Below, piece after piece: positions 1 through 64,000 of a stretch of 64,000 nt of DNA (its first letter is position 1; each line of letters opens with the position of its first letter). Both the position numbers and the translations under genes were made by a program. Under the pieces are notes generated by a model. It was not told the origin of the DNA. It did no database searches and saw nothing but the letters and a program-made list of their open reading frames with translations. Location: NCBI RefSeq assembly GCF_900626155.1, contig NZ_LR130844.1, positions 248,001-312,000 of the forward strand, given 5' to 3'. This DNA is from Anaerococcus vaginimassiliensis. GTDB lineage: Bacteria > Bacillota > Clostridia > Tissierellales > Peptoniphilaceae.

Positions 1-56
1 TCAATCAGTCTTACTTGTTTCGCTCTAATTTCTTCGTTGATTCTTAAATCTTTTAT
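1..56 (-). CDS. infC: Translation initiation factor IF-3, 5' end only, ATA start
   Basis: The first 18 codons read IKDLRINEEIRAKQVRLI, which is the conserved N-terminus of IF-3, the factor that binds the 30S subunit and checks the start codon. The gene leaves the window at base 1. A GGAGG at 64-68 sits 7 nt before codon ATA (56-54), and no ATG, GTG or TTG lies in this frame between the ribosome-binding site and the conserved motif. Known biology: infC genes typically use AUU/AUA/AUC starts because IF-3 discriminates against them, giving translational autoregulation. An ATG at 70-68 opens only a five-codon frame. It should be followed by rpmI and rplT outside the window (inference). Confidence 0.88.
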   Translation of the reverse strand, partial: MKDLRINEEIRAKQVRLI

Positions 57-194
57 AAGTATACCTCCATGTATTCACATAAAAAAAGCGGGCACAAAGT
101 ACCCGTTTCGAATTTATAATTAAATCTTAATTAAAAATTATTAACCTACAAACTCTAGTCGGCAGGTGAGTTGGGTACTTCTTTGTTGTCTATG
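57..194 (-). promoter_or_regulatory. infC operon leader with attenuator (L20-leader-like)
   Basis: About 140 nt of untranslated RNA precede infC. At 105-89 there is a 7-bp hairpin (CGGGTAC, loop TTT, GTGCCCG), one C, then seven T, which is an intrinsic terminator. Upstream, bases 186-173 read ACAAAGAAGTACCC, which can pair with GGGTACTTTGT of the terminator's left arm and loop, leaving a GAA bulge. That gives mutually exclusive antiterminator and terminator. Position and layout match the ribosomal protein L20 leaders known upstream of Firmicutes infC-rpmI-rplT; the ligand is inferred, not shown. Confidence 0.72.
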
Positions 195-200
195 TCATCT

Positions 201-229
201 ATATTACTATCTAAACTTTAATTTGTCAA
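201..229 (-). promoter_or_regulatory. Sigma-A promoter of the infC operon
   Basis: A consensus -35 TTGACA (229-224), a 17-bp spacer and a -10 TAATAT (206-201) lie immediately downstream of the MarR stop codon. Expected transcription start is near 194, which gives infC its own promoter independent of the upstream marR/degV genes. Confidence 0.85.
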
Positions 230-232
230 GTG

Positions 233-694
233 TTATTTGCCCTTATAATCTTTTAGATATTCTTCTAGCTTTTCACCCAAAACCCCATCAACTAAGTAGA
301 GGCTGTGATAAAGATTTTCTATTTCTTCTTGATTAAGTTTTTCTTCTGCCCTAGTCATGGCATCTTTTGTAAATTCGTTTTTCTTTTGTTTGTAACTAAG
401 ATATTTTTCAGTTAAAACAATATGGAGAAATCTCATGTCTATATCACTCTTTACTTTTTTTACATAGCCTTTTTTCTCTAAAACATTTACCTTGTAGGAC
501 ATATTAGGTTGAGATATGTGAAGGAAGTTTACAAGATCATTTATGCTAGGCTTATCCAAATAATCAATAACTTCCAAAAGCATACTATCCTCTATACTTA
601 AAGGCCTATCGCTATCTTCAAATTCTCTAAACACAGACCTATAAAAGTGTAGTTTCGTTTTTCTTACTATCTCTTCTAATATATTATCATTCAA
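233..694 (-). CDS. MarR family transcriptional regulator
   Basis: A 153-residue protein of MarR size. A winged helix-turn-helix spans roughly residues 35-95 (helix near SQPNMSYKVNVLEKKG, wing near KSDIDMRF), flanked by helices that would form the dimer interface. The start is TTG at 694-692, 6 nt after an AGGAG; no in-frame ATG is available. It lies 43 nt downstream of the degV-like gene on the same strand, so the two are probably co-transcribed. Fatty-acid regulators of the FabT type are MarR proteins and DegV proteins bind fatty acids, so a lipid-related role is possible, but the ligand is not readable from the sequence. Confidence 0.82.
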   Translation of the reverse strand: MNDNILEEIVRKTKLHFYRSVFREFEDSDRPLSIEDSMLLEVIDYLDKPSINDLVNFLHISQPNMSYKVNVLEKKGYVKKVKSDIDMRFLHIVLTEKYLSYKQKKNEFTKDAMTRAEEKLNQEEIENLYHSLYLVDGVLGEKLEEYLKDYKGK

Positions 695-737
695 AACTAT
701 CTCCTAAAATATTTAGCTTAAAGGAGTATTTATTGAT

Positions 738-1592
738 TTAATCCATCCTAAAGAAAGCAAAACCATATAGACCTGGACCAGTATTTGCACCTAGAGTTGG
801 TGATATTTGATCTTTTATAAAAAGTTTTGCTCCACTTATAAATTCCTTTAAGTTCTCCTCAAGTTTATCAGCAAGCTCCAGACCATCTCCTTTTGATATA
901 AACATATAATAGTCTTTGGCTCCCTCGAGATTTTCTACTGCTGTTTTATAAAATTGTTTCAATATTTTCTTCTCACCACGAACCAATTTCTTAAGATGAA
1001 ACTTCCCATCTTCTGGATTGACAGTAACTAGTGGTTTAACAGACAAGGCATCTGACAATTTACCAAAAGTTTTTGGAACTCTACCACCTTCTATTATATA
1101 TTTGAAGGATTCTAATGTGAAAAATACTCTTGAACTTGTGCGAGATTTTTCTAACAAGTCTTTTATTTCCTCAAAACTCTTTCCTTCATCGACCAATTTT
1201 TTAGCATATATAGCAAGAAATCCTTCTGCCATAGTTAGGTTTTTACTATCTAAGGCGAAAGTTTCAATGCCTGTTACTTCGGTATTCTTACATAAGTTAT
1301 ATGTTCCTGAGAAATTGCTTCCTATACAGATTATAATCGCCTTGTTGTATCCATCATCTCTTACCTTTTCTAGTAAATTTATCACGTCATAAGGTGCTGG
1401 AAGACTAGTCTTTGGTAGGTAATTTTTCTTTTTAATATAATCGTAGAATTCTTCAGGACTTATATCTATCCTATCTCTTAGGAATTCTCCCTCGACATTT
1501 ACATACAAAGGAAGGTAATATATTCCCTTTTCTTCTGCTAATTTGGGAGATATATCTGCTCCCGAATCAACTATTATAGCTATTTTTTCCAT
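738..1592 (-). CDS. DegV family fatty-acid-binding protein
   Basis: A 284-residue protein of full DegV length. N-terminal IAIIVDSGADIS, the TSLPAP segment near residue 62 and SGTYN near residue 95 are the family motifs that contact the fatty-acid carboxylate; the C-terminal part has the usual SPTLGANTGPGLYG. Known DegV/FakB proteins present bound fatty acids to the kinase FakA for phosphorylation; no fakA is in the window. ATG at 1592 follows AAGGAG. It is the first gene of a pair with the MarR regulator downstream. Confidence 0.9.
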   Translation of the reverse strand: MEKIAIIVDSGADISPKLAEEKGIYYLPLYVNVEGEFLRDRIDISPEEFYDYIKKKNYLPKTSLPAPYDVINLLEKVRDDGYNKAIIICIGSNFSGTYNLCKNTEVTGIETFALDSKNLTMAEGFLAIYAKKLVDEGKSFEEIKDLLEKSRTSSRVFFTLESFKYIIEGGRVPKTFGKLSDALSVKPLVTVNPEDGKFHLKKLVRGEKKILKQFYKTAVENLEGAKDYYMFISKGDGLELADKLEENLKEFISGAKLFIKDQISPTLGANTGPGLYGFAFFRMD

Positions 1593-1692
1593 CTATTCTC
1601 CTTAAATTTATTTTAATCTATGGTTAAATTTATATACTGCTTTGATATTATAATATAGTAATTATACCTTTATATTATTTCTGTGCCTAGAT

Positions 1693-2436
1693 TTATTCCA
1701 AGTCTATGATAAATTCTGTGTTCTTTTCACCCACTGGTCTAATGTCTGTTTCATCGAATTTTTGAAAATTTAGGAAAGCTTCACTAATCTTTTTATCCTC
1801 ATTAAAGTTTGTTGGAAAGAATATTTGCGGATTTAAAATCTCTATAAAATCTTTCGCTCTCTTAAAATTCTTCTCTCTATTTTCCTTAAGTATCGGGAAA
1901 AACGCCAAGTCTATCTCATCATAAGTCTCATATATCTCATACAAATAGGAAATTAAATTATCTCTATCCAAAACTATATCAGTTAAAAATAAATCTCCCC
2001 CATAAAATATAGTAAAATCATAAGTCTTTACTACAAAGGCCATGCCCTTATTTTCATAGCTTATTGTGTCTATTTCTATATCTTTGTTTATTTTTGAAGT
2101 CGAATCTTTTTCAAGAAAAATTACATTTTTTGCCTTGTATAGATTTTTAAGATTTTCAATAGAAAGCTTATTGTCTTTTAAGTAAATAATGTTATCATCA
2201 CCCTTAGTATAGGCGATATCTGAGCTTAATACATAGCTGAAATTCTCCATTCCTGAAACTTTTAAAATCTCCTCGCTATAGTGACCTTCATTTTTACTTG
2301 ATGCCAGGAAAACTGTCTTCTTATCATCAGGAACATTTAATATTCCATTATAATAATCGAAAACCAAAAAATAGTCTCCGATCTCTATATTATAGCAACT
2401 TCCTGCCACATAATTTACTATTATCTCATCATTCAT
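1693..2436 (-). CDS. Degenerate metallo-beta-lactamase-fold (UlaG-like) protein
   Basis: A 247-residue protein with the layout of an UlaG-type MBL-fold hydrolase, but with most metal ligands replaced. Where active enzymes have HxHxDH it reads SKNEGH (residues 47-52), so only the last histidine remains. The later aspartate of the GD motif is kept in YGGD (145-148), and the C-terminal P-x-H is PTNF (N210). A metal-dependent hydrolase activity is therefore unlikely; a binding or regulatory role is a guess. ATG at 2436 follows GAGG. It is divergent from ybaK, with a TTACA-ATT-TGTAA dyad at 2472-2484 between them. Confidence 0.6.
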   Translation of the reverse strand: MNDEIIVNYVAGSCYNIEIGDYFLVFDYYNGILNVPDDKKTVFLASSKNEGHYSEEILKVSGMENFSYVLSSDIAYTKGDDNIIYLKDNKLSIENLKNLYKAKNVIFLEKDSTSKINKDIEIDTISYENKGMAFVVKTYDFTIFYGGDLFLTDIVLDRDNLISYLYEIYETYDEIDLAFFPILKENREKNFKRAKDFIEILNPQIFFPTNFNEDKKISEAFLNFQKFDETDIRPVGEKNTEFIIDLE

Positions 2437-2516
2437 ACAAACTACCTCGCTTTAGATTTTATACCCAATCTTTACAATTTGTAATTTATCGTATAATAAT
2501 TTTGAAAGAAGGTAAT

Positions 2517-3002
2517 ATGAAAAAAGAAATTAAAACTAACGCAATGAGAATACTAGACAATTTAGATATATCTTATGAACATGTTGATTATGACCTAGAT
2601 GGTGAGTTTACATCTGCTGTCGATATTGCAAAAAAGACAAATGAAGATGTAAACATAGTCTATAAAACCCTTGCAACTGTAAGTAAAGATAAGGAAGTTT
2701 TCGTTTTTGTAATACCTGCCGCAGATTCCATAGATTTTAAAAAAGCGAGCAAAGTCTGTGGAGTAAAGAGCCTATCTATGCTTCACCTAAAAGATCTAAA
2801 GAAAACTGTAGGATATGAAAGAGGAGCAACTACCGCTCTTGCTATGAAAAAAGATTATCCTGTAGTTGTCGATATCAAGGCAAAAGATTTCGATATAATC
2901 AAGGTTTCCGCAGGCAAAATCGGACACGGTCTAAAGCTTAATCCAGATGATTTCATCAAAGCTACCAAGGGAAAATACGCGGATATATGTCAGAAAAATT
3001 AG
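2517..3002 (+). CDS. ybaK: Cys-tRNA(Pro)/Cys-tRNA(Cys) deacylase, YbaK/EbsC family
   Basis: 161 residues, the usual YbaK length. Family features seen: N-terminal TNAMRILD, the VYKTLATV segment with the catalytic-region lysine, and C-terminal GGG-like substrate loop replaced by YERGATTALAMKKDYPVVVD. YbaK-type proteins hydrolyse mischarged Cys-tRNA(Pro) in the cytoplasm. The frame is open further upstream, but ATG 2517 is the start because it follows GAAGG and begins MKKEIKTNAMRIL as in homologues. Its last 16 bases overlap the next gene. Confidence 0.87.
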   Translation: MKKEIKTNAMRILDNLDISYEHVDYDLDGEFTSAVDIAKKTNEDVNIVYKTLATVSKDKEVFVFVIPAADSIDFKKASKVCGVKSLSMLHLKDLKKTVGYERGATTALAMKKDYPVVVDIKAKDFDIIKVSAGKIGHGLKLNPDDFIKATKGKYADICQKN

Positions 3003-3667
3003 TTAAAATTTATGAGAATTATTCCCTAGAGATTTCTTACAAAGATCCTAAAAATCTAAGGAAATCTCTAGAAGAAAAACCTTGTGATAAAGATACTTTA
3101 AAAGAGATAAAGTTTATAATCTCTTGTGGTGATGATATTTCGATATTGAAGCTTCTTGTAACCTTATCTCCAATATTTATAGCTTGCTTTGACTCATCTG
3201 AGTCTGAGCTTGGGTATTTTAGAGAAAAAATTGATAAATCAAACTTTTCTTATGGTTTGTACCCAAACTTTTTTTCTTTTAATGAGAATACTTACAGAAA
3301 ATTTTACTCAGGAAATGAAATAAAAGAAGATATCTACCTCACAGAAGATAGAGATATTATTTTTTCCCTGAATCCTCTAGATGATAAGTATATCTTAGCT
3401 CTATCTTATTTGTTAAATAAACTAATCATAGATAATTATAATAGAGAAAAACTTACTGATTATTTTGCCAAAATCAGAGATGATATAGTAATAAATGGCA
3501 GAAGGTCAATCCTTGCTAACGGAATCCAAGCCTTTTATTTATCCAAATATGTGGTAGTTTGGATGTTGATATTTTGTGAAAGTTTGATGGAAACATATGA
3601 AGATGCAAGATTTTTCTTAGATCCTATTTATGGGAAAATAAATAAGCTTAAGAGGGCATGTGATTAA
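2987..3667 (+). CDS. Uncharacterised 226-residue protein
   Basis: I do not recognise the family. The ATG at 2987 lies inside the end of ybaK in another frame (16-base overlap), so translation is probably coupled. The product is soluble-looking: mixed helix/strand, rich in Lys, Asp and Ser, no signal peptide, no clear motif. Hydrophobic stretches at about residues 42-68 and 185-200 are too broken for certain membrane segments. It is convergent with the CoA-transferase gene and ends at a shared terminator. Confidence 0.6.
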   Translation: MSEKLVKIYENYSLEISYKDPKNLRKSLEEKPCDKDTLKEIKFIISCGDDISILKLLVTLSPIFIACFDSSESELGYFREKIDKSNFSYGLYPNFFSFNENTYRKFYSGNEIKEDIYLTEDRDIIFSLNPLDDKYILALSYLLNKLIIDNYNREKLTDYFAKIRDDIVINGRRSILANGIQAFYLSKYVVVWMLIFCESLMETYEDARFFLDPIYGKINKLKRACD

Positions 3668-3685
3668 TTAGAGTACTGTATAAAT

Positions 3686-3723
3686 AAAAAATAACCCCTG
3701 CCATGTGGTAGGGGTTATTTTTT
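3686..3723. terminator. Bidirectional terminator between convergent genes
   Basis: The arms TAACCCCTGCC and GGTAGGGGTTA enclose the loop ATGT (one G-U pair), with A-run on the left and T-run on the right, so it can end transcription from both the unknown gene (+) and the CoA-transferase gene (-). Confidence 0.9.
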
Positions 3724-3730
3724 ATTAAAT

Positions 3731-5074
3731 TTATTTGTTAGATTTTCTCCAGATACCAAGTTTTTCTGCTTCTTTAATTAACTCGTCTCTGTTTTCTTGG
3801 TGAGCTAGACTAACAAGAGCTTCTGCTGCTTGCCATGTTGATAGACCTTTGAAGTTTACTATACCTTGCTCTGTTGCAATGTAGTGAGTGTTACTTCTTA
3901 CAGCTGTTGCTTGAGTTCCTGGTTTGAAAGTTGGAACTATATTTGAAATTCTCTTTCCTTCTTTGTTTACTCTAGAAGATTTGAGGGCGATAAATGATCT
4001 ACCACCTTTAGATCTATATGCTCCAAGTACAAAGTCAAGTGCTCCACCCGCTCCTGAAATGTGTCTTGTTCCTGCAGACTCAGCTGATATTTGTCCCCAA
4101 AGGTCTACTTCAAGAACTGTATTTATTGATACATAGTTATCGTGAGCTGCTATAACATCAACATCGTTTACATAAGAAACTGGAGCTGCCATTAGCTCTT
4201 CATTTCCGTCGATATAATCATACATTTCTTGGCTTCCTGCTGCAAAGGCATAGACTTGTCTACCTGGGTTGATATTTTTCTTCTTGCCTGTAATTCTTCC
4301 AGCTTGAGCCATTTCCATGAAGCTATCTACATACATTTCTGAGTGAACACCTAAATCTTTTAGGTCAGATTTAGCAATTTGGCTACCTATAGCATTAGGC
4401 AAACCACCGATACCTAATTGGAGAGTATCGCCGTCTCTTAGATTATCTACAACGTATTTAGCAACTTGGACTTCTTCTTCACCAAATTTTGCACTTGGTA
4501 GGGTTATCATGTCATAATTACTTGATTCATAGACATAGTCAACATCTTTGATGTTGATGTAGTTTCTAAAGCCACCTAGGGCAACTGGAACATTTTTGTT
4601 AACTTCTAGGACAACTTTATCTGAATTTTCAAAAGAAGTCATAGCATGTGATGCTGATAGACCGAAGTTGAAGTTACCATGGTTATCCATTGGAGATACT
4701 TGGATAACTGATACTGCTGCTTTGTCTGCATTTTCTGCTATATATCTTTCTATTTCTGAGTATTTGATAGGAATAAAGAAAGCACCGTATTGGTTGTTGT
4801 TGATTAAGTTTCTTTCTGGACCTGTTGAATGCCATGAATGATAGATAAAATGTTCACCCGTGCTGTCTGCTTGGCCGATGTGAAGATTATAAGGAACAAC
4901 TCCTGATCTTATTTTTACGTCTTTTAATTCATCTACTCTTGCTGCTAGAGCCTTGTCAAAGTCAACTGGTACTAAGGCTCCCCAGCCCATTTCAACCCAA
5001 TCGCCGTCTTTTACTAGTCCTGCAGCTTCTTTTACAGTTATTAGTTTATCTTGATACAATTTTTCAAAATCCAT
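3731..5074 (-). CDS. but: Butyryl-CoA:acetate CoA-transferase
   Basis: 447 residues, the length of the But/Cat3 CoA-transferase family. It moves CoA from butyryl-CoA to acetate and so releases butyrate, the last step of the pathway encoded next to it. Visible motifs: GIGGLPN (221-227) for CoA binding and HSEMYVD with the catalytic glutamate E246, plus the C-terminal GTRHISGAGGALDF of the family. ATG at 5074 follows AAGGGG. It lies downstream of thlA on the same strand but behind a terminator with its own promoter region. 4-Hydroxybutyrate CoA-transferase is a close relative; butyrate context favours But. Confidence 0.88.
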   Translation of the reverse strand: MDFEKLYQDKLITVKEAAGLVKDGDWVEMGWGALVPVDFDKALAARVDELKDVKIRSGVVPYNLHIGQADSTGEHFIYHSWHSTGPERNLINNNQYGAFFIPIKYSEIERYIAENADKAAVSVIQVSPMDNHGNFNFGLSASHAMTSFENSDKVVLEVNKNVPVALGGFRNYINIKDVDYVYESSNYDMITLPSAKFGEEEVQVAKYVVDNLRDGDTLQLGIGGLPNAIGSQIAKSDLKDLGVHSEMYVDSFMEMAQAGRITGKKKNINPGRQVYAFAAGSQEMYDYIDGNEELMAAPVSYVNDVDVIAAHDNYVSINTVLEVDLWGQISAESAGTRHISGAGGALDFVLGAYRSKGGRSFIALKSSRVNKEGKRISNIVPTFKPGTQATAVRSNTHYIATEQGIVNFKGLSTWQAAEALVSLAHQENRDELIKEAEKLGIWRKSNK

Positions 5075-5113
5075 TTTAAACCCCTTTTAATATTAAAATC
5101 GTTTTCAATCTAT

Positions 5114-5162
5114 ATTATACCCATATTTTATTATATTATTCTTTAATTGATAATTTTTATCA
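5114..5162 (-). promoter_or_regulatory. Promoter and dyad upstream of the CoA-transferase gene
   Basis: A -10 TATAAT (5119-5114) lacks a recognisable -35 at the right spacing (AGAATA). A dyad TGATAA-N3-TTATCA (5148-5162) lies just upstream of the -35 position, where an activator would bind. A half-site pattern with the same TTGATAATTTTTA core is found upstream of the lactate dehydrogenase gene. Confidence 0.4.
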
Positions 5163-5192
5163 GTTTAATTAGATATAATTTTATATAAATTT

Positions 5193-5218
5193 AAAAGGGT
5201 GTAAGAATACACCCTTTT
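5193..5218 (-). terminator. Terminator after thlA
   Basis: An 11-bp perfect stem (AAAAGGGTGTA / TACACCCTTTT, loop AGAA) lies 15 bases past the thlA stop. It ends the bcd-to-thlA operon before the CoA-transferase gene. Confidence 0.85.
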
Positions 5219-5232
5219 ATGATAAACGATAA

Positions 5233-6414
5233 TTATCTTTCAACTACTACAGCAGTACCCATACCACCACCTATACATAGGGTAGCGATACCTTTTTTAG
5301 AGTCTCTCTTTTGCATTTCATATAGAAGTGTTGTAAGGATTCTTGCTCCACTAGCTCCAACTGGGTGACCAATTGCGATTGCTCCACCGTTTACGTTTAC
5401 TATATCAGTATTTAGTCCAAGTTCTTTGATTACTGATAGTGCTTGAGCTGCGAATGCTTCGTTAGCTTCTATTAAGTCGATATCTTCTAATGTTAGGTTA
5501 GCTTTTTCTAGTGCTTTTCTAACTGTTGGGATCGGGCCTGTACCCATGATTTTTGGATCAACACCTTCTGTAGCGTAGCTTACGATTGTAGCAAGCGGTT
5601 TAACGCCTAACTCTTTTGCTTTTTCTTCACTCATTACTACAAGACATGCTGCACCATCATTAATTCCTGATGCGTTAGCTGCTGTAACTGTACCATCTTT
5701 GATAAATGCTGGTCTTAGTTTAGAAATACTTTCTGTTGTAACGCCTTCTTTGATGTATTCGTCTTCTTCAACTACAGTTACTTTGCCTTTTCTACCTTTA
5801 ACTTCTACTGGAACGATTTCATCTTTAAATCTACCTTCAGCTCTAGCTTTAGCAGCTTTTTGTTGGCTTCCTGCAGCAAGTTCGTCTTGTTCTTCTCTTG
5901 TTAATCCGAATTTTTCAGCTATATTTTCTGCAGTAACACCCATGTGGTAGTCATTGAATGCATCCCAAAGTCCGTCTTTGATCATTTCATCGACAACTTT
6001 CTTATCTCCCATTCTTGCTCCCCATCTTTCGTCTGGAAGTAGGTATGGAGCTTGAGACATTGATTCTGTACCACCTGCAAGAACAATATCGTCATCTCCT
6101 GCCATAATCATTTGTGCTGCAAGAGATACACTTCTAAGTCCTGATCCACAAACTATGTTTAATGTCATAGCTGGTTTTTCTTTAGGAATTCCTGCATCTA
6201 GTGCGATTTGACGAGCGATGTTTTGACCGTTACCTGCTTGAAGTACACAACCTAAGATAGATTCGTCGATATCTTCTGGTTTGATTCCTGCTCTTTTGAT
6301 TGCTTCTTTAGCTGCTACTGCACCTAATTCTCTAGCTGAAACTGTTTTGAAAGCTCCACCGTAAGCACCAACTGGTGTTCTTGCTGCACTTGCTATTACT
6401 ACTTTTCTTGTCAT
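5233..6414 (-). CDS. thlA: Acetyl-CoA C-acetyltransferase (thiolase)
   Basis: 393 residues, standard biosynthetic thiolase length. It condenses two acetyl-CoA to acetoacetyl-CoA, the first step to butyrate. The active-site residues are visible: C89 in NIVCGSG, H350 in [10 protein letters not shown] and C380 in LCIGGGMG. It is the last gene of the bcd-etfB-etfA-crt-hbd-thlA operon, 40 bases after hbd, with an AAGGAG ahead of ATG 6414. Confidence 0.95.
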
Positions 6415-6454
6415 ATTATCTCCTTATATTTTAAATTCGTTTGCTATTTATCTC

Positions 6455-7297
6455 TTATTTGCTGTAGTCGTAGAAACCTTTACCAGTTTTTCTACCAAGG
6501 TCTCCAGCTCTTACCATTTGTCTTAGAAGTGGATTTGGTCTATATTTGCTATCGCCAAATTCGTTATATAGAACTTCCATAATAGCTAGACATGTATCAA
6601 GTCCGATTAAATCTCCTAGAGCAAGAGGTCCCATTGGGTGGTTTGCACCAAGTTGCATTCCCTTGTCGATATCTTCAACGCTTGCAAGTCCATCAGCAAG
6701 AACTCCGATACCTTCGTTGATCATTGGGATAAGAAGTCTGTTTACTACGAATCCTGGTCCTTCTTTAACTTCGATAGGTTGTTTTCCTAAATCTTCTGCA
6801 AGTTTGAAGATTGTTGTGTTTGTTTCATCAGATGTGTGTAATCCTCTGATAACTTCAACTAGTTTCATTACTGGAACTGGATTAAAGAAGTGCATTCCAA
6901 TTACATTTTCAGGTCTGTTTGTAGATGCAGCGATATCTGTAATTGATAGTGAAGATGTGTTAGATGCAAGGATTGCTCCTTCTTTTACAACTTCGTCAAG
7001 TTCTTTGAAGATTTCTTTTTTTAGTTTTGGATTTTCTGTAGCAGCTTCTATAACTACGTCACAGTCAGCCAAATCTTTTACCTCTGTTGTGTAAGAAATG
7101 TTTTTAAGAGCAGCTTCTTTTTCTTCTTCTGTCATTCTTTCTTTAGAAACTTGTTTAGCGTAAGATTTTTCAATTCTTGCTTTAGCTTTTTCTAAGAATT
7201 CATCTTTGATATCCCTAACTACAACTTCGTATTTTCTAGCAGCAGTTTCAACGATACCGCCACCCATAATTCCTGAACCGATTACTCCAATTTTCAT
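6455..7297 (-). CDS. hbd: 3-hydroxybutyryl-CoA dehydrogenase
   Basis: 280 residues. It reduces acetoacetyl-CoA to 3-hydroxybutyryl-CoA with NAD(P)H. The N-terminal Rossmann motif GSGIMGGG starts at residue 7; the SNTSSLSIT segment and GMHFFNPVP with catalytic H136 follow; the C-terminal all-helical domain ends [16 protein letters not shown] 7297 follows AAGGAG. It sits between crt and thlA in the order of the pathway. Confidence 0.96.
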
Positions 7298-7349
7298 AAT
7301 ATCTCCTTTATTTTTTATGATTACCTTTGCCTATTTAATTAGTACCCAA

Positions 7350-8129
7350 TTATTTATTTTTAAACTCAGCTTTTTCTTTGCTTAAGAAAGCGTTCATTCC
7401 GTCTTTTTGATCTTCTGTTGCAAAAGATAGACCGAATAGGTTTTCTTCAATTTTGATAGCTGAATCTATATCAACTTGTCCACCAACATTTATAGCCTCT
7501 TTGGCAAGTCTTACTGCCACTGGTGCATTTGCTGCAACCTTACCAGCAAGTTTTGTAACTCTTTCTTCTAGTTCTTCTGCAGGTACAACTTCTTGTACTA
7601 ATCCAATTTCTAAAGCCTTGTCAGCTTTGATATTTTGGCTAGTATAGATTAAGTATTTAGCGTAACCTTGACCAACTAATCTTTGTAGTCTTTGAGTTCC
7701 ACCAAATCCTGGAAGGATTCCTAGTCCTGTTTCTGGTTGACCGAAAAGTGCCTTATCACTTGCGATTCTAAAGTCACAGCTCATAGCAAGTTCGCATCCG
7801 CCACCTAGTGCAAAGCCGTTAACAGCAGCTATTGTTGGAATTTCTAAGCTTTCAAGTTTTCTAAATACTTGAAGTCCCTTCTTACCAAAAGCTTTTCCTT
7901 CTAGTGGAGAAAGTGTTGACATTTCTTTGATATCAGCACCTGCAACAAAGCTTCTACCTTCGCCTGTTACTATCAAAACTCTAAGATCTTTGTTTTCTTT
8001 GATCTCACATAAAACTCTGTTTAGCTCGCTAAGAACTTCTGAGTTTAGTGCATTTAGTGCTTCTGGTCTGTTGATAGTTAATCTTCCTATATAACCATCT
8101 ACTGTATACTTGATTGTTTTGTAATCCAT
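7350..8129 (-). CDS. crt: Crotonase (short-chain enoyl-CoA hydratase)
   Basis: 259 residues. It dehydrates 3-hydroxybutyryl-CoA to crotonyl-CoA. Oxyanion-hole segments GADIKEM and GFALGGGCELAM and the two catalytic glutamates E113 (in CELAM) and E133 (in PETGLG) are present, as in canonical crotonases. ATG 8129 follows AGGAGG. A 157-base gap with a stem-loop separates it from etfA upstream, the only large gap in the operon. Confidence 0.95.
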   Translation of the reverse strand: MDYKTIKYTVDGYIGRLTINRPEALNALNSEVLSELNRVLCEIKENKDLRVLIVTGEGRSFVAGADIKEMSTLSPLEGKAFGKKGLQVFRKLESLEIPTIAAVNGFALGGGCELAMSCDFRIASDKALFGQPETGLGILPGFGGTQRLQRLVGQGYAKYLIYTSQNIKADKALEIGLVQEVVPAEELEERVTKLAGKVAANAPVAVRLAKEAINVGGQVDIDSAIKIEENLFGLSFATEDQKDGMNAFLSKEKAEFKNK

Positions 8130-8207
8130 AATGCCTCCTAAATTTGCAAAATGCGTGTTTACAATGTTGTTTATTGATATTTTTTTGTCAATAAAGTTTA
8201 GAATTTA

Positions 8208-8263
8208 GCTGCTTATCGTATGATGTTTGTATTTATATTTAAAACTATCATCTTCTAAGCAGC
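8208..8263 (-). other. Intercistronic stem-loop between etfA and crt
   Basis: An 8-bp perfect inverted repeat GCTGCTTA / TAAGCAGC encloses a second 5-bp stem ATGAT / ATCAT. It is not followed by a good T-run on the minus strand, so it looks less like a full terminator than like a processing or partial-attenuation site between the electron-transfer half and the carbon half of the operon. Confidence 0.5.
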
Positions 8264-8286
8264 CTCATTTTCAAAAGTAAGCTTAA

Positions 8287-9291
8287 TTAGTTAGCTTTTC
8301 TTTCTTTGATTAATTCAGTTAATTTTGGAACAACTTCGAATAAGTCTCCAACAATACCATAGTCAGCAATATCAAATATTGGTGCGTCTGGATCTTTGTT
8401 TATAGCAATTATAGTATCACTTGCTCCGATACCAGCCAAGTGTTGGATAGCTCCAGATATACCGATTGCTACATATACTTTTGGTCCAACTGTCTTACCA
8501 GATTGTCCTACTTGGTGAGAGTGAGAAATCCAACCTGCATCTACTGCAGCACGTGATGAACCTACTGTACCGTCTAGTGCTTCAGCTAAATCTTCAATTA
8601 GTTTAAAGTTAGCAGCATCTCCAAGTCCACGTCCACCTGAAACTATATATTCAGCTCCAGCTAAATCTACATCTTCTCCTTCATCTCTTGGTATAAAGTC
8701 AAGGATTTTTGTTCTAACTTCACCATCATATTTAATATCTTCAGATATTTCTTCTATTTCATCTTTTGCACCGATTTCTTCTTTAGAGAACACTCCTGGA
8801 CGAACTGTACCCATTTGTGGTCTAGAATCTGGACATAAGATTTGTGCCATTAGGTTTCCACCAAATGCTGGTCTTGTCCATTTAACATCGCCTGTTTCAA
8901 AGTCGACATCTAGTTCTGTACAGTCAGCTGTAAGTCCTGTTTCAAGTCTTGAAGAAACTCTTGGTCCAAGGTCTCTACCGTTATTTGTAGCTCCGATAAG
9001 GATTACATTTGGATTGTGTTTTTCAACTAATTTACAGATTGCATTTGTATAAATATCTGTGTTGTATTGTTTATATTCTTCGCCTTCAACAGTGATTATT
9101 CCATCAACGCCGTATCTTTTAACTTCTTCTTTAGCAGCGCTAACATTTTCACCTATTATTAAAGCATATAGTTTTTGTTGAAGTACATCAGCCATTTTTC
9201 TGCCTGGGTTAAGCAATTCTAAACCAACGTTTAAGGCACTTCCATCTTCTTTTGTTTCTACATATACCCAAAGATTTTTATTTTCAGTCAT
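8287..9291 (-). CDS. etfA: Electron-transfer flavoprotein, alpha subunit
   Basis: 334 residues. The C-terminal FAD-binding domain is clear (SRAAVDAGWI, QVGQSGKTV, ISGAIQHLAGI, INKDPDAPIFDIADYGIVGD). With EtfB it forms the heterodimer that couples crotonyl-CoA reduction to ferredoxin reduction in the Bcd-Etf bifurcating complex of anaerobes. It begins 9 bases after etfB stops and is preceded by GGGGG. The same EtfAB could also serve the lactate dehydrogenase encoded divergently (inference). Confidence 0.95.
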   Translation of the reverse strand: MTENKNLWVYVETKEDGSALNVGLELLNPGRKMADVLQQKLYALIIGENVSAAKEEVKRYGVDGIITVEGEEYKQYNTDIYTNAICKLVEKHNPNVILIGATNNGRDLGPRVSSRLETGLTADCTELDVDFETGDVKWTRPAFGGNLMAQILCPDSRPQMGTVRPGVFSKEEIGAKDEIEEISEDIKYDGEVRTKILDFIPRDEGEDVDLAGAEYIVSGGRGLGDAANFKLIEDLAEALDGTVGSSRAAVDAGWISHSHQVGQSGKTVGPKVYVAIGISGAIQHLAGIGASDTIIAINKDPDAPIFDIADYGIVGDLFEVVPKLTELIKERKAN

Positions 9292-9300
9292 ATTTCCCCC

Positions 9301-10110
9301 TTAAATAAGCTTTTGATCTATTAGTGCTTCCATTAATTTAGTAGCAGCTTCTTCAGCTTCCATATCTTCAAAAGTAACACCAACTTTTGTTATATCAGGA
9401 GCGTATGATTTTTTAACCCTAGTTGGAGATCCTTTTAGACCAATCTTTGTCTTATCTATAACATCTTCTAAATCATCAAATGTGATTTGTCCGATTTCAG
9501 CTTTTTTAGCTTTAAGTTTGTTTTTAATTTTTGGATATCTTAGTTCTTCGTCACCGTATTTAGTAAATGTTACAAGAGCAGGAACAATTGATTGAACGTT
9601 TTGTGCTCCGCCTTCAACTTCTTGTAAAACTTTGATTCCTTCATCGTTTAATTCAACTGTATAAGCACGTGTTACTTGAGGAAGTCCAAGATGTTCAGCG
9701 ATTTCTGGTCCAACTTGTGCTGTATCTCCATCAATAGCTTGTAGACCACAGAATACTAAGTCTGGTTCTCCTTCTTCTTTAGCCACTGCTTTTATAGCAT
9801 TTGCTAAGATATAAGATGTTGCAAGTGTATCTGATCCACCGAATTTTCTATCTGTAACTAGATATGCTTTGTCAGCACCTACGGCTAGACAATCTCTTAG
9901 CATTGTTTCTGCTTGAGGTGGTCCCATTGATATAACAACAACGTTAACTTCAGGATCTTTATCTTTTAGTCTTAGTGCTTGTTCTAGGGCGAAAGCATCG
10001 TAAGTATTTAGGATGCTTGGAACTCCCTTTCTTACAAGAGTATTTGTAACTGGATCTATTTTGATCTCATTAGTGTCTGGAACTTGCTTCGCACATACGA
10101 AAATATTCAT
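9301..10110 (-). CDS. etfB: Electron-transfer flavoprotein, beta subunit
   Basis: 269 residues, the longer EtfB of bifurcating anaerobe complexes. Starts MNIFVCAKQVPDTNEIKIDP and contains the ADKAYLVTDRKFGGSDTLATSY and GLQAIDGDTAQVGPEIAEHLGLP segments typical of the subunit; in bifurcating EtfB this domain holds the second FAD (known for the family). ATG 10110 follows AAGGGGG. It is 33 bases downstream of bcd. Confidence 0.95.
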   Translation of the reverse strand: MNIFVCAKQVPDTNEIKIDPVTNTLVRKGVPSILNTYDAFALEQALRLKDKDPEVNVVVISMGPPQAETMLRDCLAVGADKAYLVTDRKFGGSDTLATSYILANAIKAVAKEEGEPDLVFCGLQAIDGDTAQVGPEIAEHLGLPQVTRAYTVELNDEGIKVLQEVEGGAQNVQSIVPALVTFTKYGDEELRYPKIKNKLKAKKAEIGQITFDDLEDVIDKTKIGLKGSPTRVKKSYAPDITKVGVTFEDMEAEEAATKLMEALIDQKLI

Positions 10111-10143
10111 ATATCCCCCTTTATATTTTCAGTTAATAATCTA

Positions 10144-11280
10144 TTATTTTAATAATGCACCAGATACAACCATTAACATAACTTCTGAAGTGCCTTCATA
10201 AATTTCTGTTATTTTTGCATCTCTCATCATTCTTTCAACTTCGTATTCTTTGATATATCCGTAACCACCGAATAATTGAACTGCTTTAGTTGTAACATCC
10301 ATAGCAACTCTAGCTGCTTTTAGTTTAGCTTCAGCTGCTGCTACTGTGTAGCTTTCACCAGCATCTTTTAGGCAAGCTGCTTTATAAACTAAGTGACGAG
10401 CAGATTCTATATCAATTGCCATTTCAGCTAATTTAAATTGTGAGTTTTGGAATTTAGCAATAGGTCTTCCAAATTGGTTTCTTTCTTTAACGTATTTGAT
10501 TGCTTTATCAAGAGCACCTTCAGCTATACCTAAAGCTTGAGCAGCGATACCAATTCTACCACCGTCAAGAGTTTGCATAGCGTATTTGAAGCCTTTGCCT
10601 TCTTCACCAAGTAAGTTTTCTTTTGGAACTTTACAATCTCTAAAGATTAATTCCATTGTTGAAGAACCTTTGATACCCATTTTATCTTCTGTAGTACCAA
10701 AATCGAATCCTTCCATTCCTTTTTCAACTATAAATGCTGAGATTCCTCTTGTTCCTTGTTCTTTATCTGTCATAGCAAATACAACGTATGTATCAGCATA
10801 TCCAGCATTTGTTATAAAGATTTTTGAACCGTTAAGTATATAATTGTCACCATCAAGTTTTGCAACAGTTTTTTGTCCTGAAGCATCTGTACCAGCATCT
10901 GGTTCTGTAAGAGCGAATGCTCCAAGTTTTTCACCTGATGCAAGTGGTGTTAAATATTTTTCTTTTTGTTCATCTGTACCAAATTTGTTAATACAATCAG
11001 CGCATAGTGATGTGTGAGCTGAAACGATAACACCTGTAGTAGCACAAACTTTAGAAAGTTCTTCTACAGCAAGAACATATGTAAGTGTATCTAGTCCAAT
11101 TCCGCCGTATTCTTCATCAAAAGGAATACCAAAGAATCCTAACTCTTGCATTTTTGCAACGTTTTCTTCTGGGAACATGTGTTTTTCATCAACTTCTATA
11201 GCCATTGGAGCTACTTCTTTTTGAGCGAAGTCTCTAAACATGTCTCTCATTTCTAATTGTTCTTCTGTTAACTTATACAT
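10144..11280 (-). CDS. bcd: Butyryl-CoA dehydrogenase (acyl-CoA dehydrogenase)
   Basis: 378 residues. It reduces crotonyl-CoA to butyryl-CoA using electrons from EtfAB. Family signatures: the N-terminal helical domain, LTEPDAGTD in the middle, GFGGYGY-like [19 protein letters not shown], and IYEGTSEV with the catalytic base E362. First gene of the operon; ATG 11280 follows AAGGAG and the promoter carries a Rex-like operator, consistent with repression when NADH is low (inference). Confidence 0.95.
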
Positions 11281-11341
11281 AATTTTCTCCTTATAAAACT
11301 TTTTAGAATAATCTTATTTGATATATTCTTAACTAACTCTT

Positions 11342-11359
11342 ATGTTATTATATTAACAA
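11342..11359. promoter_or_regulatory. Rex-like redox operator at the bcd promoter
   Basis: On the minus strand 11359-11342 reads TTGTTAATATAATAACAT. Against the clostridial Rex consensus TTGTTAA-N4-TTAACAA, 12 of the 14 defined positions match. It overlaps the -10 box, where a repressor would block RNA polymerase. Rex senses NADH/NAD+ and is known to control bcd/crt operons in clostridia; no rex gene is in the window. Confidence 0.55.
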
Positions 11360-11378
11360 TCATTTGGACAATTGTCAA
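11350..11378 (-). promoter_or_regulatory. Promoter of the bcd operon
   Basis: -35 TTGACA (11378-11373), 17-bp spacer, -10 TAATAT (11355-11350). The perfect palindrome GACAATTGTC (11367-11376) overlaps the -35 and may be a second operator. Transcription would start near 11343, leaving about 60 nt of leader. Confidence 0.75.
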
Positions 11379-11677
11379 GTCTTATTTTGATATTTTTTGA
11401 AAATTACCTTAATTTTAAGCTTATTCATAAAATTGTTGTGCTTTCTTTCACTATATATATAATATAAAACTATATATTATTTAATATATAGTCTATTTAT
11501 TGACAATTTATGAATATTTATTAGATATTTACGTATATTTTCAAAAATACATCGCTTCACTTGACCTTCAGTATAAATCATATCACAAAAAATATGAATG
11601 TCAAACGTTTCCTAGTGGAATAGATAACATTTCACATAAAAAAACCTTATACCGCTACAATGTTACAATTGCAATAC
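11379..11677. other. AT-rich divergent intergenic stretch, no gene
   Basis: Between the bcd and lactate-dehydrogenase promoters lies about 300 bases of very AT-rich DNA with imperfect inverted repeats (for example ACTATATATTAT near 11468). A 60-codon open frame at 11500-11682 has no ribosome-binding site or recognisable motif and I do not call it a gene. Confidence 0.6.
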
Positions 11678-11747
11678 TTTGATAATTTTTAGTTATCAAA
11701 AATATTTTTGAAAACATTTTTACAAACTTAAAAACTTATGATATAAT
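11678..11747 (+). promoter_or_regulatory. Promoter and dyad of the lactate dehydrogenase-lrgAB operon
   Basis: -35 TTTACA (11719-11724), 17-bp spacer, extended -10 TGATATAAT with TATAAT at 11742-11747. Upstream, TTTGATAA-N7-TTATCAAA (11678-11700) is a perfect 8-bp dyad in an activator-like position. A second dyad ATTAAA-CGATA-TTTAAT lies in the leader near 11759-11775. AGGAGGT precedes the ATG. Confidence 0.7.
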
Positions 11748-11799
11748 CTAGGTATAAATATTAAACGATATTTAATACATAATTTTTCAGGAGGTTTAA

Positions 11800-13224
11800 A
11801 TGAATAATTATAACGCAATATCAGAAGATGTTATCCAACAAATTAAAGATGCCGTTTCTGGCAAAGTATATGTTGGAGATGAAGTTAACGAAGACTTTTT
11901 CCATGATGAGATGCCAATTTATGGAGAAGGCTATCCAGACTGTTTAGTTGATGCTCAATCTGCAGAAGATGTAGCAGCTATTATGAAAATCTGTAACGAA
12001 AACAAAGTTCCAGTTATAGCAAGAGGAGCTGGTACTGGTCTTACAGGTGCAGGTGTTGCTATCAAAAAGGGCGTTATGATCAACATGCAAACAATGAACA
12101 AAATTCTAGATTATGATGTTGATAATATGGTTGTTAGAGTACAACCTGGTGTTTTATTAAACGATTTAGCTGAAGATTGCTTATCTAAAGGTTACCTATA
12201 CCCACCTGACCCAGGTGAAAAATTTGCAACTCTTGGTGGTAACGTAGCAACTAACGCTGGTGGTATGCGTGCTGTTAAATATGGTACAACTAGAGATTAT
12301 GTTAGAGCTATGCAAGTTGTCCTACCAAATGGTGAAATCACAAACTTTGGTGCTGTTATTTCTAAATCTTCTACAGGTTATTCACTAAAAGACCTTATGA
12401 TTGGTTCTGAAGGTACACTTGGAATAATCACAGAATTAACCCTAAAAATAGTTCCAGCTCCAAAGACAACAATTTCTCTAATAGTTCCATTTGAAGACTT
12501 AAACAGCTGTATAGGAACAGTTCCAAAACTATTCCAAGCTAATTTAAACCCACAAGCTATAGAATTTATGGAAAGAAAGATCGTTCTTGCTTCTGAAAAA
12601 TACATCGGCAAAGAAACTTTCCCTAAAAACATAGATGGTACAGATGTAAATGCCTACCTACTTATCACATTTGATGGTGATGATGAAGATGGTATCTACG
12701 ATACAATGGAAAGAGCTGCAGAAGTTCTTACAGAAAACGGTGCAATAGACGTACTTGTTGCTGATACTCCAGCACAACTTAAAGAAGCATGGGCTGCTAG
12801 AAGTTCCTTCCTTGAAGCTATCGAATCTCAATACAAACTACTTGACGAATGTGACGTTGTAGTTCCAATCACAAAGATTGCAGAATATGTTGAGTTTGTA
12901 AATGAAACTGCAGAAGAATATATGTTTGATGTTCAAAGCTTCGGTCACGCTGGTGATGGAAACCTACACATCTACACATTATCTAACGAAGAAGAAAAAT
13001 TAGACCAATTCAAAGACGAAGTTCACGAATTCATGCTAATAATCTACAAGAAAGCATACGACCTTGGTGGTAAACTATCAGGTGAACACGGTGTTGGTGC
13101 TGGTAAACTTCAATATCTAAAAGAATTTGAAGGTGGACTAAATACAGACCTAATGAGAGGAATCAAGAAAGTATTTGACCCTAACATGATTCTTAACCCA
13201 GATAAGGTTATAGGAATTAACTAA
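11800..13224 (+). CDS. lctD: FAD-linked lactate dehydrogenase, LctD/GlcD type
   Basis: 474 residues of the FAD_binding_4 / FAD-oxidase C family. The N-terminal FAD domain has ARGAGTGLTGAG (about residues 73-84), PPDPGEK, NVATNAGGMRAVKYGTTRDYV and GSEGTLGIITE. The C-terminal domain carries the metal/substrate histidines in FGHAGDGNLHIY and GEHGVGAGK. The sequence resembles LctD of Acetobacterium-type electron-confurcating lactate dehydrogenase, which uses EtfAB to drive lactate oxidation by NAD+. Here etfBA lie in the divergent operon and lrgAB follow in the same operon. Glycolate or another 2-hydroxyacid remains possible. Confidence 0.8.
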   Translation: MNNYNAISEDVIQQIKDAVSGKVYVGDEVNEDFFHDEMPIYGEGYPDCLVDAQSAEDVAAIMKICNENKVPVIARGAGTGLTGAGVAIKKGVMINMQTMNKILDYDVDNMVVRVQPGVLLNDLAEDCLSKGYLYPPDPGEKFATLGGNVATNAGGMRAVKYGTTRDYVRAMQVVLPNGEITNFGAVISKSSTGYSLKDLMIGSEGTLGIITELTLKIVPAPKTTISLIVPFEDLNSCIGTVPKLFQANLNPQAIEFMERKIVLASEKYIGKETFPKNIDGTDVNAYLLITFDGDDEDGIYDTMERAAEVLTENGAIDVLVADTPAQLKEAWAARSSFLEAIESQYKLLDECDVVVPITKIAEYVEFVNETAEEYMFDVQSFGHAGDGNLHIYTLSNEEEKLDQFKDEVHEFMLIIYKKAYDLGGKLSGEHGVGAGKLQYLKEFEGGLNTDLMRGIKKVFDPNMILNPDKVIGIN

Positions 13225-13252
13225 TTAATTAACAAAAAATAAAGGAGTAGCA

Positions 13253-13600
13253 ATGAATTACTTAAAAGAGTTCGTTATACTTTGCGTTTGCCTATTCCTA
13301 GGTGTTGTAACTAGACACATTATAAACTTTCCTATACCAGAAGCAGTTTATGGTATGATTTACCTTTTCATATCATTAAACTTTAAGATTTTAAAACCTG
13401 AAGATGTTAAACAAACCTCAGACGGCATATTAAAAAACCTAGCCTTCCTCTTTGTTCCAGTTGGCGTTGGAATTATGGCAAATCTCGATGTTATCGCAGG
13501 TAGAATTCCAAAATTCCTAATTCTAACAATAATTGGAACAGCCCTTACCATGGGGCTAACTGGAATTATCGTCCAAACCCTACAAAGGAGGAAGAAATAA
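13253..13600 (+). CDS. lrgA: LrgA/CidA family membrane protein
   Basis: 115 residues with about four membrane segments (near 5-25, 32-50, 62-82, 88-108) and the family segment IPEAVYGMIYLF. LrgA pairs with LrgB; originally described as holin-like, the pair has been shown to take up pyruvate in Bacillus and Streptococcus. Its place directly behind a lactate dehydrogenase supports a pyruvate/lactate transport role (inference). It follows AAAGGAG and overlaps lrgB by one base (TAATG). Confidence 0.88.
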   Translation: MNYLKEFVILCVCLFLGVVTRHIINFPIPEAVYGMIYLFISLNFKILKPEDVKQTSDGILKNLAFLFVPVGVGIMANLDVIAGRIPKFLILTIIGTALTMGLTGIIVQTLQRRKK

Positions 13601-14292
13601 TGTTTGATAACCAATATTTTGGAATAATCTTATCCTTCGCTGCTTACGAAATAGGAAAATGGATTAATAGCAAAGTTAAAAACCCACTTGCCAACCCACT
13701 TCTAATAGCAATCCTTTTAATTATTGGATTTCTATCAGTTACAGGTATCCCTTATGAACAATATAAAAAAGGTGGGGATATAATTGCATTTTTCATTGCT
13801 CCTGCTACAGTTGCTATGATTCTAGACTTATACGCTAACCTAGATTCACTAAAGGCAAATTTAGTTCCTATCTTAGTTGGTGTTCTAATAGGTTCAATAT
13901 TCTCAATGACCCTAGCACTTTTCTTATCCAAAGCCTTCGGTTTTGATAAAGAAATCATAACATCAATGGTGCCTCAATCAATAACAACAGCCATAGCTAT
14001 CTCTCTAACAGAAGAATACAATGGTATTGTAGCTCTAACTGCTATGATTGTAGTATTTAGAGGAGTAATCGGTGCTTCTATGGCGCCAGCAATTATGAAA
14101 ATATGTAAAATAAAAGACCCAGTTGCTCAAGGTGTGGCTATAGGAACAGCTTCCCACGCTGTTGGTACTAGCCAAGCTAGACAAATGGGTGAAATACAAG
14201 GAGCTATGTCAGGATTATCTATTGCGGTTGCAGGAATCGTTACAGTTTTCCTAATGCCACTTGCAATGGCACTTCTAAACCTAGTTGCTTAA
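13600..14292 (+). CDS. lrgB: LrgB family membrane protein
   Basis: 230 residues, polytopic (six or more membrane segments). Conserved LrgB motifs: KNPLANPLL near the N-terminus, MVPQSITTAIA, VFRGVIGA and the GTASHAVGTSQA loop. Forms the transport or holin-like unit with LrgA. Starts on the last base of the lrgA stop codon behind AAGGAGG and is followed by a terminator. Confidence 0.92.
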   Translation: MFDNQYFGIILSFAAYEIGKWINSKVKNPLANPLLIAILLIIGFLSVTGIPYEQYKKGGDIIAFFIAPATVAMILDLYANLDSLKANLVPILVGVLIGSIFSMTLALFLSKAFGFDKEIITSMVPQSITTAIAISLTEEYNGIVALTAMIVVFRGVIGASMAPAIMKICKIKDPVAQGVAIGTASHAVGTSQARQMGEIQGAMSGLSIAVAGIVTVFLMPLAMALLNLVA

Positions 14293-14298
14293 AATAAA

Positions 14299-14325
14299 GT
14301 CGCCAAATATCTTGGCGGCTTTTAT
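14299..14325 (+). terminator. Terminator of the lctD-lrgAB operon
   Basis: Stem GTCGCCAA / TTGGCGGC (8 bp, one G-T), loop ATATC, then TTTTATT, starting 7 bases after the lrgB stop. Confidence 0.85.
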
Positions 14326-14398
14326 TATGCTAAATTATTGAAATAATTACAAGTTTGTGTATAGTTTTTTCAAGTAGGTTAAAAAGGAGGATTTTGTT

Positions 14399-15277
14399 TT
14401 GGAAGAATTTTATACCATAGGCAAAGTTTCCAAACTATGTAATATAGCGACCGAGACATTGAGATACTATGACAAGATAGGTTTATTTTGCCCTGATTAT
14501 AGGGACAATGATACAGGATATAGGTACTACACAAAAGATAGCCTAAATACTTTATTAATCATAAGAAGGCTTAGAAACCTTGGTTTTTCTATAGAAGCAC
14601 TTAAAAATACCCTAGAAACAGATTCTTTTGATAATCTAGAGATGTTAATCGAAGAAAAGTCTAAGCAATATTACGAGCAAATTCAAATTCTACAAGCTAG
14701 GAAAGTCGCTTGTGACATAGCCATCACTAGATTTGCCAGAGCAAAACGCACCAAGGATATAATCAAAGAAAACAATCTTTCAAAGATTGATTTTCCAATA
14801 GAAGTCGAATACATAGAAGAAAATCCAGTTGTTTATTCAAGAAAGATCATGAAAAAATACATCCACTCTGACATAACCCTTTCAAGGTGGATAGATATAT
14901 ACGAAAAATGCACAGAAAACGGACTTGAGATGATGGGTTCAATTCTTGTTATCTTTCACTCCAAACCCCTTGACCAGTTCTTAGCCAAAGACTGCGATGT
15001 GGAATTTGCCATGCAAGTAACTAGTCTTGAGGCTGGTAGGCTTGATAAAAGAGTCACTAGAACTTGGGGTGGATTCGAGGCTGCTAGTTCTTATTATGTT
15101 GGAGATTACAAGGAAATAATGAACAAACTAGTTCAAATGCTCCAATGGATCAATCAAAATGGATACAAGGTAAATGGTCCCATAGTAGAAGAGTTCTTGA
15201 TATCTCCCCTAGATGTTAGAAATTCCGATGAACACGTTACAAAAATTATCATTCCTATAGAAAAAAGAAGTAAATAA
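14399..15277 (+). CDS. MerR family regulator with GyrI-like effector domain (BmrR type)
   Basis: 292 residues. Residues 1-75 form a MerR winged helix (IGKVSKLCNIATETLRYYDKIGL, then YRYY), followed by a coiled-coil linker (about 80-125) and a C-terminal GyrI/BmrR-like ligand domain (about 135-290). Such regulators bind drugs or other hydrophobic cations and untwist a long-spacer promoter. Start is TTG at 14399, 8-9 nt behind AAAAAGGAGG; no in-frame ATG is nearby. No efflux gene is adjacent, so the target is unknown. Confidence 0.85.
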   Translation: MEEFYTIGKVSKLCNIATETLRYYDKIGLFCPDYRDNDTGYRYYTKDSLNTLLIIRRLRNLGFSIEALKNTLETDSFDNLEMLIEEKSKQYYEQIQILQARKVACDIAITRFARAKRTKDIIKENNLSKIDFPIEVEYIEENPVVYSRKIMKKYIHSDITLSRWIDIYEKCTENGLEMMGSILVIFHSKPLDQFLAKDCDVEFAMQVTSLEAGRLDKRVTRTWGGFEAASSYYVGDYKEIMNKLVQMLQWINQNGYKVNGPIVEEFLISPLDVRNSDEHVTKIIIPIEKRSK

Positions 15278-15307
15278 ACGCATATATTTTTAAATTTGCA
15301 TAGAAAA

Positions 15308-15330
15308 AGCAGGCTAGATAATAGCCTGCT
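15308..15330. terminator. Bidirectional terminator between merR and superoxide reductase
   Basis: Stem AGCAGGCTA / TAGCCTGCT (9 bp) around GATAA, with AAAAA on the left and CTTTT on the right, separating convergent genes. Confidence 0.85.
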
Positions 15331-15341
15331 CTTTTAATATT

Positions 15342-15704
15342 CTAGTCTAATTCTAGTGAGTTTTCCCATAGACCGTGGATGTTGCAGTAGCTTAGTGCGT
15401 AGAAAGTACCTTTCTTTTCTGTTTTGATTACGCCTGATGCACATGGTTCAGAGAAGATATCATCTTCGCCGTGAGCAGCATATTGATATGATCCAACTTC
15501 TACTGGGAATTTGCCATCTTCAGCCTTGAAGAATACTTTAATCCAAGCGATGTGGTGTTCAAGTGTGTTAGGATGTTCAATTTCCTTACCAACTCTTGCG
15601 TTAACTCTTATTTTACCATCTTCAAGTCTTTCAACTTCTAATTCTGGTACGTGTTTTTCAGCTTTCCAATCACCTGATTGTACAGTTTCAGTTAATTTTG
15701 TCAT
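15342..15704 (-). CDS. Superoxide reductase (neelaredoxin / class II)
   Basis: 120 residues without the N-terminal desulforedoxin domain, so the one-iron class. It reduces superoxide to peroxide without making oxygen, a typical anaerobe defence. The Fe(His)4Cys ligands are all visible: H18 (in the EKH motif with E16 and K17), H44, H50, C107 and H110 (SYCNIHGLWE). ATG 15704 follows GGAGGT. Single-gene unit. Confidence 0.93.
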   Translation of the reverse strand: MTKLTETVQSGDWKAEKHVPELEVERLEDGKIRVNARVGKEIEHPNTLEHHIAWIKVFFKAEDGKFPVEVGSYQYAAHGEDDIFSEPCASGVIKTEKKGTFYALSYCNIHGLWENSLELD

Positions 15705-15715
15705 ATTTTTACCTC

Positions 15716-15743
15716 CATATGATCATATGTTGTCTACATTATA
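15716..15743 (-). promoter_or_regulatory. -10 box and palindrome in the superoxide reductase leader
   Basis: A TATAAT lies at 15743-15738 without a good -35. Immediately downstream, CATATGATCATATG (15716-15729) is a perfect 14-bp palindrome running into the ribosome-binding site. It could be an operator or a weak RNA hairpin. It does not match the PerR box. Confidence 0.45.
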
Positions 15744-15780
15744 ACTTATACCCAATATTTTAAAAATTATAGCCTATACA

Positions 15781-17067
15781 TCAAAGTTCTTCGAATTTTT
15801 TAGATACTTGCTCTCCTGTTTCCATATCCTTTATAGAAACTTCTCTCTTGTTTAGCTCGTCTTCTCCTAAGATTATTACCTTTCTCGCTCCTAATTTGTC
15901 AGCGTAGGTCATCTTCTTCTTAAACTTGCCACTTTCTAGGTAAATATCTACGCTCTTGCCCTCATCTCTAAGTTTGTTTAAAACTTCAATTGCATATTCG
16001 TTGATAGATTCATCCATTGGAATAACTAGGATTTCTGTAAGACTTATTGCCATTTTATCTATCAAACCTAGCTCTTGAAGTTGGAAGAATAATCTTGTGA
16101 TTCCAATAGACATACCTACTCCAGGAAGCTTTTGTTTGGTGAAGTTGCTCGCCAAGTTCTCATATCTTCCACCTGAGCAAACTGATCCGATTTTTTCGTA
16201 GCCATTTATAAATGTTTCATAGACTGTAGATGTGTAATAATCAAGACCCCTTGTTATAGCAAGATCAATTTTAATATTGTCATCTGGTATTCCTAGATCA
16301 ACCATATACCTATAGACCTTGTTTAGCTCTTCAACTCCCTCAAGGAAAAGCTCATCATCAGAAAAATCAAAGAGTTTATATAAAAGCTCGCTATTAGAAT
16401 CACTATTTTCGATAAAATCTACTATAGTTTTTGCTGTTTTCTTATCAGTAAGCTTAGTAAGCTCTTCAAAAGTATTTTCTATACCAATTTTATCTTTCTT
16501 GTCTATTGTCCTTAGTACATCTGTAGAATCTTCTATACCTAGGCTTCTAAAAAAGCCATTTAAAAGCTTTCTGTTATTTATCTTGAAAGTTATTTCTGGA
16601 AAATCTAGCTTGGTGAAGATTTCATATATAACCCTAGGCAAAAGTGCGTCATTATAAATAGAAAGACTATTGTGGCCGATGATGTCAATATCACATTGGT
16701 AGAACTCCCTGTATCTACCCTTTTGATTTCTCTCGCCCCTGTATACTTTTCCTATGTGGTAGCGTTTGAAAGGGAAGTTTAAATCTTGGAAGTGTTCAGA
16801 AACGTATCTTGCCAAAGGAACTGTTAGGTCAAATCTAAGGCTCATATCCTTTGAATCAGAGGCAATCTCATAGATCTGCTTTTCTGTTTCCCCGCCACCC
16901 TTAGCAAAAAGAATCTCGTTTTTTTCAATAACTGGCGTATCAATTGGCATAAATTGATATTTTTTGTAAGTATCTTCAATTATTTGTTTGATGTTATCAA
17001 ATACTAATTGCTCTTTAGGTAAAAGCTCCATTACCCCAGCAATCGTAGATGGTTTTACAATTTTCAT
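15781..17067 (-). CDS. hisS: Histidyl-tRNA synthetase
   Basis: 428 residues, normal bacterial HisRS length. Class II motifs: RFDLTVPLARYV, GRYREFYQCDIDIIG (motif 2 region), LDYYTSTVYE of the histidine-binding HisA-type region, and GVGMSIGITRLF (motif 3), then an anticodon-binding domain from about residue 330. ATG 17067 follows GAGGA. Only 80 bases separate it from the previous gene, with a terminator in between and a TATAAT at 17106-17101; there is no T-box. Confidence 0.96.
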   Translation of the reverse strand: MKIVKPSTIAGVMELLPKEQLVFDNIKQIIEDTYKKYQFMPIDTPVIEKNEILFAKGGGETEKQIYEIASDSKDMSLRFDLTVPLARYVSEHFQDLNFPFKRYHIGKVYRGERNQKGRYREFYQCDIDIIGHNSLSIYNDALLPRVIYEIFTKLDFPEITFKINNRKLLNGFFRSLGIEDSTDVLRTIDKKDKIGIENTFEELTKLTDKKTAKTIVDFIENSDSNSELLYKLFDFSDDELFLEGVEELNKVYRYMVDLGIPDDNIKIDLAITRGLDYYTSTVYETFINGYEKIGSVCSGGRYENLASNFTKQKLPGVGMSIGITRLFFQLQELGLIDKMAISLTEILVIPMDESINEYAIEVLNKLRDEGKSVDIYLESGKFKKKMTYADKLGARKVIILGEDELNKREVSIKDMETGEQVSKKFEEL

Positions 17068-17129
17068 TTCGTCCTCTTTCTTATTTCTTTACTATAATAA
17101 ATTATACGATATTTCCACCAATAAAAAAA

Positions 17130-17145
17130 GTCCCAAGCTTGGGAC
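17130..17145 (-). terminator. Terminator after the DUF6873-like gene
   Basis: GTCCCAAGCTTGGGAC is a perfect 16-bp palindrome followed on the minus strand by seven T (17129-17123), two bases past the stop codon. Confidence 0.85.
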
Positions 17146-17147
17146 AA

Positions 17148-17825
17148 TTAGTTAATATTGATAAGGGAACCTAAATCGACAAGTTCTGTCTCAGGGTAGA
17201 TTATATCTATGTTTTCTCTCTCACACTCTTTTTTAATCAAATCATAGGACTTGTGTTTTCTAATATCTCCTGTAAAAATTAGCTCATCTCCGATGAGCCC
17301 ACAAGTTCCACCTATAAAACCCTTGTCAAAGCCATCTAATTTAATAATATCCTCTGATAAAAGAATCACCCTAACCTTATCCTTCAAAGCCTTATAGATT
17401 CCATAATCTGCAGTCAAAATACTTTCTTTTAAAACAATAGTAGAGCACCTTGTATAGCCTTGCTTTACAGGAAGATGGCTGATTTTATTATCCTTAAAAT
17501 ATTTCTCGACAGTTTTTTCTGTATGATCGTTGTGGATATAATAATCCTTGAATTTTACTATATTATAGATAGCATCTTGGGGATATTTCCTTGAAACTTC
17601 TTCTCCCCTAATTATATTTTTATGGGATAGGTTTTCTTTATAATAATCATAAACTTCACTCGCTACTACAATATCATCTTTATCCAAAGGGAAAATTGAA
17701 AGGTCCGGATGATCGGCTATCCTAAGGTCAAGATTTGCATTTTCAGTAGTTTTTATATATGAAATATTATTTTCTTCTAGAAAATTGAAAAACGCTTCAT
17801 TCGCCTTAAAACTTACAACTAGCAT
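17148..17825 (-). CDS. DUF6873-like GME-fold protein
   Basis: 225 residues. The sequence has HPDLSIF near residue 54, GYTRCSTIVL near 123, an acidic TADYGI, GFIGGTCG near 168 and FTGDI near 185, which I recognise from a clostridial family described as a guanidino-modifying-enzyme (GME) fold of unknown function. His, Cys and Asp residues compatible with that fold are present, but no substrate is known. ATG 17825 follows AGGAGG; the gene lies between the tRNA operon terminator and hisS. Confidence 0.55.
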   Translation of the reverse strand: MLVVSFKANEAFFNFLEENNISYIKTTENANLDLRIADHPDLSIFPLDKDDIVVASEVYDYYKENLSHKNIIRGEEVSRKYPQDAIYNIVKFKDYYIHNDHTEKTVEKYFKDNKISHLPVKQGYTRCSTIVLKESILTADYGIYKALKDKVRVILLSEDIIKLDGFDKGFIGGTCGLIGDELIFTGDIRKHKSYDLIKKECERENIDIIYPETELVDLGSLININ

Positions 17826-17854
17826 ATATCCTCCTAAAATTTCTCACAAAAAAA

Positions 17855-17870
17855 GCTCTCCGTAGAGAGC
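17855..17870 (-). terminator. Terminator of the tRNA operon
   Basis: Stem GCTCTC / GAGAGC around a 4-base loop, followed on the minus strand by seven T, five bases after the CCA end of tRNA-Cys. Confidence 0.85.
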
Positions 17871-17875
17871 GAAAT

Positions 17876-17949
17876 TGGAGGCGCCACTCAGATTTGAACT
17901 GAGGGTAAAGGTGTTGCAGACCTCTGCCTTACCACTTGGCTATGGCGCC
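17876..17949 (-). tRNA. tRNA-Cys (GCA)
   Basis: 74 nt including encoded CCA. Acceptor GGCGCCA pairs with TGGCGCC, discriminator T, anticodon loop CTGCAAC gives GCA, and the T-arm contains GTTCAAATC. Confidence 0.96.
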
Positions 17950-17958
17950 AAAAAATAA

Positions 17959-18033
17959 TGGAGCGGATGACGAGATTCGAACTCGCGACCCTCGCCTTGG
18001 CAAGGCGATGCTCTACCACTGAGCCACATCCGC
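17959..18033 (-). tRNA. tRNA-Gly (GCC)
   Basis: 75 nt including encoded CCA. Acceptor GCGGATG pairs with CATCCGC, discriminator T, anticodon loop TTGCCAA gives GCC, T-loop GTTCGAATC. Nine bases separate it from tRNA-Cys. Confidence 0.96.
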
Positions 18034-18136
18034 ACATTTATTATTATATTACTTTTTTTACGATTTGCAAAGTTTTTTTAATATTTTATTTATTTATCCT
18101 ATCCATTTGTAAAATATATATTAACAAAATATCTTC

Positions 18137-18212
18137 TGGTGCCCAGAGGCGGAATCGAACCACCGACACGGGGATTTTCAGTCCCCTGCTCTACCGACTG
18201 AGCTATCTGGGC
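18137..18212 (-). tRNA. tRNA-Phe (GAA)
   Basis: 76 nt including encoded CCA. Acceptor GCCCAGA pairs with TCTGGGC, discriminator A, anticodon loop CTGAAAA gives GAA, T-loop GTTCGATTC. First tRNA of the Phe-Gly-Cys operon. Confidence 0.96.
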
Positions 18213-18229
18213 GTGTCAGTTACCTTTAT

Positions 18230-18258
18230 ATATTATCATTATTTTAATATCTTGTCAA
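18230..18258 (-). promoter_or_regulatory. Promoter of the tRNA operon
   Basis: Consensus -35 TTGACA (18258-18253), 17-bp spacer and -10 TAATAT (18235-18230), with the start expected about 10 bases before tRNA-Phe. Confidence 0.88.
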
Positions 18259-18272
18259 TTAATTTATAAAAA

Positions 18273-18285
18273 AGAGCCTTGCTCT
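18273..18285 (-). terminator. Short terminator upstream of the tRNA promoter
   Basis: On the minus strand AGAGC-AAG-GCTCT is followed by six T. It would end transcripts from the zinc-ribbon genes after they cross the palindromic element at 18312-18506. Confidence 0.65.
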
Positions 18286-18311
18286 ACTAAATCAATAGTT
18301 TTGCAAAGCTC

Positions 18312-18506
18312 AGGCTGTTGACAAAGTGACAAAATCCAAAAGGAAGCGTTCCATTCGGAAGAAATTTCAAGAAATTCAAATCGAAATAATACGTCCGTAA
18401 ATCGCACTGTTTGAGCATTGGCGAGTTTGCGGTTTCCGGTATTATGAGATTTAGAATCTCTAAATTTCTGTAGCTTAGTAAGCGTTTTTGGATTTAGTCT
18501 ACGCTC
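18312..18506 (+). repeat. Palindromic terminator-associated element, copy A
   Basis: 195 bp, nearly identical to copies at 28646-28841 (inverted) and 55659-55853. Ends share a GACAAAATCCAAAA inverted repeat. Internal pairs such as AGAAATTTC/GAATCTCTAAATTTCT allow the whole unit to fold as one long hairpin, although copy A has diverged in the GTAAATCGCA arm partner. It is bracketed by a direct repeat TTTGCAAAGCTC (18300-18311 and 18512-18523). No protein is encoded; an 84-codon frame across it is a by-product. Confidence 0.85.
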
Positions 18507-18531
18507 TGCGCTTTGCAAAGCTCTGTATATT

Positions 18532-20226
18532 TTATTTCACAAGCGTAAATACTTCGCCCTTCCATTGATTTTGATCTGGAATATTTATTGATTTGCCGAC
18601 ATCTACCTTTCCTTTTAGGTCCTTATTCTTGTTGAAAGCATCTAAATTAAGGTAGAAATTAACTCCATCATTTGTCCATGTCCCAGTAAAAATTTCGTTA
18701 AACTCTTGTTGGTATCTCGCACTTCCATTTTCATATAGAGTAAGGATTGAGTTTTCATTAGATAGGTACTCATTTGCAATCCCATCTGTCCTAACCCTGT
18801 AGGCTGATATATCAGGATCAAACTTTTCTGTGTAAGTTTTATCCTTACCAGTTTTGATTTCCTTTAGGATTTCATCTACACTATAGAAGGCATTGTAAGG
18901 TAAGGATTCTCTTTTAGTCGACCCTTCCTTGGTAAACTTGTGACTTACATTTTGATAGAGCATATCCATATAGGAATACAAATTATCTGAACCTATTGTC
19001 ACATCAGAAAAGTCTACTGCATTGTAGAAGGTGAATTTGCCCTTGTGGCCCTCGATATCCTCTGAAACTGTTATTTCATATAAGAGATATAGTTCATTGC
19101 CCGAATTTTCCTTGTAGGATAAAAGTTCGCCAACATATTTAGCATCGCTTAGGCTAACTCCATTTGGTAGGGACATTTTCGCAATTTTCCCCTTGGCTGC
19201 ATCTTTTAGGCTAGCCAAATCTTCTTCTGATAAATCGCTAACATCTGCTAAAAAGCTAGGAACATCATCTATGGTTATGTCTTTTTCTGTAGTTGAAACT
19301 TTTTTGCCATAATTTTGTGAAAGTGTGTCATTGTCTGCTTCCACTTTTAGCTTTATAGTATCTCCCTTTTGGATTTTACTCTCCTTATCATCTGATACAT
19401 CTACAAAATTCATCTCTTCTGGAGCATCATCTTTGACCTTGATATTAAGGTAATTATTTGGATAAATTCCTTCTACGCTGACATCAACGTAGTCAAATGG
19501 GTCAAACTCGCCCACTTCATCTAGGCCTTCTATACTTACAGTCTCACTTTGAGGGTCAACAAATTCTATCTTGTATTTTTCCTCAACGTCTAGTTTTTGA
19601 TCTTCTGGGATAGTATAAGTAACTGTTAAGTCATCTCCATTTGCTATATTTTCATACTTATCAAGCTCTGCGGGAGCCATATTTTCAATTATTTCTGCCA
19701 AATATTCGTCATAAGGTTCGTCTTTATTAGAAGTAGCTCTGCTTGCAATTTTCCCCTTATTATCAGCTAGAAACTTATCCTTATCAAAAACAAGATTTGC
19801 CGTGGCAAAACCATCTACCCCTTCTAGTTCTATATCATAATAATAGGACACATCTATCTTTTGAGGTCTGGACTTAACATATTTGTAGGAGAAAATACCT
19901 AAAAGAATGACTAAGAGGATAAGAATAATATTTCTCAATCCCCTATTTGAACCCTTAGCTTTTGTACTATCTTCTACTTCCTTATCGAAAGTTTCTTCCT
20001 CTACATAATCTACATTTTCATCATCTTCGATTATTTCCTGATCTTCGTAGGAAAAGTTATCTTCATTTTGGTTTATCTCGTCTTTATCTAATATTTCTGT
20101 ATCGGATTGTTTTTCTTCTGCTAGATCTTTTTCGTAGAAATCTTTACTTCTATCTACCTTAGTTCCGCAATTGGTGCAGAATCTCGCATCATCATCCAGA
20201 GGATGACCACATTTTCTACAACGCAT
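18532..20226 (-). CDS. Zinc-ribbon membrane-anchored protein, extracytoplasmic domain
   Basis: 564 residues. An N-terminal zinc ribbon (C3, C6, C17, C20 in MRCRKCGHPLDDDARFCTNCG) is followed by an acidic linker to about 90, a single membrane segment near 97-115, and a large extracellular part rich in Asp, Glu and Lys with Ig/beta-like segments. The cytoplasmic ribbon and outside domain suggest a sensor or envelope-stress scaffold, but I do not recognise a specific function. It starts 8 bases after the neighbouring zinc-ribbon gene stops, so the pair is co-transcribed. Confidence 0.7.
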   Translation of the reverse strand: MRCRKCGHPLDDDARFCTNCGTKVDRSKDFYEKDLAEEKQSDTEILDKDEINQNEDNFSYEDQEIIEDDENVDYVEEETFDKEVEDSTKAKGSNRGLRNIILILLVILLGIFSYKYVKSRPQKIDVSYYYDIELEGVDGFATANLVFDKDKFLADNKGKIASRATSNKDEPYDEYLAEIIENMAPAELDKYENIANGDDLTVTYTIPEDQKLDVEEKYKIEFVDPQSETVSIEGLDEVGEFDPFDYVDVSVEGIYPNNYLNIKVKDDAPEEMNFVDVSDDKESKIQKGDTIKLKVEADNDTLSQNYGKKVSTTEKDITIDDVPSFLADVSDLSEEDLASLKDAAKGKIAKMSLPNGVSLSDAKYVGELLSYKENSGNELYLLYEITVSEDIEGHKGKFTFYNAVDFSDVTIGSDNLYSYMDMLYQNVSHKFTKEGSTKRESLPYNAFYSVDEILKEIKTGKDKTYTEKFDPDISAYRVRTDGIANEYLSNENSILTLYENGSARYQQEFNEIFTGTWTNDGVNFYLNLDAFNKNKDLKGKVDVGKSINIPDQNQWKGEVFTLVK

Positions 20227-20234
20227 ATCTCCTC

Positions 20235-21266
20235 CTAAAATCCAAACATGTTATTTTCCAAGTATTGAGAGATTTCTTCTACCATAGCTCCCAAGCCTCC
20301 TGTAAGTGGGCCTGCTGCCACACTTGCTACTATTAAAAATACAAGTGGGAATAGGATAAGCGCCAAGGTTGCAGCCTTTGGTATTCCATCTTCCCTAAAT
20401 CTCCTGCTTGCAAAAAGGCTTGAAATTGTATTTGGCAAGCTCAAAAATGTAGCTAGGAAAAATATTGGAAATCCTAAAGCTGTAAACAAGGATAAAACAA
20501 TGGCCAAAAGCTTGACTGGTATTGTATAAATCGCCCTAAGTGAACCAATGGCAAATGATGATTGCATTTCTTTAGTATTTGTAAATACTGCTGTTCCTAT
20601 ATAATAAAGAAGGGCAACTAAAACAGATAAAACTATTGAAGATATAGTTATTACGAAAAATACCTTAATTAGTGGAAATGGCTTATCTGTAAATATTCCA
20701 ATACTGCCAACTGCCTTATTTGCCTTTGACGCATAAATCATTGCAAAAATAGAAGATATAATTCCATTTATCAAATATATTATAAAAGATGACTTATAAT
20801 CAAGACTTGTAATGAGACTTCCACCTTCGCTATAAGGCTTGATAAAGGCATTCCAACCCTTCTTGGTGAGATTTTTAACTATATCTTTGAAATCATTCAT
20901 GCTTTCCTTAGCCTTATCAGCATCGAAATTCATCTTGCTATCAAAATTAGAAGAAGGTCTCTCAGTATTTTCCCTATCGATCTTTTCCTCATTTAAAAGT
21001 TCTTCTTTAATCTCGTTATAATCAATCTTTTCAGTAGGTTTTTCTATAGACTCTTCAAAAGTTTCATCATTATAAGAAACATCCTCTACCTTGTAATCTT
21101 CACTTAATGTGCTTTTATCATAAGAAGAATCTGTACTTACATCTTTTTTGTTAGATGCAAACTGATTTTCATTTTTAGCCTTCCTCTGCCTTTCAAGTTG
21201 AGCTTCTATACAATCACAAACACTATCATCAGCCAACTCTTTGCCGCAATACTTGCAATATTTCAT
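20235..21266 (-). CDS. Zinc-ribbon polytopic membrane protein
   Basis: 343 residues. N-terminal ribbon MKYCKYCGKELADDSVCDC with cysteines at 4, 7, 17 and 19 (closely spaced second pair), an acidic low-complexity linker to about 135, then about five membrane segments (from FIIYLINGIISSIFAMIY to LILFPLVFLIVASVAAG), Yip1-like in layout. It shares the zinc-ribbon plus membrane design with the next gene, and both probably act in one complex. Function unknown. Confidence 0.68.
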   Translation of the reverse strand: MKYCKYCGKELADDSVCDCIEAQLERQRKAKNENQFASNKKDVSTDSSYDKSTLSEDYKVEDVSYNDETFEESIEKPTEKIDYNEIKEELLNEEKIDRENTERPSSNFDSKMNFDADKAKESMNDFKDIVKNLTKKGWNAFIKPYSEGGSLITSLDYKSSFIIYLINGIISSIFAMIYASKANKAVGSIGIFTDKPFPLIKVFFVITISSIVLSVLVALLYYIGTAVFTNTKEMQSSFAIGSLRAIYTIPVKLLAIVLSLFTALGFPIFFLATFLSLPNTISSLFASRRFREDGIPKAATLALILFPLVFLIVASVAAGPLTGGLGAMVEEISQYLENNMFGF

Positions 21267-21299
21267 AATAACACCTCCCTAATAGTATCTATATATTTA

Positions 21300-21328
21300 A
21301 TATTATATTGAAATTAAATTATTGTCAA
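21300..21328 (-). promoter_or_regulatory. Promoter of the zinc-ribbon gene pair
   Basis: -35 TTGACA (21328-21323), 17-bp spacer, -10 TAATAT (21305-21300); ribosome-binding site GGGAGGTG before ATG 21266. Confidence 0.8.
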
Positions 21329-21342
21329 AATTATATACAAAT

Positions 21343-21582
21343 CTACCATAAAAAAGTATTGACATTAGAATAATTCTGCCATAATCTCGAATAAATCCAT
21401 ATACAACTTTGCTCAAATATTAGGTTCCTCAAGTAAGAAGTTGCTATTAACTCTAGCCATGTATTGACTCTTCTTGCTATAAATCTTCTTTCAATTTCCT
21501 CTTCCAAGCTTTTAGCCTTTAAGACTATCTTATTTTTAAAAATAGTATAAAAACACTTATGATAAAGATTCTTTACTAAAAT
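21343..21582 (-). other. Possible remnant reading frame without a start codon
   Basis: A 79-codon open frame with protein-like composition (includes KSLEEEIERRFIARRVNTWL and YLRNLIFEQSCIWIYSRLW) but no ATG; the first TTG is about codon 26 and there is no ribosome-binding site. It may be the tail of a decayed gene. On the opposite strand a TTGACA-17-TAATCT promoter (21359-21387) reads through it. From 21583 to 21733 I see nothing else. Confidence 0.25.
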
Positions 21583-21733
21583 TCATACTTTAAAAATAAA
21601 TAAACTCACCACTTAAATCTTAGAATAATAGTTAATTATAAAAATCGGTCCTAGTATAACTGGACTTAACACCGAAATTTAGAATACAGTTGTAGGTTTT
21701 TTATTGAATAGTGCACAAAACTTTAAGACAAAA

Positions 21734-21788
21734 TTAAGCGGAATGTCAACTGTTGATTACAGATTACATTCCGCTTAAAATATTATTA
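21734..21788 (-). terminator. Terminator of the ABC exporter operon
   Basis: A 13-bp perfect stem TTAAGCGGAATGT / ACATTCCGCTTAA with a 29-nt loop, followed by TTTT on the minus strand. The loop is unusually long for a terminator. Confidence 0.6.
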
Positions 21789-21834
21789 AGTTATTCCTGT
21801 TTACGACTTCAGGTCAGTTTTAGACTTAAATTTT

Positions 21835-23697
21835 TTAGTCAAGTTCTAGTTGACCTGTGTATAGTTGCCAGTAGGTTCCCTTTTCTTCCATCAATTTATC
21901 GTGGTTACCACGTTCTATTATTCTTCCGTCTTCCATTACCATGATTACGTCAGAGTTTTGGATGGTGGATAGTCTGTGAGCTATTACTATTGATGTTGAA
22001 CCTGTCATTAGATTATCCATAGCTTCTGTTACTTCTAGTTCTGTAGATGTGTCTATAGAGCTTGTGGCTTCGTCTAATATTAGCATTGGTGGTTCGGCTA
22101 TTGCAGCTCTTGATATTGATATAAGTTGGTTTTGACCATCTGATAGGGATGATCCATCGCCATGTATTTTAGTATCGTAGCCTTCAGGGAGTCTTTTGAT
22201 GAAGGAATTTGCTCCTGATAGTCTAGCTGCTGAGGATATTTCTTCATCGCTTGCAGATAGATTTCCATATCTGATGTTTCCTTCTATAGAATCTGTAAAT
22301 AGGTTTACTTCTTGTAATACCATACCAAAGGCTTTTCTTAGGGCATCTTTCTTGATGTGTTTGATATTTATTCCGTCAACTTCTATTACACCATCGTCTA
22401 TCTCATAGAATCTTGTTATGACGTTTGTAATTGTGGTCTTGCCTGCACCGGTTGATCCAACGAAGGCGATTTTTTCACCTGGATCTGCGTAGAACGAAAT
22501 GTCTTTTAGGATTTGGTTTTTGCCATCATAGGAGAAGTCTACATTTTTAAATTCAAGTCTACCTTCTAGTATCTTGTATTTTACTTCGCCATCTTCTTCC
22601 CATTTCCAAGCATATCTACCGCTCATTGATTCGTGTTCTACTATAGTTCCGTCTCTTTTGACAATTGCATTTACAAGGTCAATATAGCCTGTGTCGATTT
22701 CTTCTTCCATATCGATTATTTCAAATATCCTATCAGCTCCTGCTAGGGCTTGGAAGATTGCGTTTGCTTGTTGGGAAATATTTACTATTGGGTTTTGTAT
22801 TTGTCTAATGTTTGATAGAAAAGCAGCTAGAACTCCTACTGTGATATTTCCTTTTATTGTTAGGTAAACTCCAAGGACAGTAATTAGAGCATATAGAATG
22901 TTTACTGAGTTTTGCAAGAAAGGCATGATTTTTCCTGCATTTATTGTAGCATCAGCGAAGGCTTCTCTTAAGTTTTGAGATTTCTTTACAAATTCATTTT
23001 CTGCATAGTCTTCTCTTGAAAATACCTTGACTACCTTTTGACCAGATAGCATTTCTTCGTTAAAACCATGTAGGTCAGCTACCTTGGCTTGGGCGCTTGC
23101 AAAGAATTTTCCAGTTCTCATTACTATCTTTGATAGGATTGGAATCATTATTGCAAGTCCTACTAGCATGGCAAGTGTTAGACTGAAGTTTAGTCTAAAC
23201 ATTACAACTATTGTTCCTACAAACATTAGTAAAGACCTAATTATCGTTGGAACTGTGTTTGCCAAAGCTTGGGATAATACGTCAGTATCGTTTGTGAACC
23301 TACTCATGATCTCCCCGTGTTGGTTAGTATCAAAAAAGCTAACTGGTAGGTCTTGGATTTTGGCAAAGAGCTCGTTTCTGATGTTTCTTATTGATCTTTC
23401 TCCTACTCTTACCATAAGTCTTGAGTAGATTAAAGATGTTAGGGCAGATACAAAATAGATTAGTCCCATTTTGATTACTGCATTTTTTAGGCCGCTAACG
23501 TCAGCTTTTAGGATGTAGTTATCTATAATAGGTCTTAGCATATTGACACCCCATATTTGAGTTAAGGTTGATACTATTACTCCTATTATAATTACTGCCA
23601 TTTGCCATTTATAACGAAAAAGATAGCCCAATAGTCGACCTATTGATTTAAAGGACATTTTGCTTTTATCTTTTTGTGATGAAAGTTTATTAGTCAT
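21835..23697 (-). CDS. ABC exporter half-transporter (second subunit)
   Basis: 620 residues: six-helix ABC membrane domain (about 20-310) fused to a nucleotide-binding domain with Walker A GSTGAGKTT, Q-loop, signature LSDGQ (not LSGGQ) and Walker B LILDEATSSID. An insertion of about 45 residues before the ATPase domain contains WKWEEDGEVKYK. The frame opens 10 codons earlier, but ATG 23697 is 7 nt behind AAGGAGGT and overlaps the previous stop (ATGACTAA). Pairs with the adjacent exporter gene as a heterodimer; substrate unknown, multidrug-like. Confidence 0.9.
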   Translation of the reverse strand: MTNKLSSQKDKSKMSFKSIGRLLGYLFRYKWQMAVIIIGVIVSTLTQIWGVNMLRPIIDNYILKADVSGLKNAVIKMGLIYFVSALTSLIYSRLMVRVGERSIRNIRNELFAKIQDLPVSFFDTNQHGEIMSRFTNDTDVLSQALANTVPTIIRSLLMFVGTIVVMFRLNFSLTLAMLVGLAIMIPILSKIVMRTGKFFASAQAKVADLHGFNEEMLSGQKVVKVFSREDYAENEFVKKSQNLREAFADATINAGKIMPFLQNSVNILYALITVLGVYLTIKGNITVGVLAAFLSNIRQIQNPIVNISQQANAIFQALAGADRIFEIIDMEEEIDTGYIDLVNAIVKRDGTIVEHESMSGRYAWKWEEDGEVKYKILEGRLEFKNVDFSYDGKNQILKDISFYADPGEKIAFVGSTGAGKTTITNVITRFYEIDDGVIEVDGINIKHIKKDALRKAFGMVLQEVNLFTDSIEGNIRYGNLSASDEEISSAARLSGANSFIKRLPEGYDTKIHGDGSSLSDGQNQLISISRAAIAEPPMLILDEATSSIDTSTELEVTEAMDNLMTGSTSIVIAHRLSTIQNSDVIMVMEDGRIIERGNHDKLMEEKGTYWQLYTGQLELD

Positions 23698-25453
23698 TGT
23701 CGCTACCTCCTTGTTGTTGAATATCATAAGTCATTCTGTAGTTGGCATTTCTTTGGTAAAGCTCATCGTGAGTTCCAATATCGGCAATCTTTCCCTCGTC
23801 CATGACTATGATTCTGTCTGCTTGTTTGAAGGATGAAACCCTTTGTGAGATTATAATCTTGGTTAATCCCTTTAGATTTTCGTTTATTCCCTCCATAATA
23901 GCTGTTTCTGTCTTTGTATCAACAGCTGAAGTTGAGTTGTCTAAGATTAGGATTTTTGGATTTTTAAGTAAAGATCTTGCTATGGTTAGTCTTTGCCTTT
24001 GACCACCTGATACACCACTTCCCCCTTGACCTAAGATAGATTCGTAGCTATCGTGTCTTTGCCTTACAAAATCATCTGCTTGGGCAATAGTTGCAGCAAG
24101 TTTTATTTCTTCTTCGCTGGCATCTGGATTTCCCCAACGAAGGTTGTCAGCAATAGTTCCTGAAAATAGAGTGTTTTTTTGTAGTACAATAGTTACTGCA
24201 TCTCTTAGGGTTTGTAGGTCGTATTCTTTTACGTCATGGCCTCCAACTTTGAGACTTCCCTTACTTATATCATATAGCCTTGGAATAAGTTGAACTAGGG
24301 TTGACTTGGCTGAACCTGTTGGTCCAAGTATACCAATAGACTCCCCACTTTTTATGTGAAGGTTTATATCTTCTAGCTGGTAGGTGTCATATCCTTCTTC
24401 GTAAGTAAAGGATACATTGTCAAAATCAATTGATCCATCTTCTAATTCTAGTCCTTCTACCTTGTCATCATTATCCATAGAAGGCTCTCTCGAGATAACT
24501 TCTACCACACGAGTAACCCCTGGAGATGCTGACATAAACATTGTAAGAACCATGCTTAGTCCAATAAATGATCCTAAAAGCATTATGGCATACATATTAA
24601 AGGAAATTAAATCTCCTACTCCAAGTCTTCCCTCTATGATTTCTATTCCACCAAAATAGGTTAATCCTACAAATGTTCCAAATAGAATAAAGTTTGCTAT
24701 CGGAAAAATATATGACATTGGACCTTGTGATCCATCAGCTAATTTAAACATCTTGTCATTTTGGATACCAAACTTATCTAGTTCATATCTTTTTCTAACG
24801 AAAGCCTTGATAACTCTCATATTGTTTAAGTTTTCTTCTATAACCAAGTTTAGATTATCGTATTGGAAACGAGCTTGTCTAAATTTTGGTATAGCATAGG
24901 TTGTTACTAACATCAAGGCTATAAATAAAATTGGTACAGCCACTAGGAATATCAAAGATAATTTTGAACTTGCTTTGAAGGCAAGCACAAATGAAACTAC
25001 TGCCATCACAACAGTCTTTATGACAAATCTAGTTGAAACAAACATAGATTGAGATAGTTGTTGCATATCTGATGTTAGTCTTGTAAGTAATGATGGTACT
25101 CCAAAATATTCCAAGTCCTCAAAAGAAAATCTTTGGATATTTTTATACTGAGCCTCTCTTGCATTGGCAGCAAGCCCTGTTGATGTAAGACCTGCATGTT
25201 TTGACGCTTGAACTCCACAATACATGGTGATGATGGATAAAACCACCATGAATAGTCCATACTTCAAAGCAAGATTCAAGTCTTTTTCATAGACTGCAGT
25301 ATTTAAAGTTACACCCATCATCATAGGTATCAAAAGCTCTAGGATAGTTTCAATAGCTGTAAACACTTGTGAAGTCATCCTATTTTTTTTGTATTCGCCA
25401 AGGTAGCATTTCATATATGAAAAGGCCTTGTTGAATTCTTTAATACTATTCAT
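23690..25453 (-). CDS. ABC exporter half-transporter (first subunit)
   Basis: 587 residues, same architecture: membrane domain about 20-320, then Walker A GPTGSAKST, signature VSGGQ, and LILDNSTSAVD, in which the catalytic glutamate after Walker B is replaced by Asn. That marks the degenerate ATPase site of a heterodimeric exporter (LmrCD/BmrCD-like), the partner keeping the Glu. It starts by ATGA overlap with the MarR gene upstream, so MarR, subunit 1 and subunit 2 form one operon. Confidence 0.92.
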   Translation of the reverse strand: MNSIKEFNKAFSYMKCYLGEYKKNRMTSQVFTAIETILELLIPMMMGVTLNTAVYEKDLNLALKYGLFMVVLSIITMYCGVQASKHAGLTSTGLAANAREAQYKNIQRFSFEDLEYFGVPSLLTRLTSDMQQLSQSMFVSTRFVIKTVVMAVVSFVLAFKASSKLSLIFLVAVPILFIALMLVTTYAIPKFRQARFQYDNLNLVIEENLNNMRVIKAFVRKRYELDKFGIQNDKMFKLADGSQGPMSYIFPIANFILFGTFVGLTYFGGIEIIEGRLGVGDLISFNMYAIMLLGSFIGLSMVLTMFMSASPGVTRVVEVISREPSMDNDDKVEGLELEDGSIDFDNVSFTYEEGYDTYQLEDINLHIKSGESIGILGPTGSAKSTLVQLIPRLYDISKGSLKVGGHDVKEYDLQTLRDAVTIVLQKNTLFSGTIADNLRWGNPDASEEEIKLAATIAQADDFVRQRHDSYESILGQGGSGVSGGQRQRLTIARSLLKNPKILILDNSTSAVDTKTETAIMEGINENLKGLTKIIISQRVSSFKQADRIIVMDEGKIADIGTHDELYQRNANYRMTYDIQQQGGSDND

Positions 25454-25893
25454 ATATCCTCCTTTTTAAAATTTTCGCTAATAGATTCCACCAAAAGTTC
25501 CATGTCTTTGGTGATTCTTTTAACATTGTCCTCTCCCAAACTCTCATACATTCTTCTATTCGCCTCATCTAAAGGAATGAGAATTTCATCTCTTCTTTCT
25601 CTTCCCTTATCAGTCAGAAAAAGATTTTTTGCTCTCTTGTCTTTTTCATCTGTCATAAGCTTGACATAACCTTTTTCCTTGAGGTTCATAATAGCACTAT
25701 TCATAGTCTGTTTGGGAACTTTGAACTTGTTACATAAATTTTTCTGTTTTACTTTTTCAGTCATTCCTACATGGATAAGAATGACACTTTCTAAATCATT
25801 TAATCCATAAAAGCTCGCTCTTTCCCTATTTAAGCCATTCGCTTTTCTTAATAGTGAAAAGATATTGAGCATGGATTTTAGTTTCTTATCCAT
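25450..25893 (-). CDS. MarR family repressor of the ABC exporter operon
   Basis: 147 residues with a MarR winged helix (NLCNKFKVPKQTMNSAIMNLKEKGYV and wing MTDEKDKRAKNLFLT). Start ATG 25893 lies 5 nt behind AAAGGAG; a GTG ten codons earlier lacks a ribosome-binding site and lies too near the promoter. First gene of the exporter operon, and a dyad sits between its own -35 and -10, consistent with autorepression relieved by a drug-like ligand. Confidence 0.88.
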   Translation of the reverse strand: MDKKLKSMLNIFSLLRKANGLNRERASFYGLNDLESVILIHVGMTEKVKQKNLCNKFKVPKQTMNSAIMNLKEKGYVKLMTDEKDKRAKNLFLTDKGRERRDEILIPLDEANRRMYESLGEDNVKRITKDMELLVESISENFKKEDI

Positions 25894-25925
25894 ATTTTTC
25901 TCCTTTTTTTCTGGATACTTCACAT

Positions 25926-25953
25926 ATTATAGTCCGAATTAGGACTTTGTCAA
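25926..25953 (-). promoter_or_regulatory. MarR/exporter promoter with internal operator
   Basis: -35 TTGACA (25953-25948), 16-bp spacer, -10 TATAAT (25931-25926). The spacer is almost filled by AGTCC-N-AATT-N-GGACT (25931-25946), a MarR-type dyad that would block RNA polymerase. Confidence 0.78.
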
Positions 25954-25997
25954 GTGAAAAATCAGACTTGTATTGTATAATATAGCCGAGGTGTAAG

Positions 25998-26903
25998 ATG
26001 ATAAAATATTTACAAGAAGAAAAAATAGACGAAAATTTAATTAAACAATTAGAAGAATATAGAAAAAATCACGGTTTAGCTAACAATGACAGGGTTATAA
26101 AACCTGAGTACAAATATTACGGTAAAGAAGTTTTGGAACAAGCTATAGCAGCTTTACTAGCAGGAAAAAACATCCTTTTAACAGGGGCGAAGGCTACAGG
26201 AAAGAACGTTCTTTCATCAAATCTTTCCTATCTTTTCCAAAGACCAACCTACAATGTATCTTTCCATGTTAATACTGACTCTGCTTCCCTAATCGGTGCA
26301 GATACTTTCAAAAATGGAGAGGTTGTTTTTAGAAAAGGACCTATAACAGAGGCTGCTGAAAATGGGGGGTTCGCAATCCTTGATGAGATAAATATGGCAA
26401 AAAACGAAGCTATTTCTGTTCTCCATGCGACTCTTGACCATAGAAGAATCATAGATTTGTCTGGTTATGACAAGATTGCTCTTGATCCAAACACAAGATT
26501 TATAGCAACTATGAACTACGGCTATGTTGGAACTCGTGAGTTAAACGAGGCTCTATCATCAAGATTTATGATTATAAATGTGCCAAATATTACTAGCGAT
26601 AACCTAGATAAGCTCTTGGCTGACAACTTCCCAACTCTAAAGGAAAAATACAGAAAAGCCTTTATAGACTTATTTATTAGCCTACAGACAAAGAGCGAAA
26701 ACAATGAGATTTCAACCAAATCTGTCGACCTTCGTGGATTAATCGGTGCGATTGAGACAATTAAGATTGGACTTTCTCCTTACCAAGCTCTAATGATGGG
26801 TCTTGTTAACAAATCATTTGACGAGTTCGAAAGACAAATAGTTTTAGATACTCTAAAGAGCAAGATTCCAACAGATATAACTGAGAGTGTATTTGATGAA
26901 TGA
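25998..26903 (+). CDS. MoxR-type AAA+ ATPase
   Basis: 301 residues. Walker A GAKATGKN (63-70), Walker B FAILDEIN with D129/E130, sensor-1 FIATMNYG and an arginine-finger region LSSRFMI. MoxR/CbbQ/NorQ ATPases remodel or activate a protein partner and are encoded with VWA proteins, as here. A TATAAT is at 25976-25981, but I see no good -35; the ribosome-binding site GAGGTG precedes ATG. Confidence 0.88.
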   Translation: MIKYLQEEKIDENLIKQLEEYRKNHGLANNDRVIKPEYKYYGKEVLEQAIAALLAGKNILLTGAKATGKNVLSSNLSYLFQRPTYNVSFHVNTDSASLIGADTFKNGEVVFRKGPITEAAENGGFAILDEINMAKNEAISVLHATLDHRRIIDLSGYDKIALDPNTRFIATMNYGYVGTRELNEALSSRFMIINVPNITSDNLDKLLADNFPTLKEKYRKAFIDLFISLQTKSENNEISTKSVDLRGLIGAIETIKIGLSPYQALMMGLVNKSFDEFERQIVLDTLKSKIPTDITESVFDE

Positions 26904-28626
26904 TCAATTAGAAAAAATTAGACAATACAACATAATCTGGGATTTTGCCAAGAATTATAAGTTTTTACCTAAGAAATCTTATCCTATGGATAATATCTAC
27001 CTAAACATGATAACAGGCTATAAGATAAAGGCTTTTGATTTCAAAATCCTGGATTCCTTTTTTTCCTATATAAAAAAGGACAATATGTTTTATGATGATT
27101 TTAAGTTTATGGCAGAAATCCTCATGGAAGATATTTCCTATAAGGAAATCTCCAAGGATAATTTGGTAATAGAAGAACTTAGGAAAAAACACGCCAGAGA
27201 TATAATGGCAAAATATCAAGTTCACGAACCAAACAACCTAACAGAACAAATAGAAAAAGCCTATTACGGCAAAATCTTAGGTCGTCCTATCACTGAAGGG
27301 AAACTTTTTAGAGATATATATAAGGCTTTATTTAGTATAAATACTACAGAAACTACAGAGCTTATAGATAAACTAAATGAGTTTTTTGAAAATTATTTTC
27401 GTTTTGATAGGTCAGCTAAGGACCGTGATACCTTCAAGGAAATGGTTAAGGAAAATAAACCCAAAGAATTTGATAAGGATAATGAAGCGGATGATAAAAA
27501 CGCTGAGTATACTGATGAATACATCAACGATCAGTTTGGTATAGGATCGGCTGAGTTTACTGGAAATATCTATCTTGCTGAGAAAAAAGAAGACAACAAC
27601 AAAAACTTGATGTTTTTAAATAAGGGTGAGGATACCTACCACTCTTCTTCTGAGTTCATCGAAGATTTCTATGGCCTGTCAATCCTTCCAGAAGAAAAAG
27701 TAAATGCCCTTGAACATAAATTAGCAAAAGGAATCCACTCCGGCAAGAGATTATATTTTACTAGAGGAGAATATTCTACCAAAGCAAATGCTAGGTTTTA
27801 TAAAAAAGGAAGAAAGGAACAAGCTGAAAAAAACGAAGCCTATATCAAGGAAAATATGGCTATCAACAACAGGTCCATAAACGAGCTTACCTTATCAATT
27901 AAAAACTCCATAGCAAATTTCCTATACTATAATGAAGTATACAAAAACTATGGAGCCATTGATTCGACTAAGGCATGGAGAGCCGGCGTCCTTCACGATT
28001 ATGATGTTTTTATAAATGAAGAAAGTGAAGATATAACAAAGTTTAAGGTTGATCTAATCCTCGATGGATCTGCTAGTCAAATCGGCCGCCAAGCCATGGT
28101 TGCGAACGAAGCCTACATCATAGCAAAGGCTATGGATGCTCTTAATATTCCAATAAGGATAATGAGCTTTTCAACCCTAAGAGACTTTACAGTATTTAAT
28201 CTTTATAGGGACTATGACGAGAAAAATAATAACGATGAAATATTTAACTTCTTCGCATCTGGTTCTAATAGAGACGGCCTTGCCTTTAAAACTATCCACG
28301 AACTAATAGAAAAAGATGATGAAAGTACAAAAAATATTGTCATCGTCCTATCTGACGGCAAACCTCACGATGAGAGAAGTAATATCAATACCATAAAGCT
28401 TTTAGATAAGGACCAATATGTAGACGATAATGCTGTAAAAGATACCGCCAAAGAAGTTAGAAAAATAAAGGAAGATAACATTTCAATCTTAGGCGTCTTT
28501 ACTGGAGAAGAAGAAGATGTGGAAAATGCCAAGCTAATCTATAACACTGACTTCTGTAGGATAACCAACCTAGAAAACTTCTCCAAAATCGTATCAATCT
28601 TTATGAAAAATCAAATACTCCAATAA
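26896..28626 (+). CDS. VWA-domain partner of the MoxR ATPase
   Basis: About 576 residues if ATG 26896 is used; it overlaps the moxR stop by 8 bases, and a GTG three codons earlier is the alternative. The C-terminal third is a von Willebrand A domain with the metal site DGSAS (about 390-394), a conserved threonine region and LSDGKPHD. The N-terminal two thirds are helical and charged, like CobT/NorD-type proteins. Together the pair probably acts as a cytoplasmic metal-insertion or complex-activation chaperone; the client is not encoded nearby. Confidence 0.78.
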   Translation: MNDQLEKIRQYNIIWDFAKNYKFLPKKSYPMDNIYLNMITGYKIKAFDFKILDSFFSYIKKDNMFYDDFKFMAEILMEDISYKEISKDNLVIEELRKKHARDIMAKYQVHEPNNLTEQIEKAYYGKILGRPITEGKLFRDIYKALFSINTTETTELIDKLNEFFENYFRFDRSAKDRDTFKEMVKENKPKEFDKDNEADDKNAEYTDEYINDQFGIGSAEFTGNIYLAEKKEDNNKNLMFLNKGEDTYHSSSEFIEDFYGLSILPEEKVNALEHKLAKGIHSGKRLYFTRGEYSTKANARFYKKGRKEQAEKNEAYIKENMAINNRSINELTLSIKNSIANFLYYNEVYKNYGAIDSTKAWRAGVLHDYDVFINEESEDITKFKVDLILDGSASQIGRQAMVANEAYIIAKAMDALNIPIRIMSFSTLRDFTVFNLYRDYDEKNNNDEIFNFFASGSNRDGLAFKTIHELIEKDDESTKNIVIVLSDGKPHDERSNINTIKLLDKDQYVDDNAVKDTAKEVRKIKEDNISILGVFTGEEEDVENAKLIYNTDFCRITNLENFSKIVSIFMKNQILQ

Positions 28627-28643
28627 GCAGGAATTATCTTGCT
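28626..28643 (+). repeat. Upstream duplicate of the VWA-gene terminator hairpin
   Basis: AGCAGGAATTATCTTGCT, 17 of 18 bases identical to 28843-28860, begins on the last base of the VWA stop codon. It lacks a T-run because palindromic element copy B lies between it and the intact terminator. Confidence 0.75.
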
Positions 28644-28645
28644 TA

Positions 28646-28841
28646 GAGTGTAGACAAAATCCAAAAACGCTTACCCAACTACAGAAATTTAGAAATTCTA
28701 AATCTCATAATACTGTAAATCGCAAACTCGCTAATGCTCAAACAGTGCGATTTACGGACGCATTATTTCGATTCGAATTTCTTAAAATTTCTTCCGAATG
28801 GAACGCTTCCTTTTTGGATTTTGTCACTTTGTAAACAGTCT
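28646..28841 (-). repeat. Palindromic terminator-associated element, copy B
   Basis: 196 bp, the inverted orientation of copies A and C. Clear terminal inverted repeat (ACAAAATCCAAAAA at one end, TTTTTGGATTTTGT at the other) and internal GTAAATCGCA/TGCGATTTAC pair. It is bracketed by the duplicated 18-base terminator hairpin. The GTCTAC end faces the stop codon of the terminated gene, as in the other two copies. Confidence 0.85.
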
Positions 28842-28842
28842 G

Positions 28843-28866
28843 AGCAGGAATTATCCTGCTTTTTTA
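28843..28866 (+). terminator. Terminator of the moxR-VWA operon
   Basis: AGCAGGA-ATTA-TCCTGCT followed by TTTTTTAT, now more than 200 bases from the VWA stop because of the element insertion. Confidence 0.8.
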
Positions 28867-28873
28867 TAAAAAA

Positions 28874-28892
28874 ACCAGTCACATGGACTGGT
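28874..28892 (-). terminator. Terminator of murJ
   Basis: Stem ACCAGTC / GACTGGT (7 bp) with T-run on the minus strand, four bases past the murJ stop. Confidence 0.8.
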
Positions 28893-28896
28893 GTTT

Positions 28897-30432
28897 CTAT
28901 TTATTTAACTTTCTTCTCTTATATTTATGGTAGAGTCTGTTTACCATATCCATTACCTCTGGGATTCTTGCTAAAAGGATTAAGAATCCATAAACAAGCA
29001 TAGCAAGGAATATCGCTACAAATAAAGCGACTACCCTTGGAGCAACTCCTGCCAAGGCCTTGTTAGTAAAGTAAGCAACAAGAGCCATCACAACTGTAGC
29101 TAAGGAAATTTTCACCAAGGAAATGAGGGATGATTTGAAATTAAAGCTTCCAAATTTCTTCCTAAATTGGAAAAGCATTAGAACTGTACCAACGGCAGTA
29201 GATAACACTGTCGCATAAGCAAGTCCCTCTATTCCGAAAAACTTAATCATAATCAAGTTAAATATCACATTTAAAAATTGTTGGATAAGAACAACTATAA
29301 CTGGTGTCTTTGAATCTCCAACAGCATAAAATCCTCTATCAACAACATCTACTATTGATTGGAAGATGTTATTTGGAGCGTAAGCTGTAAGTAAAGCTGC
29401 AACTATTATCGTATCATTTCTTGTAAAGGCATTTCTCTCAAAAACAACTCCTATGATAGGTTCTGATAAAACTGCCATTCCGATACTTGCAGGGATTATC
29501 AAAAGCATAGTTGATACGACAGATGAGCTAATTCTTTCTTTCATCTGTTCGATTTTTCCTAGTTGGCCAAGCTCGGCAATCTTAGGAAAAAGTGCTGTAG
29601 TTACTGAAATAGTAATTACACCTGTGATCATAGTTAGCATCGTCTTTGAATAAAATAGCTTGCTTATGGCTGCCTTTCCGAAAAATGCTGATGCCATGGA
29701 ATTGTCAACGATAATTGAAATCTCGCCTGCTGCTGATGAAATAATAATTGGTATTGATATTAAAATAAGATTTCTAACATACTTATTTTTAAAATCTAGT
29801 ACTCTCCTATGCCTATATCCAAGCTTTCTAGTAGCCCTAGGAAACAAAATATATTGGAGAGTATTTCCAAGTAGTGCTCCTATTATTAGGTAGTAAGGAT
29901 TGTCTGTAATTCCTGTTAGGATTGTAAAGGCAATTATTACAACATTCATGATGATACCTGTTATGGCAGGATCAAAGAAATTGCCCTTTAGGTTTAAATA
30001 TCCTCTAAATACAGCAGAATATAGATAAGCAAAAACTGCAAACATCATTATTCTAGTATAATTTGTCGCAAGATCTAAGTAGTCTCCATCAAGGTCTGGT
30101 GATAGGAGTTTGGAAAAAGGTCTTGCAAAAATCATTCCAATGACAACTGCCACAAGGGCAAATACCATCAATATATTAAATACATTTGAAGTAAATTCTT
30201 CTGCTGCCTCTTCTCCCTCTTCGTTTTTGGCCTTGTTATAAATAGGGATAAATCCTGAGATAATACCTACCGCAACAAAGTTTGCAATTACAACTGGAAG
30301 AGTGTTGGCAGTCGTATAGATACTTTTTAAATCACTTGCTCCTATGTAGGAGGCCATTACAGCTTCCCTCAAAAAACCAAATATTTTCGATATTATGGTT
30401 ATAAACATGAGCATTAACGTAGTTTGACCCAT
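28897..30432 (-). CDS. murJ: Lipid II flippase MurJ (MviN)
   Basis: 511 residues with about 14 membrane segments, the MurJ/MviN size and topology. Family segments: FLREAVMASYIGAS at the N-terminus, GNTLQYILFPRATRKLGY, and FFGKAAISKLFYSKTML. It flips lipid II across the membrane for peptidoglycan synthesis. Single-gene unit preceded by AAAGAGAGG and followed by its own terminator. Confidence 0.92.
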   Translation of the reverse strand: MGQTTLMLMFITIISKIFGFLREAVMASYIGASDLKSIYTTANTLPVVIANFVAVGIISGFIPIYNKAKNEEGEEAAEEFTSNVFNILMVFALVAVVIGMIFARPFSKLLSPDLDGDYLDLATNYTRIMMFAVFAYLYSAVFRGYLNLKGNFFDPAITGIIMNVVIIAFTILTGITDNPYYLIIGALLGNTLQYILFPRATRKLGYRHRRVLDFKNKYVRNLILISIPIIISSAAGEISIIVDNSMASAFFGKAAISKLFYSKTMLTMITGVITISVTTALFPKIAELGQLGKIEQMKERISSSVVSTMLLIIPASIGMAVLSEPIIGVVFERNAFTRNDTIIVAALLTAYAPNNIFQSIVDVVDRGFYAVGDSKTPVIVVLIQQFLNVIFNLIMIKFFGIEGLAYATVLSTAVGTVLMLFQFRKKFGSFNFKSSLISLVKISLATVVMALVAYFTNKALAGVAPRVVALFVAIFLAMLVYGFLILLARIPEVMDMVNRLYHKYKRRKLNK

Positions 30433-30521
30433 ATAAACCTCTCTTTATTTCTTATCTTCTTATTATATCATTAAGACTTATAAAGACAAATATCTATTTT
30501 TATTTTAATTTTATCTAAAAA

Positions 30522-30566
30522 ATAGGATAGCTCTTTTTAAGTTGAACCTAAGAAGAGTTATCCTAT
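30522..30566 (-). terminator. Terminator of the hydrogenase operon
   Basis: A 14-bp stem ATAGGATAGCTCTT / AAGAGTTATCCTAT with one G-T pair, followed by TTTTTTAG on the minus strand, 15 bases after the stop. Confidence 0.88.
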
Positions 30567-30580
30567 AATTATTTTACTTA

Positions 30581-32110
30581 TTAATTGTTTTTGAGTTTGC
30601 TATCATCTGGTCTATCTTCTTCTGGAATATGCTCATTGTCAGCTGGTGATTTGTAGATTGATTCAGCTGCAAATTTTTTGACTGCTTTGCCTGTTTTAGT
30701 TTCAGCAACTATTGTTCCAGGGCCACCTACACAGCCTCCCATACAAGCCATTCCTTCTATTAATTTGCCATCCATTCTGCCAAGTTTTGCCATTCTAGCT
30801 AGTTTGACACAATTGTCTAGTCCTTCTGCGTTTTCAACATTTACTTTGACATCAGGGTCGATTTCACCTATTCTTCTTTTAACAGCTTCTGCAACTCCAC
30901 CGCTAACTGCGTAGAATCTTCCTGTTTCAGAAGCATCCATCATTTCCTCATCAACTTCGATTTCTGATGGTTCGATTCCCTTAGCAAGGAACATTCCTAG
31001 AAGTTCTTCGTAAGTTATAACAAAGTCTATAACTTCTGCTACTTCTTCTTCTAAAGCCTCTAGCTTTTTAGAAATACATGGTCCGATAAATACAACTTCG
31101 CAATTTGGATCACGCTTTTTCATTTGTTTTCCTGAATAAATCATAGGTGTAGAAGATTCAGAAATCTTGTCGTTTATATCTGGGAATTGCTTTCTAACCA
31201 TTAATTTCCATGAGAAACAACAGCTTGTTCCCATAAATGGAATCTCGCCTGTTGGCACTTGTTCTAAGAACTCGTGTGCTTCATTCATTGTTGTAAGGTC
31301 AGCACCAAGTCCTACCTCTATAACATCCTCAAATCCGAGTTGTTTGATAGCTTCTCTTATTTGTTCTGGACTTACATTTACACCAAATTGTCCTACAAAT
31401 GAAGGCGCAATTATGGCATATACTTTTCTGTCAGATTGTAGAGATTTAATAAGTTGATAGATTTCGCTCTTATCAGAAATAGCTCCAAATGGGCATGTAA
31501 TAATACATCTACCACAAGCTACACACTTATCTTCATTGATATCTGCTCTACCTAATTCATCAGAAGTAATTGCCTTAACCCCACAAGACTCAGCACATGG
31601 TCTTTTTTGATGGTTTATAGCATTATATGGACAAGCTGAAACGCACTTACCACATTTTATACACTTATCTTGATCAATGATTGCACCTTTTGCTGTATAT
31701 GTAACGGCATTTTTAGGACAAACATTCACACAAGGATGTCCAATACATGCGTGGCATTGGTCTGTCACAGTTACCTTATTTTCTGGACAAGCTTCACAAG
31801 CAACCTTTATTACAGAAACTAAAGGTGGATTATAGATTCTTCTATCATAATCCATCGCATCGAGACCTTCTGTTATAGCCTCAGTATTAGCAGCAGTTCT
31901 TGCATCAAGACCAATACACATTCTTAGTCTCTCACCCATTACTGCTCTTTCTCTAAAGATATTTTCTCTATATTTCGCTTCTTCGCCTGGAAGAATATTG
32001 TATACTTCAAGAGCAATATCGCTAATTGGCCTATTTTCGTAAGCAATCTTGGCAACCGCTTCGAAGGCCATCCTTCTAATATTTAATATGTCTATGTATG
32101 ATTCTTTCAT
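30581..32110 (-). CDS. Monomeric [FeFe] hydrogenase, ferredoxin-type
   Basis: 509 residues. Several cysteine clusters in the N-terminal 210 residues (CEACP, CHACIGHPC, CIKCGKCVSAC, CVACGRCIITC) bind [4Fe-4S] clusters. The H-cluster motifs follow: TSCCFSW (295-301; C297, C298), GPC at C345 and CMGGC (C456, C460). The motif variants (FSW instead of PGW, GPC instead of MPC) suggest the group B monomeric hydrogenases of Clostridia. It would re-oxidise ferredoxin made by Bcd-EtfAB and pyruvate oxidation, releasing H2 (inference). ATG 32110 follows AGAGGAA; co-transcribed with the small gene upstream. Confidence 0.85.
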   Translation of the reverse strand: MKESYIDILNIRRMAFEAVAKIAYENRPISDIALEVYNILPGEEAKYRENIFRERAVMGERLRMCIGLDARTAANTEAITEGLDAMDYDRRIYNPPLVSVIKVACEACPENKVTVTDQCHACIGHPCVNVCPKNAVTYTAKGAIIDQDKCIKCGKCVSACPYNAINHQKRPCAESCGVKAITSDELGRADINEDKCVACGRCIITCPFGAISDKSEIYQLIKSLQSDRKVYAIIAPSFVGQFGVNVSPEQIREAIKQLGFEDVIEVGLGADLTTMNEAHEFLEQVPTGEIPFMGTSCCFSWKLMVRKQFPDINDKISESSTPMIYSGKQMKKRDPNCEVVFIGPCISKKLEALEEEVAEVIDFVITYEELLGMFLAKGIEPSEIEVDEEMMDASETGRFYAVSGGVAEAVKRRIGEIDPDVKVNVENAEGLDNCVKLARMAKLGRMDGKLIEGMACMGGCVGGPGTIVAETKTGKAVKKFAAESIYKSPADNEHIPEEDRPDDSKLKNN

Positions 32111-32139
32111 TATTGTTCCTCTTTTATGTCAATCTCAAC

Positions 32140-32421
32140 TTATTTTTTTGGTACAAACTTATCAAACATCATCTCCATTAGCACTTCAGGTTTTGCCTTT
32201 TTTATGTATGTATCGTCAACTTTTGCTAGTGGAGCGTTTTTTTCAGGATTTTCTATATCATTCATTATATTTTCATAAACAACTTCTATCTCAGGAGCCT
32301 CGCCCAAGCCCTCAACTTCATAAGCATATTCTATATCTTTCTTTACTATGTTAGCTGAATCGTATAAGAATTCGTTTCCGTGGGCTGTGCATCTAGCACA
32401 AGAACAAATAGTTACTTTCAT
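32140..32421 (-). CDS. Small cysteine-motif protein linked to the hydrogenase
   Basis: 93 residues beginning MKVTICSCARCTAHGNEFL; the CxCxxC plus following residues resemble the N-terminus of thioredoxin-fold [2Fe-2S] NuoE-like subunits, but the protein is shorter than NuoE and lacks a second Cys pair. ATG 32421 follows GGAGG with a 5-nt gap; a TTG four codons earlier overlaps that site and is rejected. First gene of the hydrogenase operon, so an electron-transfer or maturation role is likely but unproven. Confidence 0.65.
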   Translation of the reverse strand: MKVTICSCARCTAHGNEFLYDSANIVKKDIEYAYEVEGLGEAPEIEVVYENIMNDIENPEKNAPLAKVDDTYIKKAKPEVLMEMMFDKFVPKK

Positions 32422-32449
32422 AATTTCCTCCAAATATAGTCTTAATTAG

Positions 32450-32478
32450 ATTGTATCAAATTTAACAGGATATAGCAA
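32450..32478 (-). promoter_or_regulatory. Promoter of the hydrogenase operon
   Basis: -35 TTGCTA (32478-32473), 17-bp spacer, extended -10 TGATACAAT with TACAAT at 32455-32450. Confidence 0.7.
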
Positions 32479-32493
32479 TTATTAATATTAGGC

Positions 32494-34122
32494 TTAAATA
32501 TCTATCACAATTTTAAAAGTAGAACCCTTTCCCAATTCTGATGATACCAAAAGATTTAGACCTAAGTAATCTGCTATATGTTTGGCTATGGATAGGCCAA
32601 GACCTGTCGATTTTTCTTCTCTTCTTCTTGCCTTATCAGCTATGAAAAATCTCTCGAAAATTCTAGCCTGATCTTTCTGACTAATGCCTATTCCGTTATC
32701 TTTTATCAAAATATATAATTTCTTGTCCATGATTAGAGAAGATAGTTCAATTTTTCCATTAGGATTTGTATATTTTATCGCATTTTCATAAATATTTGTA
32801 AATAAATCATAAAAGAGACTTGGTGCTGTTTTAATATTATAGGATGCAATATTATTTACTGTAGTAATATTTTTATCAGTAGTTTTATTTTTAAACTTTA
32901 AAATTGCATTATTTGCTACATCTTTTATGTCAATTTCTTCCTTTTTTATTTCTTTATTTGCCTCATCTAAGCTAGAGAGTTTTATAATATCGTCGATTAT
33001 TTCTAGAAGTCTATTGCCCTCCTTATATATAATTTGAGCAAAATCTTTGATATCCTCATCTTTTGCCATGCCAGTTGCTATTAGCTCTGCGTATCCATTT
33101 ATGCTTGTTAGAGGGCTTTTTAGTTCGTGACTTACATTAGAGGAAAATTCTCTTCTAAGAATCTCTGCTCTTTTATTTTCTGAATTATCTATTATGATAA
33201 CAACATATCCCTTGGAGTGCTCGTTTTTAATCGGATCGATTATAATTTTTAGGTAAGACTCACCTAGCCTATGTTCCAAGGTTTTTGGTCTTTGATTTAT
33301 CTTTATCTCTCTTATACTTAATCTGTAGTTTTCATCATCTATAAGATTGTCAAGGTTTGACTTTTCGTCTTTTCCTAATAAATCTTTAGATGATTTGTTC
33401 ATTATCTCGATGTTTCCATCTGCCCCGCAAATTATTAGACCTTCTTCCATATTTTCTGTTATAGTCATTAGATCTTGCCATCTTTCTTTGTTCTTTTCTA
33501 CATCCTTTCTTAAATTTTTATTTTTATAAGCCAAGTCCTTAAAGTAGGGTTTCACTTCTTCATATTCTGGGTCTATGATTCTGTAGTTGTAGGATTCGTT
33601 GAAGCGTGCAAGCCCCTTTACGAATTGATCTATAAAGTTATTTATCATAAATTTTCCAATACCTATAAAAAGAAGATAACATAAAAGGTAGATTGAAATA
33701 AGTTTTATGGATAAGAAATCAGATATTGTGTTTTTAGATTTTATAAGTAGAGTAAATTCTCCTCCCATATAAAATCCAGTGTTTAGCGAATCTTTTATGT
33801 AATAGTCAATTTTTCTTATCTTTTCTTCATTTGATTTGTTTATATCAAAAGGATTTAGGGACTCATTTGACCTAAATAATATTTTCTTATCCTTATCATA
33901 CAGGAGAATATCATAAGTTGGGTTTTTCTCTATGAAATCATCCAACAAATCTATCCTATCTTTATCTTTTATTTCACAGAAAAGAAAGCTCAAAGAATTT
34001 TCCATAAATTCATTTTGAGCTTGGCTTTTTTGTTTAAATAAAAAGATTGTATTGATTGTAAATGTTAATATCGTTACTAGGCTTAATAATCTAATAAAAT
34101 ATTTCTCAAGTAATTCCTTCAT
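32494..34122 (-). CDS. phoR: Phosphate-sensing histidine kinase PhoR
   Basis: 542 residues. Membrane segments near 11-28 and 135-155 enclose an extracellular domain; then a HAMP-like linker, a PAS domain (about 205-310), HisKA with SHELKSPL, and a HATPase with NIYENAIKY, DNGIGIS and GLGLSIAKHI. It phosphorylates PhoP when phosphate is scarce. It overlaps phoP by ATGA and is the last gene of the pst operon, which identifies its stimulus. Confidence 0.9.
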   Translation of the reverse strand: MKELLEKYFIRLLSLVTILTFTINTIFLFKQKSQAQNEFMENSLSFLFCEIKDKDRIDLLDDFIEKNPTYDILLYDKDKKILFRSNESLNPFDINKSNEEKIRKIDYYIKDSLNTGFYMGGEFTLLIKSKNTISDFLSIKLISIYLLCYLLFIGIGKFMINNFIDQFVKGLARFNESYNYRIIDPEYEEVKPYFKDLAYKNKNLRKDVEKNKERWQDLMTITENMEEGLIICGADGNIEIMNKSSKDLLGKDEKSNLDNLIDDENYRLSIREIKINQRPKTLEHRLGESYLKIIIDPIKNEHSKGYVVIIIDNSENKRAEILRREFSSNVSHELKSPLTSINGYAELIATGMAKDEDIKDFAQIIYKEGNRLLEIIDDIIKLSSLDEANKEIKKEEIDIKDVANNAILKFKNKTTDKNITTVNNIASYNIKTAPSLFYDLFTNIYENAIKYTNPNGKIELSSLIMDKKLYILIKDNGIGISQKDQARIFERFFIADKARRREEKSTGLGLSIAKHIADYLGLNLLVSSELGKGSTFKIVIDI

Positions 34123-34778
34123 ATCTCACCTAACTTGTATCCTAAATTTCTAACTGTATGAATGTATTTTCCAGTTTCCTTTAGCTTTGACCTAAGGCTT
34201 GCTATATGAACATCTACAGTTCTAGTTTCTCCCTCATAGTCATAACCCCAAATCTTTAGCAAAAAGTCTTCCCTACTTATGACATTACCTACGTTTGACA
34301 TCAAGAGGAGAAGCATTTCAAATTCTTTGTATGTTAAGTCTATTTTTTCATCTAAAACTTTTACCCTTCTTTTAGATGTGTTCAGGGATATTTCCTTGTA
34401 GGTTAAATCGTCCTTATCTTTTTTCTTGCTTCTTCTAAGAACAGCCTTGACCCTACTTATTAGCTCAAGGATGGAAAATGGTTTTGTTATATAATCATCC
34501 GCCCCAAGGTCAAGTCCTGTAACCTTGTCGAACTCATCAGTCCTTGCTGTTAGCATTATGATTGGTAGGTTAGAAAACTCCCTTATTTCTTTTAAGATAC
34601 TAAGACCGTCTTTTTCTGGTAGCATGATATCAAGAATCAATAAATCTATATTTTTATTTCTAACTTCATCTACTATATTAGATCCATCAGAAAAGCCACA
34701 CACCTCGTAGCCTTTTTCTCTTAATGCATATTCTACTAAATTTCTTATTGACTTATCGTCCTCTACCAGATATATCAT
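34119..34778 (-). CDS. phoP: Response regulator PhoP/PhoB
   Basis: 219 residues. Receiver domain (1-115) with acidic pocket and phospho-acceptor Asp in LLILDIMLPEKDG, Lys in ITKPFS; OmpR/PhoB-type winged helix at the C-terminus (RTVDVHIASLRSKL, RNLGYKL). Starts directly after the phoU stop with no gap. It should bind the Pho box upstream of pstS, closing an autoregulatory loop. Confidence 0.93.
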   Translation of the reverse strand: MIYLVEDDKSIRNLVEYALREKGYEVCGFSDGSNIVDEVRNKNIDLLILDIMLPEKDGLSILKEIREFSNLPIIMLTARTDEFDKVTGLDLGADDYITKPFSILELISRVKAVLRRSKKKDKDDLTYKEISLNTSKRRVKVLDEKIDLTYKEFEMLLLLMSNVGNVISREDFLLKIWGYDYEGETRTVDVHIASLRSKLKETGKYIHTVRNLGYKLGEI

Positions 34779-35396
34779 CTATAACCTCGCTGCAAGATCT
34801 GCTACTCTAGCAATCCTATCTCCCAATCTTTCAAAATATTTATACAATAAAACTTTCTCAGACAACTCCATAGCACCGATTTTGCTTTCCTTGTTTTCTC
34901 TTGCAATATACTCGATAGATTCTGCAAACAAGTCATTGTTTACTTGGTCATTTTCTATAGTAATTTGGGCAAGTTCAAGGTCATTTTCAAGAAACGCTCT
35001 AATAGATGCTGCTGCCATCTTCTTTTCACTTTGGATAAATCTTTTTAGAAGATCTTTTTCAAAATCGTTTAACCCATAGTCTATCAAGATAAGAGATGCT
35101 TGTTCAAAGTGGCTTGCTATTCTCTTGTAGGTTGAAGCAAGTTTTATAGCCATTTGTAGTAGCCTTAAATCTTTTGCTATTGGCTGTTGGAGTGCCATTA
35201 GCTCAAAGCTAAGTCTTTCCATATCGCTTGCTTTTCTTCTAATATCCTCGTGGATTTCTATTATATCTCTTAGGTTATCCTTGTTATTATCTGTCAAAAA
35301 CAAGTCATACCTATCGTAAGATAAGATTACTAAATCCATGATGCTTTTTGCCATGTTTTTTACATTGGATAAATCTTCATTGTACCTTACTCTCAT
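34779..35396 (-). CDS. phoU: Phosphate signalling regulator PhoU
   Basis: 205 residues, two repeats of the PhoU three-helix bundle with the metal-binding E/D-rich segments (MAKSIMDLVILS and LERLGDRIARVADLA-like FERLGDRIARVADLA). It links the Pst transporter to PhoR. The frame is open 19 codons upstream into pstB, but ATG 35396, behind AGGAAGG and one base after the pstB stop, gives the normal N-terminus. Confidence 0.92.
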   Translation of the reverse strand: MRVRYNEDLSNVKNMAKSIMDLVILSYDRYDLFLTDNNKDNLRDIIEIHEDIRRKASDMERLSFELMALQQPIAKDLRLLQMAIKLASTYKRIASHFEQASLILIDYGLNDFEKDLLKRFIQSEKKMAAASIRAFLENDLELAQITIENDQVNNDLFAESIEYIARENKESKIGAMELSEKVLLYKYFERLGDRIARVADLAARL

Positions 35397-35397
35397 A

Positions 35398-36174
35398 TCA
35401 GCCAAACCTTCCTGTAATATAATCTTCTGTTCTCTTATCTTTTGGATTTTCAAATATGTTTAGGGTATCGTCCATTTCTACCACTTCTCCTGTTAGGAAG
35501 AAAGCTGTTTGATCAGAAATTCTCGCTGCCTGTTGCATATTATGAGTTACAATAACTATTGTGTACTTATCTTTTAGGCTATCCAGCAAATCTTCTATAG
35601 CGGAAGTTGATATAGGATCTAGCGCACTAGTTGGCTCATCCATTAAAATTATGTCAGGATTTACAGAAAGACTCCTAGCTATACATATCCTCTGTTGTTG
35701 ACCACCAGAAAAGGAAAGGGCATTTTGATCTAGTTTATCCTTTACCTCATCCCAAATAGCGGCTGACTTTAAAGATTTCTCAACTATTTCATCTAGCTTT
35801 TCCTTATCCTTGATTCCAGAAATCTTCGGACCATAGGTTATGTTATCGTAAATTGATTTTGAAAATGGGTTAGGCGATTGGAAAACCATTCCTACATTTC
35901 TTCTTAATTGTACTATATCTACGTCTTTTTTGTAAATATCTTCTCCATTTATCGTAACAAGTCCGTCGATCTTGCAATCATCTATTAGATCATTCATTCT
36001 ATTAAAACATCTAAGCATAGTTGACTTACCACAACCAGAAGGACCTATAAAGGCGGTTATCTTTCCTCTTTCTATGTCCATATTTATATTTTTTAAAGCT
36101 TTGAAATCTCCATAATATAGGTCTAAGTCTCTAACAGAAATTGCAAAGTCTTTTTTCTTGATATTATTTTCCAT
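35398..36174 (-). CDS. pstB: Phosphate ABC transporter ATP-binding protein PstB
   Basis: 258 residues. Walker [11 protein letters not shown]-loop, signature [10 protein letters not shown], Walker [13 protein letters not shown], and the PstB-typical CFNRMNDL. Start ATG 36174; a TTG nine codons earlier lies inside pstA. ATPase of the high-affinity phosphate importer PstSCAB. Confidence 0.96.
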
Positions 36175-36187
36175 ACTTTCTCTTTTC

Positions 36188-37003
36188 TTAATTTCCTGCA
36201 AGTTTTTTACTAATCTTTGTTGATACGTAGTTGATTACCAATACAAATACTAAAAGCAATACTGCCGTAGCATAGGCTTCGTTTACATGGAGTCCTTCTG
36301 ATGATAGGACATACATATGAACAGCAAGACTTCTTGCTGATTCTCCTAGGGCTTTTGGTATTTGAGGTTCTGTTCCCATAGTGTAGATTAGGGCTGCAGA
36401 TTCTCCTACAATCCTTCCTGTCGATAAAAATATTCCTCCAAGGATTCCATCCATGGCTTCTGGAAGTACTACTTTAAATATCGTTTGAATCTTAGTTGCT
36501 CCTAGAGCTAGGGATGCGTGAGCTTGGAGGGGATTTACTGTTAGTATCGCCTCTTCTGTAGTTCTAATTATTGTCGGTAGAACCATGATAGCGAGGGTTA
36601 AGCTTCCTGCAATCATAGAATAGCCCATCCCAAGACCTAGTCCTTGTTTAGTTACAAAGAATAAGTAACCAAACAAACCATACACTATTGAAGGAATGGA
36701 AGATAAGATTTCTGTAGAAAATCTTACAAGTTTTATAAATACTTTATTCTTAGCGTATTGTGACAAGTAGATTGCTGTAAATATTCCTACAGGTAGGGAT
36801 ATTATTAGGGTTATTATTATTGTAAAAAGTGTTGCTATTACACTAGGCATGATTGAAACATTTTCAGAGTTATACTTTAGGCTAAATAGCCCTGGACTAA
36901 TGTTTGGTACACCTTTTATTATGATATAAGCAATGATTATCCCACTTATAGCAAAGCCTAGGTAGGTTAAAAACATTATTAAATATTTATATGGTTTTGT
37001 CAT
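36188..37003 (-). CDS. pstA: Phosphate ABC transporter permease PstA
   Basis: 271 residues, six membrane segments, and the permease EAA-type loop [25 protein letters not shown]. Eight bases after pstC; forms the membrane channel with PstC. Confidence 0.95.
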
Positions 37004-37011
37004 AGTCCCTC

Positions 37012-37875
37012 CTACAATCTCTTCTCAGATCTACTTCTTATTATATTAAAGATAATATTTATAAGAAGGATAAAGAAAAACAGTACCATACCAGTAGCTA
37101 TTAGAGCTTGTCTATGCATGCCTTGGGCATAACCCATTTCAAGAACTATGTTTGTTGTTAATGTTCTTGCTCCTCTAAAGATTGATTTTGGAAGAGCTGG
37201 TTGGTTACCTATTACAAGATACACTGCCATTGTCTCACCTATAGCTCTACCTACGGCAAGGATTATAGATGAAAATATTCCACTTTTGGCATAAGGCACC
37301 ATGACCTTGTGGATTGTTTCTTCCTTGCTTGCACCTAGAGCAAGAGATCCTTGATAGAAGGACTTTGGCACCTGTCTAAGGGAGTTTTCAGATATATTTA
37401 CCATAGTTGGTAAAATCATAACAGCAAGAAGGATTGAGGCAGTAAACATATTCATACCACTTCTTACATCAAATACTTCCTTAACCAAGGGTACTAGTAC
37501 CATCATAGCAAAAAATCCATATACTACTGAAGGAATGGCTGCCATTAGATTTATTAAAGCTTTTAGAGGGGAATATGATTTCTTGGCGTAATATGCCATG
37601 TAAATCGAGGTGCCAAGTCCAAAAGGTAAGGCTATCAGAGTTGAAAGTAAAGTTACTATAATTGATCCAATTATCATTGGAAAGATTCCAAATTTCGCCC
37701 TTGATGCAGTTGGCTTCCATACCTTTCCTTTAATGAAAGAAAGAAGTCCGTATTCATTTACAAACTTCATTCCCTCACTAAAGATAAAATATATTATTAA
37801 AAGGATGAGAATAACTGATAGGGCTGCAGCTATTAGAAAGATAATCTCTCCAATTTTTTCCCTATTTTTGTTCAT
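37012..37875 (-). CDS. pstC: Phosphate ABC transporter permease PstC
   Basis: 287 residues, six membrane segments, and the EAA-type loop SLRQVPKSFYQGSLALGASKEETI. Starts one base after the pstS stop codon. Confidence 0.95.
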   Translation of the reverse strand: MNKNREKIGEIIFLIAAALSVILILLIIYFIFSEGMKFVNEYGLLSFIKGKVWKPTASRAKFGIFPMIIGSIIVTLLSTLIALPFGLGTSIYMAYYAKKSYSPLKALINLMAAIPSVVYGFFAMMVLVPLVKEVFDVRSGMNMFTASILLAVMILPTMVNISENSLRQVPKSFYQGSLALGASKEETIHKVMVPYAKSGIFSSIILAVGRAIGETMAVYLVIGNQPALPKSIFRGARTLTTNIVLEMGYAQGMHRQALIATGMVLFFFILLINIIFNIIRSRSEKRL

Positions 37876-37876
37876 T

Positions 37877-38845
37877 TTATTTCTCTAGTTCGCTTGTGTT
37901 TAAGATATTTCCAGCAAAGATTTCTTTTAGATCGTCTAGGCTAATGTCAGAAACTTTGCTTTCCTTATTAACTACAACTGCGATTCCGTCTGTTGCTATT
38001 ACACTTGGAGTAAGTTGTTCTTTTTCTTCATCTTTTAGCTCACGGCTTGCCATAGCGATATTAGCTGCTCCATCTATTACAGCCTCGATACCTGCAGATG
38101 AACCTGTAGATTGGATTTCAATTTTAACATCTGGATTTAGCTTTTCATATTCTTCTGCCATTTTTTCCATAAGCGGGGTAACTGAAGTAGAACCAGCTAC
38201 TGTTAGGTTTCCTTTGACATCTTTCTTTTCATATGCCTTGCTATCTTTTAGTGGAACGTATCCTAAATCAGCTACGATCTTTTGAGCATCGCTTGAAGAA
38301 ACATATGCTAAGAAGTCCTTAGCTAAATCATCTAGTTCGCTTTCTTTGTAAGCTAGGTTAAATGGTCTTTGCAATTTGTAAGAGCCATTAGCTATATTTT
38401 CTTCAGTTGCTTCTACTCCATCGATCATTAAAGCTTTTACGCTATCATTTAGAGAACCTAGAGAAATGTAACCTATAGCATTTGTATCCTTGGCTACAGT
38501 TTGCATTACACCGTTAGTTGAGTTTTGTACGATAGCATCTAGAGTTGTCATATCTTCCTCTTCGCCATCTACTTTTTCCATTAGACCAACTAATTCTACG
38601 AAAGCACCACGAGTACCTGAACCATCTTCTCTAGAAACTACTGTAAAGTCATAATCTTTTTTACTTGCTTCTGTGTCATCTTTCTTTTCTTCTTTGTTGT
38701 CCATGTTTTCTTCTGCACTACTTGTGCTTTCTTCGCTAGTAACTTCCTTAGTTTCTTCGTTTTTTGTATTATCATTTGAACAAGCTGTAAATACCAATCC
38801 GAATGAAAGTGCTAGGGCTAATAATTTAAAGTTTTTATTTTTCAT
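37877..38845 (-). CDS. pstS: Circularly permuted phosphate-binding lipoprotein PstS
   Basis: 322 residues. Signal peptide with lipobox ending at C22, then an acidic linker to about 63. Next comes what is normally the C-terminal half of PstS: VVSREDGSGTRG (69-80, the phosphate-binding R/GSGT loop), AIGYISLGSL, NGSYKLQRPF and ending GYVPL (195-199). After a short KDSKAYEKKDVKGN joint follows the normal N-terminal half: LTVAGSTSVTPL (214-225), STGSSAGIEAVIDG and MASRELKDEEK, ending at KEIFAGNILN. All ligand loops are present, so the protein should still bind phosphate. First gene of pstSCAB-phoU-phoPR. Confidence 0.9.
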   Translation of the reverse strand: MKNKNFKLLALALSFGLVFTACSNDNTKNEETKEVTSEESTSSAEENMDNKEEKKDDTEASKKDYDFTVVSREDGSGTRGAFVELVGLMEKVDGEEEDMTTLDAIVQNSTNGVMQTVAKDTNAIGYISLGSLNDSVKALMIDGVEATEENIANGSYKLQRPFNLAYKESELDDLAKDFLAYVSSSDAQKIVADLGYVPLKDSKAYEKKDVKGNLTVAGSTSVTPLMEKMAEEYEKLNPDVKIEIQSTGSSAGIEAVIDGAANIAMASRELKDEEKEQLTPSVIATDGIAVVVNKESKVSDISLDDLKEIFAGNILNTSELEK

Positions 38846-38884
38846 ATTTTTTCTCCTTGTTTTATAAATCTTTCTTATGGTCTA

Positions 38885-38938
38885 ATCATAAGGTATCTAT
38901 GTTTAGTTCATTTAAGGGAAATGTAAAGTTTATGTAAA
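38885..38938 (-). promoter_or_regulatory. Pho box and -10 of the pst operon
   Basis: On the minus strand TTTACA-N5-TTTACA (38938-38922), two direct repeats at 11-bp pitch, matches the PhoP box of Firmicutes. A -10 TATGAT lies at 38890-38885 with no good -35, as expected for a PhoP-activated promoter. Confidence 0.75.
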
Positions 38939-38958
38939 ATTTCTTTACAAATGAAAAA

Positions 38959-38980
38959 AGCAGACAAATTAATGTCTGCT
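38959..38980 (-). terminator. Terminator of the nucleobase permease gene
   Basis: Stem AGCAGACA / TGTCTGCT (8 bp), loop AATTAA, followed by TTTTTTC on the minus strand. It isolates the pst promoter from the permease gene. Confidence 0.88.
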
Positions 38981-38998
38981 GTAAATTTTTAACCTTAT

Positions 38999-40387
38999 TT
39001 ATTTTTCAAGAATCTCTTCTTCTATTCTTTTTTCTACTGGTTTATCTTCATCCTTTTCAGGTATTAGGATGTTCATCAAAACTGCAGATATTGCAGCAAG
39101 TACAACTGGTGATGAGCCAATAGCAATCTTTAAACTCTCTGGCATAAATACTACTCCAGCAGCCTCTGCAACTGATACAACTGTAGTAAAACCAAAACCT
39201 AGGGCAACACTTGTACCTACTATTGAAGTATTACGCATAGTTAGAGGTTGGCTAGTTATCATTTTGATACCATTCATAGTAATTATAGCAAATACTGATA
39301 GAGTAGCCCCTCCAATTACAGCTGGAGGAATAGTTGTAAGTAGACTTGATAGTTTAGGTATAAGACCTGAAATAAAAATCATTATAGCTGCTGTTGAGAA
39401 TACCTTCTTGTTTATAACCTTATTTATTGAAATGATTCCAACGTTTTGTGAAAATGTAGCTGTTGGAAGTGTTGCTAAAAAAGAACCTACAATATTTGTA
39501 AGTGAGAAGGCGGAAAGTCCTCCCTGAAGTTCCTTAGCAGTTGGTTCTCTATCATAACCACCGATTGTAGTTGAAGAAATATCTCCAATACCTTCAATAG
39601 ACGTTACAATAAATATTATTATAAAAGAAAATATTGCAGATGGTTCAAACTTAATTCCAAAATGCATTGGTCTAACTAAAGAAAACCAGCTTGCATCTCC
39701 TACCTGAGATAAATCAACCATATCAAAGAAAAATGAAACAATATAGCCTACAATCATCGCAAATAATAAAGATGAAAGGCTAACTATGCCTCTGCCAAAA
39801 TGAGTAAAGGCAAAGTTTGCAATTAGGGTTATAACAGCAACTAGCCAATATTGCCAAGCTCCCCAACCAGGTGCTGTAACATCTCCTGCTCCTCCCATAT
39901 TAGTTAGGGCAACTGGATATAGGGAAATACCTATACAAAGTACAACCGTACCGCTAACCAAAGGTGGGAAATATGGTAGTATGTATTTTAGGGTAAAAGC
40001 AAATATCAAAGATGCGATAGCTCCAATAAGTTGAGCACCGAGAATAATAGCAACAATTCCTGCTCCACCCACATCTTGAAACTGATTAGCAAGGGCTAAC
40101 ATAGTTGGTAGATAGGCAAAACTCACACCGTAAATCATAGGAAGTTTTGCACCAAATTTTCCTATTGGATAAAGCATAAGTAGGGTTGTAAGAGCTGATC
40201 CTACAAGGGACATTTGAACAAGGACGATACTATCTTCAGGAGATAGACCTGCAGTTTGAGCAAATATAAGTGGCGGAGCGATACAAGCTGCAATCATAGC
40301 GATTACGTGTTGCAAAGCTAGTGGAAACGCCTTAGAAAATGGAACATCTGCCTCAAACTTAAATAAATTCGAAAGTTCTTCTTTCAT
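38999..40387 (-). CDS. NCS2 family uracil/xanthine permease
   Basis: 462 residues with 12-14 membrane segments. NCS2 features: LALQHVIAMIAACIAPPLI (QH motif), IEGIGDISSTTIGG and the QNVGIISI signature. A proton symporter for uracil, xanthine or guanine; which one cannot be read, although the motif set is closer to xanthine-uric acid members. Start ATG 40387 behind AAGAGG; an ATG five codons earlier has no ribosome-binding site. Its leader contains an attenuator. Confidence 0.88.
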   Translation of the reverse strand: MKEELSNLFKFEADVPFSKAFPLALQHVIAMIAACIAPPLIFAQTAGLSPEDSIVLVQMSLVGSALTTLLMLYPIGKFGAKLPMIYGVSFAYLPTMLALANQFQDVGGAGIVAIILGAQLIGAIASLIFAFTLKYILPYFPPLVSGTVVLCIGISLYPVALTNMGGAGDVTAPGWGAWQYWLVAVITLIANFAFTHFGRGIVSLSSLLFAMIVGYIVSFFFDMVDLSQVGDASWFSLVRPMHFGIKFEPSAIFSFIIIFIVTSIEGIGDISSTTIGGYDREPTAKELQGGLSAFSLTNIVGSFLATLPTATFSQNVGIISINKVINKKVFSTAAIMIFISGLIPKLSSLLTTIPPAVIGGATLSVFAIITMNGIKMITSQPLTMRNTSIVGTSVALGFGFTTVVSVAEAAGVVFMPESLKIAIGSSPVVLAAISAVLMNILIPEKDEDKPVEKRIEEEILEK

Positions 40388-40425
40388 GACACCTCTTTTC
40401 ATTTACATTTATAGAAATTTCCGAC

Positions 40426-40493
40426 AAAAAGCTCTACAAAGAGCAGTGATTAAAAAAACATCACTTGTCATAGTTATACAGCAATATGCTCTA
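40426..40493 (-). promoter_or_regulatory. Attenuator in the permease leader
   Basis: On the minus strand AGTGAT...ATCACT forms one hairpin (40465-40445), and GCTCT-TTGT-AGAGC (40444-40431) followed by TTTTT is a terminator. AGAGCA at 40492-40487 can pair with the TGCTCT of the terminator's left arm, giving an antiterminator. No known riboswitch consensus is recognised; a purine riboswitch core is absent. Confidence 0.5.
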
Positions 40494-40671
40494 AATTCAA
40501 GGCTTTAAAAAGGGAAGAATTTTTCTAAAAAATCGTTTTTTCTCTTGCAAATGTTGGTAAGTCCCCGTAATTAATTTTAAAACAAATAGATATTATTTAC
40601 TTTTTCAAAAAGGCAAACTATTTATTTTTTGTAAAAAACTAGTATATTAAACTTATTGTAAAGGAGATTAT

Positions 40672-41682
40672 ATGAGTAAGTTAGTAATACCAGAAAATTA
40701 TAAAAGCAACGAAGATTTGTATAGAACCCAACTATTAATCAAAGAAATCAAGGATTATTTTCAAATAAACCTTGCTAATAACCTAAACCTAAAGAGAGTT
40801 TCTGCTCCCCTATTCGTATCAGAAACATCAGGATTAAATGACAATCTATCAGGATCCGAAAAACCTGTAACTTTCGACCTACCAGAAGCAAGTAATGCTG
40901 AGATGGAAATAGTCCACTCTCTTGCCAAATGGAAGAGATTTGCTCTAGAAGAATACAAGTTTAAAATGCACGAAGGTCTATACACAGACATGAATGCCAT
41001 CAGACGTTGTGAAGTACCTGACAATACCCACTCCTTTTATGTAGACCAATGGGACTGGGAGCTAATCATGGAAGAAGATGAACGAAACGTCGAATACCTC
41101 AAAAGAGTAGTAGAGACAATCTATAGAACAATGAAGTCTCTAGATGAGTACCTTTGTGGACTAGTACCAACTAGAAAGAAACTCCTAAAAGACCAAATTA
41201 CCTTTATGACTAGTGAAGAGATGCTAAATAGATACAAAGGAATGGACGATAAGGGCAGAGAAAGAGCTGCAGTCAAAGAATTTGGATCAGTATTTCTAAT
41301 GCAAATAGGAAAAGTCCTATCAAACGGTGAAAAACACGATATGCGTGCACCAGACTATGACGATTGGGAGCTAAACGGAGACATCCTAGTCTATAACCCA
41401 GTCTTAGATGATGTTCTAGAACTATCATCTATGGGTATAAGAGTTAACCCAGAAAGATTAAACGAACAACTAAAACAAACTGACAACCTAGACAGGCTAA
41501 AGTTTGACTACCACAAGATGCTAATCGACGGTAGACTTCCACAAACTGTAGGAGGCGGTATCGGTCAATCAAGACTATGTATGTTCTTCTTACAAAAGGC
41601 TCATATAGGAGAAGTTCAAGTATCCTACTGGCCAGATGAACAAAGAAAAGCCCTTGCTAACAAGGGAATTAACTTATTATAG
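40672..41682 (+). CDS. asnA: Aspartate-ammonia ligase
   Basis: 336 residues, AsnA length, class II synthetase-like fold. Family segments: NDNLSGSEKPVTFD, HSLAKWKRFAL, GLYTDMNAIRRCE, SFYVDQWDWE and GGGIGQSRLCMFFL. Makes asparagine from aspartate, ammonia and ATP. AAAGGAG precedes ATG; a TATATT at 40643-40648 is a possible -10. Single-gene unit divergent from the permease gene. Confidence 0.95.
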   Translation: MSKLVIPENYKSNEDLYRTQLLIKEIKDYFQINLANNLNLKRVSAPLFVSETSGLNDNLSGSEKPVTFDLPEASNAEMEIVHSLAKWKRFALEEYKFKMHEGLYTDMNAIRRCEVPDNTHSFYVDQWDWELIMEEDERNVEYLKRVVETIYRTMKSLDEYLCGLVPTRKKLLKDQITFMTSEEMLNRYKGMDDKGRERAAVKEFGSVFLMQIGKVLSNGEKHDMRAPDYDDWELNGDILVYNPVLDDVLELSSMGIRVNPERLNEQLKQTDNLDRLKFDYHKMLIDGRLPQTVGGGIGQSRLCMFFLQKAHIGEVQVSYWPDEQRKALANKGINLL

Positions 41683-41688
41683 AAAATA

Positions 41689-41720
41689 AACTCGACTTAC
41701 AAATCAAAGTAAGCCGAGTT
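41689..41720. terminator. Bidirectional terminator after asnA
   Basis: Stem AACTCGACTTAC / GTAAGCCGAGTT with one A-C mismatch, A-run left and TTTATTTT right, between convergent asnA and the ABC permease gene. Confidence 0.85.
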
Positions 41721-41735
41721 TTATTTTGCCTAAAT

Positions 41736-44171
41736 TTATTCAATTGTTTTAATCAAATCTATAGTTGGCTTGTCTAGGATTCTCTTTAAAGAAAAATGGT
41801 AGATTAATATATTTATGGCATAAACTAGAATAGAAAATCCTAAAAATATTTTGTAATCATAATACCTAAGGATTATAGATAAGCTAATCTTTGATGATAG
41901 TATAGATATTATTATAATCACACCAAGACTGATAAAGCTTACCAAAAGAAAAGATTTTACTTGTTCCAAGAAAAATTCCTTTTCATATTTCTCTTTTAAC
42001 TCACCTACGTCCATACCTGATGAATATAGACTACCAATTTCTTTTTTCCTAGAAATTAGGGATAGATTTATAGAAGCATAGCCATTTGTCACATTTAGTA
42101 TAAATATAATTAAGCCAACTGCTAATGAAATATATAGCAAATACTTCAAAGAAGATGCTTCTCGCTCTTTTATTTCTTTGCCTACAAATATATCATATTT
42201 TTCATTAATACCTAAGGATTCTCTGAGTTTATTTTCTATAAATTCTTTGGCACTTGTTAGGTCTTTGTCATCTATTTTCATCTTCAATGTATATGGATAA
42301 TTTAGATACTTTTCATCATTAGCTTGGTCAATCAAGTCAAAATAAGTTTCATAGTCAGTAAAAATATTTACTACAAAGGGATATGGCTTAAATTCAAACT
42401 CACCTGTATCGTATATTTCTTTTGATATCTTTATTTTCTTTTCGAATTCACCCATAGAAATATCTATATTTTTAGGGTCTTTGAAATATTTAACCATCTT
42501 GGCATCTGCAATTGGTTCTAATGGATCAGCTTGCACCTTGTTATATAAGATAAATTCTCCTTTTTTCCCACCAAGCTTTTCCAAATCATCTATATCCATT
42601 GCAGTAATATTTCCTTGCAAATAATCTTGCGATTTCTTTTTAAGTATTTTCATGATTTTTTCATCTAATTTATACTTTTTCGCTTGATCAGATAAGTCAA
42701 GATTGTTATTAACACCTATATACTTATCCTTATATATAAATGACTTTTGACTTCCTAACTCTTTTTCTATAGATCTTAGAACTTCTGGTACCTTTTTATC
42801 TGAGCTATAGTAAGTAGTGAAAATATTATAAGAGCTATCTCCATCATAATAGTCCCTAAAATACCTACCTATAGAAATCGATAATATAAACATAGATATT
42901 ATTAAAATACCAATGGCTGAAATATATCTCTGACTTTTGATAGAAGAGAGATTATTATTTCTTAATTCTTTCCATAGATCATCATTTTTCTTTTTCTTTG
43001 ACCTGGATAAGTCTACATTTCCTCTTATGCCGTCTATTATATTAATTTGTGAAATCTTTCTAGCTGGTCTTATTATTGATAAGCTAATTACCAAAAATGA
43101 AACTAATAATATGAGTCCTGTTAGTAAGGGATTGAAAGTAACATATTCAAATTTTGATATTATTAGATTTTTTTGCGAATAACTATATAAACCATAAATC
43201 AAGAAAAATCCGGACAAGTGACCCAAAAGCACAGGGATGATTGAAATTAGGCTAGCTTCTTTAAATAGCAACTTATATATTTGAAAATTGGTTGATCCTA
43301 TTGATTTATATACAGATAATTCTTTGATTTTCCTAAGTCCCCAAACCCAGAAAATATTCCTTGTAAAAAATATAAATATTACAATCATAGAAAGAAGACA
43401 AAATATCATCATAACCTTAGGCATAATTTTATCTATCCAAGTATCATTGACCCTATAATCTTTTTCTATATTCTCATCAAATCTTATCTCTATTTTTCTG
43501 CCAAGTCGTTTTGTAATTTCATCTTCAAATATTTTTTTATTTGAATGCACATCCACAAAATCATCAAATCTCAATACCGCTGGTTGAGGATCCTTTATAG
43601 TATCATAGATTAGTCCATAGGATAAACCAGAATATTTATTGTAGACATCTTCATAAATTCCAACCAATTTATACGATTTAAGATCAGTTTTATCAAAAGT
43701 TTCTTTTTCTATTATTGAATTTGAAGGGTCTAATTCTTTATTATCAAGGAATCTTTTACCAAAACTTATAGGGATTTCATCTCCTATTTTTAATTTGTGC
43801 TTTTCAACAAGAGATTTTGATAGGATTATCTCATTAGAATTTTCAGGAAAACGACCCTCCTCAATGAATGAAAATTCTCTCATCTTATTGATGTGATCAT
43901 CCTGTTTATACATTACTATTAAATCATCATCAAGCTTTGCACTTGAAAAATCCATGTTTAATCGACCAGCTTCTTTGACACCATCTAATTCTCTTATTTT
44001 TTCAAGATCTTCTTCACTCATATGCTGATCTATGTAGGCATCAGCAAAATTAGTAGCTCTTTTTTCCATGTAGTCTGCATCTATATTTACCTTAGCAAAA
44101 TAAAAAACTATTGTGAAAAATAGGGAAACAATAAATACTGAGATAAAAATAGGAAAATTCTTCTTATTCAT
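41736..44171 (-). CDS. FtsX/MacB-type ABC transporter permease
   Basis: 811 residues. One membrane segment at the N-terminus, a large extracellular domain (about 30-255), three membrane segments (about 260-370), another membrane segment at about 420, a second extracellular domain (about 440-670) and three last membrane segments: two MacB-PCD/FtsX repeats. Such permeases work with a LolD-like ATPase in mechanotransmission, lipoprotein handling or peptide-antibiotic resistance. Overlaps the ATPase gene by 8 bases; a two-component pair lies upstream in the same run. Confidence 0.85.
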   Translation of the reverse strand: MNKKNFPIFISVFIVSLFFTIVFYFAKVNIDADYMEKRATNFADAYIDQHMSEEDLEKIRELDGVKEAGRLNMDFSSAKLDDDLIVMYKQDDHINKMREFSFIEEGRFPENSNEIILSKSLVEKHKLKIGDEIPISFGKRFLDNKELDPSNSIIEKETFDKTDLKSYKLVGIYEDVYNKYSGLSYGLIYDTIKDPQPAVLRFDDFVDVHSNKKIFEDEITKRLGRKIEIRFDENIEKDYRVNDTWIDKIMPKVMMIFCLLSMIVIFIFFTRNIFWVWGLRKIKELSVYKSIGSTNFQIYKLLFKEASLISIIPVLLGHLSGFFLIYGLYSYSQKNLIISKFEYVTFNPLLTGLILLVSFLVISLSIIRPARKISQINIIDGIRGNVDLSRSKKKKNDDLWKELRNNNLSSIKSQRYISAIGILIISMFILSISIGRYFRDYYDGDSSYNIFTTYYSSDKKVPEVLRSIEKELGSQKSFIYKDKYIGVNNNLDLSDQAKKYKLDEKIMKILKKKSQDYLQGNITAMDIDDLEKLGGKKGEFILYNKVQADPLEPIADAKMVKYFKDPKNIDISMGEFEKKIKISKEIYDTGEFEFKPYPFVVNIFTDYETYFDLIDQANDEKYLNYPYTLKMKIDDKDLTSAKEFIENKLRESLGINEKYDIFVGKEIKEREASSLKYLLYISLAVGLIIFILNVTNGYASINLSLISRKKEIGSLYSSGMDVGELKEKYEKEFFLEQVKSFLLVSFISLGVIIIISILSSKISLSIILRYYDYKIFLGFSILVYAINILIYHFSLKRILDKPTIDLIKTIE

Positions 44172-44844
44172 TTATCTCATCTCCTACGATTTTCCCATCA
44201 ACAACTGTTATGATGCGATTTGCTCTTAGGGCGATGTCTTCGTCATGAGTTATTAGGATAATAGTTTGATTTAGGGTTTTGTTAAAGTATTTGAAGATGT
44301 CGATTATCTCCTTGGAGTTTTGCCTGTCAAGGTTTCCTGTTGGCTCATCTGCAAGGATAATGGAAGGATTGTAAATCAAACTTCTAGCTATGGCGACTCT
44401 TTGTTGTTGGCCACCAGAAAGCTCGCTAGGAAATGAGTCCATCTTACTTTCGATGCCGAGCTTTTTAACTATATCAGCTAGGTCTTTTTCACTTACCTTT
44501 CTCTTGTCAAGCTTTAGCGGAAGTTCTATATTGTGTCTTACACTTAGATTTGGTATCAGATTATAAAACTGATAGATTAATCCTACCTTTCTTCTTCTAA
44601 ATAAGGCTAGTTCTTTAGAAGAATATTTTGAAATGTCATTGCCATCTATATAGACCTTGCCGTCATCTGGACTATCAACACCTCCAATTATATGTAACAA
44701 AGTCGACTTGCCAGATCCACTTGGACCAACTATTGCAACAAACTCTCCCCTGTTTATAGTAAGGTTAACTCCGTCAAGGGCGACAACCCTACTATTTCCC
44801 TCGCCGTATTCTTTTCTCAAATTTTCTACTTTTAATATTTCCAT
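44164..44844 (-). CDS. ABC transporter ATP-binding protein, MacB/LolD type
   Basis: 226 residues. Walker A GPSGSGKST, signature LSGGQQQR, Walker B IILADEPTGNLD with the DEPTGNLD typical of the MacB/BceA group. Powers the 811-residue permease. A 46-base gap separates it from the kinase gene; ATG 44844 follows AGGAAAG. Confidence 0.93.
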   Translation of the reverse strand: MEILKVENLRKEYGEGNSRVVALDGVNLTINRGEFVAIVGPSGSGKSTLLHIIGGVDSPDDGKVYIDGNDISKYSSKELALFRRRKVGLIYQFYNLIPNLSVRHNIELPLKLDKRKVSEKDLADIVKKLGIESKMDSFPSELSGGQQQRVAIARSLIYNPSIILADEPTGNLDRQNSKEIIDIFKYFNKTLNQTIILITHDEDIALRANRIITVVDGKIVGDEINE

Positions 44845-44890
44845 ACTTTCCTGCCTTTCTTAAGGTAAGTATATAAAAGTAAAGTGATTT

Positions 44891-45751
44891 TTAGGTGATA
44901 TTATAAAATTTTATTTCAAAACTTGCCCCGTCGTGGGTATTTGTTACAGAGATTTCTCCATTGTTCTTCTCAACTATAGTCTTTGCCATGGCAAGACCTA
45001 TGCCAAAACCCTTTGAGTCGGGCGATTTGTAAAAGCGCTTGAATATCTTTTTGATTATTTGTTTATCAATCCCACCGCCGTTATCTCTTATAACTAGGCC
45101 TGTGTATAGGGGATTTTTACTTGATGAGATATAAATTTTATCACAAGTAGGCCTATTTACTGCATTTTTTAATATATTTATAAGAGCTTCTGCTAGCCAA
45201 TTAAAATCTCCACATATGATGTTTTCACTTAGAGATTCATCCGTTTTAATAGCTATATTTTTATCTATGTCCAAAATATCCAAAGCGTAATCCACCAGTT
45301 CATCTAGGCTAAATTTCTCTTCTTTCATCATATCCTTATTGGCATCTAGGCTTGAAAGTTTAAGTAAAATATCGGAAAGGGAATTTAACCTTGTTACTTG
45401 CTTTTTAAGTATAATCACATCTTCATTATTGGGAAAATCACCCTCCAAACTTTCTACAGCAAACACCATGGAGGTTATGGGAGTTTTGATTTGGTGGGCG
45501 ATATCTTCTAGGTATTCTATTTGCCTTTTACTATCTTTCCTTGTAGTCTCTTTTGCCTCTACTATTTCTATGAAAAGCTTGTAGATTTTATCTTCAAGAA
45601 TTGAAAAGTCATCTTGTTTCATAGGAAATTGATAGTTACTATCCTTCATTCTATCGATTAGACCTATTAGCTCATCAATCCTTGCCTTTTTCCTTTTTTC
45701 TAAGAAAAAATATAAAAATATTAGACTTATAATCCAAAGTACATATATCAT
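44891..45751 (-). CDS. Short-sensor histidine kinase of the ABC module
   Basis: 286 residues. Only about 17 hydrophobic residues at the N-terminus (one membrane segment, no extracellular domain), then HisKA with EDIAHQIKTPI and a HATPase with NILKNAV, IRDNGGGID and GFGIGLAMAK. Kinases without a sensor domain next to ABC permeases usually read transporter activity (BceS-like). Starts directly at the response regulator stop. Confidence 0.88.
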   Translation of the reverse strand: MIYVLWIISLIFLYFFLEKRKKARIDELIGLIDRMKDSNYQFPMKQDDFSILEDKIYKLFIEIVEAKETTRKDSKRQIEYLEDIAHQIKTPITSMVFAVESLEGDFPNNEDVIILKKQVTRLNSLSDILLKLSSLDANKDMMKEEKFSLDELVDYALDILDIDKNIAIKTDESLSENIICGDFNWLAEALINILKNAVNRPTCDKIYISSSKNPLYTGLVIRDNGGGIDKQIIKKIFKRFYKSPDSKGFGIGLAMAKTIVEKNNGEISVTNTHDGASFEIKFYNIT

Positions 45752-46402
45752 CTAGTCCATCCTATATCCTATTCCCCTAACGGTGGTAATTATACTTTTA
45801 TCAAGTTTTTCTCTGATTCTTTTGATGGTTGATGTGAGGGTATTATCTCTTACAAACTTGTCTCTATCTTCCCAAAACATCTCTAAAAGCTGACCTCTAG
45901 TGTAAACCCTGTGGGGATTTTTGATAAATAGAAGAATGATTTCATATTCAAGGGCACTTACTTCTACCTCTTTTTCTTTGTAGTACAGAAGTTTTTTATC
46001 CAAATCTATTTTTATATCTTTATAGCTTATAGTTTTATCTTCATTTAAAGGAAGAGTCCTAAGGACTGCATCTATCCTTGCCCTAAGAATTGCTAGGGAA
46101 AATGGTTTGGTTATATAATCATCAGCTCCATGATCTAAGGCTTTTATGATAAAATCCTCATCACTTTTGACAGTTGTAACAATCACTCTTATATCCTTAT
46201 CTTTAAGCTTTTCTATAAGATCTCCCCCGTCCTTGTCAGGAAGATTAATATCCAAAAGTGCTGCGTCTATATCTACATTCATCTTATAAAGAGCCTCGTA
46301 GTAGTTTTTTGCAAGGTCGACTTGGTAATTATTTTTCTCTAGATAAATTTTAATTTGCCTCGCTATATCTAAATTATCCTCTACCAGTAGAATTTGTTTC
46401 AT
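45752..46402 (-). CDS. Response regulator of the ABC module
   Basis: 216 residues. Receiver domain with ALLDINLPDKDG (phospho-Asp) and TKPFS, OmpR-type winged helix at the C-terminus (SALEYEIILLF, TSTIKRIREKL, TTVRGIGYRMD). Two bases downstream of recQ, so it is probably co-transcribed with it; the target promoter is not evident. Confidence 0.92.
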   Translation of the reverse strand: MKQILLVEDNLDIARQIKIYLEKNNYQVDLAKNYYEALYKMNVDIDAALLDINLPDKDGGDLIEKLKDKDIRVIVTTVKSDEDFIIKALDHGADDYITKPFSLAILRARIDAVLRTLPLNEDKTISYKDIKIDLDKKLLYYKEKEVEVSALEYEIILLFIKNPHRVYTRGQLLEMFWEDRDKFVRDNTLTSTIKRIREKLDKSIITTVRGIGYRMD

Positions 46403-46404
46403 GA

Positions 46405-48180
46405 TTATTCATACTCCCTTATCTCTGCTAAAAATATGTCTCCGTATTGGATTAGTTTTTTATCTCCTACTCCCTTTACTTCTAGCATTTCTTCTTCGGT
46501 TTTTGGTTTTTTCTGAGCCATTTCTTTAAGGCTTGCATCTGAAAATATTATAAAGGGTGGGATATTTCTCTTCCTTGCCATATCAAGTCTTACAGCCTTT
46601 AGGTGGTTGAAGAGATCTGTATCAAAGTTCTTTTCTATTTCCCTTGGCTTTTTCTCTTCTTCCTTGATATTTACTAGAACAGTCTTTCCATCAAGGAGAA
46701 CTTCTTTTGATTTTTCTGTTAGTTTTAAGACTGGATAAGGAGCACCTGTTACCTTGATGTAGCCATCTGCTACCAACACTCCAATCAAATCTTTGATGTA
46801 GGCTGGAGAGTTTTCTTTCATTATGCCAAAGGTAGATATGTCCTTTAAGTTTTTCTCTCGTGCATTTTTATTATTAGATCCCTTTAGGCAGTCAAGAACT
46901 GTTGTCATCCCGTATCTTTGCTCTAGTCTATAGATACAGGATAAAATTTTTTGACTATCTATGGTTTTATCTACTTTCTTAATTTCAGATAAGCAATTTG
47001 AACAATTGTCGCAATGACTATCAGCATCTTGCCCAAAATAAGCTAGGATATATTCTCTAAGACACCTTGTTGTATTTACATAATTTATTATTGTTTGAAG
47101 TTTTCCCATTTGAAACTGTTTGAATGAATAGTTTGTGCCTAGGTTTATTAAATGCTTGTTAATGATTATATCTTGACCTGAATATAAAAGGATACATGTA
47201 GCATCTTCCCCATCTCGTCCAGCTCTACCTGCTTCTTGGTAGTAGGATTCCATATCTTTTGGCATGTTGTAGTGGATTACAAATCTTACGTTTGACTTAT
47301 CTATTCCCATACCAAAGGCATTGGTTGCTACAATTATCTTTGCCCTGTCGTAGATAAAATTATCTTGAGCTTTCTTCCTCTCATCTTCACTTAGACCTGC
47401 GTGGTATTTTTCTATGGCATAGCCTCTGCTTTTGAGGTTCTTATAAATATCATCGACCTTTTTTCTAGTAGATGCATATATTATGCCAGAATCATCTCTA
47501 TGATCTTTTAGATAAGAATTAAGGTAAGTGAGTTTATTTTTGGGTTTAGCTACCTTAAAATACAAATTTTTCCTATCAAAACCTGTAACCTTGATAAAGG
47601 GATTGGATAATTGAAGGTTATTTATAATATCCTCTCTCACTTCCTTGGTGGCAGTTGCAGTAAAAGCAAGTATCTGAACATCGCCTTTTATCTGATAGAG
47701 GTCAGGGATTAGCTTATAAGACGGTCTAAAATCATGCCCCCACTGAGATATACAATGGGCCTCATCAACTGCAACAAAGGAAATATCAATATCTTTTATA
47801 AAATTTCTAAAAAACTCATTTTCTAGTCTTTCTGGAGATATGTAGAGGATTTTAATATGTCCTTTTTTTACATCAGATAATATTTTTCTATATTTTTCGC
47901 TATCAAGACTAGAATTGATAAAGCCAGCATTTATTCCATTTTCCCTAAGACTATCTACCTGATCTTTCATTAGAGATATTAAAGGTGATATCACAAGACT
48001 TAATCCATCTGTCATTAGGGCAGGTAATTGGTAGCAGATAGACTTGCCACCGCCAGTTGGGAGTACTCCCAGAACATTTCTTCCTTCTAGAATATTTTCT
48101 ATTAGCTCTCTTTGCCCCTGCCTAAAGGAGTCGTAGCCGAAATATTTTTTTAGTTTTTCTAGTAAAATATCTTCTGTCAT
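46405..48180 (-). CDS. recQ: ATP-dependent DNA helicase RecQ
   Basis: 591 residues. Helicase motifs: LPTGGGKS (Walker A), DEAHCISQWGHDFRPSY (DEAH with the aromatic loop), and QEAGRAGRDG (motif VI). Zinc-binding cysteines follow (CLREYILAYFGQ, CDNCSNC), then a winged helix and a C-terminal HRDC domain (about 515-591). Unwinds DNA in recombination and repair. AGGAA precedes ATG 48180; the previous gene ends in a terminator only 22 bases away. Confidence 0.96.
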   Translation of the reverse strand: MTEDILLEKLKKYFGYDSFRQGQRELIENILEGRNVLGVLPTGGGKSICYQLPALMTDGLSLVISPLISLMKDQVDSLRENGINAGFINSSLDSEKYRKILSDVKKGHIKILYISPERLENEFFRNFIKDIDISFVAVDEAHCISQWGHDFRPSYKLIPDLYQIKGDVQILAFTATATKEVREDIINNLQLSNPFIKVTGFDRKNLYFKVAKPKNKLTYLNSYLKDHRDDSGIIYASTRKKVDDIYKNLKSRGYAIEKYHAGLSEDERKKAQDNFIYDRAKIIVATNAFGMGIDKSNVRFVIHYNMPKDMESYYQEAGRAGRDGEDATCILLYSGQDIIINKHLINLGTNYSFKQFQMGKLQTIINYVNTTRCLREYILAYFGQDADSHCDNCSNCLSEIKKVDKTIDSQKILSCIYRLEQRYGMTTVLDCLKGSNNKNAREKNLKDISTFGIMKENSPAYIKDLIGVLVADGYIKVTGAPYPVLKLTEKSKEVLLDGKTVLVNIKEEEKKPREIEKNFDTDLFNHLKAVRLDMARKRNIPPFIIFSDASLKEMAQKKPKTEEEMLEVKGVGDKKLIQYGDIFLAEIREYE

Positions 48181-48201
48181 CTAAATTCCTATTCTAAAAA
48201 A

Positions 48202-48256
48202 GCCTAGGAAAAGTTAGTAGGCGAGTTTTCCTCGTCTATCTAACTTTAACCTAAGC
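48202..48256 (-). terminator. Terminator of the large methyltransferase-ecf-truA operon
   Basis: On the minus strand GCTTAGG...CCTAGGC brackets an inner AAGTTAG/CTAACTT stem and a GACGAGG-AAAA-CTCGCC-like tip, followed by TTTTTT. It starts directly after the stop codon. Confidence 0.8.
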
Positions 48257-49429
48257 CTAATAATCGCTTGATTCTTCTTCGCTATCACTTACATCTTCAT
48301 CGTAAGTTTCATCTTGGTTTTCTTCGCTTTCACTATCAGTATCATAGTCATTTTCATCAGATGATTCATCTGTTGTATCTTCTTTGATATCAGATTCTAA
48401 CTCATTATCATCTGTGGTTTTATCTTGATCTTCTTTAGTGTTCTCATCTTCCGATTCAGAATCTTTTTCTTCATCTTCTTTGCCAGTTTGATTTGTAATA
48501 TACTCATCATTGTCGAGGACTGCTCCTTCGCCTTTGTTAAAGATTATATCACCAATCTTAGTTCTCATAGATATATCGAACTTGCCATTATTTTCGCTCT
48601 TGTAGCCGTCCTTGATATTCTTATAGGAAATATTTCCTAGAATAAATTTACCAAGGTTTATTTTGGCAGTCACATTGTAATCTTCTACCTTGTTTTCACT
48701 AGCTACGATTATATCGCCTGTTTGAGTTGAAAAGTCTAGCTTGTCAGCAAGCTTTGACTCAGCTATGTTGATATTTCCGCTAATTGTTGCAAGTTTTGTC
48801 TCGCTAATTTCTGATTTGTTAAGGTTAATAGATCCAGAATCAGTTGAAATAGACCCTCTTAGCAAGGCGTTTTCTATGGAAATATTTCCGCTTTTAACTG
48901 CAAGGTCAATATTTTTGGCATTTAGGTCAGATATTTTGATATCTCCTGCTGTTACCTTTCCCTTGATTTGTTCAACAGTTGCATCTTTTGGCAAAAATAT
49001 CCTTACTATTGGCATCTTGTCTTTCATGTAGAGGTCTTTACCAATAACCTTGCTTTTAAGCTTAACTGCTCCTTCGCTAAAGCTAACGTCCATATCGTAA
49101 ACATGGTCTTCTCCCTTGTATAAAACTGTGTATTCTATATAAGGATTAGTTGATGATCTTTGTATCCTAACATCGCAAGTACCAAGGTCAAAGTCTATAC
49201 TTGAGATATCATTTAAATCGACTCTCATAATCTTTGATTGGTTGTATGAGTTATCATCTATTTGACTAGTTGTGGCGAGGTTTCCTGACATGGCTCCGCC
49301 CTTGCCAATTGCAAAATACACTATTAGGGCAACTACAATGACCAATGCTCCAATTATAACATTTTTATTTCTTAAAATCTTGTTTAGACTTTTCTTATTA
49401 ACTTTCTTATCTTTATTCTTCTTTTCCAT
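48257..49429 (-). CDS. Membrane-anchored DUF4097-like beta-solenoid protein
   Basis: 390 residues. Short basic N-terminus, one membrane segment (about 25-42), then an extracellular region of repeating short strands (about 110-280; units like LRGSISTDSGSINLNKSEIS and SGNINIAESKL) as in DUF4097 adhesin-like domains. The last 90 residues are almost only D, E, S, N, K and T. Function unknown; envelope-stress or cell-wall role is possible. ATG 49429 behind GGTGGAAG; overlaps the previous gene by 17 bases. Confidence 0.7.
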   Translation of the reverse strand: MEKKNKDKKVNKKSLNKILRNKNVIIGALVIVVALIVYFAIGKGGAMSGNLATTSQIDDNSYNQSKIMRVDLNDISSIDFDLGTCDVRIQRSSTNPYIEYTVLYKGEDHVYDMDVSFSEGAVKLKSKVIGKDLYMKDKMPIVRIFLPKDATVEQIKGKVTAGDIKISDLNAKNIDLAVKSGNISIENALLRGSISTDSGSINLNKSEISETKLATISGNINIAESKLADKLDFSTQTGDIIVASENKVEDYNVTAKINLGKFILGNISYKNIKDGYKSENNGKFDISMRTKIGDIIFNKGEGAVLDNDEYITNQTGKEDEEKDSESEDENTKEDQDKTTDDNELESDIKEDTTDESSDENDYDTDSESEENQDETYDEDVSDSEEESSDY

Positions 49430-49820
49430 AATTTCTTCCACCTGCTATATAAATAAATATCATGATTGTCGTAAATACTAGGATACTAGCTATATAATAA
49501 ATACTTTTCCCACTTTCCACAAAGGGATTAAAAAGATAGGAAGTTAAGGTAAAAGCTTTGCTCTTTCTTATATATTCTATCACATAAATGATAGAACCTA
49601 CATTGTACATGGCAATTATTATAGCCAAAATATTGCTGCTTAGCTTTAGTTTGTTACGTTTTATGTATAAAAAACATAAAGCTAGCAAAATAAAGCAAAG
49701 AATCAAATAGGGGACAAGCCTATTTTCTTTTACAAAAACTCCAAGACTAAGCATAAAGGCTAAAATCGTTAGACATTTTATTTCATTCGTTGATTTTTCT
49801 GTCAAAATTCTACCCTCCAT
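49413..49820 (-). CDS. Small four-helix membrane protein
   Basis: 135 residues with four hydrophobic segments (about 16-32, 37-53, 62-80, 107-126) and no motif I recognise. ATG 49820 overlaps truA by 19 bases; a TTG five codons later (49805) has a better-spaced GGAGGG and may be the true start. Its overlap with the DUF4097-like gene suggests the two act together. Confidence 0.6.
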   Translation of the reverse strand: MEGRILTEKSTNEIKCLTILAFMLSLGVFVKENRLVPYLILCFILLALCFLYIKRNKLKLSSNILAIIIAMYNVGSIIYVIEYIRKSKAFTLTSYLFNPFVESGKSIYYIASILVFTTIMIFIYIAGGRNYGKEE

Positions 49821-50542
49821 AGGTAAAGTCCCTCTGCTCCCAAGGCTGGGTTTGCTCTTTTGGTATTTTCTTTATCAAAAAACTTCTCGTAATCATCTAG
49901 GCTAATTCTACCACGGGCAAGCTCTATGAGAGATCCAACCATAATCCTTACTTGGTTGTGGAGGAAGGATTCTCCCTTAAAATATATTTCAAGATCTGTA
50001 CCGTTTTCTATAAAATAGGCTTCTTCTATAGTTCTTACTGTATTTATCGAAAGATTCTTATCTTCCATCATAAACAACTTAAAATCATGCGTGCCAACTA
50101 AAAGCTTTAGTCCTTCTTCTAACTTTTTTAAGTCAAGCTTATAGGTTACATGTTCCTTGTAATTTCTATATATTGGATGCATATCCTTACTCCTACATAT
50201 AACATACTTGTATAGCTTGGATTTGGCAGAAAATCTCGCATGAAAGTTTAAATCAACTTCCCTAGATGAGATCGCTAATATATCATCTGGCAAATGGGGT
50301 TGGATTTGAAACTTAAATCCAATAGGATTTATATCACTTGCCGTTAGAAAATTTACAAAGTGACTTTTGGCGTGGACTCCACTGTCAGTTCTCCCACAAG
50401 AAACTATCCTATTTTCTTCTCCTGTTACCTTTCTGATGGCCTTAGTTAATTCTTCTTCTACACTTCTTTGATCTTTCTGGTACTGAAAGCCTGAAAAAAG
50501 AGCCCCATCATATGAGGTCTCTAGCAAAATATTTTTAATCAT
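49802..50542 (-). CDS. truA: tRNA pseudouridine synthase A
   Basis: 246 residues. Catalytic Asp in GRTDSGVHA, plus FHARFSAKSKLYKYVI and FLHNQVRIMVG. Makes pseudouridine at positions 38-40 of tRNA. The frame is open 20 codons upstream, but ATG 50542 overlaps the ecfT stop as ATGA and begins MIKNILLETSYDG as in homologues. Confidence 0.94.
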   Translation of the reverse strand: MIKNILLETSYDGALFSGFQYQKDQRSVEEELTKAIRKVTGEENRIVSCGRTDSGVHAKSHFVNFLTASDINPIGFKFQIQPHLPDDILAISSREVDLNFHARFSAKSKLYKYVICRSKDMHPIYRNYKEHVTYKLDLKKLEEGLKLLVGTHDFKLFMMEDKNLSINTVRTIEEAYFIENGTDLEIYFKGESFLHNQVRIMVGSLIELARGRISLDDYEKFFDKENTKRANPALGAEGLYLWRVEF

Positions 50543-51333
50543 ACAAAGTGCATTACTATAACTACTAGACAAAAGATAGTAAAGAGGATTATAGTTGTCC
50601 AATCTTTCCTATCCATGCTTATTTCATTGAGCTTTGTCCTATCGTGGCCTATCCTATACATCCTAGCTTCCATTGCTGTTGCTAGATCGTCACTTCTTTT
50701 AAAGGAGTTGATAAATAGGGGAACTAAGAGAGGAATCATGCTCACTGCCCTATTTATAATGTTACCTGATTCAAAGTCAGCTCCCCTCGCCATTTGCGCC
50801 ATCCTTATTTTTTGTGCTTCGTCAAATAAGGTTGGGATAAAACGAAGAGATATAGAAATCATCATAGCAAGCTCACCTGCAGGAAAACCAAATCTCTTTA
50901 GAGGTGAGAAAAGTTTCTCCAAACCATAGGTTAATTCCATGGGACTAGTCGTATAAGTTAGAACTGATGTTGCAAGAATTATAAGGATCAATCTAAGTAT
51001 TGTAAATCCTGTCCTATATAATCCTTCTTTTGTTATAGTTACAGGACCAATCGTCCAAAGGGCTGTTCCTCCTGTTGTAACTAAGTTAATTATACCCGTT
51101 ATCACTATGATAAATATCAATGGCTTTAGGGATTTAAAGATTGCCTTTAGGGGAATCTTTGAAACTATTAGCATGGCTAAGAGTAGGATAACAAAAGGAA
51201 GGTATCCTAAAAATGAATCCACAAAAAATATGGTGATTATATACAAAAATACTCCCACTATTTTTACCCTAGGATCTAGCCTATGGATAAAGGTATCAAA
51301 GGGAAGGTATTGTCCGATACTAATGTTTCCCAT
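50539..51333 (-). CDS. ecfT: ECF transporter transmembrane subunit EcfT
   Basis: 264 residues, about six membrane segments, and the two coupling Ala-Arg-Gly type motifs AQMARGADF and ATAMEARMYR that contact the ATPases. Shared membrane module for vitamin-binding S components. Overlaps ecfA2 by 14 bases and truA by four. Confidence 0.94.
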   Translation of the reverse strand: MGNISIGQYLPFDTFIHRLDPRVKIVGVFLYIITIFFVDSFLGYLPFVILLLAMLIVSKIPLKAIFKSLKPLIFIIVITGIINLVTTGGTALWTIGPVTITKEGLYRTGFTILRLILIILATSVLTYTTSPMELTYGLEKLFSPLKRFGFPAGELAMMISISLRFIPTLFDEAQKIRMAQMARGADFESGNIINRAVSMIPLLVPLFINSFKRSDDLATAMEARMYRIGHDRTKLNEISMDRKDWTTIILFTIFCLVVIVMHFV

Positions 51334-52183
51334 CTTCGCCCCCTAAAACTCTACTTAATTCTTCAATGGCAGCATCTACTGTGTAGATATCATCACGAAC
51401 TTCTGGATTTTTCTTCTTGTAGGCTCTCATAAACTTGGTAATTTGTGGTATGTCTAGTCCTATCGAATCTAGGTCTACTTGGGTGAAGGTATCATAGGTA
51501 GATTTATCCGAATAAACTTCTCCCTTATTCATTACAATAACTCTATCCACATATTCTGCCACATCTTCCATGGAGTGACTTACAAGTACTATAGATAGCT
51601 CAGGGTCGTTTTCATATAAATTCATTATCTCAGAAAATATTTCATCTCGACCTATTGGATCAAGGCCTGCTGTTAGCTCATCTAAAACTAAAACCCTAGG
51701 GTTCATAGAAAGGATACCTGCGACAGCTACCCTTCTTTGTTGACCACCCGATAGTTCGAATGGAGATTTATCCTTGTAGGTTTCATAGTCGAGACCAACT
51801 TTCTCCATGGACATTTTTACTCTTTTGGAAACTTCCTCATCTGATAAGCCCATGTTTTTTGGTCCAAAGGCTATATCTTTTTCTATGCTTTCTTCAAAAA
51901 GTTGGTTTTCTGGATATTGAAAGACGAGCCCTACCTTAAATCTCGCCTCTTTTCTTCTTTTTTTATCTTTTGAGTTGATTCCATCTATAGTACAATCACC
52001 CTTACTTGGGATAAGTAGGCCGTTTAGAAGTTGGACTAGGGTTGACTTCCCAGATCCAGTTTGACCGATTAGACCTACTACCTCGTGGGAATTTATATTT
52101 AAATTTATATCCTTTAGGGCGTACACCTCAGAAGGAAGTCCCTCATTGTAGATGTAATCAACATTGTTTAGTTCTATTTTCAT
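51320..52183 (-). CDS. ecfA2: ECF transporter ATPase EcfA2
   Basis: 287 residues. Walker A GQTGSGKST, signature LSGGQQRR, Walker B LVLDELTAGLD (Leu in place of Pro, typical of EcfA2). Overlaps ecfA1 by four bases. Confidence 0.94.
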   Translation of the reverse strand: MKIELNNVDYIYNEGLPSEVYALKDINLNINSHEVVGLIGQTGSGKSTLVQLLNGLLIPSKGDCTIDGINSKDKKRRKEARFKVGLVFQYPENQLFEESIEKDIAFGPKNMGLSDEEVSKRVKMSMEKVGLDYETYKDKSPFELSGGQQRRVAVAGILSMNPRVLVLDELTAGLDPIGRDEIFSEIMNLYENDPELSIVLVSHSMEDVAEYVDRVIVMNKGEVYSDKSTYDTFTQVDLDSIGLDIPQITKFMRAYKKKNPEVRDDIYTVDAAIEELSRVLGGEDGKH

Positions 52184-53004
52184 ATAGTTTCTAAAAACTC
52201 CTCGATATTTAGTGGAAGCTTATCAAGCGTAATCCCCTTGTTTTTAAGCTCATAGGCAACTTCTGTTACCTGAGGAACAGCAAGACCTAATTCTTTCATC
52301 TTACTTACCTGAGAAAATACTTCCCTAGAAGATCCTTCTAAGGCCTTTCTTCCCTTATCTAAGACAATTATCTTATCTGCAAGGACTGCCTCTTCCATGT
52401 AGTGGGTAATGTATATTATAGTCTTGCCGTACTTTTTATTTAAGTCTTTTACAAGGTTAATTACATCTTTTCTACCCTTTGGGTCAAGCATGGCAGTTGG
52501 TTCATCAAAGATTATATAATCAGATAGCATAGCTATAACGCCTGCTATGGATACTCTTTGCTTTTGTCCACCTGAAAGGTTTGATGGATTTCTCTTTTTA
52601 AAATCTGTCATTCCGACAAGGTCAATGGCATTATCTACTCTTTCTCTTAGTTCAGGATTTGGCACAGCTAAGTTTTCTGGCCCAAAGGCTACCTCTTCTT
52701 CGACAGTTGTTGCAACCATTTGATTATCTGGATTTTGAAATACCATGGAACATTTTTCCCTAATATCCCAAATACTATCTTCATTTTTGCTATTTATATC
52801 ATCTACCCAAATATCTCCCGAAGTTGGCATTATCTGAGCATTTAAGAGCTTGCCTAGGGTTGATTTGCCAGAACCATTGTGACCTAAGATTGCTACAAAT
52901 TCTCCCTTTTTAATCTCAATTGATAAATTGTCTAGGGCCTTTTTTTCTTCCGTCTCATCCTCTGACTGAGGGTAGATGTAGGTTAAATTTTCTATTTTAA
53001 TCAT
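52180..53004 (-). CDS. ecfA1: ECF transporter ATPase EcfA1
   Basis: 274 residues. Walker A GHNGSGKST, signature LSGGQKQR, Walker B IIFDEPTAMLD. Forms the ATPase pair with EcfA2. Eight bases after the L,D-transpeptidase gene. Confidence 0.94.
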   Translation of the reverse strand: MIKIENLTYIYPQSEDETEEKKALDNLSIEIKKGEFVAILGHNGSGKSTLGKLLNAQIMPTSGDIWVDDINSKNEDSIWDIREKCSMVFQNPDNQMVATTVEEEVAFGPENLAVPNPELRERVDNAIDLVGMTDFKKRNPSNLSGGQKQRVSIAGVIAMLSDYIIFDEPTAMLDPKGRKDVINLVKDLNKKYGKTIIYITHYMEEAVLADKIIVLDKGRKALEGSSREVFSQVSKMKELGLAVPQVTEVAYELKNKGITLDKLPLNIEEFLETI

Positions 53005-53012
53005 TATTTTTC

Positions 53013-54419
53013 CTAATAAATCATCGCTGGTGAGTTGTTAGTTGATGATTCGTAAACTACTACTGGTGTGTGAACTTCAACATTGTTAAAGACAATTTCT
53101 GCTACACTTGGTGGGAGATTCAAGCAACCGTGGCTACCGTCGTATTGGTAAATGTCACCACCAAATGAATATCTCCAATCTGCATCATGGAAGCCTTCGC
53201 CATCCCAACCGATTGGCATCCAAAATCTAACTGGGGTCTTGTACCTGTCTCCAACAAATCCAACTCCTTCTAGAGTTGTGTTGGTGTTTTTAGAAAGGAT
53301 TGAACCAACACCTACATTTGTTTGCCATCCACCTTGATTGATACCAGTCACTAGAGGAGATTCTACAATTAGCTCTCCATTCTTGTAAAACCACATGTAT
53401 TGGCGAGAAATATCTACTTCTATATAAGTATTTCCTAAGTCTGAGCCGTCTTCTTCTCTATTGTAAGCGTATCTTTCATAAACAGGTTCGACATCTCCGC
53501 TTTTTCTTTGGTTAAATAGCTTTAAGACTTCATCTCCTGTCGCTGATTGGTCTAGGACAAAGCCATATACACCAGGATTTACAACGATCTCACCTATACC
53601 TGTAGCATTAAACTTCCTATCTTTACCATAAGTATCTGTTTTATCTGCTATACCTGCCATAAATTCCATTAGCTTGTCATAGTCTATTTGAAACTTCTCG
53701 CCCTCTTGGTAAATCATATTTACAAGATCTTCACCCTTTAGTTTTAGATCAAAACCATTGAAGTTAAACTTGATATTCATAGCTTCGATCTTCTTGGCAT
53801 CTTCTTCAAGAGCCTTTAATTCTGGTGAATCTGATAGGACTGTTGGACTTTCATAGAAATCATCTTCAAGTTTGATGTCCTTATGATCTGTAGATATAGC
53901 TCTAATAATATCGTCCTTAACCTTAGTGTAGTCTAGCTTGTTACCCATTACTGCATCTTTTAGCTCAAAGCTATCTCCCTTAAAGACGACTCCCGCATCT
54001 TCTGGTTCTGTAATATTTGTAAAAAGCGGACTTCCCTTTAGGATTTCGTCTAGTTTTTCTTCATCATAAGAAATTTTGTAATCAAATTTAAGTTGGTCTT
54101 TCTTTAACCCAACCATATTAAGTGGCCAAGCAAATGGATTTTGGTCAATACTCGCATTAGCTGGAATTGTAGCATTATAATCAATTTGATCAGAATCTAG
54201 ATTTAATTTTCTATCATCTCTACCACTAACTTCTAGGTCAAATCTCTCGCCAACTTCCTCCAAGGCTGATTCCCTGGAAGCAAAAGAAACATTCTTACCA
54301 TTGATATAGGTATTTGGTAGGGTTATAAACGTAAATACAAGACTTCCTACTAGATAAATACCTGCTATTATTAATAAAACCCAAAGCCAAGCTCTGGATT
54401 GTTTCTTATTATCTGTAAT
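53013..54419 (-). CDS. L,D-transpeptidase (YkuD) with an ATT start
   Basis: 468 residues if begun at ATT 54419-54417, five nt behind GGAGG (54429-54425), which itself runs into the TAG stop of the preceding gene. From that stop to codon 53 there is no ATG, GTG or TTG in frame; the first TTG (54263) would remove the membrane anchor (about 10-33). With the ATT start the order is anchor, PG-binding-4-like domain (about 55-290), and a YkuD domain (about 335-460) with SHGCLN (H430, C432). It cross-links peptidoglycan 3-3 or attaches proteins. In operon with rRNA methyltransferase and ecf genes. Confidence 0.85.
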   Translation of the reverse strand: MTDNKKQSRAWLWVLLIIAGIYLVGSLVFTFITLPNTYINGKNVSFASRESALEEVGERFDLEVSGRDDRKLNLDSDQIDYNATIPANASIDQNPFAWPLNMVGLKKDQLKFDYKISYDEEKLDEILKGSPLFTNITEPEDAGVVFKGDSFELKDAVMGNKLDYTKVKDDIIRAISTDHKDIKLEDDFYESPTVLSDSPELKALEEDAKKIEAMNIKFNFNGFDLKLKGEDLVNMIYQEGEKFQIDYDKLMEFMAGIADKTDTYGKDRKFNATGIGEIVVNPGVYGFVLDQSATGDEVLKLFNQRKSGDVEPVYERYAYNREEDGSDLGNTYIEVDISRQYMWFYKNGELIVESPLVTGINQGGWQTNVGVGSILSKNTNTTLEGVGFVGDRYKTPVRFWMPIGWDGEGFHDADWRYSFGGDIYQYDGSHGCLNLPPSVAEIVFNNVEVHTPVVVYESSTNNSPAMIY

Positions 54420-54428
54420 AATATCCTC

Positions 54429-55559
54429 CTAATCTCTCTTTGGTCTATCGCCAAAATATTGGTAATAGTCTACCTTCTCGCCACCATTGTAGAGCTTTCT
54501 CTTCTTTGATAGCTTTCTTTTAAAGAATCTATCAAACTTCTCATCTGCTGTTACAAAATACAAGGACCAAGTCCTAAGTTTCATAAACTTATCGTCTATC
54601 TTTTTGTAGATTTCATCCAAATTAGTATCAGATAATCTCATACCATAAGGTGGATTTGATATCAAAATCCCATAATCATCACGACTTATGGCTAGGGATG
54701 ATACATCTCTTTTGACAAAGGCTATATCTTCCTCTACACCTGCATTTAGGGCGTTGTTTTTGGCAAGGCTAATTGCTCTACCCGAAATATCAGATCCTAG
54801 GATATGAAGTTTCTTATCATAGTCAATTCTTTCAAGTGCTTCTTTTTTAGACCTGTCATAATAGCTCTTATCCATAAAAATAAAATGTCTAAAATCAAAG
54901 TCCCTGTCAATACCAGGTGCAATATTTCTAGCCTTTCTTGCTGCCTCGATTAGGATTGTACCTGACCCGCAGAAGCTATCTATTAAAAACCTATCTGGAT
55001 TGTAAAAAGATAAATCAACTAGGGCTGCTGCCAAGTTTTCCCTAAGAGGTGCCTTTACAGAATCTTCCCTATAGCCTCTCTTATGTAGACCATCACCAGA
55101 AGTATCTATATTGACACTTGCCATATTTCTATCAAGCATTATTTCAATATTTACTCTCTCATTTGATTTTGGGAAAATCTTCCTCTTATAAGTTTTCCTT
55201 AGGGAATCTATGATTGCCTTCTCTGAGATAGATTGGATAGATCTTAGGGAGAAAAGCTTAGACTTATATGTTCTAGCATTTACTATAAAATTTGACTCTT
55301 CTGATAGAAAATCAGACCAAGTTATAGCCTTGATATTTTCAAAAAGCTCTTCAAAACTAAGAGCTTTAAACTCCTTTATCCTAAGATAAACCCTATCGGC
55401 ACACCTTAAATTTATATTTAATTTTGCAACATCTTCTAAGTTTGCCAAAAGCTCTATCATTCCATCACTTACGGTGAGATTCTCATAGCCCATATCCATA
55501 AGCTGTCTTTTAACTAAAGCTTCCATGCCGAAACTTGTTGTAATCAATATTTTTTCCAT
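54429..55559 (-). CDS. THUMP-domain 23S rRNA (guanine-N2) methyltransferase, RlmL/YpsC-like
   Basis: 376 residues. N-terminal THUMP RNA-binding domain (about 45-155), then a class I methyltransferase with DSFCGSGTILIEAA (SAM loop) and SNPPYG (catalytic NPPY). Modifies a guanine in 23S rRNA by analogy with RlmL/K; the exact position is inferred. A TATAAT lies only six bases before ATG 55559 and there is no ribosome-binding site, so the transcript may be leaderless. First gene of the eight-gene operon ending at 48257. Confidence 0.9.
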   Translation of the reverse strand: MEKILITTSFGMEALVKRQLMDMGYENLTVSDGMIELLANLEDVAKLNINLRCADRVYLRIKEFKALSFEELFENIKAITWSDFLSEESNFIVNARTYKSKLFSLRSIQSISEKAIIDSLRKTYKRKIFPKSNERVNIEIMLDRNMASVNIDTSGDGLHKRGYREDSVKAPLRENLAAALVDLSFYNPDRFLIDSFCGSGTILIEAARKARNIAPGIDRDFDFRHFIFMDKSYYDRSKKEALERIDYDKKLHILGSDISGRAISLAKNNALNAGVEEDIAFVKRDVSSLAISRDDYGILISNPPYGMRLSDTNLDEIYKKIDDKFMKLRTWSLYFVTADEKFDRFFKRKLSKKRKLYNGGEKVDYYQYFGDRPKRD

Positions 55560-55565
55560 GCTTAT

Positions 55566-55571
55566 ATTATA
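55566..55571 (-). promoter_or_regulatory. -10 box of a possibly leaderless operon
   Basis: TATAAT at 55571-55566, six bases upstream of the methyltransferase ATG, with no recognisable -35. A start seven bases downstream of the box would fall on the A of the ATG. Confidence 0.5.
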
Positions 55572-55636
55572 ACGTATTTAATCTATTTTTCACCTATATT
55601 TTTTTAAATATATTTATTTATAATTTGTATAAAAAA

Positions 55637-55657
55637 ACAGGAGATTTTTTCTCCTGT
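55637..55657 (-). terminator. Terminator hairpin of the hydrolase gene, distal copy
   Basis: ACAGGAG / CTCCTGT around a 7-base loop, followed by TTTTTTT on the minus strand. Identical over 24 bases to the sequence ending at 55877, with the palindromic element between them. Confidence 0.85.
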
Positions 55658-55658
55658 A

Positions 55659-55853
55659 AGGCTGCCTGCAAAGTAACAAAATCCAAAAGTAAGCGTTCCA
55701 TTCGGAAGAAATTTTAAGAAATTCAAATCGAAATAATGCGTCCGTAAATCGCACTGTTTGAGCAATGGCGAGTTTGCGATTTACAGTATTATGAGATTTA
55801 GAATTTCTAAATTTCTATAGTTGGTTAAGCGTTTTTGGATTTTGTCTACGCTC
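55659..55853 (+). repeat. Palindromic terminator-associated element, copy C
   Basis: 195 bp, same orientation as copy A. Terminal inverted repeat ACAAAATCCAAAA / TTTTTGGATTTTGT and internal GTAAATCGCA / TGCGATTTAC. Lies exactly between two identical 24-base copies of the hydrolase terminator, its GTCTAC end facing the hydrolase stop codon. Confidence 0.88.
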
Positions 55854-55856
55854 AAA

Positions 55857-55877
55857 ACAGGAGATTTTTTCTCCTGT
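55857..55877 (-). terminator. Terminator hairpin of the hydrolase gene, proximal copy
   Basis: Same ACAGGAG / CTCCTGT hairpin as at 55637-55657, 41 bases past the hydrolase stop, but followed on the minus strand by TTTTGAGCG, a shorter T-run. Confidence 0.75.
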
Positions 55878-55918
55878 CTTTTGATTTATATAGTGTTATT
55901 ATCAGCGATATATATTTT

Positions 55919-56743
55919 CTAATTTTCTTCAAAAAACTTATACATTTTTTCAAAGATTAACATTCTATGGTCTTCGTTTTTGAAGGAATGGTCTGCTCCT
56001 TCTATTTCCTCATATAGGGCATGTGGGAAGGTGTCTCTTAGTTTCTCGTTGCTATCTTTAAAGACCAAATCGTCACTGTCTCCTCTTAGAATTAGGACAT
56101 TTCCTTGGTATTTCTTGGCTGACCCATAGATATCTTTTTTAATAAAATCTAGTAAGAATCTCTTGTTTAGCTTAGCTCCACCGATATCTACATCTTCTAC
56201 ACTTGCTATTATTTCTGCAAATGATTTGATGCCATCTATTTCTGTCTTTTTCTTTCTGATTTCTCCTTCAAACATTGTCCTTGCCATGACCTTGATATAG
56301 TCAGGGTTGTTCATATCACTTGCAGGGGCAAGTAGACACATTGCTTTAGGTTTTAATTTGTAACCCATAAGTGAGGATAGGACTCCTCCTAGGGAATGAC
56401 CTACCCAGTAGAGTCTATCTCTGTCTACAAATGGCTTTAGTCTAACGGCATTATGAATTATTTCTACTTCTTTCTCTTCCCTAGATACAGTCATATCATA
56501 AAAGTCGCCGTCAGATTCACATGTTCCAGAAAAGTCAAACCTCGCTACTACGAATCCTCTATCTGTTAGGTATCTTGCATTTTGCACCCTAAAGAAGGTT
56601 GAACCGTTTCTGTCTCCACCGAATCCGTGATAGATTATTACTGTTGGATATTTATTTTTCTCGTCAAAATCATCAGGTGTATTTATAACTCCCCTAAGGA
56701 CTATGCCGTCTTGTTTTTTAATCTCTGTGTAAATGTATTTCAT
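55919..56743 (-). CDS. Alpha/beta hydrolase (esterase-like)
   Basis: 274 residues. Oxyanion region YHGFGGDRNGS, nucleophile elbow GHSLGG, acid in RGDSDDLV and histidine in GADHSF form a complete triad. The overall pattern (RFDFSGTCESDG) resembles cinnamoyl/feruloyl-esterase-like hydrolases and intracellular acyl esterases; no signal peptide. One base after the FAD oxidoreductase gene, co-transcribed; its terminator is split by the palindromic element. Confidence 0.87.
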   Translation of the reverse strand: MKYIYTEIKKQDGIVLRGVINTPDDFDEKNKYPTVIIYHGFGGDRNGSTFFRVQNARYLTDRGFVVARFDFSGTCESDGDFYDMTVSREEKEVEIIHNAVRLKPFVDRDRLYWVGHSLGGVLSSLMGYKLKPKAMCLLAPASDMNNPDYIKVMARTMFEGEIRKKKTEIDGIKSFAEIIASVEDVDIGGAKLNKRFLLDFIKKDIYGSAKKYQGNVLILRGDSDDLVFKDSNEKLRDTFPHALYEEIEGADHSFKNEDHRMLIFEKMYKFFEEN

Positions 56744-56744
56744 C

Positions 56745-58118
56745 TTATAGCTCGTTTAATATCCTTGCCATTTCAACTCCAGATGCAGATGCTTGGGATA
56801 GGGAATGAGTTACTCCAGATCCATCTCCTAGGCAGTAGAGTCTCTTGTGGCTTGTTTCAAATCTTTCGTCTACATCAACTACTGAGTTGTAGAATTTGAC
56901 CTCGATCCCGTATAGGAGGGTATCATCATTTGCCATACCTGGGGCGATTTTGTCTAGCTGATAGATCATTTCAATTATGTCATCTAATTGTCTTTTAGGC
57001 ATAACTAATGATAGGTCGCCTGCAGTTGCATTTAAGGTTGGGTTAGTGAAAGATTTTGCCATTCTTCTTTCTGATGAACGACGGCCCTTGACTAAGTCTC
57101 CAAATCTTTGCATCAAGACTCCTCCGCCTAGCATGTTTGATAGTCTTGCTATAGACTCGCCATATTCGTTAGAATCTTCAAATGGTTCTGTAAATCTATT
57201 TGTTACTAGAAGGGCAAAGTTGGTATTTTCTGATTGAAGCTTAGGATCTGTGAATGAGTGGCCATTTACAGTTAAGACCCCGTTGGTGTTTTCTGTTACT
57301 ACATGACCGTATGGGTTCATGCAAAATGTCCTTACAACATCATTATATTGTTTGGTTTGATACATTATCTTTGCTTCATAAACATCATCTGTGATATGCT
57401 TAAATACTTCTGCTGGGACTTCTACCCTTACTCCTATATCAACCCTGTTTCTCTTTGATCCTACATCGAACTTATCACATACATCTGCTATCCACTTAGA
57501 TCCTGACCTGCCTGCTGCAAGGACTAGATCATCTGCAGAGTATGTTTCATCTTTTGTTTTTATTATGTATTTATCATTTTCAAAGTCCACTTCTTCTACC
57601 ATTGTGTTAAACTCAAAATCTATGGTATCTTTGACATAATTGTAGATTCTTTGAAGGATTACCTTGTTTCTATCTGTTCCAAAGTGACGAACCTTAGCTG
57701 ATAATAGATGAAGGTCATAGCGTAAACACTTTGTCTTTAGATCGTTTTTGTCAGTTGAGTAAAGCTCTAGGTCATCTCCTCCGTCAAAATCCATCAAGAC
57801 ATCATCTACATATTCCATAAGATCCATTGCCTTTTTCTCACCTAGGTATTGATGAAGGTCTCCACCAAAGCTTGTTGTGATATTGTATTTTCCATCTGAT
57901 AGGGTCCCTGCACCGCCAAATCCATACATGATATTGCAAGGCTTACAACCTATACAGTGGTCGACTTTTCCCTCAGTGATAGGACAAGTTCTATTTGCTA
58001 CCTTTCTACCACCATCTATTATTAAAACTTTCTTGTTTGTATTTAGTTTAGTTAGCTCATAGGCAAGAAATACTCCTGCCGCTCCAGCGCCTACAACGAC
58101 GATATCATACTTTTTCAT
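56745..58118 (-). CDS. FAD-dependent oxidoreductase, COG2509-like
   Basis: 457 residues. N-terminal GxGxxG (VVGAGAAGVF), a cysteine-rich loop CPITEGKVDHCIGCKPC with the following GFGGAG, and C-terminal LYCLGDGSGVTHSLSQASASG. This is the uncharacterised FAD-dependent dehydrogenase family; the four cysteines could bind a cluster or zinc (inference). ATG 58118 follows AAGGAG; the GTG two codons earlier overlaps that spacing and is rejected. Confidence 0.82.
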   Translation of the reverse strand: MKKYDIVVVGAGAAGVFLAYELTKLNTNKKVLIIDGGRKVANRTCPITEGKVDHCIGCKPCNIMYGFGGAGTLSDGKYNITTSFGGDLHQYLGEKKAMDLMEYVDDVLMDFDGGDDLELYSTDKNDLKTKCLRYDLHLLSAKVRHFGTDRNKVILQRIYNYVKDTIDFEFNTMVEEVDFENDKYIIKTKDETYSADDLVLAAGRSGSKWIADVCDKFDVGSKRNRVDIGVRVEVPAEVFKHITDDVYEAKIMYQTKQYNDVVRTFCMNPYGHVVTENTNGVLTVNGHSFTDPKLQSENTNFALLVTNRFTEPFEDSNEYGESIARLSNMLGGGVLMQRFGDLVKGRRSSERRMAKSFTNPTLNATAGDLSLVMPKRQLDDIIEMIYQLDKIAPGMANDDTLLYGIEVKFYNSVVDVDERFETSHKRLYCLGDGSGVTHSLSQASASGVEMARILNEL

Positions 58119-58256
58119 AAACACTCCTTTACATGATTAACCTGTTATATTATACAAGTTTAATGCCAGTTATGAAACTATTATTTATTTTTTAACAAAC
58201 TTGTGATAGAATTAAGGTAATTTATGTTAAATATATATAATATATGAGGAGATATT

Positions 58257-58940
58257 ATGAAAAACGCATTTAAGAAAGCCTTTCCTTATACGATACCAGT
58301 TATCGTGGGCTATGTCCTATTGGGCGTCACCTTTGGTATTTTGGTAAGTCAAGAAGGCTACAACCCAATTCTCGCCCCAATTATTTCACTAACTGTCTAT
58401 GCTGGCAGTATGCAATTTGTACTATTGCCCTTACTAAAATCAGATATAACCATCCTTGCAATTATTATCCTGACCCTTTCTGTTAATATCAGGATGATGT
58501 TTTATGGTTTGTCTTTGTTAAAGGAATTTAAACATTCTAGGAGCAAATTATTATTCATCCTAACCCTATCAGATGAGACCTTTGCCCTAGATACATCAAT
58601 CAAACCACCAGAAGACGTTAAGACTAGCGATTTTTACCTAGCAATTGGTATCATTAATTACCTTGTCTGGGCAGCAGCATCATACGTCGGTGCTCTTTTG
58701 GGAGGACTAATTACCTTTAACACTTTGGGTATGGATTTTGTCCTAACAGCTTTGTTCCTAGTGCTTTTAGTTGAGCAATACAAGGCTACTAGAAACCACA
58801 GACCAATGGCAATAGGATTTGTCGCATCTATTATTTCCCTTGTTTTCTTTGGTAGGGATAAGTTTATGATCCCAGCCCTATTTTTAATTGTAGCAAGCTT
58901 AGTTGGACTTCGTGGAAAGGTGGAAGATTACAATGAGTAG
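58257..58940 (+). CDS. azlC: Branched-chain amino acid exporter large subunit AzlC
   Basis: 227 residues, about six membrane segments, family motifs YAGSMQF and NIRMMFYGLSL. Exports branched-chain or related amino acids with AzlD. GAGGAG precedes ATG; overlaps azlD by eight bases. Confidence 0.92.
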   Translation: MKNAFKKAFPYTIPVIVGYVLLGVTFGILVSQEGYNPILAPIISLTVYAGSMQFVLLPLLKSDITILAIIILTLSVNIRMMFYGLSLLKEFKHSRSKLLFILTLSDETFALDTSIKPPEDVKTSDFYLAIGIINYLVWAAASYVGALLGGLITFNTLGMDFVLTALFLVLLVEQYKATRNHRPMAIGFVASIISLVFFGRDKFMIPALFLIVASLVGLRGKVEDYNE

Positions 58941-59253
58941 GATTATTTTTATAATGTTAGCATCTGCCCTAACTACATTTTTAATAAGGTCAGTTCCCTT
59001 TATATTCTTTACTAGAAGAACCTTGCCTGATTTAATCAAATATTTTGGTAGATACTTACCCTTTGCCCTCATGCCACTTTTGGTAGTATTTGGTCTAAGA
59101 AACATAGATATAACAACCTATCCTTTTGGTCTTGCAGAGCTTATTGCAAGCCTTGTTGTAATTATCCTACACGCAAAGTTTAACAAGCTATTTTTGTCAA
59201 TATCTGTAGGAACTATTCTTTATATGTTTTTAATCCAAATAGTATTTATATGA
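58933..59253 (+). CDS. azlD: Branched-chain amino acid exporter small subunit AzlD
   Basis: 106 residues, about four membrane segments, with the family's SALTTFLIRSVPFIFF and LRYLPFALMPLLV-like FGRYLPFALMPLLV. ATG 58933 is behind GGTGG inside the end of azlC; an ATG 30 bases earlier lies deeper in azlC. Confidence 0.9.
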   Translation: MSRIIFIMLASALTTFLIRSVPFIFFTRRTLPDLIKYFGRYLPFALMPLLVVFGLRNIDITTYPFGLAELIASLVVIILHAKFNKLFLSISVGTILYMFLIQIVFI

Positions 59254-59297
59254 GTAAAAGGTAAAATATATAGACAAAAGAATAGTTAGGAGTTAAT

Positions 59298-61037
59298 ATG
59301 AACAAAGAAATTTCAATATCAAACAACAAGGCCATCCTAAACTTTTCCAAGGCCTTTTTTAACAATACTGACGACCTTCTTAGAAGTGACGGCTTCTATG
59401 AAGTTCTCAAGTCTTTTGTAAACTTTCACAAGGAAAATAACACAAGGATTTATTCCTACCTAGAAAAGTTCTTTAGATCAAGCAACATCGACAGTCTCGC
59501 AGGAGAGATTAGAGATATAACCAAGATCCTTACAGTAATGAGCCTCGATGAAATAAGCGAGAAAATCAACAAATACCACGACCTAGACAAGGAGCGTGAC
59601 GCTCTTCTTAGAATAGTCGAGGATATGTATGACTATTGGAGAAAGCTAGAAAGATACTCTGTCATAGAAAAAGTCGCTGGCAAGGAAGGTCTCGAGGTCG
59701 AAAACTTTTTAGGATCTAACATAAAACTTAAGGATATGATTCTAGAAATATACAGAAAAGTTGAAATATCAATCACAGGTAAGGTACAAAAGGTCTTTAG
59801 ACAAGTACCAGCTGGAGCCAACTCCTCAATTATAGTTAGAAAGTCAAACATTGATTATCCTGACTACTGCAGGTGGCTAAACGATATTCCTTATATAACC
59901 AAGGTAATGATAGAAACTCCTTACATTACCTACACCAAATCCAACAAGAGAGATGGATTCTTCAAGGAAGTAGAAGAAAATCCAATAGCAAACATCGACA
60001 TAAACACAGACGAATATCTTTGCTATCCTGCAAAGATTGCAGACAATTTGATTTATGTCTACTTCCACCAAGACTACATCACTCATGGTATATCAGCATC
60101 AAACCTATTTGAGCTAGCAGACGAAGATGAAGTTGTAAATACCAAACCTGATGGGCTATACATCTTTGGTGTAAAAGATGATAGGGACCTAGATATATTC
60201 TATGAAGATAAGGAAAATGACCTATTTATCGGTTATTGTAACTTTGCCGACAAGAAAGACTACTTCGGCTACCTAAAGAAAATGTGTCTAACCCTAAATA
60301 ACATCATATCTATGAAAAAAGGCTACCTACCAATCCACGGAGCTGGTGTAAATGTAGTCCTACAAAATGGAAAAACAGCAAACATAGTAATCCTTGGTGA
60401 TTCCGGAGCAGGCAAAAGCGAATCAATAGAAGCCTTCAGATCTCTTGCCAAAGAATACATCAGAGATATGACAGTAATATTTGACGATATGGGATCATTT
60501 AGAATAAAAAACGGTGAAGTCGCAGCCTACGGAACTGAAATCGGCGCCTTTGTTAGACTAGATGACCTTGACAGTGGCTATGCCTTCAAGCAAATAGATA
60601 GATCAATCTTCATGAATCCAGACAAGGTTAACGCAAGACTAATAATGCCAGTAGCAGATCACAAGCAAATCATGGAAGGATACAAGGTTGACTTCTTCCT
60701 ATATGCCAACAACTACGACAGATTAAATCCAGACGATAAATCTATAAGCCTATTTGATAATAAGAAAGAAGCCATAGAAACGTTCAAAGCTGGAGCTAGG
60801 ATGGCAAAAGGAACAACCACAGAAGAAGGCCTAGTAAAATCCTACTTCGCAAACCCATTCGGTCCCTTCCAAAAACAAGAAATGTGCGATGATTTAATAG
60901 AAAATTACTTCGACAAATTATTTGATAGTAATATCAAAGTAGGCACAATCAGAACCCAACTTGCCATAGACAATATGGAAAGTGAAGGCCCAAAGAAATC
61001 AGCCAGAGAACTATTTGAAATAATAAAATCATTATAA
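59298..61037 (+). CDS. HPr-kinase/PEPCK-like P-loop protein of unknown substrate
   Basis: 579 residues. Residues 1-330 are helical and of no family I recognise. The C-terminal half holds IHGAGVNV (H347), the P-loop GDSGAGKSE (367-375) and FDDMGSF (D396/D397), the order seen in HPr kinase and in the related PEP carboxykinase core. That implies nucleotide-dependent phosphoryl transfer, possibly to a protein. No HPr or PTS gene is nearby. It has its own ribosome-binding site TAGGAG and terminator; a cluster of long alpha segments before the core may be a partner-binding region. Confidence 0.65.
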   Translation: MNKEISISNNKAILNFSKAFFNNTDDLLRSDGFYEVLKSFVNFHKENNTRIYSYLEKFFRSSNIDSLAGEIRDITKILTVMSLDEISEKINKYHDLDKERDALLRIVEDMYDYWRKLERYSVIEKVAGKEGLEVENFLGSNIKLKDMILEIYRKVEISITGKVQKVFRQVPAGANSSIIVRKSNIDYPDYCRWLNDIPYITKVMIETPYITYTKSNKRDGFFKEVEENPIANIDINTDEYLCYPAKIADNLIYVYFHQDYITHGISASNLFELADEDEVVNTKPDGLYIFGVKDDRDLDIFYEDKENDLFIGYCNFADKKDYFGYLKKMCLTLNNIISMKKGYLPIHGAGVNVVLQNGKTANIVILGDSGAGKSESIEAFRSLAKEYIRDMTVIFDDMGSFRIKNGEVAAYGTEIGAFVRLDDLDSGYAFKQIDRSIFMNPDKVNARLIMPVADHKQIMEGYKVDFFLYANNYDRLNPDDKSISLFDNKKEAIETFKAGARMAKGTTTEEGLVKSYFANPFGPFQKQEMCDDLIENYFDKLFDSNIKVGTIRTQLAIDNMESEGPKKSARELFEIIKSL

Positions 61038-61042
61038 AATAA

Positions 61043-61073
61043 CCCCCACTAACTTGTAATACCAGCTAGTGGG
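61043..61073 (+). terminator. Terminator of the HPr-kinase-like gene
   Basis: Stem CCCCACTA / TAGTGGGG, 15-nt loop, followed by ATTTCTTTT. Confidence 0.8.
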
Positions 61074-61112
61074 GATTTCTTTTGCTTAAAAGGATGAAGG
61101 GTTTGAGGAAAT

Positions 61113-61232
61113 GTCATTTCGACAGAGAAACCACAAGGTTTCGATGAGAAATCTACAGTCTATACTCCGCATTTCAGCAAAACCCAAAGTTCCTACTGGA
61201 GATCCTCACGTCGCTTCGCTCCTCAGGATGAC
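61113..61232. repeat. GTCATT-GATGAC repeat, unit 1
   Basis: 120 bp from GTCATTTCGACAG to CTCAGGATGAC. Inner segments AGAAATCTACAG and CTGGAGATCCTCACGTCG pair loosely, so the unit can fold as a hairpin. First of a tandem-like cluster of four; no coding potential. Confidence 0.85.
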
Positions 61233-61315
61233 GGGTTTGGAGGATTGTAATTTTAAAATTTATATTACCGTTCCATTAAGGATGACTCTTTGAATAATAT
61301 CATTCCCTTAAGTTT

Positions 61316-61443
61316 GTCATTCCGACAGAGCGAACGTAGTGAGTGACGAGGAATCTACAGTCTGTACTACGCAGTCTAGGAAAATCCAGAGTACCCTACT
61401 AGAGATCCTCACGTCGGTCATTTCATTCCCTCCTCAGGATGAC
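61316..61443. repeat. GTCATT-GATGAC repeat, unit 2
   Basis: 128 bp, same ends (GTCATTCCGACAGAGCGAA ... CTCAGGATGAC). A short relic TCCATTAAGGATGACT at 61272-61287 precedes it and recurs at 63702-63717. Confidence 0.85.
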
Positions 61444-61456
61444 GGATTTGGGCAAT

Positions 61457-61598
61457 GTCATTCCGACAGAGCGAGGAACGAGTGACGAGGAATCTACAGT
61501 TTGTACCTTTCAGGCATGTGGAACCCGAAGTATAAACCAGAGATCCTCACGTCGGGTCCTCCACGAGCCGGACGGGCTAGTTAGCTCCTCAGTATGAC
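61457..61598. repeat. GTCATT-GATGAC repeat, unit 3
   Basis: 142 bp, same left end, right end CTCAGTATGAC. Contains an extra GGTCCTCCACGAGCCGGACG block not present in units 1 and 2. Confidence 0.85.
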
Positions 61599-61627
61599 AA
61601 TATTAACGAATCGTCTTCCCCAATCCC

Positions 61628-61777
61628 GTCATTCCGACAGAGCGACTGTAAGGAGCGACGAGGAATCTACAGTTCGTACTTCGCAGTCAAAGCTGAACCT
61701 GTACTACCTACTGGAGATCCTCACGTCGGGTCCTCCACGAGCCGAACGGGCTAGTTTCACTCCCTCATCAGGATGAC
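61628..61777. repeat. GTCATT-GATGAC repeat, unit 4
   Basis: 150 bp, the longest unit, with the same extra GGTCCTCCACGAGCCGAACG block as unit 3 and right end ATCAGGATGAC. It ends 28 bases before the surface-protein terminator. Confidence 0.85.
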
Positions 61778-61805
61778 GGGTTTTGGGTGATTTTTTCTCA
61801 CAGAA

Positions 61806-61831
61806 AAACTGACCCTAGTTTGGGTCAGTTT
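61806..61831 (-). terminator. Terminator of the surface-protein gene
   Basis: Stem AAACTGACCC / GGGTCAGTTT (10 bp perfect) with T-run on the minus strand. Confidence 0.9.
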
Positions 61832-61861
61832 CCAAGTAATATTTACTACAATATTAATCTA

Positions 61862-62998
61862 TTAGTCTTCTTTTTTTCTTGTAGCGATGATTCCTGCAAC
61901 TGATACTGCTGCAAGTCCAGCTACTGCAGACATTCCTGCTACACCTGTTTTAGGAGCTGCGTTTGGATTAGCTTTAGGTGCGTTAGCTTCTTTAGCCATT
62001 TCTTTTTCTTTTTTCTCAGTTTCTTTAGCTAATTTAGCTGCTTTTTCAGCTTCTTCTTCGTCAGCTTTGCTCCATAGGTAGTATCCGTATCTTCCGTCAG
62101 CATCTATGAATATTGTATATGAGTCTTTTGTTTTGTTGTTTTTAAGAGCTTCTTTAGCTGCTTTTTCGGCTTCTTCTCTTGTAGCATATCCTGGTTTTTC
62201 GTCATCTTTACCAGGTTTTTTGTCATCTTTACCAGGTTTTTTGTCATCTTCACCAGGTTTTTTGTCATCTTCACCTGGTTTTTCTTCAGAACCTTTGTGA
62301 GCTTTTAAGATTTCAGCTTTAAGAGCTTCTACACCTTCAACTGTTTTAGCTTTGTTGATTTGGTCAAAGTAAATTTGTCCTGTGATTCCAGCTTTTTTAA
62401 GTTCTTCGATAGCTTCTTTTTTAGCTTCTTTTAGTAACCATTCGTCAATTGTTACTTTTGGACCTTGTTCTTCTGGTTTTTCTTCAGGTTTTTCTTCAGG
62501 TTTTTCTTCAGAACCTTTGTTAGCTTTTAAGATTTCAGCTTTAAGTGCATTTACACCTTCAACTGTTTTAGCATTGTTGATTTGTTTGAAGAAGATTTCA
62601 CCTGTGATTCCAGCTTTTTTAAGTTCTTCGATAGCTTCTTTTTTAGCTGTTTCTAATTTTTCTTTATCAAGTTCATCAGCTACTTTTTCCCAATCTGATT
62701 TATTAGGATCTTCCCATTCACTGCCTAAATCTTTATCTTCTTCTTTATTTTCTTTTTCTTTTTCTAGTTCTTCAGCTACTCTTTCCCAATCTGACTTATT
62801 AGGATCTTTCCAGTCATTTGCAAGTTCTTCTTCAAGTTTTGCTTTTTTCTCTGCTTCTATTTTTTTATCTTGTTCAGCTGATGCTTCTGCCCATTGATCT
62901 TCGTATGAGTCAGTCCAGCCTTCAGCGTGTGCTGTATTTACTCCACCTAGAACAAGTCCAGCTGCTAATGCTAGCGCTAATGCATTTCTCTTTTTCAT
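61862..62998 (-). CDS. GA-module albumin-binding surface protein, sortase-anchored
   Basis: 378 residues. Signal peptide 1-25 (ends AHA). Two near-identical W-containing repeats (61-82, 93-114: xxWxDPNKSDWExVAxEL). Two GA modules (about 111-161 and 183-236; AGITGxIxFxQINxAKTVEGV), the three-helix albumin-binding fold of Finegoldia PAB and streptococcal protein G. Then a KPGEDDK/KPGKDDK wall-spanning repeat (239-269), a YATREEAEKAA domain (270-312), and a sorting signal APKTG (348-352) with a hydrophobic tail and RKKED. Cell-wall attached, predicted to bind host serum albumin. AAAGGAT precedes ATG 62998. Confidence 0.9.
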   Translation of the reverse strand: MKKRNALALALAAGLVLGGVNTAHAEGWTDSYEDQWAEASAEQDKKIEAEKKAKLEEELANDWKDPNKSDWERVAEELEKEKENKEEDKDLGSEWEDPNKSDWEKVADELDKEKLETAKKEAIEELKKAGITGEIFFKQINNAKTVEGVNALKAEILKANKGSEEKPEEKPEEKPEEQGPKVTIDEWLLKEAKKEAIEELKKAGITGQIYFDQINKAKTVEGVEALKAEILKAHKGSEEKPGEDDKKPGEDDKKPGKDDKKPGKDDEKPGYATREEAEKAAKEALKNNKTKDSYTIFIDADGRYGYYLWSKADEEEAEKAAKLAKETEKKEKEMAKEANAPKANPNAAPKTGVAGMSAVAGLAAVSVAGIIATRKKED

Positions 62999-63051
62999 AA
63001 TTAATATCCTTTCGTTTACGTAAATTTAGTAGAAATATTACTTCTACAGGT

Positions 63052-63080
63052 ATTATAAACTAATTAGCAGGCAAAAGCAA
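63052..63080 (-). promoter_or_regulatory. Promoter of the surface-protein gene
   Basis: -35 TTGCTT (63080-63075), 17-bp spacer, -10 TATAAT (63057-63052). Confidence 0.6.
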
Positions 63081-63414
63081 ATTTTTTGTGGCAATTGTGT
63101 AGAATATATATGAGTAATTTGTGTGTAGTATTGAAATACTATTCTTTTATTTTATGTTAATTTAATATTAATTTTTTCCATATTTTAAAGGAAGTTTATT
63201 TTTGATTTTTATAGCAAATACTTCCTATGATTTCAATGGATTGGGAGGCTATTTAATAATCTTGATATTTTTGCTAATATTTGTTTTATATGAAGATTAT
63301 ATTTAGTGGATAATAATTTATTTTATAAAATATTAATTTATTTTACTTTTTGTAAGAATTTTGTAATTTTTTCTTATATTGTTTAAGTAAATACGAAACC
63401 CAATTTTGGTCTTT
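63081..63414. other. AT-rich intergenic stretch, no gene
   Basis: About 330 bases upstream of the surface-protein promoter with no reading frame, RNA fold or repeat that I can support. Confidence 0.6.
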
Positions 63415-63527
63415 AGATGGAGCGAACCTAGTAGTCGACGGGAAGTCTAGAATAAATACCTCGCAGTCTAGGTGAACCACAAAGTACCTATTGGAGATTC
63501 TCACGTCGCTTCGCTCCTCAGGATGAC
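63415..63527. repeat. GTCATT-GATGAC repeat, degenerate unit
   Basis: The right half (GGAGATTCTCACGTCG to CTCAGGATGAC) is intact, but the left end has lost GTCATTCCGACAG and starts near GATGGAGCGAACC. First unit of the downstream cluster. Confidence 0.7.
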
Positions 63528-63558
63528 AATATTAACAAATTATAATTCCTCAAATCCC

Positions 63559-63682
63559 GTCATTCCGACAGAGCGAACTAAGTGAGCGACGAGGAATCTA
63601 GAGTTTGTATGTCGCAGTCAAGTTTAACCCAAAGTATCTACTGGAGATCCTCACGTCAGGCTAAAGCCTTCCTCAGGATGAC
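63559..63682. repeat. GTCATT-GATGAC repeat, unit 5
   Basis: 124 bp, intact ends, with CACGTCAGGCTAAAGCC in place of CACGTCGCTTCGC. Confidence 0.85.
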
Positions 63683-63746
63683 GGGTTCGACGGATTGAAA
63701 ACTCCATTAAGGATGACTGGATTGGAATTGCCATTCCCCCAAATAT

Positions 63747-63865
63747 GTCATTCCGACAGAGTGACTGTAAGGAGCGACGAGGAATCTACAGTCTATACTT
63801 CGCATGTCAGTGGAACCCGAAGTACCTACTGGAGATCCTCACGTCGCTTCACTCCTCAGGATGAC
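63747..63865. repeat. GTCATT-GATGAC repeat, unit 6
   Basis: 119 bp, intact ends. The relic CCATTAAGGATGACT lies just before it at 63703-63717. Confidence 0.85.
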
Positions 63866-63895
63866 GAGTTTGACGGATTGCTATTCCTCCAATAC

Positions 63896-64000
63896 TGTCA
63901 TTCCTAATGGGTCTGGTCACAGTGAACGTCAGTGAACTGATGACAGCCCTTAATCAAGGCTTTTCGAGGTGAAGCGAAGCTGAACCCTAAAACTACTGTC
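63896..64000. repeat. Divergent repeat unit, cut by the window end
   Basis: Starts GTCATTCC like the other units but continues with different sequence (GGTCACAGTGAACG, AACTGATGACAGCC, AAGCGAAGCTGAACCC) and runs off the window. Probably a related but distinct family or a chimera. Confidence 0.5.

What the first reader, a model, noticed from the sequence alone, without database searches (positions are those of the whole stretch)
18312..55853. A 195-bp palindromic element that inserts at transcription terminators in one orientation and duplicates the target sequence
Seen: three near-identical copies (18312-18506, 28646-28841, 55659-55853) of 195, 196 and 195 bp. Each has a terminal inverted repeat around ACAAAATCCAAAA and can fold into one long hairpin. 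The flanks differ between loci but match within each locus: 24 identical bases at copy C (a full terminator hairpin), 17 of 18 at copy B (a full terminator hairpin), 12 at copy A. In all three the GTCTAC end faces the stop codon of the terminated gene. Inference: a MITE-like element, moved in trans, that recognises intrinsic terminators or their RNA hairpins directionally and duplicates an unusually long target. Group IIC introns and some other elements are known to target terminators, but this element has no intron or protein features.
Basis: partly seen in the sequence, partly recalled or inferred. Interest (0 to 1): 0.8.

Follow-up and report, generated by a model that had tools for sequence, protein, structure and literature searches.

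The report
Mobile element that duplicates terminator hairpins
Short DNA parasites in this bacterium jump into the hairpins that end transcription and copy the whole hairpin to their other side, which suggests that their IS1182-type transposase reads the shape of the DNA rather than its sequence.

Summary
The three copies belong to a 12-copy family in this genome, probably an Anaerococcus. They are non-autonomous elements (MITEs) with ends CAGAnCGTAGACAAA...TTTGTCAACAGYCTG. Eighty-nine elements from the genus, preselected for repeated flanks, carry duplications of 14-31 bp; in 86 a hairpin lies inside the duplication, in 70 centred to the base. The clear orthologous empty sites carry one hairpin. 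Full-length IS1182-family insertion sequences, some in the same genus, have the same ends and also duplicate whole hairpins, as do relatives in Enterococcus, Providencia and Streptococcus phages. A second IS1182 clade in the genus lacks the duplication and, at the one site tested, replaced the hairpin, as published for IS1272. Hairpin and terminator targeting by IS1182 elements is thus known; whole-stem-loop duplication had been drawn only as a hypothetical pathway (Wan 2017). New, as far as my searches reach: duplication that follows hairpin length, its MITEs, and a clade split between duplicating and replacing enzymes. Orientation is a bias (44 against 18), not a rule. The window's genome has no recognised IS1182 transposase, so its copies look like orphans. 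Strand transfer at the feet of a cruciform is inference.

The parts
18310..18509 (-). Copy A, MITE (strand = sense of the terminated gene; GTAGAC end at 18509 side)
18300..18311 (.). Copy A, repeated flank TTTGCAAAGCTC, left copy (overlaps the element end by 2 bases)
18512..18523 (.). Copy A, repeated flank TTTGCAAAGCTC, right copy
28643..28843 (+). Copy B, MITE (GTAGAC end at 28643 side)
28626..28643 (+). Copy B, terminator hairpin copy 1, AGCAGGAATTATCTTGCT; overlaps the TAA stop (28624-28626) of the upstream gene
28843..28860 (+). Copy B, terminator hairpin copy 2, AGCAGGAATTATCCTGCT, followed by the T-tract
55658..55853 (-). Copy C, MITE (GTAGAC end at 55853 side); its other end is diverged (TTTGCAGGCAGCCTT)
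55634..55657 (-). Copy C, 24-base repeated flank, left copy, contains hairpin ACAGGAGATTTTTTCTCCTGT (55637-55657)
55854..55877 (-). Copy C, 24-base repeated flank, right copy, contains the same hairpin (55857-55877)

Best explanation
The 195-bp unit is a miniature, transposase-less element mobilised by an IS1182-family insertion sequence. Shown from sequence: MITEs of this group share their terminal repeats with full IS1182-family elements; both insert at stem-loops, mostly intrinsic terminators; and the two hairpin copies are one target sequence duplicated over its whole length. Inferred: the transposase brings the two element ends to a cruciform extruded at the terminator and joins them at the feet of the two opposed stem-loops; gap filling then copies the stem-loop. 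That would explain why the duplication is centred on the dyad and follows the hairpin's length instead of being fixed. The downstream hairpin copy keeps the T-tract, so the host gene should keep a complete terminator. The clade that deletes the hairpin would join at the opposite feet (pathway drawn in Wan 2017).
For: Duplications of 14-31 bases in 89 preselected elements, hairpin inside 86, exactly centred in 70. Outer six positions complementary 85% at the true place, 36% and 46% one base away, 51% on average (maximum 58% in 500) with permuted lengths. Empty sites with one hairpin: L027 against L104; L152 against L120 and L125. Unselected: 9 of 12 copies in G000; 71 of 81 exact end-motif places run into a hairpin against 43 of 400 random places; 20 of 49 testable places (19 elements) show the duplicated hairpin against 0 of 240. 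Mobiliser: L256, 1658 bp, exact 16-base ends, IS1182 transposase at 352.9 bits over a cut-off of 270, 25-bp hairpin duplication. In the genus: G028 (3 copies examined of 5), G029, G007. Outside: Enterococcus, Providencia, three Streptococcus phage records.
Against: G000 has no IS1182 match, nor have the MITE-bearing genomes G001, G003, G009, G019 and G030, so a source is missing in those cells today. In 80 of 86 folds the pairing runs on beyond the duplication into the A/T tracts, so the cut is at the GC/AT border of the stem, not at its last possible pair. One ISEfa7-annotated copy on the duplicating side of the tree has no duplication, and ISCfr1 has no hairpin duplication. 29 of 49 testable places showed no recognised duplication. 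Three of the 12 G000 copies do not beat the control. No transposition was observed.
Confidence: 0.82

Rival explanations
1. The enzyme reads sequence borders (A-tract, GC-richer patch, T-tract), not secondary structure; hairpins appear only because terminators have that make-up.
For: The base before the duplication is A in 67 of 89 and the base after is T in 70 of 89; the duplication is 38% GC and the 8+8 flanking bases 9%. The predicted stem often continues into the tracts.
Against: The borders track the dyad to the base in 70 of 86, with a sharp drop one base away and with permuted lengths. Some targets lack one tract, such as L065, where the ends fall at a mismatch within a longer stem. Published IS1272 targets have no primary sequence consensus.
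Confidence: 0.15
2. The transposase, or the element, recognises the terminator hairpin in nascent RNA or on a paused polymerase, not the DNA.
For: Orientation bias relative to the gene, 44 against 18; targets are mostly terminators.
Against: The bias is weak; a symmetrical duplication of double-stranded DNA needs cuts on both strands, which a DNA cruciform gives directly. A published TnSha1 insertion lies in a hairpin inside a coding region (PMC4923244 passage).
Confidence: 0.1
3. Doubled terminators around a resident palindromic repeat: host sequences (two terminators, or a regulatory 3' element) rather than a transposition product.
For: The interior is a strong palindrome, and some sites are filled in more than one species.
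Against: Empty sites with one hairpin, the same ends with unrelated interiors, and transposase-bearing elements with the same behaviour.
Confidence: 0.02

Closest known systems
IS1272 and TnSha1 (IS1182 family), stem-loop-replacing transposition (PMC5678879, PMC4923244; abstract and passages, or passages, seen)
   Same: IS1182 family; target stem-loops, many of them transcription terminators, without sequence consensus.
   Different: They delete the hairpin and leave no duplication; the elements here duplicate the whole hairpin. IS1272 itself was not placed in my tree; an IS1272-bearing record matches the duplicating transposase at 26% over 55%.
IS1182-family elements of the duplicating clade, e.g. 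ISEfa7-like and the Streptococcus phage copies
   Same: Related transposases (about 47-55% identity to the G028 protein), near-identical ends, hairpin duplication in 4 of these (L422, L427, L428, L429).
   Different: They carry a transposase gene; the window's units do not. The ISEfa7 copy looked at has no duplication.
IS1182 MITEs of Methanosarcina acetivorans (PMC3852290, passage seen)
   Same: Short non-autonomous derivatives of an IS1182 element.
   Different: The table there gives 4 and 0 where direct-repeat lengths are listed; no hairpin duplication is described in the passage.
IS1202 family, long-duplication subgroup (PMC10132070, passages seen)
   Same: Unusually long duplications of 16-28 bp.
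   Different: Ends TGT...ACA and a TnsB-like transposase; target of that subgroup not known there. The one full hit in the genus (G017) has other ends.
Group IIC introns (recalled)
   Same: Insert at terminators.
   Different: Rfam finds no intron in the window; as I recall they make no long duplication.

Membership tests
IS1182 family (autonomous partner) | Transposase above the curated IS1182 cut-off | tested here: met
   L256: 352.9 bits over 270; 8 of 31 genus genomes above the cut-off, G000 none.
IS1182 family (autonomous partner) | Terminal repeats shared with the MITEs | tested here: met
   30 of 89 MITEs match full elements over 16-19 exact bases, all but one of the 25 printed at an element end; G028 ends differ from the MITE ends at one base on each side. 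Window copies A and B have 15 of 16 at the TTTGTC end; copy C's is diverged.
IS1182 family (autonomous partner) | Palindromic or stem-loop target in some members | tested here: met
   Hairpin duplication in L256, G028 x3, G029, G007, L422, L424, L427-L429; not in L423 and L425; L392 and L426 unresolved.
MITE | Short, no transposase, terminal inverted repeats, target duplication, many copies | tested here: met
   144-573 bp, end repeats, duplications, 12 copies in G000.
MITE | Mobilised in trans by the related transposase | not testable with these tools
   G028 holds both full elements and MITEs, but movement was not observed.
IS1272-type replacing element | Target stem-loop removed, no duplication | tested here: not met
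   Whole hairpin duplicated.
Group II intron | Intron RNA domains | tested here: not met
   Rfam at gathering thresholds finds only three tRNAs in the window.
IS1202 family | Ends TGT...ACA with TnsB-like transposase | tested here: not met
   Ends are CAG...CTG; ISNCY_2 hits in the genus are not bounded by these ends.
REP/RAYT elements | Y1 transposase partner | not tested
   No Y1 search was run; a target duplication argues against it.

The most novel reading that the evidence does not exclude
A DDE transposase whose cut spacing is set by the target's secondary structure: it attacks the four-way junction of an extruded cruciform, so the duplication equals the hairpin whatever its length. Within one family, two clades attack opposite feet of the same structure: one duplicates terminators, the other deletes them and (inference) brings a terminator of its own.
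Probability: 0.5. Interest if true: 0.78.

Novelty: new variant of a known kind. Interest (0 to 1): 0.62.

Why it matters
Most DDE transposases give a fixed, short duplication (textbook knowledge, recalled). Here the duplication tracks a structure, which offers a natural assay for cruciforms in living cells and a test of how DDE enzymes read shape. The duplicating and replacing clades occur in the same genus and use the same kind of target, so they are a ready-made pair for finding what decides which foot is attacked. The elements also account for doubled terminators and extended 3' regions in several phyla, and give a target rule for a broad IS1182 clade.

Tried and rejected
Transposase candidates: HTH_38/IS30-type in 31 genomes, IS1202/ISNCY-type in 31 and rve-domain in 10. 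Among the loci fetched for these none was an autonomous element bounded by these ends. L242 looked like one but is, by its ends and split orfA/orfB transposase, an IS3-type element inserted inside a MITE (no family search was run on it). blastn with copy C (window 55640-55880) finds nothing in the phage or plasmid collections. Of 22 viral contigs places only 4 run into a hairpin, against 11 of 110 controls, so they look like chance.

Selection: 245 end matches in the fetched loci, 168 with a repeated flank at score >=22 (many seen on both strands), 151 by position and length, 106 by unique downstream sequence, 97 unique elements, 89 with an ungapped duplication. The 89 include one overlapping pair at L103 and some insertions shared between species, so they are not 89 independent events, and they give no rate. 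Of six cross-genome rows with a short gap, three are clear empty sites; L157/L166 and L162/L082 also align as filled sites, and L149/L065 is unclear. In one search 18 rows for copy B and 9 for copy C were printed, the own locus included in each; several were on the other strand and useless. Left unresolved: L392, L426, L430, L432 and L433. ISfinder and the Siguier reviews are not held in the library.
Full report
Observation. The three copies are real and lie where stated. The genome (G000, one contig of 1.84 Mb) has 12 copies, and 25 of 101 genomes searched, the own included, have a match. I take the window to be an Anaerococcus by that inference.

Anatomy. Read on the strand of the terminated gene the layout is: A-tract, hairpin copy 1, CAGAnCGTAGACAAA, a palindromic interior, TTTGTCAACAGYCTG, hairpin copy 2, T-tract. 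The end motif TTTGTCAACAGYCTGA with up to 2 mismatches occurs 64 times in G001, 40 in G007, 56 in G014, 17 in G028 and 9 in G000, against 0, 0, 1, 1 and 2 for the control pattern. In many relatives the interior is unrelated to that of the 195-bp unit while ends and behaviour are the same.

Duplication equals hairpin. From the fetched stretches I collected 97 unique elements that had a repeated flank; 89 have a clear ungapped duplication of 14-31 bases, 87 of them 16-25. In the rebuilt empty site a hairpin lies in the duplication in 86 of 89, with its centre exactly on the duplication's centre in 70. The outer six positions are complementary in 85% at the true place, in 36% and 46% one base to either side, and in 51% (maximum 58% in 500 rounds) if lengths are permuted. 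The repeat is locus-specific: 12 of 7832 cross-pairings reach the score that all 89 own pairs reach, which was also the entry threshold. This sample is preselected; three tests are not. In G000, 9 of 12 copies reach score 12, against 2 of 132 cross-pairings. Among 81 exact end-motif places in public genomes 71 run straight into a stem of at least 7 pairs, against 43 of 400 random places. Of 49 of these with enough upstream sequence, 20 (19 elements, L256 being seen on both strands) show the duplicated hairpin against 0 of 240 controls; 29 do not. Hosts among the 19 include Bacillus timonensis, Sutcliffiella, Peribacillus, Caloranaerobacter, Melioribacteraceae and Martelella.

Empty sites. The locus of element L027 (G007) is empty in G001 (L104), with 95% and 86% identical flanks and one hairpin; that of L152 (G001) is empty in G014 (L120) and G009 (L125). 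Orthologous sites of window copy B in G006, G019 and G012 and of copy C in G028 carry a single terminator of other spelling (read by eye). I saw no empty site with two copies of one hairpin.

Mobiliser. Locus L256, a Bacilli metagenome-assembled genome, has a 1658-bp element with exact 16-base ends, a 465-aa transposase and a perfect 25-bp hairpin duplication. The protein is IS1182 family (352.9 bits, cut-off 270; Pfam DUF772, DDE_Tnp_1_6 and DDE_Tnp_1). In the genus 15 of 31 genomes have IS1182 matches, fragments included, 8 above the cut-off; G000 has none, nor have the MITE-bearing G001, G003, G009, G019 and G030. Full elements in G028 (three copies examined of five), G029 and G007 have these ends, one of the GCG and one of the CTG type as in the MITEs, with hairpin duplications of 21, 22, 26 (one mismatch), 23-25 and about 17 bases; the right end of the G007 copy is eroded and its duplication was read by eye. 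G028 also carries MITEs. Outside the genus, copies in E. casseliflavus (19), Providencia (21) and three Streptococcus phage records (26, 22, 24) do the same; one ISEfa7-annotated copy has no duplication, ISCfr1 has at most a 6-base repeat, and L426 was not resolved.

Two clades, two outcomes. A second IS1182 group in the genus (G011, G015, G020, G021; about 520 aa; ends GGGGCTGTTGCAAAA...GCAACATCACC) shows no duplication in the seven loci examined. One site was tested for replacement: at L409 the relatives G020, G028 and G016 have a hairpin between A- and T-tracts where G011 has the element and no hairpin. That agrees with what is published for IS1272. In a tree of 19 transposases the 9 duplicating and 6 non-duplicating proteins (five of the genus and one from an E. 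faecalis plasmid, labelled by lack of a duplication) fall on opposite sides with 100/100 support; four unlabelled rows are not counted, of which the ISEfa7 copy lies on the duplicating side; several branches are long, and IS1272 itself is not in the tree. By eye, all seven loci of the second group carry a terminator-like hairpin with a T-run just inside one end (no terminator scan was run). I infer that they bring a substitute for the terminator they remove, while duplicating elements leave the host's own.

Mechanism. Shown: target, duplication, shared ends, family, clade split. Inferred: joining of element ends at the feet of an extruded cruciform, with gap filling. Its strong point is that a four-way junction has the same geometry whatever the arm length. 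Its weak point is that predicted pairing mostly runs on into the A/T tracts (80 of 86), so the cut falls at the GC/AT border of the stem and not at its last possible pair.

Orientation. The GTAGAC end lies toward the stop codon in 44 informative contexts against 18, the other 27 of 89 being uninformative, by a crude reading of flanking frames. It is a bias only.

Prior knowledge. Furi 2016 (PMC4923244, passages) and Wan 2017 (PMC5678879, abstract and passages) established hairpin and terminator targeting with loss of the hairpin by TnSha1 and IS1272, and quote a review that some IS1182 members target palindromes. Wan et al. drew whole-stem-loop duplication as a possible pathway. PMC12056078 (passages) says that IS1182 elements act with or without duplication and may read a DNA structure. 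PMC3852290 (passages) lists IS1182 MITEs in Methanosarcina acetivorans. I found no report of whole-hairpin duplication or of the clade split in the searches, of which I read passages of eight papers; ISfinder was not available.

Noticed in passing
L103 2323-2734 (G001:C4): Two MITE insertions in a row at one terminator, leaving three hairpin copies.
   Followed up: no
L242 980-2834 (G007:C1): An IS3-type element sits inside a MITE, giving a 1.85-kb composite with MITE ends.
   Followed up: partly
L009 (G000 726960-727144): The flanks look like two halves of one stem instead of two hairpins, as if the element sat in the loop.
   Followed up: no
L408 (G015:C1 near 1316583): A non-duplicating IS1182 element ends directly at a MITE, as if it had replaced the MITE's upstream hairpin copy.
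   Followed up: no
L397, L409, L421, L398, L408, L410, L420: Non-duplicating IS1182 elements carry a terminator-like hairpin with a T-run just inside one end (by eye).
   Followed up: partly
G000:C1 908424-934152: Four copies of one rve-domain transposase gene (320 aa) within 26 kb.
   Followed up: no
L257, L269, L272, L278, L282 and other genome-contig loci: 32 of 81 end-motif places lie too close to a contig edge to test upstream, as expected for a multi-copy full-length IS; many show an inverted partial copy of the end about 40 bases inside.
   Followed up: no
L196 (G017:C3): A 500-aa ISNCY/IS1202-like transposase at a contig edge near a terminator, with other ends.
   Followed up: no
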